Below, in pieces: positions 1 through 64,000 of a stretch of 64,000 bases of DNA. Position numbers and translations under genes: made by a program. Position 1 is the first letter of the stretch, and each line of letters starts with the position of its first letter. The notes under the pieces are model-generated. The model was given only the letters and a program-made list of their open reading frames with translations, had not been told where the DNA came from and searched no databases. This stretch comes from Bacteroidaceae bacterium (GTDB taxonomy: Bacteria; Bacteroidota; Bacteroidia; Bacteroidales; Bacteroidaceae): contig JAFUYT010000021.1 of assembly GCA_017470425.1 (NCBI GenBank), positions 147,162 to 211,161 on the forward strand, given 5' to 3'.

Positions 1-556
1 CGAAATCGACTTTCTCAGGCTTGAAATCCACAAGCTCCGTCTGCGCGTTCTTCGGGAAGTCCAGCACCACGGGGCCTGGGCGGCCGCTGCGGGCAATATA
101 GAACGCACGGCTCACCGCCCACGCGATGTCCTCGGCATGGCGAATCTGATAGCTCCACTTGGAGATAGGCTGCGCCACGCCCACGAGATCTACCTCCTGG
201 AAAAAGTCGGTGCCGAGGGCTGAGATGGGAACCTGTCCGGCAATCACCACTATGGGCGTGCTGTCCAGCATGGCATCTGCCACGCCCGTCAGGGTATTCG
301 TAGCACCGGGGCCGCTGGTGACCAGTGCCACACCCACCTCACCGCTGACACGGGCATAGCCCTCGGCAGCATGTGTGGCGCCTTGTTCGTGGCGCACGAG
401 GATGTGGTCGAAAGCTTTTTTCTCGCCACGCGTATAGTCGTAGAGCGCATCATAGACCGGCATAATGCTGCCACCGGGATAGCCGAAGATGGTCTTCACG
501 CCTTCCGCCTGCAGCGCCAGCATCAGCGCCTCTGAACCTGTAATCTTGCTATTCAT
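1..556 (-). CDS. ilvB: Acetolactate synthase large subunit, N-terminal part (runs off left edge)
   Basis: Catalyses the first common step of valine, leucine and isoleucine synthesis, joining two pyruvates or pyruvate and 2-oxobutyrate with thiamine diphosphate. The reverse strand reads MNSKITGSEALMLALQ and continues open for 185 codons to the window edge. The N-terminal thiamine-binding domain is recognisable: GYPGGS at residues 25-30, and RHEQGA at 55-60 carrying the conserved catalytic glutamate (residue 57). The start at 556 is the second of two ATGs made by a heptanucleotide tract; the first gives only a four-codon reading frame. It lies downstream of ilvD on the same strand, separated by a palindromic element, so the two are probably co-transcribed. 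The C-terminal two thirds are outside the window. Confidence 0.93.
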   Translation of the reverse strand, partial: MNSKITGSEALMLALQAEGVKTIFGYPGGSIMPVYDALYDYTRGEKKAFDHILVRHEQGATHAAEGYARVSGEVGVALVTSGPGATNTLTGVADAMLDSTPIVVIAGQVPISALGTDFFQEVDLVGVAQPISKWSYQIRHAEDIAWAVSRAFYIARSGRPGPVVLDFPKNAQTELVDFKPEKVDF

Positions 557-571
557 AATTCATAATTTATA
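551..571 (-). repeat. Heptanucleotide tract at ilvB start
   Basis: Three near-identical 7-mers in a row (ATTCATA, ATTCATA, ATTTATA on the plus strand). The initiation codon of ilvB is part of one of the units. It belongs to the family of heptad tracts before other genes in this window. Confidence 0.7.
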
Positions 572-576
572 ATCTA

Positions 577-678
577 GACCCCTCTCCCCGCTCCCCCGTG
601 GGGGAGAGCTGCGTTACCGCTTGAAACATCTCCATAGGATAAGGAGTCCTCCCCCCACGGGGGGAGTTAGAGAGGGGC
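577..678. repeat. Double-hairpin palindromic element, copy 1
   Basis: About 102 bp between ilvD and ilvB. Each end is a small hairpin (CTCCCCC-GT-GGGGGAG and CTCCCCCC-AC-GGGGGGAG), and the two ends, with flanking CCCCTCTC and GAGAGGGG, are inverted copies of each other. The arrangement resembles bimorphic REP/BIME elements. The copy inside hemW (56106-56217) is the same element inverted: its left arm is the complement of this right arm, and both have GGAGTCCTCCCCCC next to that arm. Confidence 0.8.
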
Positions 679-680
679 TT

Positions 681-2510
681 TCACTTTTCATTAATTATCC
701 TCACGCCACCTTTGTCTGCGCTGGAGACGCTCTGGGCGTATGCACGCAGGCTCTTGGATACCACACGCTTACGCTGTAGCGGACGCTGGGGACGGGCGGC
801 GAGTTCCTCATCACTGAGGCGGACATTGATACTACGGGACGGTATATCGATGACGATGATGTCGCCATCGACAATCTTACCGATATTGCCACCGCTCGCA
901 GCCTCGGGAGAGATATGCCCGATGGAGAGACCACTGGTGCCGCCGCTGAAGCGGCCGTCGGTGATGAGGGCACATTCCTTGCCCATGTGCATCGACTTGA
1001 TATATGAGGTCGGGTACAGCATCTCCTGCATACCGGGGCCGCCCTTGGGGCCTTCGTGGGTGATGACCACGCAGTCGCCCTTCTTGACCTTGCCGCCCAG
1101 GATGCCTTCGCAAGCGTCCTCCTGACTGTCGAAGACCACGGCAGGACCTTCAAAGTGCCACAGTTCCGGTGCAACGCCTGCCGTCTTCACCACGCAGCCG
1201 TCCTGCGCGATATTGCCGAAGAGAACCGCCATGCCGCCATCTTTGGTATAGGCATGAGCGATGTCGCGGATGCAACCGTTCTCGCGGTCGGTGTCGAGCG
1301 TCTCCCAATGCGTGTCCTGCGAACCCATCTGGGTGGAGAAGCGGCCTGCCGGTGCGCAGCTGTAGATGTCCCAAGGCGACATAGCATCACCGTTTTTCGT
1401 CTTTAACTGTTCATTATCAATGATCGAGTAGCGAGCAATATCCTCGCCCAGCGTAGCACCGTTTACCCGCTTGCAGCTGAGATCCAGCAAATTGCCCTTG
1501 GCCAGCTCACCCAGGATGCCCAGGATGCCACCGGCACGGTTCTCCTCCTGAATAGAGTACTTCTGCCAGTTCGGTGCCAGCTTGCAGAGGAAGGGCACCT
1601 TACGCGACAATGCATCAATATCGCTCATCTTGAAATCCACATCGCCCTCCTGCGCCACGGCCAGCAGGTGAAGCACCGTATTGGTGGAGGCGCCCATAGC
1701 GATGTCCAGCGTCATCGCATTCAGAAAGGCAGCACGCGTAGCGATAGAGCGAGGCAGCACCGATTCGTCGCCCTCCTCGTAGTAGGCAAGGGCGTTCCTC
1801 ACAATCTGCCGGGCTGCCTGGCGGAAGAGCTGCACACGGTTCACGTGGGTGGCCAGGATGCTGCCATTACCGGGCAGCGAGAAACCCAGCGCCTCGGTCA
1901 GTGAGTTCATGGAGTTGGCCGTGAACATTCCGGAGCAGGCTCCGCAACCCGGACAGGCTCTGTGTTCTATCACCTCCAGTTCCTCGTCGCTGACGGTGGG
2001 ATCACCTCCCTTGATCATCGCGGTAATCAGGTCGGCATTCTCGCCGTTGACCTTACCGGCCTCCATCGGGCCTCCGCTGACGAAGACCGCAGGGATGTTC
2101 AGGCGCATGGCAGCCATCAACATTCCGGGTGTCACCTTGTCGCAGTTGGAGATGCACACCATCGCATCAGCCTTATGCGCGTTGACCATATACTCCACGC
2201 TGTCTGCGATAATGTCGCGCGAAGGCAACGAATAGAGCATACCGTCATGACCCATCGCTATGCCGTCATCGACAGCAATCGTGTTGAACTCCGCCGCATA
2301 GCAGCCCAATGCTTCGATCTCGGCCTTCACGATCTGCCCGATCTCGTGCAGATGGGTGTGACCCGGTACGAACTGTGTAAAGCTATTGACAATGGCGATG
2401 ATGGGTTTGCCAAACTGTTCTCGTTTCATGCCGTTGGCAACCCACAGGGCGCGAGCTCCTGCCATACGGCGACCTTCGGTGCAGACAGCGCTGCGGAGTT
2501 GATGTTTCAT
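681..2510 (-). CDS. ilvD: Dihydroxy-acid dehydratase
   Basis: Dehydrates 2,3-dihydroxy acids to 2-oxo acids in branched-chain amino acid synthesis; a cytoplasmic iron-sulfur enzyme. The 609-residue product is full length for the family. Cluster-ligand motifs are visible: [12 protein letters not shown] near residue 118 and [18 protein letters not shown] near 185. The C-terminal region has GRFSGGTSG and GHISPEAA, also family hallmarks. The start ATG at 2510 lies 26 nt below a good Bacteroidetes promoter, which supports it. It is followed by ilvB on the same strand, so this is the beginning of an ilv operon continuing past the left edge. Confidence 0.97.
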
Positions 2511-2535
2511 TGTGATAGTGTGTTGAAAATCGCGG

Positions 2536-2567
2536 CAAAATTACGGCAAAGTGCTGTCAAAAACAAA
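2536..2567 (-). promoter_or_regulatory. Bacteroidetes-type promoter for ilvD
   Basis: On the minus strand TTTG (2564-2567), exactly 20 nt, then TAATTTTG (2536-2543), matching the -33/-7 consensus of Bacteroidetes sigma factors. The ilvD start follows directly. Confidence 0.75.
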
Positions 2568-2607
2568 TTTATCTCGCGTTTAATGCAGAAAGATGAAGAA
2601 AATAACG

Positions 2608-2615
2608 TAACTTTG
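2608..2615 (+). promoter_or_regulatory. Promoter -7 element before slyD-like gene
   Basis: TAACTTTG matches TAnnTTTG. No clear TTTG is seen at the -33 distance. Its position makes the upstream in-frame start at 2624 unlikely and supports translation from 2681. Confidence 0.55.
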
Positions 2616-2640
2616 CCGCCAAAATGACAACAAAGGCCCT

Positions 2641-2675
2641 TTCAACTATCAACTTTCAACTATCAACTTTCAACT
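2641..2675 (+). repeat. Heptanucleotide tract before slyD-like gene
   Basis: Five consecutive 7-mers alternating TTCAACT and ATCAACT, then CAACT, then the ATG at 2681. One of the cleanest examples of the heptad leaders in this window. Confidence 0.85.
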
Positions 2676-2680
2676 CAACT

Positions 2681-3244
2681 ATGTCCCAACGATACATCAA
2701 AGTCTCCTACCAGATGCTGACGAACAGTGCCGCCAGCCACAAACTTCTCTATCAGACCGAGGCCACTCGCCCCGCCGCGTTTGTCACGGGGATGGGTCTC
2801 ATGATTGAAGCCTTCGAGGAGAGACTCACGCAGCTCCAGCCCGGCGACTCCTTCGACTTCACCCTGCAAGCCAGCGAGGCTTTCGGCGAGCGTGATGAGG
2901 AGTTGGTGCGCCCAGTACCGCGTAAGGTCTTCGAGATCAACGGCAAGTTCGACGAAGAGAATATCTTCCCAGGCGCTGAGGTTCCCCTCATGAACAGCGA
3001 GGGTGACCATTTCATGGGCACCATCGCGAAGATCACAGACACGGAAGTCACCGTCGATCTCAACAACCCCTTAGCAGGCAAAGCGCTTCAGTTCACCGGC
3101 ATACTCCACGAGAACCGCGAGGCGACCCTCCAGGAAATCGAGCAGACCGCCAAGATCCTCAGCGGCGAATGTGGAGGCTGTGGCGGTTGCGGCAGCTGTG
3201 GCGACGGCGGCTGCGAAAGCGGCTGTGGCGGCTGCGGGAAATAA
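2681..3244 (+). CDS. FKBP-type peptidyl-prolyl isomerase, SlyD-like, with Cys-Gly tail
   Basis: A cis-trans prolyl isomerase and chaperone of the SlyD class. The 187-residue product has the SlyD pattern of an FKBP half (GMGLMIEAFEERL, then LQPGDSFDF), an inserted-flap region, and the return strand DLNNPLAGKALQFTG, a SlyD signature. The last 26 residues are almost only Gly and Cys (seven cysteines), replacing the His-rich nickel tail of enteric SlyD, so metal binding by the tail is likely but unproven. I chose ATG 2681 because the frame upstream of it is encoded by the heptad tract and begins almost on the promoter. aroC follows 24 nt later on the same strand. Confidence 0.88.
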   Translation: MSQRYIKVSYQMLTNSAASHKLLYQTEATRPAAFVTGMGLMIEAFEERLTQLQPGDSFDFTLQASEAFGERDEELVRPVPRKVFEINGKFDEENIFPGAEVPLMNSEGDHFMGTIAKITDTEVTVDLNNPLAGKALQFTGILHENREATLQEIEQTAKILSGECGGCGGCGSCGDGGCESGCGGCGK

Positions 3245-3246
3245 CA

Positions 3247-3267
3247 TTGTCAATTGTCCATTTCACA
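3247..3267 (+). repeat. Heptanucleotide tract before aroC
   Basis: Units TTGTCAA, TTGTCCA and TTTCACA, ending 1 nt before the aroC ATG. More diverged than the tract at 2641. Confidence 0.55.
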
Positions 3268-3268
3268 A

Positions 3269-4381
3269 ATGAACACGTTCGGAACTCTCTTTCGTCTCAC
3301 CACCTTTGGTGAGAGCCACGGCGCCGCCATCGGTGGGGTCATCGACGGCTGCCCCGCAGGTATCACCCTCGACCTGGACTTCATCCAGGCAGAGCTCGAC
3401 CGCCGTCGTCCCGGCCAGAGCCGCCTCACCACTGCCCGCAAGGAAGGTGACAAGGTGGAGCTGTTGTCGGGCTGCTTAGAGTCCCCCTCCGGCAGCGGTG
3501 AACTCAAGACAACCGGCCAGCCCATCGGTTTCATCGTGCGCAACGAGAACCAGCACAGCAGCGACTACGACGACCTGCGCGATGTCTTCCGTCCCTCCCA
3601 TGCCGACTACACCTATTATATGAAATACGGCATCCGCGACCATCGTGGCGGCGGACGTTCCTCCGCCCGTGAGACCATCAGCCGCGTGGTCGGTGGTGCC
3701 ATCGCCAAGCTCTGCTTGCGACAGCTCGGCATCGACGTGAAGGCGTGGACGCAGCAAGTGGGCAACATCGCCTGCTGCCGCGACTGGACACAGCTCGACC
3801 TCAGCCTCATCGAATCGAACGCAGTCCGCTGCCCAGACCCCGTCATCGCCCAACAGATGGAAGACCTCATCCTCCAGGTGAAGGGCGAGGGCGACACCAT
3901 CGGCGGCATCATCGCCGGCGTCATCACCGGCTGCCCCGTAGGTCTCGGCGAGCCCGCCTTCGGAAAGCTCCATGCCCAGCTCGGCGCCGCCATGCTCTCC
4001 ATCAACGCGGTCAAAGGCTTTGAGTACGGCGATGGCTTCGCGATGGCAGAGATGAGGGGGAGCGAGGCGAATGATCTTTTTGTGCCCGCTTCGCAAGGCA
4101 AAGCCACCACAAAAAGCAACCACTCTGGCGGCATCCAGGGCGGCATCAGCAACGGCCAGCCCATCCCCTTCCGCGTAGCATTCAAGCCCGTCGCCACCCT
4201 ACTCCGTCCGCAAGAGACCGCTGATATCCACGGCAACGCCGTCACCATCAACCCGCGCGGCCGCCACGACCCCTGCGTCCTCCCCCGCGCCGTACCCATC
4301 GTCGAGGCGATGGCCGCCATGACCATTCTGGATGCTTATCTGCTGAACCAACAACAGACTCTCCCCCCGCCCTCCCTATGA
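3269..4381 (+). CDS. aroC: Chorismate synthase
   Basis: Last enzyme of the shikimate pathway, converting 5-enolpyruvylshikimate 3-phosphate to chorismate with reduced FMN. The product (370 residues) starts [18 protein letters not shown], the family N-terminus, and has [14 protein letters not shown] and [13 protein letters not shown], which line the active site. ATG 3269 is preferred over the upstream in-frame TTG because it matches the conserved start. The last residues (TLPPPSL) and the stop codon are supplied by the left arm of a palindromic element, so the natural C-terminus appears to have been rewritten by it. Likely co-transcribed with the SlyD-like gene. Confidence 0.97.
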
Positions 4382-4486
4382 GGGAGTTATTACCTTACAA
4401 GAACAGATTACATTTTATAATGACTCTAACACCTCTCAACAGCAAAGCATTTTGCACCCTCCCTCATAGGGAGGGCAGGGACAGAG
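4359..4486. repeat. Double-hairpin palindromic element, copy 2
   Basis: About 128 bp spanning the aroC stop codon and the gap to cstA. The ends are inverted copies sharing GCCCTCCCTATGAGGGAG, and each arm is itself a hairpin (CTCCCT-ATG-AGGGAG). Same architecture as the element at 577-678, with a different arm sequence. Confidence 0.75.
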
Positions 4487-4496
4487 TCCGCTGATT

Positions 4497-5972
4497 ATGA
4501 TTACTTTTGTTATTGCCCTCGTACTATTAATTCTCGGCTTCTTCCTCTATGGCCGCTTTGTAGAGCACACCTTCGGCATCCAGCCCGACCGCCAGACACC
4601 CTCGTACCGCCTCACCGACGGCGTCGATTACATCCCCATGCCCACGTGGCGCGTCTATCTCATCCAGTTCCTCAACATCGCCGGCACGGGTCCCATCTTC
4701 GGTGCCATCATGGGCATCCTCTTCGGTCCCGCCGCCTACCTGTGGATCGTCTTCGGCTGCATCTTCATGGGCGCCGTCCACGACTACCTCTGCGGCATGA
4801 TCTCCCTGCGCCAGGATGGTGCCTCGCTGCCTGAGATGGTCGGCGACTCGCTGGGCATGGGCGCCCGCCAGGCCATGCGCGTGCTCTCCATCGTGCTCTT
4901 GGTGCTCGTGGGCACTGTCTTCGTGACCACCTCCGCCGGCCTGCTCGCCACGATGACCAACGGCATCTGGGGCCTCGACCTCTCCACATGGCGCTGGCTG
5001 TGGATCGGCATGGTCTTCCTCTACTGCATCCTGGCCACACTGCTGCCCATCGACACGCTCATCGGCCGCCTCTACCCCATCTTCGGCGCCGCACTGCTCA
5101 TCATGGCCATCGGCGTGGGCTACGGCATCTTCACGCAGAGCGGCTGGCTCCCCGAGATCAGCGACGCCCCCTTCGTGAGCCACCACCCCAAGGGTCTCCC
5201 CATCTTCCCCTTCCTCTGCATCACCATAGCCTGCGGTGCCATCAGCGGTTTCCACGCCACGCAGTCTCCCTTGATGTCACGCTGCCTCGAGAACGAACGT
5301 CGCGGACGTGTAGTCTTCTACGGCGCCATGATCACCGAAGGCATCGTAGCCCTCATCTGGGCAGCCGCTGCCATCAAGTTCGCCGCCTCACAAACTACAT
5401 ATCCCGGAGAATATATCGGGAATGAACCCTACCACGCCCTCTCCGCCATCCTCTCCGGCGGAGGCAACGGCACGAATCCCTCCCTCCTCGTCAACATGAT
5501 CTGCAAGACATGGATGGGTCGCATCGGTGCCATCCTCGCCGTCCTCGGCGTCGTGGCAGCCCCCATCACCTCCGGCGACACCGCCTATCGCTCGGCACGC
5601 CTCATCGTCGCCGACTTCATGCACCTCAGCCAGCACCGCATCATGAACCGTCTGGTGCTTGCCATCCCCCTCTTCGGCATCTCCGCCGCCTTGGTCTTTG
5701 TGGACTTCGACATCCTGTGGCGCTACTTCGCCTGGTTCAACCAGACGCTGGCCACCTGCTTCCTGTGGACAGCCGCCGTGTGGCTTCGTCGCCGCGGTCA
5801 CAACTACTGGATCGCCTTCCTGCCTGCGGTGTTCATGACCGTCGTCGTGACCAGCTACATCCTCTGCGCCCCCGAAGGTTTCCGCCTGCCCTACACCCCA
5901 TCCCTCATCGCCGGCCTCCTCCTCGCCATCGCCCTCTTCATCTGCTTCGTGCGCTTCAAGCCACGATCCTGA
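4497..5972 (+). CDS. cstA: Carbon starvation protein CstA family membrane transporter
   Basis: A polytopic inner-membrane protein of the CstA family, linked in other bacteria to peptide or pyruvate uptake; the substrate here is unknown. The 491-residue product starts MITFVIALVLLILGFFLYG and has the family motifs FLNIAGTGPIFGAIMG, GAVHDYLCGMISLRQDG and FHATQSPLMSRCLENE. It is shorter than the E. coli protein, as is usual in Bacteroidetes. It lies 115 nt after aroC, with a palindromic element between, so co-transcription is uncertain. Confidence 0.93.
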   Translation: MITFVIALVLLILGFFLYGRFVEHTFGIQPDRQTPSYRLTDGVDYIPMPTWRVYLIQFLNIAGTGPIFGAIMGILFGPAAYLWIVFGCIFMGAVHDYLCGMISLRQDGASLPEMVGDSLGMGARQAMRVLSIVLLVLVGTVFVTTSAGLLATMTNGIWGLDLSTWRWLWIGMVFLYCILATLLPIDTLIGRLYPIFGAALLIMAIGVGYGIFTQSGWLPEISDAPFVSHHPKGLPIFPFLCITIACGAISGFHATQSPLMSRCLENERRGRVVFYGAMITEGIVALIWAAAAIKFAASQTTYPGEYIGNEPYHALSAILSGGGNGTNPSLLVNMICKTWMGRIGAILAVLGVVAAPITSGDTAYRSARLIVADFMHLSQHRIMNRLVLAIPLFGISAALVFVDFDILWRYFAWFNQTLATCFLWTAAVWLRRRGHNYWIAFLPAVFMTVVVTSYILCAPEGFRLPYTPSLIAGLLLAIALFICFVRFKPRS

Positions 5973-6032
5973 CAGTCACCGCGCGGTGCAGCAACAACAG
6001 TCGTTAACCGAAAAGCCCACGATCCGAAGGAG

Positions 6033-6050
6033 TGTCTCACGCGTGAGACA
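6033..6050. repeat. Perfect 18-bp palindrome
   Basis: TGTCTCACGCGTGAGACA reads identically on both strands, 60 nt after cstA. It has no T-run, so it may be an operator-like dimer site or a weak transcript-end hairpin rather than a classical terminator. Confidence 0.5.
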
Positions 6051-6073
6051 GCCCCGCGCACTATACGCCCTGA

Positions 6074-6358
6074 ATTCAAGCTGTATGTAGTTCGCACAAA
6101 GTTGGCGTAATCCCCATAGATATTGGTAACAAACTACGGTTATATTGCCTACGTCTTTCTGACAAGATTCTAGTATTCGGTAACGGTGGTGTCAAGGATG
6201 CAAGGAGTTGGCAAGAGAGTGAGACATTAGCACCCTATGTGAAGCTATTGGTGGATACCAGTCGATTCATCCAATCGCGCATAAAAGATGGAACTATTGT
6301 TCTGGTTGATAAAGAGATAATTGGAAACTTAAACTTTTCGCGATATGAAACGGAGTAG
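6074..6358 (+). pseudogene. Truncated RelE/HigB-like toxin remnant
   Basis: An open frame beginning after a stop at 6071 with no start codon at its head encodes IGNKLRLYCLRLSDKILV, then FGNGGVKDARSWQES, and ends YETE at 6358. The LRLYC...ILVFGNGG pattern and the overlap with a helix-turn-helix gene resemble the C-terminal half of RelE/HigB-type toxins found beside XRE antitoxins in Bacteroidales. The N-terminal half is missing, so it is probably dead. Base composition is lower in GC than the flanking genes, pointing to acquired DNA. Assignment is from memory of the family. Confidence 0.6.
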
Positions 6359-6549
6359 TATTTTGGAGAAAAGGAGACAACAGGTGAAGCCAGAGGCGCG
6401 TGCCTCTGTAGCCTTGTCCTTCCGCATCGTCGATAGGATTCGTGAGATACTGGAGGAAAAAGGGCTTAAACAAAAGGATCTGGCAGAGCGTTTAGAAGAG
6501 CGAAGCTGAAATCAGCAAGTGGATGCGAGGCACTCATAACTTCACGTAA
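6345..6549 (+). pseudogene. Frameshifted XRE-family antitoxin remnant
   Basis: ATG 6345 overlaps the toxin remnant by 14 nt, as in many toxin-antitoxin pairs. The frame reads MKRSSILEKRRQQVKPEARA and then EKGLKQKDLAERLEERS before a stop at 6507. Moving one frame near 6498 restores the helix-turn-helix continuation SEAEISKWMRGTHNFT, which ends at a stop at 6547. So there is a single-base frameshift in the middle of the DNA-binding motif, and the C-terminus is cut at a junction with other DNA. I judge it a broken antitoxin. Confidence 0.72.
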
Positions 6550-6611
6550 GTCGTGCAGGAGGATAATGCCAGCGCCGCCAGCATGATTCCAAAGAAATGT
6601 TTGATTTTCAT
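6534..6611 (-). pseudogene. Truncated lipoprotein (signal peptide only)
   Basis: The minus strand from ATG 6611 reads MKIKHFFGIMLAALALSSC followed by TTYVKL and a stop. This is a complete lipoprotein signal peptide with lipobox LSSC but almost no mature protein. Its last codons use the same bases as the end of the antitoxin remnant on the other strand, which marks a recombination junction at about 6534-6550. It may still be a tiny expressed lipopeptide, but a truncated gene is more likely. Confidence 0.5.
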
Positions 6612-6655
6612 GATGAGTGATTTATAAATTAGTGAATAAGTTTGATGTTTTCTTC

Positions 6656-6937
6656 TTAAGCTGTTTTGGGTTCTTTTCCCAATTTCTTGTTAATGTCCTT
6701 CAAGGTCAGAGAGATATTGGCAAGCACTTTCATAATGCTCCATGTCACCAATGTTCCAAAGAGCACAGGAATGGCGGCAAGAAGAGCGACAATCGCAGAA
6801 TATTCGTGACTGACCAACAATATCATGAATGACAAGCCGCACAGCAAACATAGGACAGAGCCGACAAGTAGAATAATTGTGGCTAAAGTGGTCAATGTCT
6901 TCTCCGCTCCATTATCATTTTTCTGTTCCATAATCAT
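6656..6937 (-). CDS. Small membrane protein of unknown function
   Basis: I do not recognise this 93-residue protein. It has a charged N-terminus (MEQKNDNGAEKTLTTL), two hydrophobic stretches (about residues 18-45 and 47-70) and a basic C-terminus (LKDINKKLGKEPKTA), so it should be a two-pass inner-membrane protein. Two start codons are possible (6937 or 6931). It follows the DUF262-HNH gene on the same strand 95 nt away and could belong with it, though nothing in its sequence shows that. Confidence 0.6.
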   Translation of the reverse strand: MIMEQKNDNGAEKTLTTLATIILLVGSVLCLLCGLSFMILLVSHEYSAIVALLAAIPVLFGTLVTWSIMKVLANISLTLKDINKKLGKEPKTA

Positions 6938-7031
6938 TTACCCTTATCCGTGTCGGGCACAACTGCTATTGTTTTTTCTTTCCTTCTTTCTTCTCAGCCC
7001 AATAAGACTCAAAGTCAGCAATCTATGAGGT

Positions 7032-8141
7032 TCACTTTACTCCTTTCCTTCGATTACACTCTCTGCACAGCATCTGGCAGTTCTCGGCAGTTGTCACGCC
7101 ACCTTCTGCCCACGGGGTGATATGGTCGCCTTCCATCTCTTCCAGCTCGAAATGTTTGCCGCAGAGGGGGCAGATGCCGTGCTGCCGTTCGTAGGCTTCG
7201 CGCTTCTGCTTCTTGTCGAAGGTGCGGAAGCTGAGGTCGCGCAGGTCGCCGCTGAGGACATAGCTGTAGATGCCGGACTTCTTCATGATCTCGTCGTCCT
7301 CCATCAGGTCGTGGATGCGCTGTTCAAGCGCGGCGGTGTCGAAGATCTGTTCGTGGTAGGTGTCGTAGAGCAATCCCCAATCCAGGCCCTTCATCTCCTT
7401 CCTATATTTAATAAAGGTGGAGCGAACCCACGTCACGATGGCAGAGAAGTAAGCCCAGAGCTGGTTGGCGTTGGCATCGTTTTGATGCAGCGACATATAC
7501 TCGCTCACTTCCTTGATACCATCACGCCGGGCAGTCCAATGCAGAATCGTGGATAGATAGGCCTGCTCAATGGCATTGCCATTCAGAAGGTCGTTAGCCA
7601 TCTTGTATGCAGGACAACCGTTCTTGGAGAAATGACGACGGGCATCGCTGATGAACGGCCCCACATAGATGGCGTTCAGCAGTTCTTGGTCGAGCAGCCG
7701 TTCCCCTGCAATATTGATGACACGGAACCAATCCAGTTTCTCTTTATCCGTTCCTGTGCAGAAATAAACGGAAAGCTCATAATCCAAGAAGCGCTCCTTC
7801 TCTTCGTCAGTCAGCGAGGCAAAGAACAGCACGCCGCGTTCAGGGTCAACGATGTTGAAATCGTGGTAGCGAAACTCGCAGATGCTCTGCGTGCGCTGCT
7901 GCCCGTCAATCATCTCGTAACGGTCATCGCCCACCACGCTCCAATACATGATGTTGAGCGGAAAACCTTTCAATATCGTATTGACAACAGCCTGCTTCTG
8001 CTTCAGGTCATAGCGGAACTCACGCTGATAGGGAGGCCTGATGTCAAGGCGTCCGCCATAGCCCCACACGCCCTTGTCCGCATCGTTTTCGTAGCCTGCT
8101 ACAAGGTCGCGAACACGGATTGATTGCAGTTTGATTTCCAT
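7032..8141 (-). CDS. DUF262 and HNH endonuclease domain protein
   Basis: A probable DNA nuclease of the GmrSD/DUF262 type. The N-terminal DUF262 domain includes PPYQREFRYDLKQKQ and MIDGQQRTQSI (DGQQR at residues 79-83), the motif tied to nucleotide use in this family. The C-terminal 46 residues form a zinc-containing HNH domain: CPLC (324-327), the EGDHITPWAEGG core, and CRECNRRKG. Length is 369 residues. Its ATG follows the stop of the EcoRI-family methyltransferase gene by one base, so the two are surely co-transcribed. A modification-linked restriction or phage-defence role is inferred. Composition is less GC-rich than the flanking core genes. Confidence 0.85.
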   Translation of the reverse strand: MEIKLQSIRVRDLVAGYENDADKGVWGYGGRLDIRPPYQREFRYDLKQKQAVVNTILKGFPLNIMYWSVVGDDRYEMIDGQQRTQSICEFRYHDFNIVDPERGVLFFASLTDEEKERFLDYELSVYFCTGTDKEKLDWFRVINIAGERLLDQELLNAIYVGPFISDARRHFSKNGCPAYKMANDLLNGNAIEQAYLSTILHWTARRDGIKEVSEYMSLHQNDANANQLWAYFSAIVTWVRSTFIKYRKEMKGLDWGLLYDTYHEQIFDTAALEQRIHDLMEDDEIMKKSGIYSYVLSGDLRDLSFRTFDKKQKREAYERQHGICPLCGKHFELEEMEGDHITPWAEGGVTTAENCQMLCRECNRRKGVK

Positions 8142-8142
8142 A

Positions 8143-9222
8143 TTATTTCTTTCTGCGGATTAGGATTCTTGGATATGTTTGAATATAAAGTTTCCCATCG
8201 ACCTTGTAATACGTTTTACCCTCTGGAGGTGTTTGAACTTCAAGCACGGCACCATCATTTAACTTTGTTACTCGGCTTTCTTTCCCATTCTTATCAACTT
8301 GAATTTGCTCGCCATAGGTCTTACTGGCCATACCGAACCAAGTTTTGGTGATGCCAAGTATTTCAAATTGGTCTGGGTTGTATTTATCCAAAAATGTCAG
8401 AGGAACTCCCATTAAGCCTTCGTAATCACAAGGTATGTCATCGACCTTACCTACGTTGATTGCACCAAAGTTGTCTATTAGTGGATATTCATTCGGTAAA
8501 TAACTCTTGTATAGTATGAGTTCTTCGTGTCGCTTCTTGATGTCCAAATTTGTAAACCAACAGATATTACCGAGACTACGCCATTTCTGTCCGGTTTCGT
8601 CTTGCCAGTATCGTGTCTCTCGAGGTTCTGAATCTGAAGGGACTTTGAATGACATATCACCAGACTTGTAGCCTAGCCACATTTTATTCTGCATCAACAG
8701 GGGAAAGATTTCTTTGTATGTAACATTATTTTGACTACCAATTATTAAGAACTTCTTATCATACTCCATCAACTGCGCCACATATTCACGGAACAGTGAG
8801 AACGGAGGATTCGTCACCACGATGTCAGCCTGCTTCAGCAACTCAATGCATTCCCTGGAACGGAAGTCCCCGTCACCTTTCAACGGATGGATTCCTATCT
8901 CATTGGGGTCCGGGATATTATTCCCGTTCTTGTCGCCATCATAAATCAGATAGATGGCCTGCTCACTCTCGTTCTGGCTGAATAGGTCCATATCCCGATT
9001 CTTGTAGCACGTCGTTATGAGCCGCTTCAATCCCAAGAACTCAAAGTTGTAGGCGAAGTACGTGAAGAAGTTCGACACACGCGGGTCATCGCAGTTGCAC
9101 AGCACCGTCTTGCCGCGGAAGTGCTCGCGATAGTGCCGCAACTCGTTGTTGATGTCCTCCAGCTGCGTGTAGAACTCATCCTTCTTCGCCTCCTTGGCTG
9201 CGTTAAGGTTCTTGTTGGCCAT
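8143..9222 (-). CDS. EcoRI-family adenine-specific DNA methyltransferase
   Basis: Predicted to transfer a methyl group from S-adenosylmethionine to adenine in DNA. The N-terminus (AAKEAKKDEFYTQLEDINNE) and CDDPRVSNFFTYF are typical of the EcoRI methylase family; the catalytic motif IV is NPPF at residues 138-141 (DIVVTNPPFSLFREY). Length 359 is close to that family's usual size. It is the first gene of a pair with the DUF262-HNH gene. No EcoRI-like restriction gene is seen, so the HNH protein is the natural partner candidate. Lower GC than the flanking core suggests horizontal transfer. The recognition site cannot be predicted. Confidence 0.9.
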   Translation of the reverse strand: MANKNLNAAKEAKKDEFYTQLEDINNELRHYREHFRGKTVLCNCDDPRVSNFFTYFAYNFEFLGLKRLITTCYKNRDMDLFSQNESEQAIYLIYDGDKNGNNIPDPNEIGIHPLKGDGDFRSRECIELLKQADIVVTNPPFSLFREYVAQLMEYDKKFLIIGSQNNVTYKEIFPLLMQNKMWLGYKSGDMSFKVPSDSEPRETRYWQDETGQKWRSLGNICWFTNLDIKKRHEELILYKSYLPNEYPLIDNFGAINVGKVDDIPCDYEGLMGVPLTFLDKYNPDQFEILGITKTWFGMASKTYGEQIQVDKNGKESRVTKLNDGAVLEVQTPPEGKTYYKVDGKLYIQTYPRILIRRKK

Positions 9223-9298
9223 ATTGATTGATAGTCAGTTTATAATCATTGCATCGGCTATCAATCGCTAACGCACAAAAAAGCGTGACACCTCTTAT

Positions 9299-9484
9299 GC
9301 GTTAAGCCAGGGCATGCGTAGGAATCGGAACCCCATCCTTCCACTAAGAATGCATCACGCCTTAGGCGCGAATGCATCGCTATAATCGGAAGGATAGAGG
9401 ATGTCCTTACTTGACACCCCTTATCTCTATTACTTCTGAGCGTTTTTTATTCCAATCTGTTTCCTACGCATTTTGGCTTAACGC
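9299..9484. repeat. Long imperfect inverted repeat upstream of the methyltransferase
   Basis: GCGTTAAGCCA (9299-9309) pairs with TGGCTTAACGC (9474-9484); inside it ATGCGTAGGA (9314-9323) pairs with TCCTACGCAT (9462-9471); further in ATCCTTCC pairs with GGAAGGAT, and GAATGCAT lies on either side of CGCCTTAGGCG. The region therefore can form a nested stem of about 186 nt. It lies between the gene and its promoter and would be a 5' leader, or it may be a small non-autonomous element. Confidence 0.6.
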
Positions 9485-9527
9485 GAAATAATAGCAAATG
9501 CTTTTCTTTTTTCCAATAAGATTCTTG

Positions 9528-9595
9528 CGGGCCCCTGCGCTCAGGTTTGCCATCGACATAAAGCCGATTTCGTGCCCTTTTCGTTGCAAAGGTAG
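9528..9595 (-). promoter_or_regulatory. Promoter and conserved leader block, copy A (methyltransferase)
   Basis: On the minus strand a -7 match TACCTTTG (9587-9594) is followed by GCAACGAAAAGGGCACGAA and then AACCTGAGCGCAGGGGCCCG. The same blocks in the same order follow the promoter of the ORF6N gene at 10320-10387. A small hairpin CCTG-AGCG-CAGG is conserved with its loop. Confidence 0.65.
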
Positions 9596-9600
9596 AGAAA

Positions 9601-9639
9601 AAACAAAAAAGTCAGCAGGATTTGCTGACTTTTTTGTTT
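9601..9639. terminator. Bidirectional intrinsic terminator after ORF6N gene
   Basis: A stem of 17 bp (AAACAAAAAAGTCAGCA with TGCTGACTTTTTTGTTT) and a 5-nt loop, with T-runs on both strands. It ends the ORF6N transcript just before the methyltransferase promoter. Confidence 0.85.
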
Positions 9640-9646
9640 GATTATC

Positions 9647-10303
9647 TTACTTTTCTTCTTTTTCTCTCCGTTTCTGAATCGCAGTATAGCCGATTTCAGG
9701 TAGTGCAAGCGGACTCTTTCCCTGACTCTGCAACGCTATCAAAGCATCGCTGATTGCATCCAGTTGGACGCGAGTTAACTCATTGATTTCGTTTTGATCG
9801 GCCAAAGAATCATTCATGTCTGTGCGTAATTGTTTGATTTCTGAGCGAATCTGCTCCAACTGCAATTGTGTATTGCTTACGATGAGCAAAGCTTCTTGCA
9901 TTTGGAAAAAAGCACGCATGATACTGATATTAGCCTGAATCGCGACCTCTGACCTCAACAGCCCCGACAACATTGCAATCCCCTCGCGTGTGAAAGCGAA
10001 GGGGAGATACTTGCTGTGCTGTCCACGACCATTCTTCTTTAAGATTACATTTTGTGATGTTAAAGCTAATACCTTAGAACTGTCTGCAGTCTTTAAGGTG
10101 AAATTTTGGCACCTTAAAGAATCATACTCTTCTTTCGTTAATTCAAACATAAAATCCTCAGGGAAACGTTCAATATTTCTCTTGACAGCCCTTTTCAGGT
10201 CCTTGGTTTCTACGCAATATAGTGCTGCAAGGTCAGAGTCTAGCATCACTCTACGGCCACGTATCTCGTAAATCTTTCGCTTAATTGGTTCTAATGCATC
10301 CAT
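9647..10303 (-). CDS. ORF6N-domain DNA-binding protein
   Basis: A 218-residue protein of the ORF6N family, which relates to phage antirepressors and is common in Bacteroidales accessory DNA. The N-terminal domain shows IYEIRGRRVMLDSDLAALY, then KRNIERFPEDFMFELTKEE and FTREGIAMLSGLL, all family marks. The C-terminal third (SNTQLQLEQIRSEIKQLRTD) is predicted coiled coil, ending in a Lys/Glu-rich tail. It has its own promoter and terminator. No integrase or other phage gene is near, so it is a lone moron-type gene rather than part of a prophage. Function is likely regulatory but unknown. Confidence 0.88.
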   Translation of the reverse strand: MDALEPIKRKIYEIRGRRVMLDSDLAALYCVETKDLKRAVKRNIERFPEDFMFELTKEEYDSLRCQNFTLKTADSSKVLALTSQNVILKKNGRGQHSKYLPFAFTREGIAMLSGLLRSEVAIQANISIMRAFFQMQEALLIVSNTQLQLEQIRSEIKQLRTDMNDSLADQNEINELTRVQLDAISDALIALQSQGKSPLALPEIGYTAIQKRREKEEK

Positions 10304-10319
10304 TTTCTTCTGATTAAGA

Positions 10320-10387
10320 CGGCCCCCTGCACTCAGGTTTTACCCTCGTTTTTCACACGATTCGTGCCTTTTCCGTTGCAAAAGTAG
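10320..10387 (-). promoter_or_regulatory. Promoter and conserved leader block, copy B (ORF6N gene)
   Basis: The -7 match TACTTTTG (10379-10386) is followed by GCAACGGAAAAGGCACGAAT and later AACCTGAGTGCAGGGGGCCG, parallel to copy A at 9528-9595. A TTTG lies 22 nt upstream of the -7 element. Confidence 0.65.
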
Positions 10388-10451
10388 CAATTCTTTTGCT
10401 TTCGGCAACAAAAATTAAAGGAAAAGTTTGGAGGAATGAAGAAAAAGGCGT

Positions 10452-10796
10452 TTAGCGGGTTACGACTTCATTGAAGTGCTCTTTTCCCCAGGCGATAAGG
10501 GCCATGATGGCAGGCATCAGCGATTGGCCGGTGCGGGTCAGAGAGTATTCTACACGTGGTGGAAATTCCGGATAGACCTTTCTTGCGACAAGGTTGCTTT
10601 GCTCCAAATTCTTCAGTGTCTGAGAAAGCATCTTCTGGGAACAATCGGACATGTGACGATGGAGCTCGTTGAAGCGTATCACTCCGCTTTCTCTTTCGTT
10701 GATGGTATAAAGTACCAGCAATGACCACTTGTCGCCAAAACGACTGATGACTTGCCTGATGGGACAGGTCAGATACTCTGCTTTAATGTCTGGCAT
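10452..10796 (-). CDS. HxlR-family winged helix-turn-helix regulator
   Basis: A 114-residue transcription regulator. The HxlR pattern is plain: CPIRQVISRFGDKWSLLVLY at the start of the winged helix, FNELHRHMSDCSQKMLSQTL as recognition helix, then KVYPEFPPRVEYSLTRTGQSL as the wing. The cysteine near residue 12 is the conserved redox-sensing position in some members. It has a -7 match (TACCTTTG, complement of 10814-10821) 17 nt before the start. The neighbouring EamA transporter gene ends 52 nt upstream and may be its target, by inference. Confidence 0.93.
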   Translation of the reverse strand: MPDIKAEYLTCPIRQVISRFGDKWSLLVLYTINERESGVIRFNELHRHMSDCSQKMLSQTLKNLEQSNLVARKVYPEFPPRVEYSLTRTGQSLMPAIMALIAWGKEHFNEVVTR

Positions 10797-10848
10797 AAAC
10801 GTTGAATTTTAGGCAAAGGTAGCAAATGTTATGTTGTAAGAAAAGGCG

Positions 10849-11748
10849 CTACAAGAAGAACAGGGAGACGCCGATGACGGCTACGCAGGTGCCGGCGATT
10901 TCTCTTCCTGTGATGGGCTGTCCGAACAGCCAGCGGGAGGGCCAGAGGATGAAGACCGGCGTCAGGGCCATCAGCGTGGAGGCGATGCCGGCGGGTGCCA
11001 GCTGCACGGCCAGCAGAGAGAGGGAGACGCCGATGACGGGTCCCAAGAGGATGGCACCGGTGGCGGCAGTCATCGTCGTGCGGTCACGCAAGCCTTCACG
11101 CATACGCGCACGATTCCCTTTTATACCATATACGATGCTGAAGCCAATGAGCCCGGCTACGGCACGAACCATCGTGGCCGCCATCGGCAGCAGGGGCGTC
11201 TGCTCGCAGAGCCCCATGCCCACCTTCGAGAGCACAATGCCCACGCCCTGTCCCATGCCGGCACCGATGCCGAAGAGGATGCCGCGCAGAGGGATGACAG
11301 TAGGAGCTTTGGCGTGGCCGCCCCGGCCTATGACAATACCGATACCACTCAGCGTCACCAGCATCCCCGCGATGGCCTGCACGCTCAGCGTCTCCCCCAA
11401 CAGCACCCACGCGGCCAGCGCCGAGAAGAGCGGAGCTAGGGTCATGAACAGCTGCCCCGTGCGACTGCCGATGATCTCGTAGCTGGAGAACAGGCAGTAG
11501 TCCCCGAAGAGATACCCCACAGCCCCCGATGCCAGGAGCCACGCAGCAGCAACCCATCCCATCCCCTGCGGCACCGGAGACCCGGTAGCCACCCACAGGA
11601 TGGCCGCCAGGATGACGAGCGATGCCGCCATGCGGAGCACGTTCATCTGCAGCTGCCCCATGCGGCGGCTGGCCACCTCGGCACACAGCGCCGTGATGGT
11701 CCATGTGACGGCCACAATGATGGAGAGGATTTCGCCGTAGTACATCAT
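10849..11748 (-). CDS. EamA-family (DMT) membrane transporter
   Basis: A 299-residue inner-membrane protein with about ten hydrophobic helices in two homologous halves, the EamA/DMT layout. The second half (IPLRGILFGIGAGMGQGVGI; VQLAPAGIASTLMALTPVFI) has the usual small-residue helix pattern near a final PITGREIAGTCVAVIGVSL. The family exports metabolites or imports small solutes; no substrate can be assigned. It is downstream of the BrkB-like gene on the same strand with a 29-nt gap. Confidence 0.9.
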   Translation of the reverse strand: MMYYGEILSIIVAVTWTITALCAEVASRRMGQLQMNVLRMAASLVILAAILWVATGSPVPQGMGWVAAAWLLASGAVGYLFGDYCLFSSYEIIGSRTGQLFMTLAPLFSALAAWVLLGETLSVQAIAGMLVTLSGIGIVIGRGGHAKAPTVIPLRGILFGIGAGMGQGVGIVLSKVGMGLCEQTPLLPMAATMVRAVAGLIGFSIVYGIKGNRARMREGLRDRTTMTAATGAILLGPVIGVSLSLLAVQLAPAGIASTLMALTPVFILWPSRWLFGQPITGREIAGTCVAVIGVSLFFL

Positions 11749-11777
11749 ACATTACTCCGTTTTCAAACGCACTTCAC

Positions 11778-12785
11778 TCATGATTCATGCTGTTCCCGAT
11801 AGTGGGCAATGAGGTCGGAGATACGCTGGAGCGTCTCGTCGGCAGTGGGCGGCAGCGTCTCCTCACGGCGGTGTCCATGCAGCTTCCCTGCTGCCAGCTG
11901 CTCCTCGTGCTGCCGCGTATAGCTCATGCCGGCACCGAAGAGGCAGATGGTCCAGGAGAGCTGCATCCACAGCATGAACAGCGGGATGGCCGCGAAAGAG
12001 CCATAGACGGCATTGTACGTGGAGAGCCACACCTGGGAATGGATGTAGAACCACTGTAGGCCCTGAAAGGCGGCACCCGCCAGCAGTCCCGGCACGAAGG
12101 TGGCACGCCAGTGTACCCGCGTGTTGGGCATCAGTTTGTAGAGCAGGATGAAGGCCACGACGGAGAGCGCGTAGGGCGAGAGCTGCACGAGGAGCTCGAT
12201 GCTGTCACTCACAAACGTGAAGTCGGGCAGGAAGCTGCCAATGCCGGTCAGGAAGATCTGCAGACCCGAGGTGATGACGATGACGATGGGCAGGAGGAAG
12301 AAGACGCTGACGTAATCGACCAGCTGGCGGTAGATGCTGCGGGAGGTGCGTACGTTCCAGATACGGTTGAAGGCCAGCTCGATGTTGGAGGTCAGGCTGA
12401 ACAGCGTATAGAGCAACATCACCAGTCCCACGCCGATGAAGACGCCTCCGCGAGCACGCTCCAGATAGGAGTTGACGAAGCTCATGATGGTCTCCGTCAT
12501 CTCCGGCGTGAAGCGCACGCTCGCCGTGAGCTTCTCCTCGATGAGCTGTCCGAAGCCGAAGCCGCGGGCGATGGCGAAGATGATGGCTAGGATGGGCACC
12601 GCTCCGAGGATGCTGGAATAGGTCAGCGCCGCGGCGTGTCCGGAGAGGTTGCGGTCGATGAACAGCTCCACAGCAAGCACCATCCTGCGCAATGAGTGGA
12701 ACACCACACGTCGCGGCCATCGCCACTGCGCTGCGTCTGCGCTCCACAGGCGCCCCTCACGGAAGAATGTGATCAATCGTTTCAT
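11778..12785 (-). CDS. YihY/BrkB-family membrane protein
   Basis: A 335-residue inner-membrane protein of the YihY/virulence factor BrkB family, function poorly known. Characteristic segments are GHAAALTYSSILGAVPILAI, VDYVSVFFLLPIVIVITSGL and a late helix region around YNAVYGSFAAIPLFMLWMQ; about six membrane helices are visible. I start it at ATG 12785 (MKRLITFFREG): the longer frame from a GTG at 12818 would overlap the end of the GH127 gene. The C-terminal 40 residues are hydrophilic. Confidence 0.88.
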   Translation of the reverse strand: MKRLITFFREGRLWSADAAQWRWPRRVVFHSLRRMVLAVELFIDRNLSGHAAALTYSSILGAVPILAIIFAIARGFGFGQLIEEKLTASVRFTPEMTETIMSFVNSYLERARGGVFIGVGLVMLLYTLFSLTSNIELAFNRIWNVRTSRSIYRQLVDYVSVFFLLPIVIVITSGLQIFLTGIGSFLPDFTFVSDSIELLVQLSPYALSVVAFILLYKLMPNTRVHWRATFVPGLLAGAAFQGLQWFYIHSQVWLSTYNAVYGSFAAIPLFMLWMQLSWTICLFGAGMSYTRQHEEQLAAGKLHGHRREETLPPTADETLQRISDLIAHYREQHES

Positions 12786-12802
12786 GACGGCTCCGGCCTC
12801 CT

Positions 12803-15247
12803 TCACTTCACGATCCACTCAAAGAGACCGGCGGAGTTGTCAGCGGGCAGCACCACTTCGAGGCGCAGGGCACGGGTCTTGACGGGGTCGAAGTTGACAG
12901 TGCAGGCAGCACCCTTGTCGGTGGGATAGGCATCGGCACCGCTGACAGGCAGCCACTGCCCCTCGGCGCTCTGATAGAGGATGCGCCAGGACTGCGGCAC
13001 ACGGCAGCCGCCCCAGGGACCGTCATCGAACCAATAGACGGTCGCCATCTGGACGGTGCTCTCCTGCGGGAACTCGTAGGCGAGCCACTCCGTGGTGCCG
13101 TTCTTAGGCCACCAGTGGGTGTAGGGCACCGAGCGGTCGTTCTCGTCCTTCGGCACCAGACGGTCGTTGATGGATGAGAGGGCGGGCATCCGCGAGGAAG
13201 TCGTAATCCGGCTTTCGGAAGCCAGCGTGGCAGGCTGCGAGGGGCTGGTGGCACTGAGGTCCTGGGGCAGCCACACGCGCATCTTGCCGCTGCCGCGGTG
13301 GCACCATGCGTAATAGGGAATCAGCGTGAGCGAACGATCCGTAGCCTGCAGCTTGCCCTGGCGGTCGAAGTCGAGGGTCTGCGCGTCGGTGGTCAGCGTG
13401 ACAACGGGCGTGCTTGCCACCTCGGCATTGCCGAGCGTGAAGACCGGTTCCTGGTTCATGAGGGCTCCCATGATGTCGAAGTCGTTGTCGGGGTGTTCAG
13501 CGCAATAGACCAGGGGGCCGCGCTCCACGCTGATCATGCCCCGGTCGGCTGCAACCTTATGGTTGGCACGCACGATGCGTGCCTCCATGTCGAAGTGGAT
13601 CTGCACACGGTCGCCGCGCTTCCATTTGCGCGAGATGGTGTAGTACCCGTCCTCGGTCAGCTGTCCAGCGTCCGCTGTCTGCTGTCCATTCACCGTGACC
13701 GTGTAGCCGAGACGTCGGTTGTCGGAATAGCGGTAGAGGTCGGAGGGCACGACCTGCCCACGCACCCATCCCGGGATGCGCACCTTCAGGGCGAAAGCCC
13801 CGACAGCGTTCTTGTCAACGGAGAGCGTGACATCGCCGTTCCAGGGGTAGTCGGTCGTCTGGGTCAGCGCCACCTTCTTGCCACCCACGTTGAGCGTGGT
13901 GCTGTTGGAGAGGAAGAGGTTCACGTAAATGGCCGGTTCCCCATTCGCCTTATTCGCCTCATTGGCCTTATAGGCATAGACATACCCGGGCAGCGAGGGG
14001 ATGAAGCGGCAGATGTTGCTCGGGCAGCAGGCGCAGCCGAACCACGCCTGGCGCTGGTGCTGTCCCATTGATTCCAGCGGATTGGGGTAGAAGAAACCGT
14101 TGCCTTCGAGGGAGACACCGGAGATGAGTCCGTTGTAGAGCGTGCGCTCCAGGACATCGTAGTACTTCGCCTCGCCGTGCAGCAGGAACAGGCGGTAGTT
14201 GACATAGACGTTTCCGATGGCGGCGCACGTCTCGCAATAGGCACTCATGTTGGGCAGCTCATAGTTCCTGCCAAATGCCTCTCCGCTCGATGTGGCCCCG
14301 ATGCCGCCGGTGATATAGAGTTTCTTGCCCACGATGTTGTCCCAGATGGCATCGATGGCGCGGACGTAGTTCTCGTCCCCCGTCAGCGCTGCCACATCCG
14401 CCATGCCGGCGTACATATAGGCTGCACGAACGGCGTGGCCCACGGCCTCGTCCTGCTCGACGACCGGCTTGTGAGCCTGGGAATAGTCATGCACGATAGT
14501 GGTCTTGCCGCGGTAGTCGAGGAAGAACTTGGCCTCGTCGAGGTATTTCTTGTCGCCCGTGACCAGATAAAGCTTGGCCAGCGCCATCTCCGCAATCTGG
14601 TGACCGGGCACGACACAGGCCTGTCCAGGATTCGGTCCTACCTCGCGGCACACCACATCGGCGTAGCGGATGGCGATGTCAAGGAACTTGCGGCTGCCAG
14701 TGGCCTGGTAGTGGGCGATGGCGCCCTCCACCATGTGTCCGAGGTTGTAGAGCTCATGGGAGAGGTCCTCCTCCTTGCTCCAGCGCTTGTCGCCAGCCCA
14801 GTCATGGGGGTGCTGCGGGTTCTGGGTGCGGGAGGTGTAGAGGTATCCGTCGGGCTCCTGGGCCGATGCGATGACGTCGATCACCGAGTCGATGTACTGG
14901 ACCAGTCGCTTATCAGGATAGGTCTGGAGGAGATAGCTGGCCCCTTCGATGGTTTTGTAGGGATCGGTGTCGTCGAAGGAGTAGCCGCCGACCTTGAAGA
15001 CCTTGGAGGGGTCCTTCATGTGGGCTGCAGCGTTGGAGAAGTTGGTGTAGCGCCCAGTCTCCTCGCATTTGGAGAAGGCGAGGGGGATGGTGACCTTCCG
15101 GCTGGCTTCGAGGCGCTGGCCCCAGAAGGTGCCTGGCGTGACCTTCACGCTGGTGAACGGCACGGGGTTGATGGGGTAGCCAGCCTGTGCAAGGCACTGA
15201 GCGGCAGAGAGCGCGATGACTGACACGCAGAGTAGAATCCTTTTCAT
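12803..15247 (-). CDS. GH127-family beta-L-arabinofuranosidase, secreted
   Basis: Predicted to remove beta-L-arabinofuranose from arabinosylated polymers; the characterised relative HypBA1 acts on hydroxyproline-linked arabinose. The 814-residue product has a signal peptide ending near LAQA. Residues matching the HypBA1 active site are present: Glu323, Glu339 and Cys341 (CETCAAIGNVYVNYR), and Cys407-Cys408 (WFGCACCPSNICRF), which bind zinc and carry out catalysis. The C-terminal 130 residues (THWWPKNGTTEWLAYEFPQE to ALRLEVVLP) form an F5/8-type carbohydrate-binding module. It is divergent from the CotH gene and upstream of the BrkB gene. Family membership is firm, exact substrate inferred. 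Confidence 0.93.
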   Translation of the reverse strand: MKRILLCVSVIALSAAQCLAQAGYPINPVPFTSVKVTPGTFWGQRLEASRKVTIPLAFSKCEETGRYTNFSNAAAHMKDPSKVFKVGGYSFDDTDPYKTIEGASYLLQTYPDKRLVQYIDSVIDVIASAQEPDGYLYTSRTQNPQHPHDWAGDKRWSKEEDLSHELYNLGHMVEGAIAHYQATGSRKFLDIAIRYADVVCREVGPNPGQACVVPGHQIAEMALAKLYLVTGDKKYLDEAKFFLDYRGKTTIVHDYSQAHKPVVEQDEAVGHAVRAAYMYAGMADVAALTGDENYVRAIDAIWDNIVGKKLYITGGIGATSSGEAFGRNYELPNMSAYCETCAAIGNVYVNYRLFLLHGEAKYYDVLERTLYNGLISGVSLEGNGFFYPNPLESMGQHQRQAWFGCACCPSNICRFIPSLPGYVYAYKANEANKANGEPAIYVNLFLSNSTTLNVGGKKVALTQTTDYPWNGDVTLSVDKNAVGAFALKVRIPGWVRGQVVPSDLYRYSDNRRLGYTVTVNGQQTADAGQLTEDGYYTISRKWKRGDRVQIHFDMEARIVRANHKVAADRGMISVERGPLVYCAEHPDNDFDIMGALMNQEPVFTLGNAEVASTPVVTLTTDAQTLDFDRQGKLQATDRSLTLIPYYAWCHRGSGKMRVWLPQDLSATSPSQPATLASESRITTSSRMPALSSINDRLVPKDENDRSVPYTHWWPKNGTTEWLAYEFPQESTVQMATVYWFDDGPWGGCRVPQSWRILYQSAEGQWLPVSGADAYPTDKGAACTVNFDPVKTRALRLEVVLPADNSAGLFEWIVK

Positions 15248-15317
15248 ATATGGTTCGTTTGTTTAGTTATATCTCAATCGACTATTGTATAATTCGTTTG
15301 TCTTCTGATTTCGAGTG

Positions 15318-15352
15318 CAAAGATACCCTTTTCCTGTCAAAAAGCGCACAAA
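15318..15352 (-). promoter_or_regulatory. Promoter for GH127 gene
   Basis: TATCTTTG on the minus strand (complement of 15318-15325) with a TTTG 23 nt upstream (15349-15352), giving a leader of about 65 nt. The spacing is slightly long for the consensus. Confidence 0.5.
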
Positions 15353-15462
15353 TATCGCCGTTAGTTTCCAAAAAACACCTCTTCCGAGGCAATTTTATCA
15401 ACAATTTCAAGTTTTTTTGTACATTCCCAGCTGATTTGGCGCGGTCATTCGACAACTTATGA

Positions 15463-15470
15463 CTAATTTT
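15463..15470 (+). promoter_or_regulatory. Promoter -7 element before the CotH gene
   Basis: TAATTTTG lies 24 nt before ATG 15495 and on top of the upstream in-frame ATG 15459, so the downstream start is preferred. No well-spaced -33 element is visible. Confidence 0.45.
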
Positions 15471-15494
15471 GTAGCCGAAATTGAAGAAACCGAC

Positions 15495-17438
15495 ATGAAG
15501 ATTCTTTTCACGCAAGCAAGCAGGATGGCCCTCCTCGCGTGGACATTCCTGTTGCTTTGGCAGTTTCCCCTGTGTGCACAGGATGAACAGCCCACAGGCC
15601 AGCAGCGCACTCATCTCCACATGAACGCTGCGGGTGGCAAGTGGGACTTCCCCGTGACCATCGACAGCATCACCGACATCACCGTCAGCAGCGACCTCAG
15701 TCACCTGTTGCTGAACATGCCCGACGGGCAGTCGATGCCCTTCACTATCAGCCATATCGACAGCCTGACGGTCCTCAACGACCCGCTGGAGGAATCGAAG
15801 AACCCCTACAAGGTGTTCCAGCTCTACGTCACGACGCGCGACGAGGCGGGTGTGCACTCCCGCGAGAGCTACACCGACGCCTGGTTCTCGCTGAACGCGC
15901 AGGGCTCCTTCAGCCATTTCACCGCCGCCACCGGCATCCGCGGTCGCGGCAACAGTTCCTATCTCTGGTACGACAAGAAGCCGTACCGCCTGAAGCTCAA
16001 CGAGAAGCACAAGGTGCTGGGGCTCTCGAAGGCCAAGAGCTGGGTGCTGCTGGCCAACTACCGCGACGTGACGGATCTGATGAACACGTTCGTGTTCGAG
16101 ATGGGTCACTACGTGGGGCTCCCCTACACCAACCATACGCGCTACGTGGAGCTCTTCCTCGACGGCAGCTACGAGGGCCTGTACCAGCTCACGGAACAGG
16201 TGCAGCAGAACAAGAACCGCGTGGCAGTGAGCGACGAGGGCGGCATCCTGATCTCGCTCGACGTCGATGACGGCCCCGCCGAGTCGCCCTCTGCCGGCGA
16301 CAACTTCTGGAGCGAGGTCTATGGGATGCCTGTCTGCGTGAAATACCCCGACGATGAATGGTTCACGAGCCACACGGTGGATTCCGTGCGCACCGTCTTC
16401 GCGGAGCTCGAGAGAGCCATCAAGTCGAAGAACTTCGCGGCTGTGGAGCAGCTGCTCGACGTCCCGTCGATGATCAAGTACCTTCAGCTTCAAGAATTTG
16501 TCTATAACGTAGAGCTGTCCGCCCCGCGCTCCATCTATATGCACAAGGACGGCGACGGCCGCTGGGTGATGGGTCCTCTGTGGGACTTCGACGCGGGCTA
16601 CGACTTCGATTGGGGCAGCATGACCACGGGCCACACCTTCTTCACGGACTTCACCGAGACCGTCATGGGCACGAACCCGCTGAAGCGCAACGGTCAGTAC
16701 AACTATGTCCCGCAGTTCTTCACCGACCTCTTCGGGTGCCCGGAGTTCGTGGAGCAGTACAAGGCGCAGTGGGCTGCGGTGAAGGACAGCATTGTCACGG
16801 TGGCGTGGGATGCCTGTCTGCGCTACGTCGCCGAGTGGCGCGCCTCGGGAGCCCTGACGCGTGAGTTCGCGCGGTGGCCGTTGGCCGGAAAGTCCTTCGA
16901 CACCGAGCTGGAGAAGATGCACCAGTGGCTGCTGAACCGCCAGCGCCACATGACCTACCTCATCGCCGCCATCCCCGTGCCGGACGCGACGCCGGTCGTG
17001 GGCGAGAAGCTCTGCGGCACGATCACCGCCAGGGTGAAGATGGACTGGAACGCGGGCTACAGCCAGAGCAACAAGGTCTCTGTCAGCAAGAGCCGTGTGC
17101 TGGGCCTCATGGGCTTGCAGGAGAGCGAGTTGCAAGAGTCGAACCTCTCCATCGTGCCGCTCTACACCGACGGCAGCGAGGGCGAGAACCACACGAACGG
17201 CACCTATGGCGCATGGTTCAATGAGGACGACGACCCGGGCTACTACGACGACGGCCACACCTACATCGAGGTGTTCCAGGATCTCTGGAACTGGAACTGC
17301 GGCCTCTACCAGTGGAACTGCTACGACGACAGCCACACCGTCACCATGCAGTACCAGTACCCCCACGACGGCACACTCCTGAAGGTCAACGTCAAAGTGG
17401 TCTTCACCATCGAAAACGCCGGTGGCGGATGGTGGTGA
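15495..17438 (+). CDS. Secreted CotH-kinase-family protein
   Basis: A 647-residue exported protein. After a signal peptide (ILFTQASRMALLAWTFLLLW) comes a beta-rich region, then the CotH kinase-like domain with GIRGRGNSSYLWYDKKPYRL, SWVLLANYRDVTDLMNT, YEGLYQLTEQVQQNKNRV and the catalytic-type motif GPLWDFDAGYD. The C-terminal 130 residues (YGAWFNEDDDPGYYDDGHTY) resemble a DUF4859 module. CotH proteins of spore formers phosphorylate coat proteins; in Bacteroidetes they are surface proteins of unknown target. It stands at the head of three plus-strand secreted proteins ending in GH43, suggesting a shared job at the surface. Confidence 0.85.
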   Translation: MKILFTQASRMALLAWTFLLLWQFPLCAQDEQPTGQQRTHLHMNAAGGKWDFPVTIDSITDITVSSDLSHLLLNMPDGQSMPFTISHIDSLTVLNDPLEESKNPYKVFQLYVTTRDEAGVHSRESYTDAWFSLNAQGSFSHFTAATGIRGRGNSSYLWYDKKPYRLKLNEKHKVLGLSKAKSWVLLANYRDVTDLMNTFVFEMGHYVGLPYTNHTRYVELFLDGSYEGLYQLTEQVQQNKNRVAVSDEGGILISLDVDDGPAESPSAGDNFWSEVYGMPVCVKYPDDEWFTSHTVDSVRTVFAELERAIKSKNFAAVEQLLDVPSMIKYLQLQEFVYNVELSAPRSIYMHKDGDGRWVMGPLWDFDAGYDFDWGSMTTGHTFFTDFTETVMGTNPLKRNGQYNYVPQFFTDLFGCPEFVEQYKAQWAAVKDSIVTVAWDACLRYVAEWRASGALTREFARWPLAGKSFDTELEKMHQWLLNRQRHMTYLIAAIPVPDATPVVGEKLCGTITARVKMDWNAGYSQSNKVSVSKSRVLGLMGLQESELQESNLSIVPLYTDGSEGENHTNGTYGAWFNEDDDPGYYDDGHTYIEVFQDLWNWNCGLYQWNCYDDSHTVTMQYQYPHDGTLLKVNVKVVFTIENAGGGWW

Positions 17439-17480
17439 AAATTGAGAAATTAAAAGTGAACTACTAACTAAATAGAATAT

Positions 17481-19637
17481 ATGAAACGACTCTTTACTCT
17501 TCTCGCTCTGGTGAGCATCGCGGCGACCTCTGTGTTCGCCGACAAGACCGTGTATATTCCGCGGTCATGGTCCTACAACGCCTCGACGCAGGAATACACC
17601 GAGGGCGGGAACAGCGACCTGCAGTGGTCCTACAACCGCAGCAAGCAGTCGGAGAACTGCATCATCTTCTGGCAGAAAGGCTTCGGCGACGACCCCTCGA
17701 AGGCTCCGCGCCTGGACGGCGTGGATATGACGGTCGATGTGGATGCCGTGCTGCGCGTGGCGGAGACGTGCTACGACCTGAACGTGAACCGTCTGGGCTT
17801 CTCGAGCAGCAATATGCGCGAGAAGTACAAGATCATCATCCTGATGAACTACACGACGACGTGGACATGCTACGGCGGCGGCTACGACTTCGTCTGTAGT
17901 GCCCTGTGGCTGAACCCCGCGACGGTGAAGCCCGCGGGCCATTCGCTGGCTCACGAGGTAGGCCACTCCTTCCACTACATGAGCTTCGCCGAGCACGCGG
18001 GCTACCAGAACTCCACGACCGACAACACGGGCTTCCACCTCTCCTGCGGCAACGGCCAGGCCATCTGGGAGCAGACGGCGCAGTGGCAGGCCAACCAGGC
18101 CTACCCGGAGCTGATGTTCGACCAGAGCGTGAACGTGTTCCGCAACTCCCACAACTACGCCTTCTCCCACGAGTGGCACCGCTACCAGAGCTACTGGTTC
18201 CACTACTACCTCTGTCAGTACTACGATGACATCACCACCGTGGCACAGGTCTGGAGCACCCCGATGACGGGACAGTCCGATGGCAACGCCACCGACTTCA
18301 ACAGCGCGCTCATGAAGCTGAAGTCGCTCTCTGCGCGCGACCTCTACAAGCTCTACTTCGACTACGCCTGCCGCATGGCCACGTATGACATCGAGGTCTG
18401 CCGCCCTTACCGCGACGGCAACATCGGCGACTTCAACTACCGCTGCGTGCTAACCGACGACGACCAGTACCAGGTGGCCCTCTTCTCCTGTCCGCAGGGC
18501 ACGGGCTTCAACGTCATCCCGCTGGAAGTGCCCGCGGCAGGCACCGAGGTGACGACCTCGCTGACGGGTCTCCCCGTGGGCAGCGCCCTGCTCGATGCCG
18601 ACCCGGGCGAGTTCCTCAACGGCGACTCCCGCGCCGAAACCATCGAGCGCCGCAACTACGTCAACGGCGGCCCCCGCGCCGCCCGCGGCTTCCGCATGGG
18701 CTACGTGGCGCTGATGCAGGACGGCACGCGCCGCTACTTCGCTGAGGACAGCGTCTATTGTCAGGGCACCACCACCGCCACGGCCGACTACGCCTTCACC
18801 GTCCCCGAGGGTGTCAGCCGCCTGTGGCTGGTCATCTCTCCAGCGCTGAAGAACTATTTCGTCCATAAGTGGGACGACAGCATCGAGAAGGACGACATGT
18901 GGCCCTACCGCTTCCGCCTCCAGGGCACCGACATCGGCACGCGCGCCACCGTCTATGCCGAGCCGACGCTCGACGGGCGCGCGCTGGCCGACGCCACCTT
19001 CACCTATGATGTCACCTTCCCGCGCGATGCCTCCTACTACAGCGGCATCACCATCGCCGTGGGCGGCAAGGCCGCAGCCACACTCGGCACCGCCTTCCAG
19101 ATGAGCCCCTCCGGCATCAACGCAAAGATGCAGGCCTGGAGCGCACAGGGGCCCGCCAACGGCAAGATCGTCTTATACGCCGCCGACGCCGACGGCAGCC
19201 TGGCCGCGAGCGGCTCCACCGCCAACGGCTACGGCCACTGGTTCAACGCCCAGGGCACCGTCTCGTCTTTCGCCGACGGCGTCCTCTACTCCGAGTTCTC
19301 GCCCTCGCAGCTGCTGTTCTCCCTCGGCCAGAGCCCCGGCAAATGTGCCGAAGGCAGCACCTACACCATCCGTCAGGCACTGCGCTACCGCAAGAACCCT
19401 CGCGAGTACGCCCAGGCGAACTTCATCTTCCACATCACCGTCGGCGGCTCCACCGCATCGGCCATCCTGCGCGAGATTGACTACACCAACCCCGACCTCG
19501 TTGGCATCAGCCTCCCCGACGCCGACGCCGCAACCAGCACGCCCGAGGCTCCCATCTACGACCTCCAGGGCCGCCGCCTCGCCACGCTCCGGAAGGGCAT
19601 CAACATCGTGGGCGGTCGCAAGATCATCGTGAAATAG
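17481..19637 (+). CDS. Secreted gluzincin-type metallopeptidase with DUF4859 module
   Basis: A 718-residue protein with signal peptide (cleavage near SVFAD). The zinc peptidase motif HEVGH lies at 158-162 (SLAHEVGHSFHYM), with a downstream glutamate at 197 (AIWEQTAQW) in the place of the third ligand. The first 210 residues align by eye with the product at 44859 (shared YIP, GFG, ALW and HExGHSF blocks). A DUF4859-like region covers about 480-660. The tail YDLQGRRLATLRKGI to GRKIIVK resembles a type IX secretion sorting domain. Likely DUF6055-type family; substrate unknown. Confidence 0.8.
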   Translation: MKRLFTLLALVSIAATSVFADKTVYIPRSWSYNASTQEYTEGGNSDLQWSYNRSKQSENCIIFWQKGFGDDPSKAPRLDGVDMTVDVDAVLRVAETCYDLNVNRLGFSSSNMREKYKIIILMNYTTTWTCYGGGYDFVCSALWLNPATVKPAGHSLAHEVGHSFHYMSFAEHAGYQNSTTDNTGFHLSCGNGQAIWEQTAQWQANQAYPELMFDQSVNVFRNSHNYAFSHEWHRYQSYWFHYYLCQYYDDITTVAQVWSTPMTGQSDGNATDFNSALMKLKSLSARDLYKLYFDYACRMATYDIEVCRPYRDGNIGDFNYRCVLTDDDQYQVALFSCPQGTGFNVIPLEVPAAGTEVTTSLTGLPVGSALLDADPGEFLNGDSRAETIERRNYVNGGPRAARGFRMGYVALMQDGTRRYFAEDSVYCQGTTTATADYAFTVPEGVSRLWLVISPALKNYFVHKWDDSIEKDDMWPYRFRLQGTDIGTRATVYAEPTLDGRALADATFTYDVTFPRDASYYSGITIAVGGKAAATLGTAFQMSPSGINAKMQAWSAQGPANGKIVLYAADADGSLAASGSTANGYGHWFNAQGTVSSFADGVLYSEFSPSQLLFSLGQSPGKCAEGSTYTIRQALRYRKNPREYAQANFIFHITVGGSTASAILREIDYTNPDLVGISLPDADAATSTPEAPIYDLQGRRLATLRKGINIVGGRKIIVK

Positions 19638-19646
19638 TCCGCGCCC

Positions 19647-22538
19647 ATGTCTGTCCGCACAAGATTGTTCTGCCTGCTGCTGTCGGCACCGCTGATCGCT
19701 GGTGCCCAGCCGCAGGGCAGCACTCAGCCGGCGAGCACCGCGCCGACGACCGCACGCTGGAACACCCCCAGCGCCGCCAATCCGCTGGTGCCCGGCTACT
19801 TCGCCGACCCCACGCTGCGCCGCTTCGGCGACACCTACTACCTCTACGCCACCACCGACGGCACCGGCAACGGCTACGGACCGCCGCAGGTGTGGGTGAG
19901 CCGCGACTTCGTGAACTGGCAGAACATCGTGATGAACTGGCCCACGACGGAGGTCGTCTGGGCCCCCGACGTGGTGCAACAGCCCGACGGCCGCTACCGC
20001 TACTACTACTGCGAGCCCTGCAACATCAGCGTCGGCGAGAGCACCTCGCCCATCGGCCCCTGGCACAACCTGCTGGGCGCCGACGACGCCGTGCTGGTGC
20101 CCGACCGCTACGTCCACAACGCCATCACGCTCGACCCGCAGCTGTTCCGGGACGACGACGGCTCGGAGTACCTCTACTTCACCACGTGGGGCATCTACAA
20201 GGGCTTCGGCTGCGGCGTGGCCAAGCTGCGTCAGCCCACTGTCCAGCCTCCATCCGGTGATGCCCGCTACTGGCGCGAGGACGCGCCGTTCCCGATCGCC
20301 GCGGACACGTTCTTCTCGGAGCGCCGCCTCATCCCCAACACGGAGCTGAAGGACATTTTCGAGGCGCCCTTCGTGTTCAAGCGCGGCTCGACCTACTATT
20401 TCACCTACTCCTCTGGCTCCTGCCACGACGCCTCCTACCGCGTGCAGTACGCCACCTCGGACACCGGCCCCATGGGACCCTTCCGCTACAAGGGCTGCAT
20501 CCTGGCCACCAACGATGACCAGACGGTGCACGGCCCCGGGCACCACTCCATCCTGGAGGCCGACGGCCACTACTACATCATCTACCACCGCCACAACCTG
20601 CCGCGTAGCGTGCACGGCTTCAACCGCCAGGTGTGCATCGACGAGCTGCGCTTCGACGAGAGCGGCGACATCCTCCCCGTGACACCGTCGCACGACGCCC
20701 GGGGCGTGGCGCTCCTCGCCGCCCGTGCCGCCCGCCGTGCGCCCCGCAACCTGGCCTTCGGCGCGCGGGTGACAGCCTCATCGAGCTACGACGAATGGTT
20801 CCGCCCGGAGTACGCTGTCGATGACAACAACGCCACACTGTGGCGCGCACGCCACACCAACTGGGGCCGCCCCGGCGGGCACCACGACGAGTGGCTGCAG
20901 ATCGACCTGGGACGCGCGATGCGCTTCACGGAGGTGTGGACGCAGTTCGAGTACGCCACCTTCTTCTACCAGTACCGCATCGAGACCTCCACCGACGGCA
21001 CCCACTGGACGCTCTTCGCCGACCGTACCGGCAACCGTACGCCCGGTTCCCCAATGATCGACCGCCGCAAGGCGAAGGCGCGCTACCTGCGCATCACCAT
21101 CACCGACACCCAGAAGAACGGCCACCTGCCCGCCATCTGGAACGTGAAGGTGTGGTCGCAGGCCCCGCAGCTGCCCTACCCCACCCCGCCGCAGGCATCC
21201 TCCTATCCCGGCATGGATCGCCAGGATGTCACGCCCGCTGAGCGCAGCACCCGGGCCGCGGACATCACACTCTCTGCCGCCGACGTGGCCGCAGAGCGGA
21301 CTGCACCCTTCGACGTGAGCGAGGTCAGCGGCGGCGCCGAAGACGCCCTCCTCTTCCGCGCCAACAAGCCCCTTCGTGCCCGCGTGAAGGACGGGCGCTG
21401 GGCTTTCTTCTTCAACGGCACGCAGACGCTCACCAGCTCCACTCCGCTGCCCGCACCCTACCGTTACAACAGCCCCTACACCATCGCGGTCTGGGTGCTG
21501 CCTACACGCGTAGGCCCCGTCTCCACGCTCGTCTCGCTGAGTACCTCGCGCGCCGACCTGGCGACGACGGAGCTACGCCTGGGCACCGACCCCGCCACGG
21601 GCCTCCTCCACCACAATGGCTCCTTCGAGAGCTGCGGCGCGCCGGAGGCGACGAAGGCGTGCGAGGGTGCCTGGCACCACGTGCTCGTGAGCTTCGACGG
21701 TTGGATGGAGCGCGTCTGGCTCGACGGCGAGCTGCTCCACGAGCAGAACAACTTCCTCATGCTCCGCCCCGAGGGGCACATCACCATCGGTGCCGACGGC
21801 GGCGCCACGAATCATTTCATGGGCTACATCGCCGACGTGCGCATCACACCGACAGCCACCACCGCCGAGGAGGCGCGCGCACGCTACGAGGCCGAACGCC
21901 TCGCTGCCGTGCCCTCGCTGGGCGACGATGACTTCGAGGAGATCGACCCCGACAGCAAGTTTACGCTCCCCGCCGACTGGCAGCTCTGCTACGAGAGCCG
22001 CGCGCCGCAGACGCTCTCTGCCACCAACGGCGACTTCAACGACAGCCCCCTCCGCCACGGCGGCATCGCCTGCCAGAAGATGGAAGGGGACTTCGTGGCG
22101 ATGGTCACCATAGATGACATGGAGGGCCTCGCCGAGCACCGCATCACGGCCTACAACGAAGGCGGCCTCCTCGTAGCGGCCCTGCCCGAGGACACCCCTG
22201 CCACCGACGGCGTGCACCGCACCGATACCACCTACTACCACCTCGGCGCCTTCCCGCTCTACAACTGCGGCAATATGCTGACCGTCCTCAGCCACCGCGG
22301 CCGCCCGCAGTACCCCAACTACAAGGGCTACGCCTTCGACCGGCTCCTCCAGTTCGAGCGTCGCGGCGGGCAGCTCTTCGCGCGCACCAGCGCCGACGGC
22401 GTGACATGGAGCAACATGCCCGGCTCGCCCATTGAGGTGAGGGCGCGGCGCCTGGCCGTAGGCATCTACCAGACCACCTACACCGCCACCCCCTCCTGGG
22501 TCCGCCTCCGCGACCTCGTCATCTACCGTCCGCAGTAG
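19647..22538 (+). CDS. GH43-family glycosidase with F5/8 and LamG-like modules
   Basis: A 963-residue secreted protein. The N-terminal five-bladed propeller of GH43 is shown by the three acidic residues in YFADPTLRRFGDTYYLYATT (base), AITLDPQLFRDDDGSEYLYF and KDIFEAPFVFKRG (acid), so arabinosidase or xylosidase activity is expected. An F5/8-type module follows (NLAFGARVTASSSYDEWFRP to KVWSQ, about 370-505), then a LamG-like module (PYTIAVWVLPTRVG to IADVRITP, about 605-745) and a C-terminal concanavalin-like domain. Start ATG 19647 is 9 nt after the preceding gene, so they form an operon. Confidence 0.9.
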   Translation: MSVRTRLFCLLLSAPLIAGAQPQGSTQPASTAPTTARWNTPSAANPLVPGYFADPTLRRFGDTYYLYATTDGTGNGYGPPQVWVSRDFVNWQNIVMNWPTTEVVWAPDVVQQPDGRYRYYYCEPCNISVGESTSPIGPWHNLLGADDAVLVPDRYVHNAITLDPQLFRDDDGSEYLYFTTWGIYKGFGCGVAKLRQPTVQPPSGDARYWREDAPFPIAADTFFSERRLIPNTELKDIFEAPFVFKRGSTYYFTYSSGSCHDASYRVQYATSDTGPMGPFRYKGCILATNDDQTVHGPGHHSILEADGHYYIIYHRHNLPRSVHGFNRQVCIDELRFDESGDILPVTPSHDARGVALLAARAARRAPRNLAFGARVTASSSYDEWFRPEYAVDDNNATLWRARHTNWGRPGGHHDEWLQIDLGRAMRFTEVWTQFEYATFFYQYRIETSTDGTHWTLFADRTGNRTPGSPMIDRRKAKARYLRITITDTQKNGHLPAIWNVKVWSQAPQLPYPTPPQASSYPGMDRQDVTPAERSTRAADITLSAADVAAERTAPFDVSEVSGGAEDALLFRANKPLRARVKDGRWAFFFNGTQTLTSSTPLPAPYRYNSPYTIAVWVLPTRVGPVSTLVSLSTSRADLATTELRLGTDPATGLLHHNGSFESCGAPEATKACEGAWHHVLVSFDGWMERVWLDGELLHEQNNFLMLRPEGHITIGADGGATNHFMGYIADVRITPTATTAEEARARYEAERLAAVPSLGDDDFEEIDPDSKFTLPADWQLCYESRAPQTLSATNGDFNDSPLRHGGIACQKMEGDFVAMVTIDDMEGLAEHRITAYNEGGLLVAALPEDTPATDGVHRTDTTYYHLGAFPLYNCGNMLTVLSHRGRPQYPNYKGYAFDRLLQFERRGGQLFARTSADGVTWSNMPGSPIEVRARRLAVGIYQTTYTATPSWVRLRDLVIYRPQ

Positions 22539-22821
22539 ATGCGAAAATAGCAAATGTTACGGCGGCACACCGGCACTGCGGCACACTGGCACTTATGAAA
22601 GAGACACGGTGTACATACATCGTGTTGCAACGCTGGAACACTGGAACAGCGAGAGCAGAGTGTTTTTTGAATTTCTTGAAAAAAGTTCCTCAGACATTCG
22701 AAAAGCGCAATGGCAATGTGATAACCTTTGCAGCATCAAAAATCAACGCAGCACGCTGCATCGCCCTTCGCAGCGTGCTCCGAAAGCCAACGCACCACGG
22801 TGCGTGAAAAAAGCCCCTATT
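22539..22821. other. Intergenic region with no convincing gene
   Basis: Between GH43 and the micro-protein. It holds short GC-rich stretches (CGGCGGCACACCGGCACTGCGG) broken by an A/T-rich block with TTTTTTGAATTTCTTGAAAAAA. Open frames here lack any family features. A remnant of the HU gene usually paired with the micro-protein was looked for and not seen. Confidence 0.5.
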
Positions 22822-22950
22822 ATGAAAGAATCGACCAAGAAGACACTGAAGGGGATTGGCGAAGTGATAGTAACTATACTCACGGCACTGCCCACCACGC
22901 TGGGAGCGCACGCCGCCATCTGTCAAGATGGGAGGCTGAAAGTCAGCTAG
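22822..22950 (+). CDS. Smalltalk-like micro-protein
   Basis: A 42-residue product beginning MKESTKKTLKGIGEVIVTIL with ALPTTLG in the middle, matching my memory of the smalltalk family of Bacteroidales (charged start, one hydrophobic helix, then TTLG). Family members usually sit beside an HU-type DNA-binding gene and an amidase gene; neither is visible here, so this copy is an orphan. The upstream 280 nt show no gene, and the product has an unusually long hydrophilic tail (CQDGRLKVS). Confidence 0.6.
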   Translation: MKESTKKTLKGIGEVIVTILTALPTTLGAHAAICQDGRLKVS

Positions 22951-22984
22951 GCTGACGATTGTACCAAGGACAGAGACGAGAGAA

Positions 22985-23017
22985 AGAGCGGCGCAGCTGG
23001 AAGGGCTGCACCGCTCT
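22985..23017. terminator. Hairpin terminator between convergent genes
   Basis: AGAGCGGCGCAGC and GCTGCACCGCTCT form a 13-nt-per-arm stem with one mismatch and a short loop, between the micro-protein and the end of the DUF4859 gene. It lacks a long T-run. Confidence 0.6.
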
Positions 23018-23068
23018 CTGTATTTGCCGCTCTGGGCGGACGGTATGGCCGCCTCAGTGGGGCGGGGA

Positions 23069-25495
23069 TTACTTCACGATGTACTTGCGGCCGTCGCGGA
23101 TGTAGATGCCGCGGCGGGGCTGGGCGACCTGGCGACCGCTGAGGTCATAGATGCGGGCTGCGGCGGGCGTGGCTGCGCTGACGGCATCGATGCCGACATA
23201 GATATTCGTAGATACGAACTTCGCGTAATAGACGTACTGCTTGTTGTTCACCTCGAAGCAGAACTGGGCGTTGACGTTGTAGTCTTCTGGCACAGGATCA
23301 TTGGAGAAAGTGGAGATGACGAAGCCGTCTCCTTCCTCCTCGACCATGAGGATGTATGAACCATAGCTGTCATAACCGCCATCGGCGGCAAAGCTGAGGC
23401 CGTTCTCGCAGTTGACACCTTCGCCATAGACGCCGTCGGACTGCAGGGCGCGGAGGTAGTAGTTATCCGGCGAGAGCAGGTCTGCGGTCTCCACGCCGAG
23501 AGCCTCGGCCGCCTTGGCAAGGTCGATGGGCACGGTGATGTCTTCCAAGTCGAAGGGCACGACGATGTTCTCGCTGCCGACGATCTCCTTCTCTTCGAGG
23601 CTCTCTACGAAGGAGAGCTTGATGTTCAGGGTGATCATCTTGTTGGTGGCTTCGTTCACGAGGAAGAGCTGGGTGGTGAAGACATCGCCGATGGCGTTGC
23701 GGTTCGGGTGCTGGAAGAAGCGGAGGATGCTGTTATCCACCCAGCAGATGCCCACGCGGGCATCGGCATCGCCCCACACGCTGACGCGGCCGTCCTTGTT
23801 GAGCCAGAAGCCGGGCTTCGGGTCGCAGGAATAGGCTTTGCTATAGTCGCCCTTCACGACGGCCACGCTGTCGATATTCAGGCCGTAGAGCTCCGGTGTG
23901 GCGGTGCCAAGGACAGCCTCAAGATTCTCTGCGGGGATGGTGATGAGGTCGAGCGGTGCGTAGCTGTTGTCCAGAAGAGCCTGCACGGCGAAGGTGCGAG
24001 TCTCTACGCTCTCGAACTCGTAGTCCACCTTCTTGGGCTCCACGATCTTCAGAGTGACGTTGTACTGATAGTAGTTCGTGGCGTTGGTGAAGTAGAGGCT
24101 GGCCGTGAGTTCATCACCCACCTGGCGTGTGCCGGGCTTGTGGCCTACATTCAGGACAGAGTAATCGTTGGCGGTGGCGGGTTCGATGTAGAAGGCGCCG
24201 TTGGCATAGGCGACGACCGTTCCCACTTCCGTGAGCCACCAGCCGCCGTTGTTGGCTGTGGATGCGCCGAAGTTGTCCTTGTCATCGAGGGCTACCAGCC
24301 CCACGGCGCTCACCTCGCAGCCGAGGGCTGCGGCGATGGCCTCCATATCGGGCTTGGCCTGTACGGCTGCCCAGTCGCTGAGGGGTTCCTGCTCGAGCAC
24401 GACGGTCTCCTCGCCCACCTTCGTGTAGTCGGCGAGTCCGTTGCCGGCCTCCTTCTCGAGGATGTTCAGGCTGTACTTGATGCGGTAGGCTTTCTCGCCG
24501 TAGATGATATAGATGTAGGTGAAGTACTTCTCGTTGTCCTTGCAGGAGCCGGGGTACTGACCCAGGTTGCAGGTGAGCGAATCCTTCTCTGCATCGTAGG
24601 CGAAGGACTCTACGAAGAAGCGGTCTGAATCACCCCAACCTGCGGCGGAGCACTCGCCGGTCTCCTGGCCTTCGGCGTTCTGCACGGGACGCACCCACCA
24701 GCCGATGCCGCCGGCCGTCGCCTCATTGGAGAGGGAATCCTTCTTCATGCCGCCGCCGGACTCTACGTCGCCCGTGTTATAGACGGTAGCATAGAGCAAC
24801 TGTTCCAGCGCCTCGGACATCATATTGGCATCGCTGATGCCCAGAAGCGTGAGGGCGTCGCCGAGCTTCACCTTCACGGGGTCGCTGTCGTAGCCGCCGC
24901 GCGGGTACTGCTCCACGATGACTTCCTGCTCGCCCACGATGGTGAGCTTCGACTCTAAGAGCTGGGGCTCGGGAACCTCATAGACGGGCTTAGCGATAAC
25001 GTTGAGGGTCAGGGCGAAGGTGACGACCTTCTCGTTGAAGGACAGCGAGATGGTGGTCTCGCCCTTGCTGCCGACCGCCATCATGTTGGGCTTCTGCCCC
25101 ACGCCGAAGGTGAGCGTCGTGAACTCTTCATCGACTTCGGGGCTGGCATAGAAGGCGCAGTTTTCAGCGTCGTAGCCCACGGGCATACCGTCGGTGCTCA
25201 TCCAGAAACCGTGGTTGGCGGCTTCGAGGGCGGCGGCCCAGGGTGTGCCATTGGCTGCGAAGAGAAGCGTGGCGGGTGTCTCTGCCGTGATGTACTCCTG
25301 AATGGCGGCACCGAGCGTAGCAGCGTCTGTGCTGAGAGCATTAGCCACCTCCGAGAGGGAGAATTCGATGGGAGCTGCCGACCAGTCCGTCGTCGGGTAC
25401 TGTTCAGCGCTGCCGCTGAACTGAGCCTGGGCAGAGATGCCTGCCACGAGGCCGATGACTGCGAAAGCAAGTCGCTTGAAAGTAGTAGTGATCAT
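23069..25495 (-). CDS. Secreted protein of five tandem DUF4859-like repeats
   Basis: An 808-residue exported protein (signal peptide to ISAQAQ). By eye it holds five divergent repeats of 130-170 residues, at about 26-172, 180-355, 360-490, 497-630 and 635-765. Each has a helix rich in Ala-Leu near its start, a glycine-tryptophan or glycine-phenylalanine site (GFWMSTDG, GGWWLTEVG, GFWLNKDG), a YC-type core and a closing beta strand pair. The tail RIYDLSGRQVAQPRRGI to GRKYIVK looks like a type IX secretion sorting signal. The repeats probably bind a polymer at the surface; no enzyme motif is seen. It is the only minus-strand gene within this locus. Confidence 0.75.
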   Translation of the reverse strand: MITTTFKRLAFAVIGLVAGISAQAQFSGSAEQYPTTDWSAAPIEFSLSEVANALSTDAATLGAAIQEYITAETPATLLFAANGTPWAAALEAANHGFWMSTDGMPVGYDAENCAFYASPEVDEEFTTLTFGVGQKPNMMAVGSKGETTISLSFNEKVVTFALTLNVIAKPVYEVPEPQLLESKLTIVGEQEVIVEQYPRGGYDSDPVKVKLGDALTLLGISDANMMSEALEQLLYATVYNTGDVESGGGMKKDSLSNEATAGGIGWWVRPVQNAEGQETGECSAAGWGDSDRFFVESFAYDAEKDSLTCNLGQYPGSCKDNEKYFTYIYIIYGEKAYRIKYSLNILEKEAGNGLADYTKVGEETVVLEQEPLSDWAAVQAKPDMEAIAAALGCEVSAVGLVALDDKDNFGASTANNGGWWLTEVGTVVAYANGAFYIEPATANDYSVLNVGHKPGTRQVGDELTASLYFTNATNYYQYNVTLKIVEPKKVDYEFESVETRTFAVQALLDNSYAPLDLITIPAENLEAVLGTATPELYGLNIDSVAVVKGDYSKAYSCDPKPGFWLNKDGRVSVWGDADARVGICWVDNSILRFFQHPNRNAIGDVFTTQLFLVNEATNKMITLNIKLSFVESLEEKEIVGSENIVVPFDLEDITVPIDLAKAAEALGVETADLLSPDNYYLRALQSDGVYGEGVNCENGLSFAADGGYDSYGSYILMVEEEGDGFVISTFSNDPVPEDYNVNAQFCFEVNNKQYVYYAKFVSTNIYVGIDAVSAATPAAARIYDLSGRQVAQPRRGIYIRDGRKYIVK

Positions 25496-25556
25496 ACCAT
25501 AGAAATAATTTAGTTAGTTGTTGGAAAAATGTACTTGCTGAATGTCAATGACACCG

Positions 25557-25589
25557 CAAAAGTACGAAAATATCTTTAACGCCACCAAA
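25557..25589 (-). promoter_or_regulatory. Promoter for the tandem-DUF4859 gene
   Basis: TACTTTTG (complement of 25557-25564) preceded by TTTG (25586-25589) with a 21-nt spacer. Divergent from the promoter of the long plus-strand operon. Confidence 0.65.
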
Positions 25590-25698
25590 AAGCGCAAGGA
25601 AAAAATCGCGCTAAGGGTGTTTTTTCTGCGCAAAGGGGCTGTCGAAGGGCCTCGGAAGTCTAAAAATAGAGGCGTAAGAAAAACTTTGTCGGAAAATG

Positions 25699-25730
25699 TT
25701 TGCGCGAATGGGCATAAGGTTGTATCTTTG
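25699..25730 (+). promoter_or_regulatory. Promoter of the long SusCD-fasciclin-peptidase series
   Basis: TTTG (25699-25702), exactly 20 nt, then TATCTTTG (25723-25730): a full consensus match 19 nt before ATG 25750. It is the only strong promoter I found ahead of nine co-directional genes. Confidence 0.8.
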
Positions 25731-25749
25731 TTGCATAAAACTGACCGAA

Positions 25750-28071
25750 ATGAGAAAATCTTACGTGATATGCACGCTGTTGGCGTGCCTGTTGGCATGG
25801 TGCGGGACGGCTCCGGCCGGCGCCCAGGCGCTGTCGAACATCTCCGTGAGGGCGCTCCGCGTGGCGGCATCGGCCAGCGCGGCAGGGCACGGCCCGGAGC
25901 TGGTCTGCGACAACCGCACGGCACAGAGCAACTACTGGAGCAGCTACACGGGCGAGGCGTCGCTCGGCTCAGAGGCATACGTGGAGCTGCAGTGGGATCG
26001 CTCCTACGCTATTAAAGAGGTACGCGCGTATTGGGCCGTGACAGGCACCTACGTAGTGCTGCCCACGGAGGCCTACGCCGCCTGGTGGGACGGCACCGGA
26101 TGGCAGCGCGGCACCTCCCTGGCAGCAGCCGACGCGAGCAACCTCTCCACCACCGCCACCGACATCACGACGCGCGCCCTGCGCATCTGCCTGCGCAGCG
26201 AGCAGGCCGTGGGCATCCGCGAGCTGCGCATCATGGGCTACGCCGCCGACCCGACGGAGAACTACCAGTGGCCCGCCTACGAGCCCACCCTCTCCTACGA
26301 CTACCGCAGCGAGTACCCTGCCCTCAACCCGCCCACAAAGATGCTCCCCGAGAACAACAACCAGAAGGGCTACGTGGCCGACGGATGGTGGGCAGTAGCC
26401 TGGGGACCCGACCTCAACGCCCACGTCACCGAGGCCGCCAAGCAGGGGCTCCTCGCCAAGATGAACGAGGACTTCGCCTTCTTCCGCGACCAGATGGGAT
26501 GGCCGCCCGACAAGCGCGCACGCAACGGCTACTACTCCACCGTCTATATCTACGGTAGCGGCCTCTACAGCGATGGCGCCACGAAGTACGACCGCGGCGG
26601 CTGGCAGGGTGCTACGTGGTACAACGGCTCCTCGTGGCCGATGGTGAACCTGAGCTACTACCCCGTCGCCTGCTTCGACCCCGCCTTCACCAACGACAAC
26701 GACAACCCGAACTACACGCCGTGGACCGTCACCGACCAGACGTTCCAGCAGAACGCCTGTGTCCACGAGGGCATCCACGCCATCTTCGCCGACCTCGAGG
26801 GCTGCAAGAACTCCGCATGGTACCAGGAGGCGGGCAACACATGGCTGCAGGGCGAGGCGGAGCTCGTGAAGACCGGCAAGACGCCGGAGAGCATGGGCTT
26901 CCTCAGCGCCGGCAACATGATCGCGCCCTTCATGCCCATCGAGTGCTACTCCGGCTGGCTCCTCGACGACACCTTCGGAGGCCCCTCCGCCGAGGGCGTC
27001 AACATGTACAACGGCTCGCAGCAGGTCTGCACCTGGCGCAACCTCCTGGGCGGCATGCAGTACGGCGAGCTCTTCCCCCACTTCGTCAGCGAGATCCTGG
27101 GGCGCGGCAGCATCCCCTGGATCTGGCGCTACTGCCGCAACCGCGTCCTTGACGGCATGGCCGACTCGCTGGGCGAGCGCCAGATGCGCCACCTCGTCCT
27201 CGAGTACCGCGCCCGGCAGGCCATGATCGACGTCGGGCAGTGGAGCAACGCCTGCCGCAAGCTCCTCGACGACAACTGGCTGCTTACCGTGCAGCAGGAG
27301 TGGAGCCCCTACTGGAAGAAGGTGGATCCTTGGCAGGCAACGCCCTACGCCAATATGTACCGCTGCAACGAGGTGGACAGCGCCGGATGGTGGCGCCCCG
27401 AGTGGCGCACGACGCCCGGCTGGAGCGGCGCCAACCAGGTGCCCCTGCACGTGGCAGGGCAGGCGGGCGACGTCATCAGCCTCCACTTCAAGCCCCTCGG
27501 CACGAACATGGTCTGTATGCTCTGCTACCGCACCAAGCAGGGACGCGTCTATTACTCACTGCCCGTGGAGGGCGAGGGCGACGTCGTCATGAAGCTGCAG
27601 GGCGAGCCCGCCAACAAGGTCGTCATTGCCGTCATCGTGAACACCGACTACCTCTACCAGGGCGACGAGACCCGCAAGAAGCACTTCGACTACCGCCTCC
27701 GCATGGGCGAGAACATCTACCAGCCCGCCAAGGCACAGCTCAAGTGGTACAACTACCGCTCCACCATCCGCGACCAGGAATTCATCACCGGCATTGAGAC
27801 CGTAGCCCCCGAGGCAGAGCCCGCCCGCTTCGCCATCCACCCGGAGCGCAGCGTGGTGCGCCGCGGCGAGCAGGTGGCGCTGCACATCGCCGCCGCCTCG
27901 CAGCTGCAGGTGCCCGTGCGCCTCTTCGACCAGAGCGGACGGCAGCTCCACTCGCAGAGCTTCCTGCGCGACGGCCTCTACCAGATTCCCGCCAGCCTCG
28001 CGCCCGGCATCTACATCCTGCAGGGCGTCAACGGCCGCGAGACGAGCACCGCGCGCATCGTCGTGAAATAA
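25750..28071 (+). CDS. Secreted HExxH metallopeptidase with galactose-binding-like N-domain
   Basis: A 773-residue exported protein (signal peptide to GAQA). The first 140 mature residues (DNRTAQSNYWSSYTGEASLG, then VELQWDRSYAIKEVRAYW) form an F5/8-type domain. A zinc-peptidase motif HEGIH is at 339-343, with Glu360 (WYQEAGNTW) as likely third ligand, as in gluzincins. The C-terminus (VRLFDQSGRQLHSQSF to GRETSTARIVVK) resembles a type IX sorting domain. The start is set by the promoter; the longer frame begins within it. It is the first gene of the operon that runs to 46118. Substrate not known. Confidence 0.78.
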   Translation: MRKSYVICTLLACLLAWCGTAPAGAQALSNISVRALRVAASASAAGHGPELVCDNRTAQSNYWSSYTGEASLGSEAYVELQWDRSYAIKEVRAYWAVTGTYVVLPTEAYAAWWDGTGWQRGTSLAAADASNLSTTATDITTRALRICLRSEQAVGIRELRIMGYAADPTENYQWPAYEPTLSYDYRSEYPALNPPTKMLPENNNQKGYVADGWWAVAWGPDLNAHVTEAAKQGLLAKMNEDFAFFRDQMGWPPDKRARNGYYSTVYIYGSGLYSDGATKYDRGGWQGATWYNGSSWPMVNLSYYPVACFDPAFTNDNDNPNYTPWTVTDQTFQQNACVHEGIHAIFADLEGCKNSAWYQEAGNTWLQGEAELVKTGKTPESMGFLSAGNMIAPFMPIECYSGWLLDDTFGGPSAEGVNMYNGSQQVCTWRNLLGGMQYGELFPHFVSEILGRGSIPWIWRYCRNRVLDGMADSLGERQMRHLVLEYRARQAMIDVGQWSNACRKLLDDNWLLTVQQEWSPYWKKVDPWQATPYANMYRCNEVDSAGWWRPEWRTTPGWSGANQVPLHVAGQAGDVISLHFKPLGTNMVCMLCYRTKQGRVYYSLPVEGEGDVVMKLQGEPANKVVIAVIVNTDYLYQGDETRKKHFDYRLRMGENIYQPAKAQLKWYNYRSTIRDQEFITGIETVAPEAEPARFAIHPERSVVRRGEQVALHIAAASQLQVPVRLFDQSGRQLHSQSFLRDGLYQIPASLAPGIYILQGVNGRETSTARIVVK

Positions 28072-28107
28072 AGACTACTAACCCGACAAACTACATCACA
28101 AAGCATT

Positions 28108-30729
28108 ATGATTCATATCATCAGGCACCGGGCGCGCCGCCTCTTCCGCTCAGCATGTCTCCTGCTGCTGCCTCTCACGGCAAGCGTCTCGTGCAGTGAG
28201 AAGGATGAGCTTATGGACGAGCCCGAATGGCTGGGCAACAGCATCTATGAGCGCTTGCAGGAGGAAGGAACCTACAACTACACCCTCCGACTCATCGAGG
28301 ATCTGGGACAGCAGCAGGTGCTGAGCCAGACGGGCTCCAAGACCCTCTTCGTGGCCTCCGACGACGTCTATGACGCCTTCTTCCAGAAGAACGACTGGCA
28401 CGTCAGCCGCTACGAGGGCCTCTCCGCCGGACAGAAGAAGCTCCTGCTGAACAGCGCAATGGTCAACAACGCCTATCTGCTGGAGCTCCTGAGCAACGTC
28501 AGCGGCACACCCCCGCAGAAGGGAATGTGTATGCGCCGCGCCACCTCGGCATCGGTCTTCGACAGCATCTCACGCATCATGCCCGCAGAGATGCCCAACA
28601 CGCCCTTCTGGGCGAAGTATAAGGAGCGCCCCCGCGGCATCGTGCTCCTGCGCGACAACACCGCCAAGCCAATGATCCACTTCCTGCCCGTCTTCATGCG
28701 CACGAACCTCATCACCGGCAACGACCTGGCCACCCTCACCAACGGAGCATCCACTTCGATCACCGACGCGTGGGTCAACGGCCGCAAGGTCATCCAGAGC
28801 GACATCGTCTGCAAGAACGGATACATCCAGAAGATCGACGGGCTCGCCACTGCGGCCGACAACATGATGGAGATCGTGCACAGCCATCGGAACATGTCCC
28901 GCTTCGCATCCCTCATGGACCGCTTCTCGGCACCTTACTACGACCGCGCCGCCACCGAGGAGTACAACCGCCTCTTCAACAACCAGGACTCCGTCTTCAC
29001 CCTCAAGTACTTCTCGCAGAACAGCAACACCAGCGAGTACGGAGGTTCCGAGGGAGGAGAGCTCACCACAGACCCCGACGGCAACGTCGTCGATGCCTAC
29101 CTGAGTTTCGACCCCGGATGGAGCCAGTACATGTACACCAACACCGCCGGGCGCGACCTCCACTACGATGCCGGTGCACTCCTCGTGCCGAGCAACGACG
29201 CGCTCGACCACTGGTGGAACAACGACGGACGCGTGCTGCAGGATATGTACGGAGCCTGGGAGAACGTGCCGATGAAGGTCCTCGTGAAGATGCTTGACAT
29301 CAACCTGATACGCTCCTTCACGCAGACCGTGCCCTCGAAATTCCGTAACATCGTCGATAACACCACGAAGGTGCCACTGGGCATCACCACCGCACACGTG
29401 GATTCCTGCTTCATGGGATGCAACGGCGTCGTCTATCTCCTCAACCGCGTCTTCACGCCCGCGTCCTACAGTTCCGTTTCCTTCCCCGCGCTCGTCAACG
29501 AGCAGACGATGAACATCATCTACTGGGCCATTGAGAAGCTGGAGTTCGAGCCCTACCTCAACTCAATGGACTCCTACTACAGCTTCATCATACCCACCAA
29601 CACGGCCATGCTCACCTACGTGGACCCCTGCACCTACGGCTCCACCCTCTCCACGCTCTATGAGTTCTACTACGACGCCGACCGCAAGAGCGTGGGCGCA
29701 CGACGCTACAGCTACGACCTCGCCACCCACCAGAAGGTCGAGGGCGGCACACCCCTCAACGACGCCACCGATGCCCAGGTGCAGAACCGCCTGCGCGACC
29801 TCCTCGACAACCTCATCGTCATCGGCAACATCGAGGACGGCCACCGCTACTACCGCACCAAGGGAGGCAGCGTCATCAGCGTAGATCGCGCCGGACAGGA
29901 GGGCACCATGACCATCAGCGGAGGCTTCCAGATCGAAGAGGACAGCCCCGTCACCGTCGCCACCATCTACGACCAGACCGAGAACGGCAACGGCAAGAGC
30001 TACGTCGTGGAGCAGACGCTGCCCATGACCAGCCGGCGCTCCCTCTACTCACTGCTCAACGGCCGCAATGGCTGCGAATCCTTCTTCTCGCTGCTCCTCA
30101 ACGGCGGCTCCGCCAACACGCTCCTGAAGGCACGCATGAGCAGCTACACCTGCGCCGACTACAACTGCTCCCTCTTCGATGCCTACAACTACACCATCTA
30201 TGTCCCCGAGAACGCCACCATCGACCAGCTCCACCAGCAGGGCGTGCTGCCCACCTGGAGCGACTACGAGGCGCTCGCAGACCCCACCTCGCGCTTCAGC
30301 GAGATCGCGCAGAACGCCACCCTCCTCAAGCAGGCGCGCAACATCGTGGCCAACCGCATCCTCAACTTCCTGAAGTACCACATACAGGACAACTCCGTCT
30401 TCATCGGAGGACAGCCCACTGCGGGCGTGAAGTACGAGACATCGACGCTCAACCCCGTCAACAAGCGCTTCTTCAGCCTCACCGTCAGCGCCGACGACAG
30501 CCAGCTCACCATCACCGACCAGCTCGGCAACCAGCGCTCCGTAGTCACCGCAGGCGGTAACTACAACCTCGTGGGACGAGAGTACTGGATCCAGAACGCA
30601 CAGAACGTGAACAACACGCAGCTCTACAACGCCTCGGATCTCGTCGTACACCAGATCGACGGGCCCCTCTTCTACGAGCCCCAGCAGCTCACCAAATGGG
30701 AGGACGAGGTGATGGCGCTGATTCCCTGA
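28108..30729 (+). CDS. Fasciclin-domain lipoprotein
   Basis: An 873-residue protein with a lipoprotein signal (LLLLPLTASVSC). Fasciclin-type repeats are suggested by YNYTLRLIEDLGQQQVLSQT with KTLFVASDDVYDAFFQ at the start, and by later blocks near FEPYLNSMDSYYSFIIPTNT and YNYTIYVPENATIDQLHQQG. Such proteins often accompany SusCD pairs in Bacteroidales and are thought to sit on the outer surface as binding or adhesion subunits. It lies 36 nt after the peptidase gene and 38 nt before the first SusC gene. Confidence 0.8.
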   Translation: MIHIIRHRARRLFRSACLLLLPLTASVSCSEKDELMDEPEWLGNSIYERLQEEGTYNYTLRLIEDLGQQQVLSQTGSKTLFVASDDVYDAFFQKNDWHVSRYEGLSAGQKKLLLNSAMVNNAYLLELLSNVSGTPPQKGMCMRRATSASVFDSISRIMPAEMPNTPFWAKYKERPRGIVLLRDNTAKPMIHFLPVFMRTNLITGNDLATLTNGASTSITDAWVNGRKVIQSDIVCKNGYIQKIDGLATAADNMMEIVHSHRNMSRFASLMDRFSAPYYDRAATEEYNRLFNNQDSVFTLKYFSQNSNTSEYGGSEGGELTTDPDGNVVDAYLSFDPGWSQYMYTNTAGRDLHYDAGALLVPSNDALDHWWNNDGRVLQDMYGAWENVPMKVLVKMLDINLIRSFTQTVPSKFRNIVDNTTKVPLGITTAHVDSCFMGCNGVVYLLNRVFTPASYSSVSFPALVNEQTMNIIYWAIEKLEFEPYLNSMDSYYSFIIPTNTAMLTYVDPCTYGSTLSTLYEFYYDADRKSVGARRYSYDLATHQKVEGGTPLNDATDAQVQNRLRDLLDNLIVIGNIEDGHRYYRTKGGSVISVDRAGQEGTMTISGGFQIEEDSPVTVATIYDQTENGNGKSYVVEQTLPMTSRRSLYSLLNGRNGCESFFSLLLNGGSANTLLKARMSSYTCADYNCSLFDAYNYTIYVPENATIDQLHQQGVLPTWSDYEALADPTSRFSEIAQNATLLKQARNIVANRILNFLKYHIQDNSVFIGGQPTAGVKYETSTLNPVNKRFFSLTVSADDSQLTITDQLGNQRSVVTAGGNYNLVGREYWIQNAQNVNNTQLYNASDLVVHQIDGPLFYEPQQLTKWEDEVMALIP

Positions 30730-30767
30730 CGAGCCTTGAACACACGAACGATAAAGAGCATTGAACC

Positions 30768-33700
30768 ATGAGATATAGGATTTTCCTTCTTTCACTTTTC
30801 CAGCTGATCGTCCTCACCGCCACCGCACAGGTCAAGGCCGTCCACGGCACCGTGCGCGACGAGTACGGCGAGCTGCCCGGAGCCTCCGTCTGCGAGGTCG
30901 ATGGCACCGGACGTATCATCGAGGCCACGATCACCGACATGAACGGTAACTTCTCCATGCGCATACGCAACCCGAAGGACAAGCTGCGCATCAGCTACGT
31001 GGGATGCAAGCCACAGCTGCTGGCCATCAAGACCGAGCTGGTCAACGTCACCCTCGTCTCGCAGACCATGCAGGAGGTCACCGTCACGGCACAGAAGAAG
31101 CTCAACAGCGGAGGACTGGCCATCCCTGAGCGCGAAATCTCGTTTGCCACGCAGACCATCGACATGAAGGAGTTCGAGGGACTCGGCATGACCACCGTCG
31201 ATGAAGCACTGCAGGGCCGTATCGCCGGACTCGACATCATCGCCAACAGCGGTAACCTCGGCGCAGGCACCACGATGCGACTGCGCGGAGCATCCAGCAT
31301 CTCCACACTCACCAACCCCAACCCACTGATCGTCGTCAACGGCAACACCTGGAACGTTGATATGAACAACTTCGACGTCACCAATGCCAACGACGAGCAG
31401 TTCGCACAGCTCCTCAACGTCAATCCCGAGGACATCGCGTCCATCACCGTCCTCAAGGATGCCGCCGCCACAGCCATCTACGGATCGCAGGGCGCCAACG
31501 GCGTCATCGAAATCACCACCAAGCGCGGAGCTAAGGGAGCACCCAAGCTGACCTACTCCCTCCGGCTCACCGGCACCTACCAGCCACCTGGCTACAAGAT
31601 GCTCAACGGCGACGATTACACCATGCTCCTCAAGGAGAGCTACTTCAACCCCGAGCAGAACGACAACGCATCGAACCTCGCAGAGCTGAACTACGACCCC
31701 ACCTTCTCCGAATACGAGCAGTATAACAACAACACCGACTGGGTCGATGCCGTCACGCAGTGGGGACTCCGGCAGAACCACTACATCTCCGTCACCGGAG
31801 GCGGCGAGAAAGCCACCTTCCGCATCTCCGGAGGCTACGACCACGAGACAGGTTCCGTCATCAAGCAGAAGCAGAACCGCTTCGCTACGCGACTGGCATT
31901 GGACTACTACGTCTCTGAGCGCATCAAGATCTCCACCAACTTCGCACTCACCTACACCGACACACAGCGCAACTACGACGACCTCCTCGCCATCGCCTAC
32001 AAGAAGATGCCCAACATGAGCATCTACGAGCAATATCCCGTAGGCCATCCCCTCCAAGGACAGGACACCGACCGCTACTACACCATGCTGCAGTCCGCCC
32101 CCAATGTATTCAAAGACGACCAGCGGGCATACGTCAACCCCGTGGCATCCGCACACCTGGCCACCAACGACGACCGCACCTACGACATCACCCCCGAGCT
32201 GGAAATCAACTACAAGCTCCTCGGCACCGACGACGACAGCCACCAGCTCAACTGGCAGGGGCGCGTCTATATGAACGTCTTCAACGAGTACGTCGATAAG
32301 TTCTACCCCAAGGAGCTCGTCACCGTCAGCTGGAACAACGGCGTCAACAACGCCTACACCGGTTCCTCGAAGAGCGTGGCCTTCAACACGAAGCAGACGC
32401 TCACCTTCATCCCAAGCTTCAAGAACAAGGACCACTCGCTCATGGCCATGGGACGCTTCGAGCTCACCAGCGGCAGCAGCAACGGACAGGGCACCGACGC
32501 CACCAAGTTGCCCTCCGGAGGCATCACACTACCCACCGCTGGCGGCAAGGTCACAGGCATGAACAGCTCCTTCAGCCAGTGGCGATCGATGTACTACACC
32601 TTCTCCACGCACTACGCCTACAAGAGCCGCTATATGCTCGACGTGTCGCTGCGCGTCGATGGCACCACCAAGTTCGGTCCCGACCGCCGCTGGGGCTACT
32701 TCCCCGCCGCCTCGCTCCGATGGAATATCATCGACGAGAAATGGATGCAGCCCACCCGCAGCTGGCTCTCCATGCTCGCCCTGAGAGGCAGCTGGGGACA
32801 GGTCGGTAACCAGCCCAACCGCGACTACCTCTACGAGAGCATCTACAGCAGTGCACCACGCTATCTCGACATGGGTGCCATGCAGCCCGACAACATCCGC
32901 CTGACCAACCTTAAGTGGGAGACCACCGCCACATGGGATGTCGGACTCGACCTCTCGTTCTTCGACGACCGCCTGCGCCTGCAAGCCGAATGGTACCACA
33001 GCAAACGCCGCGATATGCTCATGGAGAACGTCAGCATACCCTCCAGCACAGGCTACTACGCCCTCGCCTACAGCAACGTGGGCTCGATGACCAATATCGG
33101 ATGGGAGCTCAACCTGCAGACGAACAAACTCATCCGCAAAGGCAAGTTCTTCGCCGACCTCAACTTCACCTTCGGCAACAACCGCAACGAGATCCTGACG
33201 ATGGACGAGACCGTGCTGAAGACGCTCAACTCCAAGTTCAACTACGAGAACCGCGAAGTCCTCAAGCGCGTGCAGCTCAACAACCCCTTCGGCGCCATCT
33301 ACGGTTTCCGCTACAAAGGCGTCTATGAATACCAGTATGAGACGTTCGCCGCCATGACGCCTCAGGAGCGCACCGACTTCGTCAGTGCAGGGCATACCGC
33401 GCCCTACGTGCTCAGCGAGACAGGCGAGATCGTGACCGACGACAAGGGTCAGCCCGTGCGCATGATTTACAACTACTCCCACGACAACACCGGCAAGAAC
33501 TATATGTTCAACGGCGGCGACGCCATCTACGAGGACGTGAACCACGACGGCAACATCAATGCCCTCGACATCGTCTATCTCGGCTCCTCACTGCCCAAGC
33601 TCACTGGAGGCTTCGGCTTCACGCTGAACTACGGGCGATGGAAGCTCAACACACAGTTCAACTACCGCGTAGGCAACAAGATCCTCAACCTGGCACGACT

Positions 33701-34091
33701 CGATGCCGAGGCCATGAGCACCAACAACAACCAGAGCAAGGCCGTCAACTACCGATGGCGCAGGGAGGGCGACGTGACGACCATCCCACGTGCCATGTAC
33801 GGCTCCTCGACCAACTACAACACGCTCGTCAGCGACCGCTTCGTGGAGGACGGCACCTTCCTGCGGCTGAACTACCTGCAGCTCTCCTACTCCTTCGACC
33901 CGAAGGTCATCAAGCGCTTCCTCGGACTCGCACGCCTCAGCCTCTACGCCAGCGCCAACAACCTCTTCATCCTCACCCGCTATAAGGGCGTCGATCCCGA
34001 GGTGAGCTACAGCGGCTACGGCGCTGCCGTCGATGGCGGACAGACACCGCGCGCCAAGTCCTTCACCTTCGGCCTCACCGTAGATTTCTAA
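30768..34091 (+). CDS. SusC/RagA-family TonB-dependent transporter
   Basis: An 1107-residue outer-membrane importer. Order: signal peptide (FQLIVLTATAQ), carboxypeptidase-like plug-preceding domain (VHGTVRDEYGELPGASVCEV), plug with TTVDEALQGRIAGLDI and the SusC signature VLKDAAATAIYGSQGANGVI, then a 22-strand-type barrel ending KSFTFGLTVDF. Works with the SusD-like lipoprotein encoded 3 nt downstream, driven by TonB, to import an oligomer too large for porins. Substrate unknown. Confidence 0.95.
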   Translation: MRYRIFLLSLFQLIVLTATAQVKAVHGTVRDEYGELPGASVCEVDGTGRIIEATITDMNGNFSMRIRNPKDKLRISYVGCKPQLLAIKTELVNVTLVSQTMQEVTVTAQKKLNSGGLAIPEREISFATQTIDMKEFEGLGMTTVDEALQGRIAGLDIIANSGNLGAGTTMRLRGASSISTLTNPNPLIVVNGNTWNVDMNNFDVTNANDEQFAQLLNVNPEDIASITVLKDAAATAIYGSQGANGVIEITTKRGAKGAPKLTYSLRLTGTYQPPGYKMLNGDDYTMLLKESYFNPEQNDNASNLAELNYDPTFSEYEQYNNNTDWVDAVTQWGLRQNHYISVTGGGEKATFRISGGYDHETGSVIKQKQNRFATRLALDYYVSERIKISTNFALTYTDTQRNYDDLLAIAYKKMPNMSIYEQYPVGHPLQGQDTDRYYTMLQSAPNVFKDDQRAYVNPVASAHLATNDDRTYDITPELEINYKLLGTDDDSHQLNWQGRVYMNVFNEYVDKFYPKELVTVSWNNGVNNAYTGSSKSVAFNTKQTLTFIPSFKNKDHSLMAMGRFELTSGSSNGQGTDATKLPSGGITLPTAGGKVTGMNSSFSQWRSMYYTFSTHYAYKSRYMLDVSLRVDGTTKFGPDRRWGYFPAASLRWNIIDEKWMQPTRSWLSMLALRGSWGQVGNQPNRDYLYESIYSSAPRYLDMGAMQPDNIRLTNLKWETTATWDVGLDLSFFDDRLRLQAEWYHSKRRDMLMENVSIPSSTGYYALAYSNVGSMTNIGWELNLQTNKLIRKGKFFADLNFTFGNNRNEILTMDETVLKTLNSKFNYENREVLKRVQLNNPFGAIYGFRYKGVYEYQYETFAAMTPQERTDFVSAGHTAPYVLSETGEIVTDDKGQPVRMIYNYSHDNTGKNYMFNGGDAIYEDVNHDGNINALDIVYLGSSLPKLTGGFGFTLNYGRWKLNTQFNYRVGNKILNLARLDAEAMSTNNNQSKAVNYRWRREGDVTTIPRAMYGSSTNYNTLVSDRFVEDGTFLRLNYLQLSYSFDPKVIKRFLGLARLSLYASANNLFILTRYKGVDPEVSYSGYGAAVDGGQTPRAKSFTFGLTVDF

Positions 34092-34094
34092 AAA

Positions 34095-35855
34095 ATGACC
34101 AACATGACATACAATCACGCCAATAACAGCCGGAACATTCTGAAAAGGAACAGGCGCACACGCACGTGGGCAGCCGCTGTGCTCCTCGCACTGCAAGCAC
34201 CCGTGCTCACCTCCTGCGGCAACTTCCTGGAGATAGCGCCCCTGGAGACCATCGTGCTGGAGAAGTTCTGGAACGAAGAGACCGATGTGGAGAACGTCGT
34301 CGCTGGATGCTACGCTGCCATGCAGGACCAGACGGTCGTCAGCCGCATGATGGCATGGGGAGAGTTCCGGTCCGACAACATCGTCGGCGGAACGGGCATT
34401 GAGAACAACCTCGACCTCTCCAATATCTTCAAGGAGAACATCAACGCCAGCAACAGCTTTCTGAAATGGGGGGAGTTCTACAACATCATCAACCGCTGCA
34501 ACACCGTACTCTACTACGCACCGTCGGTCGCAGAGAAAGACCCCAACTACACACAGAGTGAGCTCCGCGCTACGGAGGCGGAGGTGACCGCCATACGCGC
34601 ACTCATGTACTTCTACCTCATTCGCACGTTCCGCGATGTTCCCTACGTCACCGAGCCCTATCTCGACGACAACCAGCAGCTCGCCATCCCCGCAACACCG
34701 TTTGCCGAGGTCCTCGGCCACCTCATCAGCGACCTCGAGCGCGTGCAGGACTACGCCGTACGCAAGTACCCCACCACGAAGAACTACTACCAGCGCGGAC
34801 GCATCACCCAGGATGCCATCCACGCCATGCTCTGCGACATGTACCTCTGGCAGCAGGACTACCAGAACGCCGTGCGCTACGCCGACATGGTCATCCAGGC
34901 GAAGACCGCCGACTACGAGGCAGAGCTCAACCGGATGTCAGGCGTCATCTCCGCCAACCAGCAGATGATCGACGGCTACCCCATCATCAGCGATGCCTAC
35001 GCCACCGGCAACTACTACGGCAACGCCTTCATCGAGATATTCAGCGACGGCAACAGCCGCGAGAGCATCCTCGAGCTCATCTATATGGAGGATGACCAGA
35101 TGCCCGCCAACGGAGCCGTCAGCAACTACTACGGCAACAGCGAGAACACCGTCGGCAGCGTACGACCCGCAGACTTCCTGATGAGCGACATCAACGATGA
35201 GCTCTTCACCGTCTTCGAGAACAAGTACGATGCACGATTCTACGAGAATATGCAGCCCGTCACGGGTTCCAAGACACTCGCGGGCATCAACAAATACGCT
35301 AACAGAAGCGTGATGATCAACCTGGGAAAGGCGGAACTCGAGGGCACCTACGGATCGGCCTATGCCCGCGACCACTGCCACGCCAACTGGATCCTCTACC
35401 GCCTCACCGACGTGATGCTGATGAAGGCAGAAGCCCTCGTGGAAATGGGCTCCCCAGAGCAGATGCAGCAGGCCTTCGACATCGTGAACACCGTCTATAA
35501 ACGCTCCAACTGCTCCGCCACCGACAAGAACCTCGACCCCGCACGCTACTCCGTCACCAACCAGGATGTCATGCGCGACCTGGTACTTCTGGAGCGGCAG
35601 CGTGAGCTGATGTTCGAGGGCAAACGGTGGTACGACCTCGTCCGGCGCTCCCTCCGCGACGGCAACACCGGCAAGCTCGCCGGGCGCGTAGCCCTCAAGG
35701 GCTCCGGCGGCAGCACAGCCATCTCCAGCAAGCTCTCGAGCATGGACGCCATCTTCTGGCCCTACCACATCGACGAGCTCGACGTCAACGAGTATCTCAC
35801 CCAGAACCCCGCCTTCGGCAGCGGTGAGAACAGCAGCATTGAACTCACGCAGTAG
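34095..35855 (+). CDS. SusD/RagB-family surface lipoprotein
   Basis: A 586-residue nutrient-binding partner of the preceding SusC protein. The lipobox is LQAPVLTSC, followed by GNFLEIAPLETIVLEKFWN. Typical SusD helices include ATEAEVTAIRALMYFYLIRT and, near the C-terminus, LVLLERQRELMFEGKRWYDL, the most conserved RagB motif. The gene begins 3 nt after the SusC stop, so translation may be coupled. A heptad tract follows its stop codon and leads into the next gene. Confidence 0.95.
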   Translation: MTNMTYNHANNSRNILKRNRRTRTWAAAVLLALQAPVLTSCGNFLEIAPLETIVLEKFWNEETDVENVVAGCYAAMQDQTVVSRMMAWGEFRSDNIVGGTGIENNLDLSNIFKENINASNSFLKWGEFYNIINRCNTVLYYAPSVAEKDPNYTQSELRATEAEVTAIRALMYFYLIRTFRDVPYVTEPYLDDNQQLAIPATPFAEVLGHLISDLERVQDYAVRKYPTTKNYYQRGRITQDAIHAMLCDMYLWQQDYQNAVRYADMVIQAKTADYEAELNRMSGVISANQQMIDGYPIISDAYATGNYYGNAFIEIFSDGNSRESILELIYMEDDQMPANGAVSNYYGNSENTVGSVRPADFLMSDINDELFTVFENKYDARFYENMQPVTGSKTLAGINKYANRSVMINLGKAELEGTYGSAYARDHCHANWILYRLTDVMLMKAEALVEMGSPEQMQQAFDIVNTVYKRSNCSATDKNLDPARYSVTNQDVMRDLVLLERQRELMFEGKRWYDLVRRSLRDGNTGKLAGRVALKGSGGSTAISSKLSSMDAIFWPYHIDELDVNEYLTQNPAFGSGENSSIELTQ

Positions 35856-35856
35856 A

Positions 35857-35898
35857 TGGACAATGGATAGTGGACAATGGACAGTTGACAATTGACAG
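35857..35898 (+). repeat. Heptanucleotide tract before second fasciclin gene
   Basis: Six 7-mers in phase: TGGACAA, TGGATAG, TGGACAA, TGGACAG, TTGACAA, TTGACAG, ending 14 nt before ATG 35913. Confidence 0.8.
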
Positions 35899-35912
35899 TT
35901 AGAATCAGAAAC

Positions 35913-37979
35913 ATGCACACCAACGATATGACAACACAGAGGAACAACCGCCTGCGCGGGATGCTGAAGGTGCTCGGCGCCGCCTGCATCATGCTACAGG
36001 CTGCAACCTTCTTTTCCTGTAGCGACGAACCCGACAGCGAGCACTTCTACACCTTCAAGGGGCAAATGATGAGCGAGTACCTCTACAGCCACGAGCAGTT
36101 CAGCCAGTTCACAGCACTGGCAGAGCGCACGGGGATGATGAAGCTACTGGCCACCTACGGAGCCTACACCTGTTTCCCGCCCACCAACGAGGCCGTGGAC
36201 GTATTCCTACAGAAACGGGGACTCAGCAGCATCGACCAGCTCTCTTGGGAGGACTGCGACACACTCGTGCGCACGCACCTCGTGGATAACATCTATACCA
36301 CCGCCGACATGGACGATGGCGTGCTCTCCACAGCCAACATGAACCGCCGCTACATCGAGGTCACCCACGGGACAGACGAGAACGGCAACGCCGTCGTATT
36401 CCTCAACGGAACATCGCATATCATCTTCACACTGCAAGATGACTCCGTCGAGAACGGCATCGTACAGCCCATCACGGAAGTTCTCGAGAGCAGCAACCGC
36501 ATGATCATCGACGTGATGAAGCTCAACCCGAACATCTCGCTCTTCGTGCAGGCGTTCGAGGCCACCGGGCTGCGTGATTCCTTCTATCAGTTCAAGGACG
36601 CCACCTGGGATCCCGACGAATATACCCGCTACCGCTACATCTCACACGTGAACAAGGAGACCGCCACCGTACCCGATGAGAAGCGGACGGGATTCACCGT
36701 CTTCACACCCACCGACGAGCTCCTGCGCACCAAGTACGGCATCACGACCCTGGAAGGGCTCTATCAGAAAGCCTGCGAGATCTACGACCCCATCTACCCC
36801 GAGGATGCCGGAGCGGCCTACCACGACTTCAACCACATCAAGGACCGCCGCAACCCGCTCTTCCGGCTCCTGGCCTACCACGTGCTGACGCGCGATGCCA
36901 AAGGCTGGAACTACCTCACACCCTACAAGGACGTAGGCATCCTCACGACGGTGATGAACCCCGTCGATTGGTATGAGACGATGCTCCCTCACACGCTGAT
37001 GAAGTTCGAGCGCCTCACAGTCCGCAAGTGGGCGGGAGGCAGCACCGTGGGACAACGATATATCAACCGCCGCTACGACGACCTCTTCCAGATTCCCGGA
37101 ACCATGATACAACCGACCGTGGAGACGGAATACAAGCAGGATGCCCTCAACGGACGCTACTTCTATGTCGATGACCTGCTGGCCTTCGACGAGACCACGC
37201 GCGACATCGTCCTCAACGACCGCATCCGCATGGACTTCTCCACCATCTTCCCCGAACTCATGACCAACGACATACGCCTCAATGAGCGCAACGGAGGCAT
37301 GAAGCAGCAGGATCCCGACTACGACGAGACTGGCAAATTCGGCCGCAACTATTACTTCCCCAACGGCTACCTGAAGGGCGTCACCATCAATGAGGGATGC
37401 CACTTCGTATATCGCCGTCCCCACGACTACTACGACAGCTACGAGGGCGACGAGATGAACCTCTTCGGCGACTTCGACATCACGTTCAAGATTCCACCCG
37501 TGCCCTACGAGGGAGAATGGCAGCTCCGCCTGGGCTTTGCTGCTGAAGGCACACGCGGCGTGGCGCAGTTCTATTTCGACGAAGTGCCACAGGGCATACC
37601 CCTTGACATGACCAAGCAACTCAACGACCCCTCCATCCTCGGTGCCGACTGGAAGGCGGACTACAACAGCATGTCCACCGTCGATCTCTCTACCGACCAG
37701 AAGGTGCTCAAGAACAAGGGCTACTACCGAGGCGCTGCAGGCGGCTACCGCTATGCGCAGGGAAGCACCCAGCAGACCATCTTCGCCACACAGCCTCACA
37801 CCATCCGCATGGTCATCTGCACCACGCACATCGACCCCTCACAGGACCACTTCCTCCGCATCCGTTGCGTATCAGCCAAGCAAGGCAACGACAACGAGTT
37901 CATGCTCGACTACCTGGAGTTGGTGCCCAAGAGCGTCTATGGCGTCACCGACGAAGGCGAAATGGAAAGTATGCTTTAA
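35913..37979 (+). CDS. Fasciclin-domain lipoprotein
   Basis: A 688-residue protein with lipobox near ATFFSC after a basic N-terminus. The first fasciclin repeat is clear: FSQFTALAERTGMMKLLATY then YTCFPPTNEAVDVFLQ and TLVRTHLVDNIYTTADM. A second is around SLFVQAFEATGLRDSF with FTVFTPTDELLRTKYG. The C-terminal 250 residues (IPPVPYEGEWQLRLGFAAEG) form a separate beta-rich region, probably of the DUF5108 type. It follows SusD with only the heptad tract between. Likely an accessory surface component of the first SusCD pair. Confidence 0.82.
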   Translation: MHTNDMTTQRNNRLRGMLKVLGAACIMLQAATFFSCSDEPDSEHFYTFKGQMMSEYLYSHEQFSQFTALAERTGMMKLLATYGAYTCFPPTNEAVDVFLQKRGLSSIDQLSWEDCDTLVRTHLVDNIYTTADMDDGVLSTANMNRRYIEVTHGTDENGNAVVFLNGTSHIIFTLQDDSVENGIVQPITEVLESSNRMIIDVMKLNPNISLFVQAFEATGLRDSFYQFKDATWDPDEYTRYRYISHVNKETATVPDEKRTGFTVFTPTDELLRTKYGITTLEGLYQKACEIYDPIYPEDAGAAYHDFNHIKDRRNPLFRLLAYHVLTRDAKGWNYLTPYKDVGILTTVMNPVDWYETMLPHTLMKFERLTVRKWAGGSTVGQRYINRRYDDLFQIPGTMIQPTVETEYKQDALNGRYFYVDDLLAFDETTRDIVLNDRIRMDFSTIFPELMTNDIRLNERNGGMKQQDPDYDETGKFGRNYYFPNGYLKGVTINEGCHFVYRRPHDYYDSYEGDEMNLFGDFDITFKIPPVPYEGEWQLRLGFAAEGTRGVAQFYFDEVPQGIPLDMTKQLNDPSILGADWKADYNSMSTVDLSTDQKVLKNKGYYRGAAGGYRYAQGSTQQTIFATQPHTIRMVICTTHIDPSQDHFLRIRCVSAKQGNDNEFMLDYLELVPKSVYGVTDEGEMESML

Positions 37980-37981
37980 CC

Positions 37982-38016
37982 ATCAACTATCAACTTTCAA
38001 CTATCAACTCTCAACT
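37982..38016 (+). repeat. Heptanucleotide tract before third fasciclin gene
   Basis: Five 7-mers (ATCAACT, ATCAACT, TTCAACT, ATCAACT, CTCAACT), then ACC and ATG 38020. Nearly the same as the tract at 2641. Confidence 0.85.
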
Positions 38017-38019
38017 ACC

Positions 38020-39702
38020 ATGCCCTCCAAATATGCCCTCCTCCGTTGTCGTGTAGGCTGCGTATGTTGCGCAGCAATCCTCGCTCTCGCCGCCTGCAAC
38101 GATGCCTGGAGCGACCACTACGACGCCACCTCCACCACCCAAGAGAGCGGCACTCTGTGGGATGCCATCGCCGCACAACCAGACCTCTCCAACTTCGCAC
38201 GCGTAGTGGAGGCCTGCGGCTACGACATCCTCCTCAGCGGCAGCCAGGCCTACACGGTCTTCGCGCCCACCAACGACGCCCTCACCACCGCCGAGGCCGA
38301 CGTCCTCATAGAGGAATTCCGGCAGCAGCAAGCGGCCGGCACACGCGTCAACGACAACACCGTCGTCAGGCAGTTCCTTCAGAACCACATCGCACTCTAC
38401 AAATGGCCGGTCTCATCCATCACCAATGACAGCATCACGCTGATGAATGATAAGTACGCCGTCCTCACGCCCTCCACCCTCGCAGGTCAGCAGCTGCTCT
38501 CCACCAATGCCCTCTACAGCAACGGACTGCTCTTCACGCTGGGGCACCAGCTCGACTACTTCCCCAACGTCTTCGAGTACCTAGGCCACGACGATGACCT
38601 GGACAGCGTCTATCGGTTCCTGAACAGCTTCAGCGTCTATGAGTTCAACGATGCCAAGAGCGTGCCGGGCGAGATTGTCGATGGACAGACCGTCTATCTC
38701 GACTCCGTCTCGGAGCTCCGCAACACGGTCCTCCAGCGCTACGGCCTCATCAACTCCGAGGATAGCACCTACTGGATGCTCTGCCCCACCAACAGCGAGT
38801 GGCGCCGACTGGTCGGCGAGTACGAACCGTTCTTCAACTACGCCAACAGCGTCAACCAGCGCGACTCCCTGATCTACGCCAACACCCGCCTGGCCATCAT
38901 CAGCGGAGCCTTCTTCAGCCGCACGATCAACTCCGACGAGGCCTTACGCGACTCCGCCGTCTCCACCCGAGCCATCTCCCACTCCTTACGACGCATGACG
39001 GGTTGGGAAGATGCCTACTACACCTATTTTAAACCTTACGCACAAGGCGGCGCCTTCTATGGCACCGAGGACATCACGTGCAGCAACGGCCACGTGCTCA
39101 AGTCCCCCGCTTGGGGCATCTCCAAGTTCGAGACCTTCGCGCAGACCATCAAGGTCGAAGCAGAAAACATCCTGGCACAGGACACCATCATCGATGCTGT
39201 GGATCCGCTCATCGTCCGCGAAGTGGCCAGTAACAACCCCTTCTACGGCAAGGTGTCAGGCAACAGCTTCGTGGAAGTGCAACCCGACCCCGCCACCGCA
39301 CAGGTCACCGTGCAGTACCGCGTGCCGAACATCCTCTCCGGCATGAAATACGACATCTACGCTGTCTTCGCGCCGGCAACAGCCTACGACACACTGGCGG
39401 TCGATGAGACCAAGCGCCCGAACATCATCCTGCCCACCCTCCAGTGGCTCGACCAGAACGGCAAGGAAGGACGCAACAACCGCATGAGGACGAAGACCGT
39501 GAACACCGCCGTCATGGACACCATCCAGTTGGTCACCGGGCAGACTTTCCCCACCAGCTCCTATGGGCTGGCTGAGGAGCAGGTGAAGCTGCGCATCAAG
39601 TCCAACATCCAGAGCAACCAGACGACCACCCACTCCGGAACCCTTCGCATCGACTGCATCATCTTCCGGCCTACCGAGCTGGGCGGCTTCGCGGCACAAT
39701 AG
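38020..39702 (+). CDS. Fasciclin-domain lipoprotein
   Basis: A 560-residue protein with lipobox LALAAC. Two fasciclin repeats: LSNFARVVEACGYDILLSGS with YTVFAPTNDAL, and a second around VFEYLGHDDDLDSVYRFLNS with TYWMLCPTNSEWRRLVGEYE. A C-terminal beta domain follows (EVQPDPATAQVTVQYRVPNI). The open frame extends 126 codons further upstream into the previous gene, but the heptad tract and lipoprotein signal fix the start at 38020. Next comes the second SusC gene, 45 nt away. Confidence 0.85.
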   Translation: MPSKYALLRCRVGCVCCAAILALAACNDAWSDHYDATSTTQESGTLWDAIAAQPDLSNFARVVEACGYDILLSGSQAYTVFAPTNDALTTAEADVLIEEFRQQQAAGTRVNDNTVVRQFLQNHIALYKWPVSSITNDSITLMNDKYAVLTPSTLAGQQLLSTNALYSNGLLFTLGHQLDYFPNVFEYLGHDDDLDSVYRFLNSFSVYEFNDAKSVPGEIVDGQTVYLDSVSELRNTVLQRYGLINSEDSTYWMLCPTNSEWRRLVGEYEPFFNYANSVNQRDSLIYANTRLAIISGAFFSRTINSDEALRDSAVSTRAISHSLRRMTGWEDAYYTYFKPYAQGGAFYGTEDITCSNGHVLKSPAWGISKFETFAQTIKVEAENILAQDTIIDAVDPLIVREVASNNPFYGKVSGNSFVEVQPDPATAQVTVQYRVPNILSGMKYDIYAVFAPATAYDTLAVDETKRPNIILPTLQWLDQNGKEGRNNRMRTKTVNTAVMDTIQLVTGQTFPTSSYGLAEEQVKLRIKSNIQSNQTTTHSGTLRIDCIIFRPTELGGFAAQ

Positions 39703-39747
39703 ATTCCACAGAACGAGACACTCCGCTAAAAACATAACACATACGAT

Positions 39748-42700
39748 ATGAATAGAAAATTCATTTTCGCAATCCCCCTCCTGCTGCTCAGCACCCTGGC
39801 GGCGTGGGCACAGGAAACTGGCGACGAAACAGCTCCCGCTGCCGTCAGGAAAGAAGCGCCCAAAAAGCAGTACCCCACGCGCACCGTGCGCGGTAAGGTG
39901 CTCGACGCTGCCACGCGCCAGCCAATGGCAGGTGCGCTGGTGAGAGTCGCCGAGATAGAAGGCTACAGCACGCTCACGGCCGATGATGGCACCTACGAAC
40001 TCACCGTGCCGCAGTTCGCCACTTCCATCGAAGTGTCAGTCCCCGACTACAACCTTGTCAAGATCGGACTCCGCACTGGCGAAGAGCAGCAGGAAGCACG
40101 CCTCCACCCCGATACGTTCACGCCCGAATACGATGCCGCGACGAGTATCGCCGTGAGCTCCGCCATGAGTGACTTCCGCTTCAGCAATGCCGTCAGCATC
40201 GAAAATGAGATCCAGAACCGCCTCGGCGCTGTCGTCCACACGACCACGCGCAGCGGCACACCCGGCATCGGAAGTGTCATGTTCATCGGCGGCCTCAACT
40301 CTCTGAATGCCAACGCGCAGCCACTCATCGTCATTGATGACGTCATCTTCGACCAGCAGTACAGCCGCACCACCCTCCACGACGGTTTCTACAACGACAT
40401 CCTCAGCAACATCAGCACGGCTGACATCGAGAGTGTAGAGGTGCTACAGAACGGCACTGCGCTCTACGGTGCCAAGGGCTCTAACGGTGTGATCCTCATC
40501 CGCACACGCCGCAACCACAGCATGGCCACCCGCATCACCGCCAGCCTCTCCGCAGGCGTGGTGCTCGAACCGAAGCACTTCAAGATGATGGATGCCACGC
40601 AGTATCGGAGCTACGCCAGCGACCTGCTGCAAAGCACCCACACGACCATCAAGGATTTCAAATTCCTCAACGAGAATCCTTCCTATTACTACTATCCGCA
40701 ATATCACAACGACACCGACTGGAAGGACGACATCTATCGCACGGCTGTCACCCAGAACTACAACATCAACGTGGAGGGTGGCGATGACGTGGCCGACTAC
40801 AACCTCTCACTCGGCTACATCAACCACAAGAGCACGCTCGACTACAACGCCATGAACCGCATCAACATCCGCTTCAACAGTGATATCCGGCTCACGGACC
40901 GTTTCGACGTACGCTTCGATGCCTCCTTTGCCAACCAGACACGCAACCTGCGCAACGACGGAGCACCCTCCAACTACACCGAGGGCACACCCACGTCGGC
41001 AGCCTTCCTCGCCTATGCCAAGAGTCCGATGCTCAGTCCCAGGACGTTTGCCAGCGGACAGATCCGGAAGGGCTACATCGACGTCTCCGATGAGAGCTAC
41101 CTCGATGAAGCACTCGCGGACTACAGCAACTACAACTACAAGCTCGCCAACCCACTGGCCATCAACGAATACGGTGATGCCGAAAACAAGAACCGCTTCG
41201 AGAACTCGATGGTCAACCTGTCCGTGAAGCCTAAGTTCCGCTTCGGACGCTACGTCACACTGAGCGAACATTTCAGCTACAACCTTGTCAACACCAACGA
41301 GAAGTTCTATATTCCCCTCAACGGTGTACCCTCCTACTATGTCTCGAGCGTCAACGCCTACGTCGATAACGAGGTCCGCTCGATGGCCGGCAAGCAGAAC
41401 TCCCTGATGAGCAACACTCGCCTCGACTTCCAGAAGCGCTTCGGTGCCCATGACCTGCATCTCTTCGGCGGCGCACGCATCAACTGGGAGACCTACACGC
41501 TCTCCTCGCAGTTGGGCTACAACACCACGAGCGATAAGATGCCCTCCATCAGTTCATCGCTTGACCACGCACAGATCTTCGGCAACAGTGACAAATGGAC
41601 CAACATCGCATGGTACGCCCAAGGCAGCTACAACTATCTCCAGCGCTACTACCTTCAAGCCAGCCTCACCGCCGAAGCCTCCTCGCGCTACGGTCGCGAT
41701 GCCGATGGCGCACTGAAGTTCTGCGGCGTTCCCTGGGGCATCTTCCCGGGCGTGCAGGCGGCATGGGTCATCAGCAATGAACCCTGGTTCCAGCGCCTGG
41801 CCTCCACCGCTGCTCACCCTGTGGCTGTCAACTACCTCCGCTTAAACGTGGGCTATGACGTCACAGGTAATGATGACATTGACTACCACGCCGCACGCAG
41901 CTACTTCGCCTCCCATAACTTCCTCGAGGATGTCTCCGGGTTGACACTGGAGAACATCGGCAACACACACCTGAAGTGGGAGACTACCCGCCGCTTCACC
42001 GTCTCGGCTGAAGCCAACTTCCTCGACAACCGTCTGAACCTGCGCGCGGGATTCTTCTCTGCCGTCACAGACGACCTGCTGCTGTATCGCCCGCTGCACT
42101 ATGTCACCGGCTTGCAGCACAACTGGGCCAACAGCGGCAAGATGACCAACCGAGGATTCGATGTCAGCCTGCGTGCCAAGTTGCTGGCACTGAAAGACTG
42201 GCAATGGGAAGTCGGTGCCACGATGGGACACTACAAGAATCGCATCAGCGAACTCGGCATAGGGCAGACAGCCATCGAGAACGAAGTCTATGGCGCCACC
42301 ATCCGCACCCAGGAGGGGCAGGCTGCCAACCTGTTCTACGGCTACCACGCCGAGGGTGTCTTCGCGACCTCTGAGGAAGCCACACAGGCGGCCCTCTACA
42401 TCCTGGATGACAACGGCAGTGACCACCACAACTTCACTGCCGGCGACGTACACTTTGCCGACCTCAACGGCGACCATCGCATCGATGCCGCCGACCGCAC
42501 CATCATCGGCGACCCCAACCCCGACATCTACGGAAACATCTTCACATCGCTCAACTGGCGACGACTGAAGCTCGACATCAACTTCAACTACTCGCTCGGC
42601 AACGACATCTACAACTACCAGCGACAGCAGCTCGAGAGCGGTTCGCGGTTCATGAACCAGACGACAGCCGTCAACCGCCGCTGGCAGACCGAACAGCAAC

Positions 42701-43008
42701 AGACCGACATGCCGCGCGCCACCTTCCAGGATCCGATGGGTAACAACCGCTTCAGCGACCGATGGATTGAGGACGGAAGCTACCTGAAACTGAAGACCGT
42801 CACCCTCTCCTACACACTGCCCATGCGCACACAGTTCCTGCAAGGGTTCCAGTTCTGGATTCAGGGCAACAACCTGCTGACCTTCAGCAAGTATCTGGGA
42901 GGTGATCCCGAGAGCGCCATGACAGGTAGCGTCATCGGACAAGGCATCGACTTAGGATTGCTCCCGCTGAGTCCCAGCTTCGTAGCAGGTGTAAAGATCA
43001 ACCTGTAA
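39748..43008 (+). CDS. Second SusC/RagA-family TonB-dependent transporter
   Basis: A 1086-residue outer-membrane protein: signal peptide to AWAQE, a carboxypeptidase-like domain (RGKVLDAATRQPMAGALVRV), a plug region with VIDDVIFDQQY and the signature VLQNGTALYGAKGSNGVILI, and a barrel ending FVAGVKINL. It differs from the first SusC in having no clear ASVxxALxGRxxG box before the plug (FSNAVSIENEIQNRLGAVVH is the counterpart), which suggests a different substrate or a degraded plug. It is followed by its SusD partner after 92 nt of heptad repeat. Confidence 0.93.
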   Translation: MNRKFIFAIPLLLLSTLAAWAQETGDETAPAAVRKEAPKKQYPTRTVRGKVLDAATRQPMAGALVRVAEIEGYSTLTADDGTYELTVPQFATSIEVSVPDYNLVKIGLRTGEEQQEARLHPDTFTPEYDAATSIAVSSAMSDFRFSNAVSIENEIQNRLGAVVHTTTRSGTPGIGSVMFIGGLNSLNANAQPLIVIDDVIFDQQYSRTTLHDGFYNDILSNISTADIESVEVLQNGTALYGAKGSNGVILIRTRRNHSMATRITASLSAGVVLEPKHFKMMDATQYRSYASDLLQSTHTTIKDFKFLNENPSYYYYPQYHNDTDWKDDIYRTAVTQNYNINVEGGDDVADYNLSLGYINHKSTLDYNAMNRINIRFNSDIRLTDRFDVRFDASFANQTRNLRNDGAPSNYTEGTPTSAAFLAYAKSPMLSPRTFASGQIRKGYIDVSDESYLDEALADYSNYNYKLANPLAINEYGDAENKNRFENSMVNLSVKPKFRFGRYVTLSEHFSYNLVNTNEKFYIPLNGVPSYYVSSVNAYVDNEVRSMAGKQNSLMSNTRLDFQKRFGAHDLHLFGGARINWETYTLSSQLGYNTTSDKMPSISSSLDHAQIFGNSDKWTNIAWYAQGSYNYLQRYYLQASLTAEASSRYGRDADGALKFCGVPWGIFPGVQAAWVISNEPWFQRLASTAAHPVAVNYLRLNVGYDVTGNDDIDYHAARSYFASHNFLEDVSGLTLENIGNTHLKWETTRRFTVSAEANFLDNRLNLRAGFFSAVTDDLLLYRPLHYVTGLQHNWANSGKMTNRGFDVSLRAKLLALKDWQWEVGATMGHYKNRISELGIGQTAIENEVYGATIRTQEGQAANLFYGYHAEGVFATSEEATQAALYILDDNGSDHHNFTAGDVHFADLNGDHRIDAADRTIIGDPNPDIYGNIFTSLNWRRLKLDINFNYSLGNDIYNYQRQQLESGSRFMNQTTAVNRRWQTEQQQTDMPRATFQDPMGNNRFSDRWIEDGSYLKLKTVTLSYTLPMRTQFLQGFQFWIQGNNLLTFSKYLGGDPESAMTGSVIGQGIDLGLLPLSPSFVAGVKINL

Positions 43009-43013
43009 ATGAG

Positions 43014-43082
43014 AGTTGATAGTTGATAGTTGATAGTTGATAGTTGACAGTTGATAGTTGATAGTTGACAGAGATAGTTGAC
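43014..43082 (+). repeat. Long heptanucleotide tract before second SusD gene
   Basis: Nine 7-mers, mostly AGTTGAT and AGTTGAC, plus one 6-nt unit. These are the reverse complement of the ATCAACT units seen elsewhere. Ends 18 nt before ATG 43101. Confidence 0.85.
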
Positions 43083-43100
43083 AATTGAACAAAGAGAATT

Positions 43101-44849
43101 ATGATTACCACAAGACTATACAAAATCCTGGTTGCGTTCTGCGTAGGCGGCGCTTTTAGCGCAGCCCTCACCTCCTGCTCAGGCTTCCTCTACGATGACT
43201 CCGACCAGATTATCTATGCCGATGACCACTCGCTCAACAGCGACGCTGACACCCTCTGGTCCGTGACTGGCATCATGAACAAGATGCAGGCAGTGGCAGA
43301 CCGCACTATCCTTCTGGGCGAGGTGCGTGCCGACCTGGTATCGCTCACGGGCGACGCTCCCGCCGCCCTCCAGCAGATGGCAGACTTCAATATGTCCGCT
43401 GAAAACGCCTACAACCAGCCACGCGACTACTATGCCATCATCAACAACTGTAACTTCTTCCTGAGCCGCGCCGACACTGCACTGCGCGACGGTCGCAACA
43501 AGCATATCTTCCTCAAGGAATACGCCGCTGTGAAAGCCTTCCGCGCATGGACCTACCTGCAGCTCGCCCTCAACTATCGCAGGGTTCCCTTCATCACCGA
43601 GCCGATTCTTGCCGAGGAGGAATCCGAGCAGCAGTTCACGCGCTACGACTTGCAGCAGGTCTGCCAGTACTTCATTGCCGACATCGAGCCCTACGCCGAC
43701 ATCGAGCTGCCGGACTACCAGAAAATCCGCAACACCGACTCACGCCTCTTCTACTACCCTATCTACGTGCTTCTGGGCGATCTCAACCTGTGGGCTGGCA
43801 ACTATCGCGCTGCCGCAGAGAACTACTACAAGTACCTCTCCACGCACAACGGCACCAACTCCTCCTATCCGCTCTCCACCAATGCCGTGCGCTTCAGCAA
43901 CAACGACAGCCACTGGACGATGATGCTCGACACATGGTCTCCGATGTTCTCCGATGAGGAAGCACAGAGCAGTTCCGAAATCATCACTATGATTCCCGGC
44001 GACTCCATCCCTTCCGAAGGCAACTACAGCCTCCTGCGAGACCTCTTCAACACCACAGAGAACAACAACTACCGCGCAGCCATTCGCCCGTCCCAGGCTA
44101 TCATCAACCTCTCGAAAGCTCAGAAATACTGCCAGTTCACTACTGGCGGTGAATTTGTCTTTGCCCCGGATAACCTCTCTGGCAACCGCTCCGGCGACCT
44201 GCGCCTCGCTGCCGCCTACAGCGAGGAGAACGGGCAGATGATGAAGAACGGAAAGACCATCGACCACTTCGCTGCCTTCACCAAGTACCAGACAGCACAC
44301 GTCCACGTCCTGCGTCGCGTGATGGTCTATCTGCGTCTGGCCGAGGCTCTGAACCGCGCCGGCTTCCCCCGCTTTGCCTTCCAGATTCTGAAACAGGGCA
44401 TCAACAACAACGTCATCGAGAACGAGGTACTCCCCTACTACCCTGCCGACGAGGCGTGGCTCCGCACCTTCGACTTCCCCAACATCGCCTACATTCTGGA
44501 GACCACCGCTGGACAGCTGACCGAGAACACGATGGGCATCCACTCCCGCGGCTGCGGATATAGCGCATACAACACCGCCTACGAACTGCCCGACGACGCC
44601 TCCATCACCGACGAGGCTGCACGCCTACAGTACCAGATTGAGCACGTTGAAGACCTGATTGTCGATGAGAGTGCCCTTGAGCTGGCCTTCGAGGGGCAAC
44701 GCTTCTATGACCTCATGCGCGTAGCCCTGCGCCGCGGCACTCCCGACTATCTGGCCAGCCGTGTGGCTCGTCGCACAGGCAGCACGAATACCTCGCTGCT
44801 CCAGCATCTCTCTGACAGCAATAATTGGTACTTGAATCTTGATAACTGA
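43101..44849 (+). CDS. Second SusD/RagB-family surface lipoprotein
   Basis: A 582-residue lipoprotein with lipobox AALTSC. SusD marks: AVKAFRAWTYLQLALNYRRV, EPYADIELPDYQK, and the C-terminal LIVDESALELAFEGQRFYDL followed by MRVALRRGTPDYLA. It pairs with the SusC gene at 39748. Ten bases separate it from the last peptidase gene, so the two are co-transcribed. Confidence 0.93.
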   Translation: MITTRLYKILVAFCVGGAFSAALTSCSGFLYDDSDQIIYADDHSLNSDADTLWSVTGIMNKMQAVADRTILLGEVRADLVSLTGDAPAALQQMADFNMSAENAYNQPRDYYAIINNCNFFLSRADTALRDGRNKHIFLKEYAAVKAFRAWTYLQLALNYRRVPFITEPILAEEESEQQFTRYDLQQVCQYFIADIEPYADIELPDYQKIRNTDSRLFYYPIYVLLGDLNLWAGNYRAAAENYYKYLSTHNGTNSSYPLSTNAVRFSNNDSHWTMMLDTWSPMFSDEEAQSSSEIITMIPGDSIPSEGNYSLLRDLFNTTENNNYRAAIRPSQAIINLSKAQKYCQFTTGGEFVFAPDNLSGNRSGDLRLAAAYSEENGQMMKNGKTIDHFAAFTKYQTAHVHVLRRVMVYLRLAEALNRAGFPRFAFQILKQGINNNVIENEVLPYYPADEAWLRTFDFPNIAYILETTAGQLTENTMGIHSRGCGYSAYNTAYELPDDASITDEAARLQYQIEHVEDLIVDESALELAFEGQRFYDLMRVALRRGTPDYLASRVARRTGSTNTSLLQHLSDSNNWYLNLDN

Positions 44850-44858
44850 TCAGATGCC

Positions 44859-46118
44859 ATGAGACGCCTCTTCCCTATTCTCTGCATTCTTCTGTGCCAC
44901 TGCTCCCTCTGCCTGGCACAGAAACAGATCTACATCCCCGAGGACCTACGGGGCATGAACCTGGAAAGCGACACCTCGCAGTGGTCATTCGTCCGCAGCG
45001 TGGAGACACGTGACCTCATCTTCATGTGGGAACGCGGTTTCGGCCACGACCTGCAGCATCCGCCATTGCTGGAGGGCAAGCCGATGGGCGTCAACCTGTC
45101 AGTGCTCACTCACCGCGTACAGCATTTCTACACATTCTTCCGCGACACACTGGGCTTCATCCGACAGGATCAGGAACACCCCAGCAAAGCCGAGCGCTAC
45201 AAGATGATGGTCATGTTGAGCTACTCCCTTGACGGGACGGCCTACGGTGGCACCTACGACGACTTCATCGGCGCCCTTTGGGTGGCTCCCAACCGCATCC
45301 ATGACAGCACCATGAACTGTATGGCACACGAACTGGGTCACTCCTTCCAACTGCAGATCCCCGCCGACTCCGTGGGCGAAGCATGGGGCGGCACAGGGTT
45401 CTTCGAGATGACCAGCCAGTGGATGCTCTGGCAGGTGAATCCCTGGTGGCTGCGCGATGAGAACTACCACTTCGAAGCCTTCAAGCATCTGACACACAAA
45501 GCCTTTTTGCATCCCGAAAACTTCTACCATTCGCCCTATGTCATCCAATGGTGGAGCGACTTACGAGGACGCAAAAGCATTGCAGAGCTCTACCGTCAAG
45601 GACGCATCGGCGAGGATCCCGCGATGACGTATATGCGGCTGTACGGCTTGTCGCAAGAGGCGTTCTGCGACGAGATGTTCCGCGGCTACCAGCATCTCGT
45701 GAACTTCGACTTCCAGCACGCCCGCCAGGAGACACGCCCCTACGCCTGCACTTTCGCCAGCGAAGTTGAGAAGCAAGGCAGCTGGTACAGCCCGAAGGAT
45801 GTTCCCGAAGATTACGGTTTCAACGCCATCCTACTGGACAACAAGGTCAACCTCGCCGCACGCACCTTCCGCCTGCGCCTACGGGGCAGCGACCTGCGCT
45901 ACGGCTTTGTGGGCATCACCTCGGAGGGCGAGAGTCTCTACTCCCCCGTCGGCGCCACCACCTTCACCGTGCCGCGTGGCACGACACTCAGCCATCTCTA
46001 CCTGATTGTCATGGGAGCACCCCGTCAGCACGTACGCGCCGCGATGCCTGGCGATGAAGCTACAGGCAACGATGCCTCACCCCGGCAGTACCCCTACCAG
46101 TTCAAAGTCACGAACTGA
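44859..46118 (+). CDS. Secreted gluzincin-type metallopeptidase
   Basis: A 419-residue exported protein (signal peptide to CLAQ), similar through its first 210 residues to the product at 17481. Zinc motif HELGH at 157-161 (NCMAHELGHSFQLQ) and Glu183 in GFFEMTSQW as presumed third ligand. It lacks the DUF4859 and sorting domains of its relative, and so has only the catalytic core plus a short beta domain (RTFRLRLRGSDLRYGFVGIT). It ends the long operon. Peptidase activity and substrate are inferred from the motif only. Confidence 0.78.
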   Translation: MRRLFPILCILLCHCSLCLAQKQIYIPEDLRGMNLESDTSQWSFVRSVETRDLIFMWERGFGHDLQHPPLLEGKPMGVNLSVLTHRVQHFYTFFRDTLGFIRQDQEHPSKAERYKMMVMLSYSLDGTAYGGTYDDFIGALWVAPNRIHDSTMNCMAHELGHSFQLQIPADSVGEAWGGTGFFEMTSQWMLWQVNPWWLRDENYHFEAFKHLTHKAFLHPENFYHSPYVIQWWSDLRGRKSIAELYRQGRIGEDPAMTYMRLYGLSQEAFCDEMFRGYQHLVNFDFQHARQETRPYACTFASEVEKQGSWYSPKDVPEDYGFNAILLDNKVNLAARTFRLRLRGSDLRYGFVGITSEGESLYSPVGATTFTVPRGTTLSHLYLIVMGAPRQHVRAAMPGDEATGNDASPRQYPYQFKVTN

Positions 46119-46193
46119 CGCTATCTACTGCCCTTGCCCATCTGCCAGCTGATGAGGCATCCGCATAAAAACCTATTTTTTCTCGGCAAAACA

Positions 46194-46225
46194 GTTGGAC
46201 AAAACGGAAAAGTTTCGTAGCTTTG
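46194..46225 (+). promoter_or_regulatory. Promoter for the ribonucleotide reductase gene
   Basis: GTTG (46194-46197), 20 nt, TAGCTTTG (46218-46225). It gives a leader of about 85 nt. I looked for a cobalamin riboswitch in this leader and did not find its conserved boxes. Confidence 0.6.
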
Positions 46226-46315
46226 CGGCGCAATAAGTTGTTCTAAACAGAAAACTTTTGTACACAGACCGCTGCGTAGCTATTCACTTTACACGTTATC
46301 ATACCTTTACCAACT

Positions 46316-48904
46316 GTGGAACAGAAAACTTACACTTACGACGAAGCCTTTGCGGCTTCGCTTGAGTACTTTGCCGGTGATGAACTGGCCGCCCGCGTAT
46401 GGGTCAACAAGTATGCGATGAAGGACTCCTTCGGCAACATCTACGAGCAGAGCCCCGCCGACATGCACTGGCGCATCGCCAATGAGGTCGCACGCATCGA
46501 ACAGAAGTACCCAAACCCGATGACAGCACAAGAGATCTTCGAGCTCCTGGATCACTTCCGCTACATCATCCCCGCCGGTTCCCCCATGACTGGCATCGGC
46601 AACCACTACCAGGTGGCATCGCTCTCGAACTGCTTCGTGGTAGGACTGGAAGGCAATGCCGACAGTTACGGCGCCATCATCCGTATCGACGAAGAGCAGG
46701 TGCAGCTGATGAAGCGGCGCGGCGGCGTGGGCCACGACCTCTCCCACCTGCGGCCTGCCGGTTCCCCCGTCAAGAACTCCGCACTGACCTCCACCGGCCT
46801 CGTGCCTTTCATGGAACGCTATAGTAATAGTACGCGCGAGGTGGCACAGGACGGCCGCCGCGGCGCACTCATGCTCAGTGTCAGCATCAAGCATCCCGAT
46901 GCCGAGAGCTTTATCGACGCAAAGATGACGGAGGGCAAGGTGACGGGCGCGAATGTCAGCGTGAAGATTGACGACGCCTTCATGCAGGCTGCTGCCGAGG
47001 GCAAGCCCTACACGCAACAGTTCCCTATCGACAGCGACGAGCCCCTCGTGAAGAAGGAGATTGACGCCAGCGCACTCTGGAAGAAGATTGTGCACAACGC
47101 ATGGCAGAGCGCCGAGCCCGGCGTGCTGTTCTGGGATACCATCCTGCGCGAGAGCGTGCCCGACTGCTATGCCGACCTGGGCTTCCGCACGGTCTCCACG
47201 AACCCCTGCGGCGAGATTCCCCTCTGCCCCTACGACAGCTGCCGCCTGCTGGCCGTGAACCTCTATGAATACGTAGAGAATCCATTCACGCGCAACGCGA
47301 AGTTTGATTTCAATCTGTTTCGCGACCATGTGCGCAAGGCACAGCGCATCATGGATGACATCATCGACCTCGAGCTGGAAAAGATCGCGCTCATCCTCGA
47401 GAAAATTGAGTCCGACCCGCAGAACGAGGAAGTGAAGTCGGCCGAGCGTAACCTGTGGCTGAAGATCCAGCGCAAGAGCTCCATGGGACGCCGCACGGGC
47501 GTGGGCATCACTGCAGAAGGCGATATGTTGGCAGCCTTAGGACTGCGCTATGGCACGCAGGAGGCCACAGACTTCGCCGTGGAGGTGCAGAAGACAGTCT
47601 GCCTCAGCGCCTATGCCAGCAGTGTGGAGATGGCACGTGAACGCGGTGCCTTCGAGATGTTCGATGCCAAACGCGAAGAACAGAACCCCTTCATCCAGCG
47701 AATCAAAGCCGCTAATCCGAAGCTCTATGCCGACATGGTAAAGTACGGACGCCGCAACGTAGCATGCCTCACCATCGCCCCCACGGGCACCACCTCCCTC
47801 ATGACGCAGACGACCTCCGGCATCGAACCCGTCTTCATGCCTGTCTATAAGCGTCGCCGCAAGGTGAACCCCAACGACCCCGAGGTGCACGTGGACTTCA
47901 TCGACGAGACGGGTGACGCCTTTGAGGAGTACATCGTCTATCACCACAAATTCCTCACATGGATGAAGACCTGCGGCCTCGACACCGAACGTCGCTACAC
48001 GCAGGAGGAGATCGACGAGCTCGTGGAGCAGTCACCCTACTACAAGGCGACAGCCAACGATGTCGATTGGCTGATGAAGGTGCGTATGCAGGGTGCCATC
48101 CAGAAATGGGTCGATCACAGCATCAGCGTGACGGTGAACCTCCCCAACTCGGTCGATGAACAGCTCGTGAACGACCTCTACATGGAGGCCTGGCGCAGCG
48201 GTTGCAAGGGCTGCACCATCTATCGCGACGGCTCCCGCAGCGGCGTGATGATCAGCGTCAGCAAGAAGAAGGAGAAGAAAGCTGACAGCGAGCAGGAGAC
48301 GCCTGCACTGGAGACGGGCAGTGAGCCGCACGTCCACGAGTGCCGTCCGCCTGAGGTCGTAGAAAAGCGACCCGATGCGCTGGAGTGCGACGTGGTACGC
48401 TTCCAGAACAACAAGGAGAAGTGGGTGGCCTTCGTGGGCTTGCTCAACGGCTACCCCTATGAGATCTTCACCGGCTTGCAGGACGACGAGGAAGGCATCA
48501 TGCTACCCAAGAGCGTCACCAAGGGACGCATCATCAAGCAGATGAACCCCGACGGCACGAAGCGCTATGATTTCCAGTTCGAGAACAAGCGCGGCTATAA
48601 GACGACCGTCGAGGGCCTCTCCGAGAAGTTCAATCCCGAGTACTGGAACTACGCCAAGCTCATTTCCGGCGTGCTGCGCTACCGTATGCCGCTCGACCAT
48701 GTGATCCGCCTCGTGGATCAGCTACAGCTGAACAGCGAGACCATCAACACTTGGAAATCCGGCGTCGAGCGCGCCCTCAAGAAATACATCACCGACGGCA
48801 CTGCTGCACGCGGACAGGTCTGCCCCAACTGCGGTCAGGAGACCCTTGTCTATCAGGAAGGCTGCCTGATATGCACGAACTGCGGTGCCAGCAGATGCGG
48901 GTAG
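46316..48904 (+). CDS. nrdJ: Adenosylcobalamin-dependent ribonucleotide reductase (class II)
   Basis: Reduces ribonucleotides to deoxyribonucleotides using vitamin B12 to make the thiyl radical, without oxygen. The 862-residue product shows the active-site cysteines in LSNCFVVGLEGNADSYGAI and STNPCGEIPLCPYDSCRLL, the class II hallmark APTGTTSLMTQTTSGIEPVF, and a C-terminal zinc-ribbon-type tail with CPNCGQ and CTNCGASRCG. A charged linker (SKKKEKKADSEQETPALETG) precedes the last domain. The start is GTG, the first start codon in a frame that begins MEQKTYTYDEAFAAS. It is the last core gene before folB, which follows after 42 nt. Confidence 0.93.
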   Translation: MEQKTYTYDEAFAASLEYFAGDELAARVWVNKYAMKDSFGNIYEQSPADMHWRIANEVARIEQKYPNPMTAQEIFELLDHFRYIIPAGSPMTGIGNHYQVASLSNCFVVGLEGNADSYGAIIRIDEEQVQLMKRRGGVGHDLSHLRPAGSPVKNSALTSTGLVPFMERYSNSTREVAQDGRRGALMLSVSIKHPDAESFIDAKMTEGKVTGANVSVKIDDAFMQAAAEGKPYTQQFPIDSDEPLVKKEIDASALWKKIVHNAWQSAEPGVLFWDTILRESVPDCYADLGFRTVSTNPCGEIPLCPYDSCRLLAVNLYEYVENPFTRNAKFDFNLFRDHVRKAQRIMDDIIDLELEKIALILEKIESDPQNEEVKSAERNLWLKIQRKSSMGRRTGVGITAEGDMLAALGLRYGTQEATDFAVEVQKTVCLSAYASSVEMARERGAFEMFDAKREEQNPFIQRIKAANPKLYADMVKYGRRNVACLTIAPTGTTSLMTQTTSGIEPVFMPVYKRRRKVNPNDPEVHVDFIDETGDAFEEYIVYHHKFLTWMKTCGLDTERRYTQEEIDELVEQSPYYKATANDVDWLMKVRMQGAIQKWVDHSISVTVNLPNSVDEQLVNDLYMEAWRSGCKGCTIYRDGSRSGVMISVSKKKEKKADSEQETPALETGSEPHVHECRPPEVVEKRPDALECDVVRFQNNKEKWVAFVGLLNGYPYEIFTGLQDDEEGIMLPKSVTKGRIIKQMNPDGTKRYDFQFENKRGYKTTVEGLSEKFNPEYWNYAKLISGVLRYRMPLDHVIRLVDQLQLNSETINTWKSGVERALKKYITDGTAARGQVCPNCGQETLVYQEGCLICTNCGASRCG

Positions 48905-48908
48905 TCTT

Positions 48909-48943
48909 AGTTGATAGTTGATAATTGACAATTGATCATTGAA
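48909..48943 (+). repeat. Heptanucleotide tract before folB
   Basis: AGTTGAT, AGTTGAT, AATTGAC, AATTGAT, CATTGAA, then AGG and ATG 48947. Confidence 0.75.
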
Positions 48944-48946
48944 AGG

Positions 48947-49300
48947 ATGCAAGTCCTACTGAAAGATATCAGGCTGTATGCTCATCACGGCGTGCTCCCG
49001 CAGGAGCGCGCCGTGGGAGCATACTTCATCCTGAACATCGCCCTCGACACCGATTTCTCACAGGCCATGACGACCGACGAGCTCACCGCCACCATCTCCT
49101 ACGCGGATGTCTTCGATGTGGTGAAACAGGAGATGGCCGTGCCCTCACGCCTCCTGGAGCACGTCGCCGGACGCATCTGCCAAGCCCTCCTCCGCCACTT
49201 CCCCTCCGCCAACGCCATCCACCTGGAACTCCTCAAGGAGAACCCGCCCATGGGAGCCGAGTGCGCCGGTGCGGGAGTACGGCTGACCGTCACACGATAA
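48947..49300 (+). CDS. folB: Dihydroneopterin aldolase
   Basis: Cleaves 7,8-dihydroneopterin in folate synthesis. The 117-residue product is family-sized. It has YAHHGVLPQERAVGAYFILN, with the catalytic-region glutamate, SYADVFDVVKQEM, and the lysine-bearing LELLKENPPMGAECAGAGV. ATG 48947 is preferred over an in-frame TTG 15 nt upstream because that TTG lies in the heptad tract. Confidence 0.93.
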   Translation: MQVLLKDIRLYAHHGVLPQERAVGAYFILNIALDTDFSQAMTTDELTATISYADVFDVVKQEMAVPSRLLEHVAGRICQALLRHFPSANAIHLELLKENPPMGAECAGAGVRLTVTR

Positions 49301-49302
49301 GA

Positions 49303-49337
49303 AAGCCGCCTGCAAGCGATGAACTTGCAGGCGGCTT
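49303..49337. terminator. Bidirectional terminator between folB and tsf
   Basis: A perfect 14-bp stem (AAGCCGCCTGCAAG with CTTGCAGGCGGCTT) and a 7-nt loop between convergent genes. Confidence 0.85.
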
Positions 49338-49360
49338 CTTTATGGATGATGAACAATTGC

Positions 49361-50356
49361 TTATTCGGCGCGGAGCGTGAAACGCTTGAAGTCGGTCACG
49401 GTGAGCTCCTTGTCGATGCTCTTGAGGTACTGGGCAACGGTCTGGTTCTTGTCCCAGATGAACTCCTGGTCGAGGAGGCAGTTCTCCTTGAAGAACTTCT
49501 TCAGACGACCCTGTGCGATGTTCTGAATCATCTGCTCGGGCAGGTTGGCAGCCTTCTCGGCAGCAACCTTCTCCTTGATCTCGCGAACCATCTGAGCCTG
49601 CTCGGGAGTGATCCAGCCCTTGGCCATGTTGCTCTCGATGTGATCCTCGCTATCTACGTGAGCGGGGTTGACACCAGCCTTGCGGATGGCAGCCTCTACG
49701 GCCTTGGCGATCTGCTCCTCCTTGGTCTTCTCGATGGCCACGCGGAGCTCGCTGTCGATGGTCTCCTGGGGCACGCTCTTCTCGTCAACGGCGACGGGGC
49801 TTGCGCTGGCGACCTGCATCGCAACGTTCTTGCCGACGGTCACATCCTCAACGCACTTGTTGAGAGCCACCATCGTGCAGAGGGTGTTCTTGTTCTGGTG
49901 GTTGTAGGCAGCGATGCACTCACCTTCTACGGTGCAGTAGCCATCGAGCTCCATCTTCTCACCAGTGATACCACTGCGATCGACCACAGCCTCAGCAACG
50001 GTGGTACCGTTCAGGGGCAGTGCCTTCACCTCGTCGAGGGTCTTGCAGCGTGCAGCCACGGCAGCGTCGATGATGTCCTGTGTGAGTTTGACGAAGTCAG
50101 CGTTATTGGCCACGAAGTCGGTCTCGCACTTCAGGGCGATGATAGCACCGAAGTTGCCATCGACCTTCACGAGGACGCAGCCCTCGGAGGCCTCACGGTC
50201 GCTACGCTTGGCGGCGACAGCCTGTCCCTTCTTGCGGATGATCTCGATGGCGGGTTCGATTTCGCCGTTGCTCTCTTCGAGAGCCTTCTTGCAGTCGGCC
50301 AGACCTGCGCCAGTCATCTCGCGCAGCTTCTGGATATCTTTGATTGATACAGCCAT
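49361..50356 (-). CDS. tsf: Elongation factor Ts
   Basis: Exchanges GDP for GTP on EF-Tu. The 331-residue product begins MAVSIKDIQKLREMTGAGLA, with DCKKALEESNGEIEPAIEII, and the core CETDFVANNADFVKLTQD that contacts EF-Tu. The C-terminal region (NKNQTVAQYLKSIDKELTVT) is typical. It is the last gene of rplM-rpsI-rpsB-tsf. Confidence 0.97.
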   Translation of the reverse strand: MAVSIKDIQKLREMTGAGLADCKKALEESNGEIEPAIEIIRKKGQAVAAKRSDREASEGCVLVKVDGNFGAIIALKCETDFVANNADFVKLTQDIIDAAVAARCKTLDEVKALPLNGTTVAEAVVDRSGITGEKMELDGYCTVEGECIAAYNHQNKNTLCTMVALNKCVEDVTVGKNVAMQVASASPVAVDEKSVPQETIDSELRVAIEKTKEEQIAKAVEAAIRKAGVNPAHVDSEDHIESNMAKGWITPEQAQMVREIKEKVAAEKAANLPEQMIQNIAQGRLKKFFKENCLLDQEFIWDKNQTVAQYLKSIDKELTVTDFKRFTLRAE

Positions 50357-50367
50357 TTTATTTTAAG

Positions 50368-50518
50368 ACCCACCTCCAACCCCTCCGGTGAGGGAGGGGA
50401 GCTTCAAAGCTATTGGAGACTTATAGGGTCATTTTTTAATGTGATTATACTTTATTTGTTTCTTCCCGCAGGCCTCCCCTCCATCACGGGAGGGATGCCC
50501 TTTAGGGCGGGGTGAGTC
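50368..50518. repeat. Double-hairpin palindromic element, copy 3 (diverged)
   Basis: The rpsB-tsf gap holds GACCCACCTCCAACCCCTCC with GGTGAGGGAGGGG at one end and, at the other, CCTCCCCTCCATCACGGGAG with GGGCGGGGTGAGTC; the two arms are imperfect inverted copies. Same layout as the other three elements, with poorer arm match. Confidence 0.6.
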
Positions 50519-50520
50519 TT

Positions 50521-51348
50521 TTACTCCTCAGCGGGAGCTTCCTCCTCAGCAGGAGCCTCGGCCTCGGCTTCAGCCTCGTCTTCTACGCGGGCGCTCTGCT
50601 TGGGAGCCTTCTTGCCTTTCTCGCCCTTCTCGGCAGCAGCTTCAGCATCGACGCGCTCAGCCTTGCGCTCCTCGAGACCCTCTGCGATGGCGGCAACGCA
50701 GGCGTCAAGGATCACCTCTACGCTCTTGCTGGCGTCGTCGTTGGCGGGGATGACGAAATCAACGTTGTCGGGGTTGGAGTTGGTATCTACGATACCGAAC
50801 ACGGGGATGCCCAGACGGTTGGCCTCGCGGACAGCAATCTGCTCCTTGAGGACATCGACGACGAAGAGCGCTGCGGGCAGACGGGTGAGGTCTGCAACGC
50901 TGCCGAGGTTCTTCTCGAGCTTCGCACGCTGACGGCTAATCTGGAGGATCTCGCGCTTGCTGAGGTTAGCATAAGTGCCATCAGCAGTGAGCTTGTCGAT
51001 GTTAGCCATCTTCTTCACAGCCTTACGGATAGTGGCGAAGTTGGTGAGCATACCACCGGGCCAACGCTCGATGACGTAGGGCATATTGATAGCCGTTGCC
51101 TTCTCGGCGATGACGGCCTTGGCCTGTTTCTTAGTAGCAACGAAGAGGATCTTGCGGCCGCTCTTGGCGATGTTCTTGAGAGCCTCAGCGGCTTCGTCCA
51201 CCTTCACGACAGTCTTGTGAAGGTCGATGATATGAATGCCATTCTTCTCCATGAAGATGTACGGAGCCATGGCGGGATTCCACTTACGCTTGAGGTGGCC
51301 GAAGTGGCAACCTGCCTCAAGCAGTTGGTCGAAGTTTGTTCTTGACAT
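50521..51348 (-). CDS. rpsB: 30S ribosomal protein S2
   Basis: A 275-residue small-subunit protein. The N-terminus FDQLLEAGCHFGHLKRKWNP and the later RWPGGMLTNFATIRKAVKK and RLPAALFVVDVLKEQIAVRE are diagnostic of S2. The last 50 residues are a low-complexity extension, first lysine-rich (EKGEKGKKAPKQS), then acidic (EAEAEAEAPAEEEAPAEE), absent from E. coli S2 but common in Bacteroidetes. Confidence 0.97.
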   Translation of the reverse strand: MSRTNFDQLLEAGCHFGHLKRKWNPAMAPYIFMEKNGIHIIDLHKTVVKVDEAAEALKNIAKSGRKILFVATKKQAKAVIAEKATAINMPYVIERWPGGMLTNFATIRKAVKKMANIDKLTADGTYANLSKREILQISRQRAKLEKNLGSVADLTRLPAALFVVDVLKEQIAVREANRLGIPVFGIVDTNSNPDNVDFVIPANDDASKSVEVILDACVAAIAEGLEERKAERVDAEAAAEKGEKGKKAPKQSARVEDEAEAEAEAPAEEEAPAEE

Positions 51349-51499
51349 AGTCTAAATAGAATAATGTGTGGTTTACTTTCTTTTGGGTTATTTGTTAACC
51401 AACCATGCGGTAAACTCAGCTTAAAGTTTAAAGTAGAGTGTCCGCACGATTTAGATACTAAACGCAATCTATGCAGCCCAGCAAAGCTGTTGATGCCGA

Positions 51500-51886
51500 T
51501 TAACGTTTGCTGAACTGGAAGCGACGACGTGCCTTGGGCTGTCCGGGCTTCTTACGCTCTACCTCACGGGAGTCGCGTGTCATGAAACCTTCAGCGCGGA
51601 GGGCCTTCTTGTCTTCGGCGTTGATCTTGACGAGTGCACGGGCGATGGCGAGGCGGAGAGCCTGGCTCTGGCCGGTGTAGCCGCCACCGAAGAGGTTCAC
51701 CTTGATGTCATACTTCTCAGCGACGTCGAGCAGGTTCAGGGGCTGCTTCACGACGAACTGGAGGATGGAGCTGGGGAAGTACTCCGTCAGATCCTTTTTG
51801 TTGATGGTAATCTTACCAGTGCCCTCTGTCACATAAACACGGGCGACGGCGCTCTTACGGCGACCTAATGCATTAACTACTGCCAT
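51500..51886 (-). CDS. rpsI: 30S ribosomal protein S9
   Basis: A 128-residue protein starting VVNALGRRKSAVARVYVTEG and ending DSREVERKKPGQPKARRRFQ, with SKR as the final residues; the conserved basic tail of S9 reaches the P-site. It begins 6 nt after rplM ends. Confidence 0.98.
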   Translation of the reverse strand: MAVVNALGRRKSAVARVYVTEGTGKITINKKDLTEYFPSSILQFVVKQPLNLLDVAEKYDIKVNLFGGGYTGQSQALRLAIARALVKINAEDKKALRAEGFMTRDSREVERKKPGQPKARRRFQFSKR

Positions 51887-51892
51887 TTCTGT

Positions 51893-52354
51893 TTATTTGT
51901 AGAGGTTAATATCGATGGCCTTGGGGCTCTGTGCCTCGTGCTTGTGCTCGGAACCCTCATAAATGTAAAGGTTCGTGATGAGGCGGCTGGCCAGTTTGTT
52001 CTTGGGGAGCATACCCTTGACGACGCGGCGGATGAGCTTGTCGTAGCCGTTGGGCTTGGCGAGGATGTCAGCGGGGGTGCTGGCCTTCTGACCGCCGGGG
52101 TACATGCTGTAGCGGAGATACACGCGATCGGTCATCTTCTTACCGGTGAGCTGGATCTTGTCGGCGTTGACGATGATGACGTTGTCACCACAATCCACGT
52201 GGGGCGTGAAACTGGGTTTGTACTTGCCACGGAGCAACTTTGCTACCTTGGTGGCGAGGCGACCGAGGACCTGGTCCGTTGCATCCACAACGACCCACTC
52301 CTTCTGAGCAGTCACCTTGTTGGCAGAAATGGTCTTGTAACTTAAAGTGTCCAT
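51893..52354 (-). CDS. rplM: 50S ribosomal protein L13
   Basis: A 153-residue protein with WVVVDATDQVLGRLATKVAK and NVIIVNADKIQLTGKKMTDR, the L13 core, and RRVVKGMLPKNKLASRLITN. First gene of the ribosomal operon. Confidence 0.98.
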   Translation of the reverse strand: MDTLSYKTISANKVTAQKEWVVVDATDQVLGRLATKVAKLLRGKYKPSFTPHVDCGDNVIIVNADKIQLTGKKMTDRVYLRYSMYPGGQKASTPADILAKPNGYDKLIRRVVKGMLPKNKLASRLITNLYIYEGSEHKHEAQSPKAIDINLYK

Positions 52355-52521
52355 TCTTCGTTGAAATTGATTTTTTACTACTAAGTTTGTTTCTTTGTGC
52401 CGCGCGAAGCGGCCATTGTGAGTTTTCTGCGATTCACTAACCGCTTTCCCAGGCCATGAGAAAAGCTATTAACACGCAGATAGTGAGCCTTTTAAACGGC
52501 TCTCTGATAATAATCGGCTTG
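52355..52521 (-). promoter_or_regulatory. Structured 5' leader of rplM (candidate ribosomal-protein autoregulator)
   Basis: The 167-nt leader can form hairpins GAGCC/GGCTC (52485-52502) and GCCGC/GCGGC (52399-52413), and two crossing pairings: TCACTA with TAGTGA (52481-52486 and 52434-52439) and CTGCG with CGCAG (52475-52479 and 52427-52431), which would make a pseudoknot. Leader motifs before L13 have, as I recall, been proposed in Bacteroidia; whether this one belongs to them needs a covariance search. Confidence 0.6.
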
Positions 52522-52552
52522 CAAAGGTACAACATTTTCCTCATTCGCCAAG
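52522..52552 (-). promoter_or_regulatory. Promoter for rplM operon
   Basis: CTTG (complement of 52549-52552), 19 nt, TACCTTTG (complement of 52522-52529). Confidence 0.65.
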
Positions 52553-52595
52553 CATTTTTCACACTTTTTTTATTCTGCAAGTCGCAAATAATGCC

Positions 52596-52603
52596 TACCT
52601 TTG
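52596..52603 (+). promoter_or_regulatory. Promoter -7 element for the DUF4827 gene
   Basis: TACCTTTG followed by GCCGCC, about 75 nt before ATG 52677. No clear -33 element. Divergent from the rplM promoter. Confidence 0.55.
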
Positions 52604-52676
52604 CCGCCGATTTCAGCGGATTTACGAGTCCGCGAAGGAACAGAACAACGAATTTCCGATATAACTTAGCTCTACT

Positions 52677-53372
52677 ATGTACAGCAAATTACACCTTATA
52701 CCTTATACATTATTCATTGCCATTACCCTGGCCATGACCTCATGCAAGAAGGATGAGACCTACGCCGAACAGAAGGAGAAGGAGCGCAACGCCATCAGCA
52801 ACTTCATCAACCGCGACGTGACCATTTACGACCGCGACGGCAACGCCCTCCTCTACGTGGGGCGCATCAACGTCATCAGCGAGGATCAGTTCGAGGGGCA
52901 GGGCAACATGACCGATGTCTCGAAGAACGAGTATGTGATGTTCGGCAACTCGGGTGTCTATATGCAGATTGTGCGCGAAGGCGTGGGTGAGCGCCTGGAG
53001 CCGGGACAGAGCAAGCAGGTCATCGCCCGCTACACGGAGTTCAACATCCTGCGCGACTCGCTGCAGAGCAGCAGCGAGACGCTCTACTACAGCACAGCAC
53101 CGGACATCATCGACATCTCCAACACCTATGGCACCTTCACGGCCTCGTTCAATACCGACAACGGCGGCGGTGCCATGTACCGCACCTACGGCTCCACAAG
53201 CGTACCTCCCGGCTGGCTGGTGCCCTTCACCTACATCCGCATCGGGCGCCAGACGACGGCAGAACAGATCGCAAAGGTGCGCATCATCGTGCCGCACTCC
53301 CAGGGGCACAGCGACGCCATGAGCAACGTCTATCCCTGCTTCTACGAGATCTCCTTCCAAGAGATGCGATAA
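52677..53372 (+). CDS. DUF4827 lipoprotein
   Basis: A 231-residue lipoprotein (lipobox TLAMTSC, then KKDETYAEQKEKERNAISNF). The region INRDVTIYDRDGNALL and PSGxx-type FKBP-like features match the DUF4827 family of Bacteroidales as I remember it; no prolyl-isomerase site is seen. It is most likely anchored in the outer membrane. Function is unknown. Confidence 0.8.
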   Translation: MYSKLHLIPYTLFIAITLAMTSCKKDETYAEQKEKERNAISNFINRDVTIYDRDGNALLYVGRINVISEDQFEGQGNMTDVSKNEYVMFGNSGVYMQIVREGVGERLEPGQSKQVIARYTEFNILRDSLQSSSETLYYSTAPDIIDISNTYGTFTASFNTDNGGGAMYRTYGSTSVPPGWLVPFTYIRIGRQTTAEQIAKVRIIVPHSQGHSDAMSNVYPCFYEISFQEMR

Positions 53373-53380
53373 AAGAAAAA

Positions 53381-53431
53381 GCAATCACAGAGAAAGCCCC
53401 GCCTGCTCGGCGGGGCTTTCTCTGTGATTGC
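53381..53431. terminator. Strong bidirectional terminator
   Basis: A perfect 23-bp stem with a 5-nt loop (TGCTC) between the convergent DUF4827 and EF-G genes. The stem core is AAGCCCCGCC/GGCGGGGCTT. Confidence 0.95.
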
Positions 53432-53433
53432 AT

Positions 53434-55590
53434 TTAGTCTTGATCCTTCTGGCTCTCTTCGAACTCCTTCTGGAGCTTCTGCTGCACATCCACGGGCACG
53501 AGCTCGTAGCTGGCGAACTTCATCACGAAGCTGGCGCGGCCGCCGGTGATGGAGCTGAGGGCTGTGGAGTAGCTGGACATCTCCTTCAAGGGCACCTTGG
53601 CGGTGAGCTTCTCGTAGCCGTTCTCGGAGGTCATGCCCATGATCATGCCGCGGCGGCCCTGCAGGTCACTCATCACGTCGCCCATCTTGTCGCTGGGCAC
53701 GAAGACATCGACATCGTAGATGGGCTCCAGCAGCTTCGGACCGGCCTCCTTGAAGGCCTGTGAGAAGGCATTGCGGCCAGCGAGCATGAAGGAGAGCTCG
53801 TTGCTGTCAACCGGGTGCATCTTACCGTCATAAACGATGACGCGGACGTCGCGGGCATAAGAACCCGTGAGCGGACCCTGCTCCATCTTGCCCATGATAC
53901 CCTTCAGAATAGCGGGCATGAAGCGGGCATCGATGGCACCGCCGACGACGCTGTTGATGAACACCAGCTTGCCGCCCCATTCCAGGTCGATAACCTCTTC
54001 GCTCTTGGCGTTGATGCGGAACTCCTGACCACCGAAGCGATAGACCTCGCTGACGGGCTGACCGTCGGCATAGGGCTCGATGATGAGGTGCACCTCGCCG
54101 AACTGACCGGCACCGCCGGACTGCTTCTTGTGGCGATAGTCGGAGCGGGCAGCCTTCGTGATGGTCTCGCGGTAGGGGATGCGGGGCTCGTCATAGACAA
54201 TCTGGATCTTATCGTTGTTCTCCATGCGCCATTTCAGCGTGCGCAGATGGAACTCGCCCTGACCCTTCACCAGGATCTGGCGCAGCTCCTTGCTTTGCTC
54301 GACGACCCACGTGGGATCCTCCTGCGACATGCGCTGGAGCACGTTCATCATCTTCTCCGTCTCTGCCTCGTTGGCAGCACGGATGGCGCGGATGTACTTG
54401 GGTTCGGGGTACTTGATGAAGGCGAAGCGGTTATCGCAGTCCTTGCCGTTGAGGGTGTTACCCGTCTTCACGTCCTTCAGCTTCACGGAGCAGCCGATGT
54501 CACCGGCTACGAGTTCGCTGACCTTCGTGCGGTTGGCACCGGCGCAGACGAAGAGTTGCGCGATGCGCTCCTTCGAGCCGCGGTCGGCGTTCGTCAGGTC
54601 GTCGCCCTCGCGAACCACGCCGCTCATCACCTTGAAGTACTGCACCTCGCCGATATGGGGCTCCACAGCAGTCTTGAAGAAATAGAGGCTCGTGGGACCG
54701 TTCGCGTCGCACTTGACCTCCTCGCCGCGCGTGTTGTGCACGACAGGCATCTGATCCACGAAGGGAACCACATTGCCCAGGAACTCCATCAGACGGCGCA
54801 CGCCCATGTCCTTTCCTGCGCAGACGCAGAAGACGGGGAACATACCGCGGCTGGCCAGACCGGCGCGGATGCCGTCGCGCATCTCGTCCTCGCTGAGCTC
54901 CTCGGTCTCGAAGAACTTCTCCATCAGCGTCTCGTCGTGCTCGGCAGCAGCCTCCACGAGCGTCTTATGCATCTCGGTAGCCTTGTCGAGCTGGTCGGCG
55001 GGGATGTCCTCGATGATGGGCGCACCGCCCTCGGGCTTCCACGAATACTTCTTCATCAGCAGCACGTCGATGACGGCGTTGAAGTCCGGACCGGTCTTCA
55101 CGGGGTACTGCACGGGCACCACCTTGGAGCCGTAGATGCTCTGCAGCTGCTCCAGCAGATGGTCGTAGTCGAACTCCTCGTCCAGGCGGTTCACCAGGAA
55201 GATGACGGGCTTCTGCATCTTCTCCGTCAGGCGGAAGTGGTTCTGCGTGGCCACCTCGGGGCCTGCAGCGCCGTTGAGCAGGATGATCGTCGTGTCCGTC
55301 ACGCCCATCGCCGTGAGGGCTGCACCGGCGAAGTCATCGGAGCCCGGGCAGTCGATGATGTTCAGCTTCTTGTTGTTCCACTCGACATGGAACGGCGTAG
55401 CGAAGACCGAGTAGCCGTACTCCTGCTCCACAGGCAGATAGTCCGAGACGGTGTTCTTCTGCGTGATGCGTCCGCGACGCGAGATGATGCCGCTCTCGAA
55501 GAGCAGCGCTTCCGTGAGGGTGGTTTTACCCGACCCGTCACTGCCAAGCAAGGCAATGTTCTTGATTTCTTTCGTCTGATAGGTCTTCAT
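53434..55590 (-). CDS. EF-G paralogue (EF-G2-like), with altered GTPase motifs
   Basis: A 718-residue translation-factor GTPase resembling elongation factor G in all five domains (domain IV: KKQSGGAGQFGEVHLIIEP; domain V: PIYDVDVFVPSDKMGDVMSD). The P-loop is present (GSDGSGKT, 16-23), but the G3 motif DTPGH is DCPGS (80-84), so the catalytic histidine is serine, and the G2 RGITI box is replaced by YGYSV. G4 is NRLD. As I recall, Bacteroides thetaiotaomicron has an EF-G2 that translocates without GTP hydrolysis and matters under carbon starvation. This protein is probably its counterpart; a second, canonical EF-G should exist elsewhere. Confidence 0.88.
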   Translation of the reverse strand: MKTYQTKEIKNIALLGSDGSGKTTLTEALLFESGIISRRGRITQKNTVSDYLPVEQEYGYSVFATPFHVEWNNKKLNIIDCPGSDDFAGAALTAMGVTDTTIILLNGAAGPEVATQNHFRLTEKMQKPVIFLVNRLDEEFDYDHLLEQLQSIYGSKVVPVQYPVKTGPDFNAVIDVLLMKKYSWKPEGGAPIIEDIPADQLDKATEMHKTLVEAAAEHDETLMEKFFETEELSEDEMRDGIRAGLASRGMFPVFCVCAGKDMGVRRLMEFLGNVVPFVDQMPVVHNTRGEEVKCDANGPTSLYFFKTAVEPHIGEVQYFKVMSGVVREGDDLTNADRGSKERIAQLFVCAGANRTKVSELVAGDIGCSVKLKDVKTGNTLNGKDCDNRFAFIKYPEPKYIRAIRAANEAETEKMMNVLQRMSQEDPTWVVEQSKELRQILVKGQGEFHLRTLKWRMENNDKIQIVYDEPRIPYRETITKAARSDYRHKKQSGGAGQFGEVHLIIEPYADGQPVSEVYRFGGQEFRINAKSEEVIDLEWGGKLVFINSVVGGAIDARFMPAILKGIMGKMEQGPLTGSYARDVRVIVYDGKMHPVDSNELSFMLAGRNAFSQAFKEAGPKLLEPIYDVDVFVPSDKMGDVMSDLQGRRGMIMGMTSENGYEKLTAKVPLKEMSSYSTALSSITGGRASFVMKFASYELVPVDVQQKLQKEFEESQKDQD

Positions 55591-55742
55591 AGACGGTAAA
55601 GGTATTTAGTTGATAAGTTTATAAGTGGCTCTTCGGATGAGGCAATAAGCCCCCGTTTTGACAGCTTCAGAGACCCTTTCGGGGCTCATTTCCTGCAAAA
55701 ACGGTCGCAAGTTAGCAATAAATATTCAAACTCCGCTCATCT

Positions 55743-55776
55743 TTTGACCTTTTTTAGCGAAAAACACGTAACTTTG
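55743..55776 (+). promoter_or_regulatory. Promoter for hemW
   Basis: TTTG (55743-55746), 22 nt, TAACTTTG (55769-55776). It supports translation from the TTG at 55813 rather than the frame start at 55744. Confidence 0.6.
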
Positions 55777-55796
55777 CGCCGCAGAACCTATATCTT

Positions 55797-55810
55797 TCAA
55801 CTTTCAACTC
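55797..55810 (+). repeat. Short heptanucleotide tract before hemW
   Basis: Two copies of TTCAACT, ending 2 nt before the TTG start. Confidence 0.6.
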
Positions 55811-55812
55811 CC

Positions 55813-57171
55813 TTGGCGGGCCTCTACATCCACATCCCCTTCTGTCGCTCCCGCTGCGCCTACTGCGACTTCTACTCCACCACCCGCGAGGCGGAGGCGG
55901 CCACCTACGTCGATGCCCTCTGCCGCGAGATGGAGGCCCGCCGCTGTGAGCTTCCTCACGCGCGCGTACATTCTATATATATAGGCGGCGGCACACCCTC
56001 CGTGCTCCCCCCCTCCCTCCTCCACCGCATCCTCGACCGCGCCCGCGCCCTCTACGACGTGGCCGACGATGCCGAGGTGACCGTGGAGATGAATCCCGAC
56101 GATTGGCCCCTCTCTAACTCCCCCCGTGGGGGGGAGGACTCCATTACCTCTGAAGACAAGAATGAAGACATAGGCTATGCGGCCCTCCCCCCCACGGGGG
56201 GAGCGGGGAGAGGGGCCTTCAACAGAGTCTCCCTCGGCATCCAGACCTTCGACGACTCCCTCCTGCGCCTCATCCGCCGTCGCCACGACGCCGCCACAGC
56301 CATCCGTGCCGTGCAGCATCTGCAAGCCGCCGGCATCGCGAACATCAGCATCGACCTCATCTACGGCCTCCCCGGCCAGACCCTCGAGCAGTGGGAGCAC
56401 GACCTCGACACCGCCTTCTCCCTCGGCATCCAGCACCTCTCGGCCTACGCCCTCAGCTACGAGCCCGGCACCGCCCTCACCCGCTGGCGCGACGAAGGCC
56501 GCATCCGCGAAGCCACCGACGAGCTCTCCGTACAGATGTACCAGCGCCTCTGCCAGCGCGCCCGTGGCGCCGGCTTCGAGCACTACGAGATCTCCAACTT
56601 CGCCCTCCCCGGCTTCGCCTCCCGCCACAACAGCAGCTATTGGACCGCCGTCCCCTACCTCGGCTTCGGCCCCGGTGCCCACAGCTACGACGGCCACCGC
56701 ACCCGCCGCGCCAATCCCCCCAGCCTCACCGCCTACCTCGCCCACTGGCTCTCCCCCACCACTAATCCCGCATCCCCTCCCACTAATCCAGCATCCCCCA
56801 CCGCTAATCCAGCATCCGCTCCCTCTGGTTCCGCATCCCCCACCATTAATCCAGCATCCGCCCCCTCTGGTTCCGCGCTTCCGCCCGCCGATAGCGCATC
56901 GCGTTTTCATCGCGATGCCTCTCCCACCCTCGAGCACCTCACCGACGATGAGCTCTACGACGAAGCCGTCATGTGCGGCCTGCGCACAGCGCGCGGCATC
57001 GACCTCGACAGCCTCGCCGCCCGCTTCGGCGCCCAACGCTTCCGCTACCTCCTCCGCCAGGCAGCCCCCCACCTCCACGCCGCCCGCCTCGTCAACCGCG
57101 ACCATCACCTCCGCCTCACCGAGCAATCGCTCATGATCTCCGACGACATCATGAGCGACCTGATGGCATAG
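55813..57171 (+). CDS. hemW: Radical SAM heme chaperone HemW (coproporphyrinogen-oxidase-like), with two repeat insertions
   Basis: A radical SAM protein of the HemW/HemN family thought to deliver heme. Family start (TTG) LAGLYIHIPFCRSRCAYCDF gives the CxxxCxxC iron-sulfur site; GGGTPS, EMNPDD, NRVSLGIQTFDDSLL and IDLIYGLPGQTLEQWEHDL follow. Two additions are unusual. Residues 98-135 (PLSNSPRGGEDSITSEDKNE onward) are encoded by a palindromic element and replace the short helix expected between EMNPDD and FNRVSLG. Residues 315-363 are seven copies of a seven-residue repeat (NPAS type) before LTDDELYDE. Length is 452 residues against about 375-380 for usual members. The frame is intact, so the protein may still work. 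Confidence 0.88.
   Translation: MAGLYIHIPFCRSRCAYCDFYSTTREAEAATYVDALCREMEARRCELPHARVHSIYIGGGTPSVLPPSLLHRILDRARALYDVADDAEVTVEMNPDDWPLSNSPRGGEDSITSEDKNEDIGYAALPPTGGAGRGAFNRVSLGIQTFDDSLLRLIRRRHDAATAIRAVQHLQAAGIANISIDLIYGLPGQTLEQWEHDLDTAFSLGIQHLSAYALSYEPGTALTRWRDEGRIREATDELSVQMYQRLCQRARGAGFEHYEISNFALPGFASRHNSSYWTAVPYLGFGPGAHSYDGHRTRRANPPSLTAYLAHWLSPTTNPASPPTNPASPTANPASAPSGSASPTINPASAPSGSALPPADSASRFHRDASPTLEHLTDDELYDEAVMCGLRTARGIDLDSLAARFGAQRFRYLLRQAAPHLHAARLVNRDHHLRLTEQSLMISDDIMSDLMA
56106..56217. repeat. Double-hairpin palindromic element, copy 4, inside hemW
   Basis: About 112 bp, inverted relative to the copy at 577-678. Arms GCCCCTCTCTAACTCCCCCC and GGGGGGAGCGGGGAGAGGGG. The element is translated in frame without a stop. 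Confidence 0.85.
56755..56901 (+). repeat. 21-bp tandem repeat coding a heptapeptide array in hemW
   Basis: Seven in-frame units: PTTNPAS, PPTNPAS, PTANPAS, APSGSAS, PTINPAS, APSGSAL, PPADSAS. Confidence 0.9.
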
Positions 57172-57254
57172 CCTACAAAACAACATTGATCATTACTACC
57201 ATCATAAAATAAAATATATCAGCAGGAGGCGGACTGAACACCGCAAGCTTTGAG
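57172..57254. other. A/T-rich gap after hemW
   Basis: No gene seen. It holds an A/T-rich stretch (ATCATAAAATAAAATATATC) and leads straight into the 22-bp array. Confidence 0.5.
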
Positions 57255-57562
57255 CAACAACCCCATGTCCTGTCGGGACACACATCAAGCCCTGCGCCGC
57301 CACACCCCACAACGCATCAAGTGGATCACCTTGGTGATCCACCCTAAACGACGCGTCCTTCTGCGCTACACCTCGTGTCCTTTCAGGTGGATCACCTTGG
57401 TGATCCACCCAACACCATCTGCCCCTCCGCCCGACACGCCCTGTCTCGTCAGCCAACGGCCCGCAGCCCTTCAGCCAACACCTCCCGTTCCGTCTGCCAA
57501 CACCTCCCGTCCCGTCAGCCAACACCCTCTATCCCATCAGCCAACACCATCTGCCCTTTCGG
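57255..57562. repeat. Degenerate 22-bp tandem array between hemW and xseA
   Basis: Fourteen consecutive 22-bp units in strict phase. The best-kept units (from 57409) are of the form CCAACACC, then a pyrimidine-rich part, then TCAG. Two units, 57321-57342 and 57387-57408 (exactly three periods apart), are identical to each other and palindromic: GTGGATCACC, TT, GGTGATCCAC. No spacers or cas genes are present. Confidence 0.85.
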
Positions 57563-57570
57563 CAGATGGT
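57546..57570. terminator. Hairpin at the end of the array
   Basis: A perfect 10-bp stem ACCATCTGCC/GGCAGATGGT with loop CTTTC, close to the end of xseA. No clear T-run. Confidence 0.5.
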
Positions 57571-57594
57571 AGTACACCTGTACATTGCCGATGT

Positions 57595-58926
57595 TTACGA
57601 CGGGTTGTGGGGGGCTTTATGGTTTACGGTGGCCTCGAGGGTGCCGTCGGCGAGACGGGTGGTGAGGGTGTCGCCGGAGCGGACGTCGGCGACGGAGCGG
57701 AGGAGGCGGCCGTCGGAGGTGTAGGTCAGGGAGTAGCCGCGACGCAGGAGGAGGACGGGGTCGAGGGCGGCGAGGCGGGTGTCGAGGGTCTGTAGCCGGA
57801 ACCGGGCGCTTTGCAGGCGGAGCTGCGAGGCTTGTGAGAGGCGCGTCTGCAACAGCTCCACGCGATGCGCTGCGGCGAGGAGACGCTGACGGGGTGCTGC
57901 GCTCAGGCGCAGCGCGACTTGTTCGAGGCGCCGCAGCTGACGCTCATGCACGAGGGCGAAGGAACGGGGAAGGAGCGTGGAGAGACGCAGGAGGCGCTGC
58001 CGCTCATTCTCCACGCAGAGGCGCGCCAGCTGTGTGATGCGGCTCTGATAGTCCTGCAGGGCGGCGAGGAGCTGGGCTTGGTGCTCGATGAGGAAGGCGG
58101 CAGCGGCCGTGGGGGTCTTCACGCGGGTGTGGGCCACGAAGTCCAGCACCGTCTCGTCGCGCTCATGCCCGATGCCCACGATGACGGGCAACGGCATCTG
58201 CGCCACGGCGGCCGCCAGCGAGTAGGTGTCGAAATCGGAGAGGTCGCTGGTGGCGCCGCCGCCGCGGATGATGACGACGCAGTCCCACTGCTCGGCCTCG
58301 TCGGCGATGGCCGCCAGGGCGGCCAGCACGCTCTCCTCGACATTGGCGCCCTGCATCGTGGCGGGAAAGAGGCGGATGTCGAAATGCAACCCGTACTCGT
58401 TCTGTTGCAGCTGGTTGCAGAAGTCGCCATAGCCTGCTGCACCTGCCGACGAGACGACGGCGATGCGCCTCAGGAGCGTGGGCAGCGGCAGCGAGCGGTT
58501 GTCCTCGAGGATGCCGTCGGCCTCTAACTGCGCCAGGATCTCACGGCGCCGGCGCGCCATGTCGCCCATCGTGTAGGACGGGTCGATGTTCACGATGTTC
58601 AGCGAGAAGCCGTACAGCTCATGGAACTCCACTGTCACCTGCACGCGCACCTTCAGCCCCGCGCGGAGACGCTCACCAGTGGCGCGCTCGAAGAGGGGCG
58701 CCAGGAGATGATAGGTGCGCGCCCACATCGTGCCGCGGGCTTTGGCCACGAGCGCACGCCCCGCAGCATCCTTCTGGATGAACTCCACGTAGAAATGTCC
58801 GTTCTGCGCCAGTCGCGCCTCGGCGAGCTCGGCTTCGAGCCAGTACTCGCCGTCGAGCGTCTGCTCCAGCACAGAGCGCACGAGATTGTTGAGTTCGTAG
58901 AGGGTGAGCGTCTCGTTGTTCATCAT
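57595..58926 (-). CDS. xseA: Exodeoxyribonuclease VII large subunit
   Basis: Degrades single-stranded DNA from either end as part of ExoVII. The 443-residue product begins with an OB-fold (LYELNNLVRSVLEQTLDGEY, WLEAELAEARLAQNGHFYVE) and has the catalytic-domain motifs AVVSSAGAAGYGDFCNQL, IRGGGATSDLSDFDTYSLA and GIGHERDETVLDFVAHTRVK, followed by a long coiled coil. The small subunit gene xseB, which is often next to it, is not seen on this strand in the following 420 bp. A -7 match (TACATTTG, complement of 58944-58951) is 18 nt before the start. Confidence 0.95.
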   Translation of the reverse strand: MMNNETLTLYELNNLVRSVLEQTLDGEYWLEAELAEARLAQNGHFYVEFIQKDAAGRALVAKARGTMWARTYHLLAPLFERATGERLRAGLKVRVQVTVEFHELYGFSLNIVNIDPSYTMGDMARRRREILAQLEADGILEDNRSLPLPTLLRRIAVVSSAGAAGYGDFCNQLQQNEYGLHFDIRLFPATMQGANVEESVLAALAAIADEAEQWDCVVIIRGGGATSDLSDFDTYSLAAAVAQMPLPVIVGIGHERDETVLDFVAHTRVKTPTAAAAFLIEHQAQLLAALQDYQSRITQLARLCVENERQRLLRLSTLLPRSFALVHERQLRRLEQVALRLSAAPRQRLLAAAHRVELLQTRLSQASQLRLQSARFRLQTLDTRLAALDPVLLLRRGYSLTYTSDGRLLRSVADVRSGDTLTTRLADGTLEATVNHKAPHNPS

Positions 58927-59048
58927 TCTTCAAGCTTGCGCTGCAAATGTACGCATATTTTGCGACCCGGCCATCTTCCTCTTCCATTATTTTGCAGCAT
59001 CAGGCATAGAAAATTGCGAACATCCATCCGACATTCATAAATCTTTAC

Positions 59049-59056
59049 TACCTTTG
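59049..59056 (+). promoter_or_regulatory. Promoter -7 element for the AspT-type transporter
   Basis: TACCTTTG, 61 nt before ATG 59118; no clear -33 element. Divergent from the xseA promoter. Confidence 0.55.
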
Positions 59057-59117
59057 CAGCGCTGTTTACGCGTACATTATTATTTATTATATATACATTG
59101 TCAATTATACATTGAAA

Positions 59118-60830
59118 ATGGATTGGCTTATCAACCTTTTTACCAACAGCGACTCCATCGCGCACATCGTGCTGCTCTACTCGCTGGTGATTGCCGTGGG
59201 CATCGCCCTCGGCCGTTTTAAGATCTTCGGTATCTCGCTCGGCGTGACCTTCGTGCTCTTCGCGGGCATCCTGGCCGGCCACATCGGCTTCACGGGCACG
59301 CCGGAGGTGCTGAACTACGTGCAGGACTTCGGCCTCATCCTCTTCGTCTATTGCATCGGCTTGCAGGTGGGTCCCGGTTTCTTCGAGAGCTTCGCCAAGG
59401 GCGGCATCACGGCGAATATGCTGGCGATGGGCATCGTGGGCCTGAACGTGGCGACGATGCTGGCGCTCTACTTCATCCTCTTCTACAACCCCGAGATCCG
59501 GGGCGGCGAGAACGTCTGGAACCTCTCGATGATGACGGGCGTGCTCTGCGGCGCCATCACCAACACGCCGGGCCTGGGTGCTGCCTCCGAGGCCGTGAAC
59601 ACCATCTACAAGGGTGCCGCCCAGATCCCGCAGATCGCCTCGGGCTACGCCTGCGCCTATCCCCTCGGCGTGGTCGGCATCATCGGCGCCACCATCGCCA
59701 TCCGCTATATCTGCCGCATCAGCCTGAAGAAGGAGGAGCAGCAGATCGAGCAGGAGATGAACGAGAACCCCCACGCCAAGCCCCACCGCATGACGCTGCG
59801 CGCCGAGAACAAGGCGCTGAGCGGACGCACCATCCTGCAGATCCGCGACTTCCTGAGCCGCAACTTCGTATGCTCGCGACTGCTCCATGAGGGCCACGTC
59901 ACCATCCCCAACCGCGACACCGTCATCACCGAGGGCGACCTGATGTACATCACCTGCGCCGAAGATGACTGGGAGGCAATCTCCGCCTTCATCGGACCTG
60001 TCGATCACGTGGAATGGGACGAGCAGGACGTGCAGATGGTCTCCAAGAACGTCCTCGTCACGCAGCCCTCCGTCAACGGCAAGACCTTCGGTCAGCTGCA
60101 CTTCTCCAGCGTCTATGGCGTCAACGTCACCCGCATCCACCGCAACGGCATGAACCTCTTCGCCGACCGCAACCTGCGCATCCAGATTGGCGACAAGCTC
60201 GTCTGCGTAGGCCCCGAGGACGCCATCGAGCGCGTGGCCAACATGCTGGGCAACGAGGTGAAGCGCCTCGACCACCCCAACCTCAGCGCCATCTTCATCG
60301 GCATCGTCGTGGGTATCGTCTTCGGAATGATGCCGATCGCGCTGCCCGGCGTGCCCACGCCCGTGAAGCTGGGTCTGGCCGGCGGTCCCCTCATCATCGC
60401 CATCCTCATCGGCCGCTTCGGCTACAGGGCGCACTTGGTCAGCTACACCACGACCTCTGCCAACCTGATGTTGCGCGAGTTCGGTCTGGTGCTGTTCCTC
60501 GCCTCCGTGGGCATCAAGGCCGGTGCCACGTTCTGGGACACCGTGATGCGCGGCGACGGCCTCACCTACGTCTGGGCCGGCTTCCTCATCACCGTCATCC
60601 CCATCCTCATCATCGGCGTGCTGGCACGCCTGAAGTACAAGCTCAACTACTTCACGCTGATGGGCCTCATCGCCGGTGCCACCACTGACCCGCCCGCCCT
60701 GGCCTACGCCAACCAGACGGCGAACAACGATGCGCCCGCCGTAGGCTACAGCACCGTCTATCCCCTCTGCATGTTCCTGCGCATCCTGACCGCGCAACTC
60801 ATCATCCTGCTGCTCTACAGCGTGGTATAA
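59118..60830 (+). CDS. AspT/YidE-type membrane transporter with RCK_C domains
   Basis: A 570-residue inner-membrane protein of the aspartate:alanine exchanger superfamily. Two membrane halves, each with the AspT duplication pattern ([20 protein letters not shown] with [32 protein letters not shown] with [14 protein letters not shown]), flank two cytoplasmic RCK_C-type domains ([20 protein letters not shown] and [20 protein letters not shown]). Substrate is unknown. Start ATG 59118 is chosen over a TTG 6 nt upstream. Confidence 0.9.
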
Positions 60831-60832
60831 GA

Positions 60833-60874
60833 GAAAAGCATCGGGGGCCTCTGACGAGGCCCCCGATGCTTTTC
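60833..60874. terminator. Bidirectional terminator between transporter and gdhA
   Basis: Perfect 19-bp stem (GAAAAGCATCGGGGGCCTC with its complement) and loop TGAC. Confidence 0.93.
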
Positions 60875-60887
60875 TTATGCCAATCGT

Positions 60888-62225
60888 TTACACGATTCCC
60901 TGTGCCATCATCGCCTTGGCCACCTTCATGAAGCCTGCGATGTTGGCGCCCTTCACGTAGTTGACATAGCCGTCGGGCTCGGTGCCGTACTTCACGCACT
61001 GCGCGTGGATGGCGTGCATGATGCCGTGCAGCCGCTGGTCCACCTCCTCGGCGCTCCAGCTGATGTGCATCGCGTTCTGGCTCATCTCCAGTCCGCTGGT
61101 GGCCACGCCGCCCGCGTTCACGGCCTTGCCGGGCGCGAAGATCATCTTCGCCTCGATGAAGGCGTCGATAGCCTCCGGCGTGCAACCCATGTTGGAGATC
61201 TCGCCGACGCACTGGACACCGTTCTGGATGAGCTGGCGCGCATCGTCGCCGTTCAGCTCGTTCTGCGTGGCACACGGCAGTGCGATGTCGCACTTCACCT
61301 CCCACGGCTTCCGTCCGGCAAAGAACTGAGCCTCGGGGAACTCCTCGGCGTAGGGCGCGCAGATGTCATTTCCGCTGGCGCGCAGCTCCAGCATATAGTC
61401 GATCTTCTCGCCGCTGATGCCCGTGGGGTCGTAGATGTAGCCGTCCGGGCCGCTGATGGTGACGACCTTGGCGCCGAGCTGCGTGGCCTTCGTGGCAGCG
61501 CCCCAGGCGACATTGCCGAAGCCGCTGATGGCCACCGTCTTGCCCTTGATATCCCTGCCGTGGGTCGTCAGCATCTCATTCACGAAATAGAGACCACCGA
61601 AGCCCGTAGCCTCCGGGCGCACCAGCGAACCGCCGTACTCCAGCCCCTTGCCCGTGAGCACGCCGCTCCAGTCGCGCGTCAGCTTCTTGTACTGCCCGAA
61701 GAGATAGCCGATCTCGCGGGCACCCACGCCGATGTCGCCGGCCGGCACATCCACCTCGGGGCCGATGTGGCGATAGAGCTCGCTCATGAATGCCTGACAG
61801 AAGCGCATCACCTCGGCATCGCTCTTGCCGCGGATGCTGAAGTCGGAGCCGCCCTTGCCGCCGCCCATCGGCAGCGTCGTCAGCGCGTTCTTGAACGTCT
61901 GCTCGAAGCCCAGGAACTTCAGGATCGAGAGATTCACGGAGGCGTGGAAGCGCAAGCCGCCCTTGTACGGGCCGATGGCCGAGTTGAACTGCACGCGATA
62001 GCCCAGGTTCACCTGCACCTCGCCCTTGTCATCGACCCAGGGCACGCGGAACGTGATGATGCGCTCGGGCTCCACGAGGCGCTCGATCAGCTTCGCACGC
62101 TCGAACTCAGGATGCTGGTTATAGACTTCTTCGATACTCATGAGCACTTCGCGGACAGCCTGCAAGTACTCCTTCTCACCTGGATGCTTGGCCTCCAGGT
62201 TGGCCATGATGGTTTCAATCTTCAT
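60888..62225 (-). CDS. gdhA: Glutamate dehydrogenase, NADP-type
   Basis: Interconverts 2-oxoglutarate plus ammonia and glutamate. The 445-residue product has QFNSAIGPYKGGLRFHASVN with the substrate-binding lysine, TLPMGGGKGGSDFSIRGKSD with the catalytic region, VPAGDIGVGAREIGYLFGQY, and the dinucleotide fold VAISGFGNVAWGAATKATQL. The pattern is of the hexameric short type (GdhA), commonly NADP-linked in Bacteroidales; the cofactor is not proven by sequence alone. Confidence 0.96.
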   Translation of the reverse strand: MKIETIMANLEAKHPGEKEYLQAVREVLMSIEEVYNQHPEFERAKLIERLVEPERIITFRVPWVDDKGEVQVNLGYRVQFNSAIGPYKGGLRFHASVNLSILKFLGFEQTFKNALTTLPMGGGKGGSDFSIRGKSDAEVMRFCQAFMSELYRHIGPEVDVPAGDIGVGAREIGYLFGQYKKLTRDWSGVLTGKGLEYGGSLVRPEATGFGGLYFVNEMLTTHGRDIKGKTVAISGFGNVAWGAATKATQLGAKVVTISGPDGYIYDPTGISGEKIDYMLELRASGNDICAPYAEEFPEAQFFAGRKPWEVKCDIALPCATQNELNGDDARQLIQNGVQCVGEISNMGCTPEAIDAFIEAKMIFAPGKAVNAGGVATSGLEMSQNAMHISWSAEEVDQRLHGIMHAIHAQCVKYGTEPDGYVNYVKGANIAGFMKVAKAMMAQGIV

Positions 62226-62282
62226 GGTGTTGTTAACCGTTTTAAAGGATTGTAATAGGTAAGTTCAGTTCGTTTTCGAGAG

Positions 62283-62314
62283 CAAAATTACATCCTTTCG
62301 CTTATTCTACCAAA
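62283..62314 (-). promoter_or_regulatory. Promoter for gdhA
   Basis: TTTG (complement of 62311-62314), exactly 20 nt, TAATTTTG (complement of 62283-62290). Leader about 50 nt. Confidence 0.8.
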
Positions 62315-62343
62315 TAAAAGCATCATGAAATCGTATTTTTATG

Positions 62344-62351
62344 TACTTTTG
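62344..62351 (+). promoter_or_regulatory. Promoter -7 element for the gamma-CA-like gene
   Basis: TACTTTTG about 98 nt before ATG 62449; no good -33 element. Divergent from the gdhA promoter. Confidence 0.5.
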
Positions 62352-62411
62352 CACCCAAAATCCCTTCAATGCTCCGCTCGGCGCTTGCGACGCTTCGCCC
62401 TGCGAAGAACT

Positions 62412-62439
62412 TTCAACTCTCAACTGTCAACTCTCAACT
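62412..62439 (+). repeat. Heptanucleotide tract before the gamma-CA-like gene
   Basis: TTCAACT, CTCAACT, GTCAACT, CTCAACT, ending 9 nt before the start codon. Confidence 0.8.
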
Positions 62440-62448
62440 CCCTTCCTC

Positions 62449-63018
62449 ATGGCAATCGTAAAAATAGTAAAAGGTCTGAAGCCCAAATTCGGCAAGCACT
62501 GTTACCTGGCTGACGGCGCCGTCATCATCGGCGAAGTCGAGTTGGGCGACGACGTCACCATCTGGCCGTGCGCCGTGCTACGCGGCGACGTACATTACAT
62601 CAAGGTCGGCAACCGCTCCAACATCCAGGACAACTCCTGCGTGCACACCCTCAACGGCAAGGCTCCCGTGGAGATCGGCGAGGACGTCACCGTGGGTCAC
62701 AGCGTGACGCTGCACGGCTGCACCATCCTCGACGGCGCCCTCATCGGCATGGGCGCCACCGTACTCGACCACGCCGTCATCGGCCGTGGTGCCATCGTGG
62801 CAGCCGGTGCCCTCGTACTCTCCAATACCCATGTCGGCGACGGCGAGCTGTGGGGCGGCGTGCCCGCCAAGTTCATCAAGAAAGTGAATCCCGAGCAGGC
62901 ACAGGCCCTCAACAAGACCTACGCCGCCCACTACATCGAGTACTCCGACTGGTACCGCGCCTCCGACCGCGACCCCGCCAACACCCAGAACGTCCTCAAC
63001 GGCGAGGACTACCTGTAG
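62449..63018 (+). CDS. Gamma-carbonic-anhydrase-like hexapeptide-repeat protein
   Basis: A 189-residue left-handed beta-helix protein of the YrdA/PaaY/gamma-CA group. Hexapeptide rungs run from VELGDDVTIWPCAVLRGDVH, through GNRSNIQDNSCVHTLNG, to VGHSVTLHGCTILDGALIGM; the histidines in these rungs (VHYIKV, VHTL, GHS, LHG) fit the trimer-interface metal site. C-terminal helix from EQAQALNKTYAAHYIEYSDW. Whether it has carbonic anhydrase activity is not known. ATG 62449 lies below the heptad tract. Confidence 0.9.
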   Translation: MAIVKIVKGLKPKFGKHCYLADGAVIIGEVELGDDVTIWPCAVLRGDVHYIKVGNRSNIQDNSCVHTLNGKAPVEIGEDVTVGHSVTLHGCTILDGALIGMGATVLDHAVIGRGAIVAAGALVLSNTHVGDGELWGGVPAKFIKKVNPEQAQALNKTYAAHYIEYSDWYRASDRDPANTQNVLNGEDYL

Positions 63019-63067
63019 CATCTACGTTCGTAATCAGAAAGAATACCACAAAAGTTTTCCTGTTTCC

Positions 63068-63099
63068 TTTGGCGGGTCGGGAAAGAAAACGTATCTTTG
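63068..63099 (+). promoter_or_regulatory. Promoter for the AAA-ATPase-like gene
   Basis: TTTG (63068-63071), exactly 20 nt, TATCTTTG (63092-63099), 28 nt before ATG 63128. A full consensus match. Confidence 0.8.
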
Positions 63100-63127
63100 C
63101 GGCACAAACAGAAACATCTGCCACGCT

Positions 63128-64000
63128 ATGGGTACATATATCAACATAGGAAATGCCGGGTTCCAAAGAGTCCGTAACAGTGAATATATCGACAAGTCGG
63201 GGCTTATCAGTGTGATCAACGGCACACTCTTTACAGAGCGCAGCTTCAGTTGTGTCTCGCGGTGCCGTCGCTTCGGAAAGTCAATGGCAGCGAAGATGCT
63301 GTGCGCCTACTACGACCGCTCGTGTGATTCACGCAAGCTGTTTGAAGACCTACAGATCGCGCAAGATCCATCGTTTGAGAAGCATCTGAACAAGTATCCT
63401 GTCATCTACTTGGATATGAGTGACTTCACAGAGCGCTTCAAGGGCGATGACATTGTGGAGAGAATCAAGGAGAAACTGCGTGAGGACATCATTGAGGCTT
63501 ATCCACAAGTCAGGGTAAAGGGCGATGATGACCTGATGGAGGTACTGGTGAGAATCAACGAAGCCACGGGCGACACGTTCATCCTGATCGTGGACGAGTG
63601 GGATGCCCTCTGCCGGGAGTTTCCCTCCACATCGCAGGCCATGGACAACTACGTGGGTTGGATGCGCCGTATGTTCAAGAGTGTCAGTGCTTCCCGTGTC
63701 TTCGCCGCCGTCTATATGACCGGCATCCTGCCCATCAAGAAGTACAACACGCAGTCGGCGCTGAACAACTTCCTGGAGTACTCGATGGTGGAGCCCCGCC
63801 AACTGGCCCGTTTCTTCGGCTTCACGAAGGAGGAGGTGCGGATGCTGGCGGAACGCCACGGCACGGATTTCGACGAGCTGGTGAAGTGGTACGACGGCTA
63901 CCAGATCGGCGATGAGCTGTCGATGTTCAACCCCAACAGTGTCATTCAGGCCGTAGCCATCGGTCGCTGCCGCAGCTTCTGGGCATCCACGGGAGCGTTC
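63128..64000 (+). CDS. AAA-ATPase-like protein (PF09820 type), cut by right edge
   Basis: First 291 residues of a protein of the AAA-ATPase-like/DUF1703 family, abundant in Bacteroidales accessory DNA. The nucleotide-binding region reads SCVSRCRRFGKSMAAKMLCA, with the family's RRFGKS loop, and the Walker B-like strand is TFILIVDEWDALC. TGILPIKKYNTQSALNNFLE and WYDGYQIGDELSMFNPNSVI are also typical. The C-terminal nuclease-like domain, if present, lies beyond the window. Role not known; a mobile or defence link has been suggested for relatives, without proof here. Confidence 0.85.
   Translation, partial: MGTYINIGNAGFQRVRNSEYIDKSGLISVINGTLFTERSFSCVSRCRRFGKSMAAKMLCAYYDRSCDSRKLFEDLQIAQDPSFEKHLNKYPVIYLDMSDFTERFKGDDIVERIKEKLREDIIEAYPQVRVKGDDDLMEVLVRINEATGDTFILIVDEWDALCREFPSTSQAMDNYVGWMRRMFKSVSASRVFAAVYMTGILPIKKYNTQSALNNFLEYSMVEPRQLARFFGFTKEEVRMLAERHGTDFDELVKWYDGYQIGDELSMFNPNSVIQAVAIGRCRSFWASTGAF

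What the first reader, a model, noticed from the sequence alone, without database searches (positions are those of the whole stretch)
12803..46118. Surface locus combining arabinose-releasing glycosidases, putative metallopeptidases and two SusCD importers
Seen: GH127 and GH43 enzymes, three HExxH peptidases, CotH protein, DUF4859 proteins, three fasciclin lipoproteins and two SusCD pairs lie in one block. Known: characterised GH127 enzymes act on beta-L-arabinofuranose, including that attached to hydroxyproline in extensin-type proteins. Inference: the locus may take apart arabinosylated plant glycoproteins (extensin or arabinogalactan protein), sugar and peptide together, rather than a plain polysaccharide. 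I know of no described locus with this set.
Basis: partly seen in the sequence, partly recalled or inferred. Interest (0 to 1): 0.72.

Follow-up and report, generated by a model that had tools for sequence, protein, structure and literature searches.

The report
Likely plant cell-wall glycoprotein-eating gene locus
A gut-type relative of Prevotella carries one gene block that pairs arabinose-cutting enzymes with probable protein-cutting enzymes and a double nutrient importer, and comparison with related bacteria suggests that it digests hydroxyproline-rich plant wall glycoproteins such as extensin, sugar and protein together.

Summary
In detail: GH127, CotH, DUF6055+DUF4859, GH43, fourfold DUF4859, a Pfam-less HEGIH protein (PEP), three FAS1 proteins, two SusCD pairs and a second DUF6055 lie as stated. 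In Prevotella relatives the block belongs to a larger HTCS-linked locus that can add a GH97 alpha-galactosidase, a second GH127 and DPP-IV-type peptidases. Parts of the enzyme set also gather around other importers (Tannerella, Draconibacterium and others). Arabinosidases, alpha-galactosidase, prolyl-type peptidase and endopeptidases fit extensin best; 5 of 10 locus genomes carry a hydroxyproline-dehydratase-like enzyme, background not measured. Against: the fasciclin/SusCD cassette also occurs without these enzymes, PEP lacks all eight partner classes in 31 of 80 named loci, and the GH127 resembles an arabinogalactan-PUL enzyme. PEP looks like a new, probably T9SS-exported family distantly related to DUF6055, with a CBM32-like domain. 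Verdict: a new variant of the PUL; hydroxyproline-rich plant glycoprotein is the best-supported target, untested biochemically.

The parts
12803..15247 (-). GH127 beta-L-arabinofuranosidase-type enzyme with a weak C-terminal F5/8C-like match; signal peptide by eye
   Evidence: Pfam E 9e-120; closest solved chain 6ex6, 1003.6 bits over residues 22-672; Glu/Cys motifs align with HypBA1 3wkw
15459..17438 (+). CotH protein with C-terminal DUF4859-like module (aa 556-632)
   Evidence: Pfam CotH E 4.8e-40; iterated profile, domain E 2e-16 within the small set searched
17481..19637 (+). DUF6055 (M106-type) metallopeptidase candidate, HEVGH, + DUF4859 module + T9SS-like tail (tail by eye)
19647..22538 (+). 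GH43 with F5/8C and LamG domains
   Evidence: Pfam E 1.5e-37; best solved chain 5msx, E 7.7e-38
23069..25495 (-). Fourfold DUF4859 protein with T9SS-like tail (tail by eye)
   Evidence: Pfam, 4 stretches; tail
25696..28071 (+). HEGIH metallopeptidase candidate, 'PEP' (start probably 25750): CBM32-like domain, catalytic part distantly related to DUF6055, T9SS-type tail
28108..30729 (+). Fasciclin (FAS1) lipoprotein 1
   Evidence: Pfam E 7e-7 for the whole protein; lipobox by eye
30768..34091 (+). SusC-like TonB-dependent transporter 1
   Evidence: TIGR04056 E 1.7e-214
34095..35855 (+). SusD-like lipoprotein 1
   Evidence: Pfam E 5.4e-28
35892..37979 (+). Fasciclin (FAS1) lipoprotein 2
   Evidence: Pfam E 2.7e-13
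38020..39702 (+). Fasciclin (FAS1) lipoprotein 3 (start chosen by its signal peptide)
   Evidence: Pfam E 4.8e-7 for the ORF from 37642; start
39748..43008 (+). SusC-like TonB-dependent transporter 2
   Evidence: TIGR04056 E 4.5e-166
43101..44849 (+). SusD-like lipoprotein 2
   Evidence: Pfam E 3.2e-7
44859..46118 (+). Second DUF6055 (M106-type) metallopeptidase candidate, HELGH
   Evidence: Pfam E 2e-103; HExxH

Best explanation
The block is a glycoprotein-utilisation variant of a PUL aimed at arabinosylated hydroxyproline-rich plant wall glycoprotein, most likely extensin-type. Proposed order: exported peptidases (PEP with its CBM32-like domain, DUF6055 with DUF4859) and the DUF4859 protein bind and open the glycoprotein outside the cell (inferred); two SusCD pairs with three fasciclin lipoproteins take up glycopeptides (inferred); GH43 removes alpha-linked and GH127 beta-linked arabinofuranose next to hydroxyproline (family activities known, substrate inferred); in relatives an alpha-galactosidase and DPP-IV-type peptidases finish Ser-Gal and X-Pro ends (genes shown, roles inferred). 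Gene content, order, recurrence and motifs are shown; substrate and order of steps are inferred.
For: Gene content. Extended locus in relatives: of 15 enlarged loci (picked by me for contig length and content from the 23 genomes, several clipped by contig ends), 12 have DUF6055, 9 CotH, 9 an HTCS at 47% or more to one reference (which is one of them), 8 a GH127 at least 60% identical to the window's, 6 a GH97 and 6 a DPP4 (one is the reference). The one GH97 examined (L113) matches retaining alpha-galactosidase 3a24, E 1.3e-183, and keeps the Asp that chain 5e1q has as Gly. Other importers or none recognised: G148/G176 (GH127, GH97, DUF6055, PEP), Tannerella L131 (GH127, GH43, DUF6055, CotH), L127 (GH43, GH127, GH27), L134 (GH43, GH127, GH27, a weak DUF6055 match), Draconibacterium L146 (DUF6055, CotH, GH43, two DPP4), L153 (GH127/146-type, DPP4, GH27). 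In PEP-less genomes G164, G075, G150, G163 and G141 a window-like GH127 lies with DUF6055 and an HTCS. GH127-DUF6055 within 25 kb in 19 of 72 genomes with both, 2.9 expected. In the 80 PEP loci (+-10 kb) beta-Araf with alpha-Gal p 0.003, GH43 with alpha-Gal p 0.0009, DUF6055 with CotH p 0.0001, not corrected for kinship. HypD-like enzyme in 5 of 10 locus genomes, four above the NCBIfam cut-off and one at 1096 of 1100 bits. The DUF4859 module is shared by DUF6055, CotH, the fourfold protein and PEP of other genera. SprA in the genome.
Against: PEP has none of eight partner classes within 10 kb in 31 of 80 named loci, some on short contigs, and none of the window's catalytic partners or cassette in 11 of 19 unnamed neighbourhoods (one of the 11 has a weak DUF4859-like hit). 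The cassette occurs without recognised enzymes (own C29) or with other glycanases. The GH127 ortholog is in 118 of 201 family genomes, PEP in 42. Some PEP neighbourhoods hold GH2 (L087, L114) or a rhamnogalacturonan-exolyase-type gene (G604), which extensin does not need. The window lacks GH97, DPP4 and HTCS; its genome (72% complete) has a 53% DPP4 homolog elsewhere, GH97s only 27-31% alike and no PF02901 enzyme. The closest solved GH127 is probably from an arabinogalactan PUL (recall). DUF6055-beta-Araf, DPP4-beta-Araf, DPP4-DUF6055 and DPP4-GH43 are not significant in the +-10 kb set (p 0.13, 0.43, 0.18, 0.14).
Confidence: 0.55

Rival explanations
1. The target is arabinogalactan protein or arabinogalactan: GH127 and GH43 trim arabinogalactan side chains as in the B. 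thetaiotaomicron PUL BT3674-87, and the peptidases deal with the AGP core.
For: BT3674-87 is listed with arabinogalactan as primary substrate (PMC3243724, one passage); GH127 BT3674 acts with galactanases on larch AG (PMC10850190, passage); BT3675 cuts alpha1,3-Araf of gum arabic AGP (PMC8939339, passage); the window GH127 is very close to 6ex6, which I believe from recall to be BT3674; gum arabic carries alpha-Gal on arabinose (abstract of PMC8939339), which a GH97 could remove; GH2 genes near PEP in L087 and L114.
Against: In the best-annotated locus, G593, no galactanase was recognised between GH127 and HTCS; four ORFs there were not scanned against Pfam.
Confidence: 0.22
2. Neighbours without a joint task: a peptide-scavenging operon (PEP, cassette, DUF6055) beside an arabinan-trimming GH127/GH43 set.
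For: PEP without partners in 31 of 80 loci; the cassette travels with other enzymes or none; GH127 and the nine-gene run are on opposite strands in the window.
Against: Peptidase candidates and arabinosidases meet again in L131, L127, L134, L146, L153, G148 and G176 with other or no recognised importers; GH127-DUF6055 excess.
Confidence: 0.12
3. The cassette and the CotH, DUF4859 and FAS1 proteins build or mature a surface layer or adhesin rather than feed the cell.
For: FAS1 is known as an adhesion domain (recall; also said in PMC7661554, passage); T9SS-like tails; cassette without recognised enzymes in own C29.
Against: Two SusCD importers, and HTCS and glycosidases in relatives.
Confidence: 0.06
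4. The target is an animal glycoprotein (mucin or collagen).
For: PEP carries a CBM32-like domain, close in fold to modules of mucin-active enzymes; HypD could serve collagen.
Against: Arabinosidases have no evident role there; many of the closest named relatives are rumen or other herbivore-gut MAGs (titles), though Hallella seregens is, by recall, a human oral isolate.
Confidence: 0.05

Closest known systems
B. thetaiotaomicron arabinogalactan PUL BT3674-87
   Same: GH127 (BT3674) and GH43 (BT3675) with an HTCS (BT3678) by the passages; the window GH127 is very close to solved chain 6ex6, which I take from recall to be BT3674
   Different: Here metallopeptidase candidates, CotH, DUF4859 proteins and a twin SusCD/fasciclin importer, and no galactanase recognised; the other genes of the BT locus were not compared here
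Bifidobacterium longum extensin-arabinoside system (GH43 HypAA, GH121 HypBA2, GH127 HypBA1)
   Same: GH43 + GH127 logic for Hyp-linked arabinosides (PMC10850190, passages)
   Different: An ABC transporter by the abstract of PMC7263609; no peptidase or SusCD named in what I saw; no GH121 protein recognised in the window block
Porphyromonas gingivalis RagAB
   Same: SusCD-type importer linked to protein use (recall)
   Different: Window SusC1 scores higher to SusC homologs 8aa4 and 5t3r (glycan importers by recall) than to RagA
DUF6055 / MEROPS M106
   Same: Two window proteins carry DUF6055 over cut-off
   Different: The HEGIH protein has no Pfam family and matches DUF6055 only by profile comparison

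Membership tests
Bacteroidales PUL (SusCD-type) | adjacent SusC and SusD genes | tested here: met
   two pairs
Bacteroidales PUL (SusCD-type) | glycan-active enzymes in the locus | tested here: met
   GH127, GH43
Bacteroidales PUL (SusCD-type) | linked sensor-regulator (common, not universal) | tested here: not met
   none among the 30 window ORFs scanned, which include the block and both border genes; present in relatives
Bacteroidales PUL (SusCD-type) | induction by its substrate | not testable with these tools
   needs transcript data
GH127 beta-L-arabinofuranosidase | GH127 catalytic, middle and C-terminal domains | tested here: met
GH127 beta-L-arabinofuranosidase | conserved Glu and Cys/Zn motif | tested here: met
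   ETC and CACCP motifs aligned with 3wkw; residue roles from recall
GH127 beta-L-arabinofuranosidase | activity on Hyp-linked Araf | not testable with these tools
   the family also holds aceric acid hydrolase BT1003; NCBIfam aceric acid hydrolase hit, 456 bits, is below its cut-off of 950
DUF6055 / M106 | Pfam DUF6055 over cut-off and HExxH (17481-19637 and 44859-46118) | tested here: met
DUF6055 / M106 | Pfam DUF6055 in the HEGIH protein | tested here: not met
   no Pfam hit; distant profile match only
DUF6055 / M106 | thermolysin-like (gluzincin) peptidase fold | tested here: inconclusive
T9SS cargo | type A sorting domain on PEP | tested here: inconclusive
   22.6 bits against cut-off 23; profile tail matches solved chains with Por tails, E 0.002-0.03
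T9SS cargo | T9SS in the genome | tested here: inconclusive
   SprA found, E 1.5e-221; other components not searched
GH97 retaining alpha-galactosidase (relatives only) | similarity to the solved retaining enzyme and its Asp | tested here: met
   one protein, L113; other GH97s by BLAST to it
Extensin-degrading locus | hydrolysis of extensin | not testable with these tools
   no assay

The most novel reading that the evidence does not exclude
A dedicated extensin-utilisation locus: a PUL variant that imports arabinosylated glycopeptides through a twin SusCD/three-fasciclin port, uses a new T9SS-secreted, CBM32-bearing metallopeptidase family related to DUF6055/M106, marks its exported parts with a shared DUF4859 module, and in relatives feeds the released hydroxyproline to HypD.
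Probability: 0.33. Interest if true: 0.78.

Novelty: new variant of a known kind. Interest (0 to 1): 0.6.

Why it matters
How gut and rumen Bacteroidales break down hydroxyproline-rich wall glycoproteins is, as far as my searches show, little described, and PULs are mostly read as polysaccharide loci. If true, this joins sugar and protein breakdown in one regulated locus, gives functional guesses to DUF6055, DUF4859 and a Pfam-less peptidase family, and links plant wall protein to bacterial hydroxyproline metabolism. A relative of the locus lies in the named strain Hallella seregens ATCC 51272, with GH127-family genes and an HTCS but no GH97 or DPP4 recognised in the stretch fetched, so parts can be tested in an isolate.

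Tried and rejected
PDB sequence searches of PEP and DUF6055b alone found nothing; profiles gave only tail or weak hits. Fold search did not test the DUF4859 part of the DUF6055a model. A PI-PLC-like neighbour (L085, E 3e-4) suggested GPI-anchored proteins; of the proteins beside other cassettes that BLAST labelled 'PIPLC', three were scanned and were an arabinofuranosidase, a weak lectin-domain match and no family, so I dropped the idea. SusC1 as a RagA-like peptide importer was not supported. Dropped before counting: BLAST hits to GH127 under 40% and to GH97/GH27 under 40% identity; a 29% GH97 hit (G594) and HTCS hits of 25-30% (G634, G611). Hallella_03, 24% to the window GH127, is a GH127-family protein by Pfam; the 31% hit in G634 was not scanned. 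Literature searches listed no described locus of this make-up; PMC4454575 (passages) assigns extensin use to GH127 in Latescibacteria. Cartmell 2018 (PMC6217937) is not held. The expected value assumes uniform placement in 3 Mb genomes; both match lists were cut by the tool, and the genomes are related to each other.
Full report
Observation. On the minus strand lie GH127 (12803-15247) and a fourfold DUF4859 protein (23069-25495); on the plus strand CotH, DUF6055+DUF4859 and GH43 (15459-22538), then a nine-gene run with gaps of 3-92 bp: HEGIH protein ('PEP'), FAS1-1, SusC1, SusD1, FAS1-2, FAS1-3, SusC2, SusD2, DUF6055b. The genome is a 2.4 Mb, 72% complete assembly in 36 contigs. Many of the closest named relatives of PEP are Prevotella or Bacteroidaceae MAGs from rumen and other herbivore guts (titles).

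Shared module. A profile seeded on two window DUF4859 domains and iterated finds the module in the fourfold protein, at the C-terminus of DUF6055a, at the C-terminus of CotH and at the N-terminus of PEP in other genera (E-values refer to the small set searched). A module appended to three different proteins suggests a common binding or targeting role (inference).

Importer cassette. FAS1-SusC-SusD-FAS1-FAS1-SusC-SusD is a conserved unit. Two more copies lie in the same genome: C29 without recognised enzymes, and C31 beside a GH2-like gene and one that looks GH43-like by eye. Similar units occur in other Bacteroidales families; proteins beside them that I scanned include an alpha-L-arabinofuranosidase, PF11790 glycosidases, a rhamnogalacturonan lyase and lectin/LamG proteins. 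The cassette is thus not specific to this substrate. SusC1 scores higher to SusC homologs 8aa4 and 5t3r than to RagA.

Catalytic set. In Prevotella relatives the block extends, in varying completeness, to GH127-GH97-(GH43)-(DPP4)-(second GH127)-CotH-DUF6055-DUF4859-PEP-cassette-DUF6055-(M61)-HTCS-(DPP4). Of 15 enlarged loci, picked by me for contig length and content from the 23 genomes and some clipped by contig ends, 12 have DUF6055, 9 CotH, 9 an HTCS (47% or more to a reference that is one of them), 8 a GH127 at least 60% identical to the window's, 6 a GH97 and 6 a DPP4 (one is the reference). With other or no recognised importers, parts of the set still gather with PEP: G148/G176 (GH127, GH97, DUF6055), Tannerella L131 (GH127, GH43, DUF6055, CotH), L127 (GH43, GH127, GH27), L134 (GH43, GH127, GH27, a weak DUF6055 match), Draconibacterium L146 (DUF6055, CotH, GH43, two DPP4), L153 (GH127/146-type, DPP4, GH27). 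Alpha-galactosidases of two families, GH97 and GH27, thus appear in this setting; only one of each was checked against Pfam, the rest by BLAST. Of ten stretches fetched around window-like or second GH127 genes, six hold DUF6055; five of these six are from genomes without PEP (G164, G075, G150, G163, G141), all five with an HTCS and three with a SusCD, while G069, G087, G135 and G138 show no DUF6055 in the stretch. Across 201 family genomes, window-type GH127 and DUF6055 lie within 25 kb in 19 of 72 genomes with both in the listed rows, against about 2.9 expected.

Substrate. GH127 with HypBA1-type motifs, GH43, alpha-galactosidase in relatives, DPP-IV-type S9 peptidases and endopeptidase candidates, with no galactanase recognised in the G593 core (four ORFs there unscanned), match extensin: Hyp-linked beta-Araf chains (PMC10850190, passages), an alpha1,3-Araf cap and Ser-alpha-Gal (both recall). 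Five of ten locus genomes that I chose carry a HypD-like hydroxyproline dehydratase: G589, G593, G605 and G629 above the NCBIfam cut-off and G590 at 1096 of 1100 bits; G598, G053 and G072 have only pyruvate formate-lyase, and G000 and G604 have no PF02901 hit. No background was measured. The AGP rival stays open: the nearest solved GH127, 6ex6, is probably BT3674 (recall), and PUL BT3674-87 is listed with arabinogalactan as its substrate (PMC3243724, one passage).

Results against. PEP has none of eight partner classes within 10 kb in 31 of 80 named loci, some on short contigs, and none of the window's catalytic partners or cassette in 11 of 19 unnamed neighbourhoods, one of which has a weak DUF4859-like hit. 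The GH127 ortholog is in 118 of 201 family genomes, far wider than PEP in 42. In the 80-locus set beta-Araf/alpha-Gal, GH43/alpha-Gal and DUF6055/CotH associate (p 0.003, 0.0009, 0.0001, no correction for kinship or number of tests) and DUF6055/GH43 weakly (0.04), but DUF6055/beta-Araf, DPP4/beta-Araf, DPP4/DUF6055 and DPP4/GH43 do not (0.13, 0.43, 0.18, 0.14). GH2 genes lie near PEP in L087 and L114 and a rhamnogalacturonan-exolyase-type gene in G604. The window copy lacks HTCS, GH97 and DPP4; its genome holds a 53% DPP4 homolog on another contig and only distant GH97s.

Verdict. A real, conserved locus; plant hydroxyproline-rich glycoprotein is the best-supported target (0.55), extensin more likely than AGP. 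It is a new variant of the PUL, not a new kind of system. Papers were seen as follows: passages of PMC10850190, PMC3243724, PMC8939339, PMC11241649, PMC4454575, PMC7661554 and PMC10199937; starts of abstracts in search listings for PMC7263609 and the rest.

Noticed in passing
window 7032-9222 (-): GmrSD_N/HNH endonuclease gene next to an EcoRI-type adenine methylase, in a stretch of lower G+C (about 0.45-0.48): a likely restriction-modification island.
   Followed up: no
G000:C29:42666-60582 and G000:C31:47436-66058: Two more copies of the FAS1/SusCD cassette in the same genome; a DPP4 homolog (53%) lies about 8 kb from the C31 copy.
   Followed up: partly
L107, L108, L111, L116, L117, L118, L121, L123: PEP in a separate neighbourhood with an M16 peptidase, in seven of these eight loci also with CotH, and without the listed glycosidases within 10 kb.
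   Followed up: partly
window 11778-12818 (-): BrkB-like membrane protein gene overlaps the 3' end of GH127 by 16 bp on the same strand, so it may be co-transcribed.
   Followed up: no
L089:11982-19892 (-): A 2637-aa protein stands where the cassette is expected next to PEP in one Prevotella relative; it ends in a T9SS-like tail by eye.
   Followed up: no
L085:3439-5532, L086:3581-5731: PI-PLC-X/dockerin-like proteins beside the DUF4859 and PEP genes in two relatives; domains were shown for L085 only (E 3e-4 and 6e-7).
   Followed up: partly
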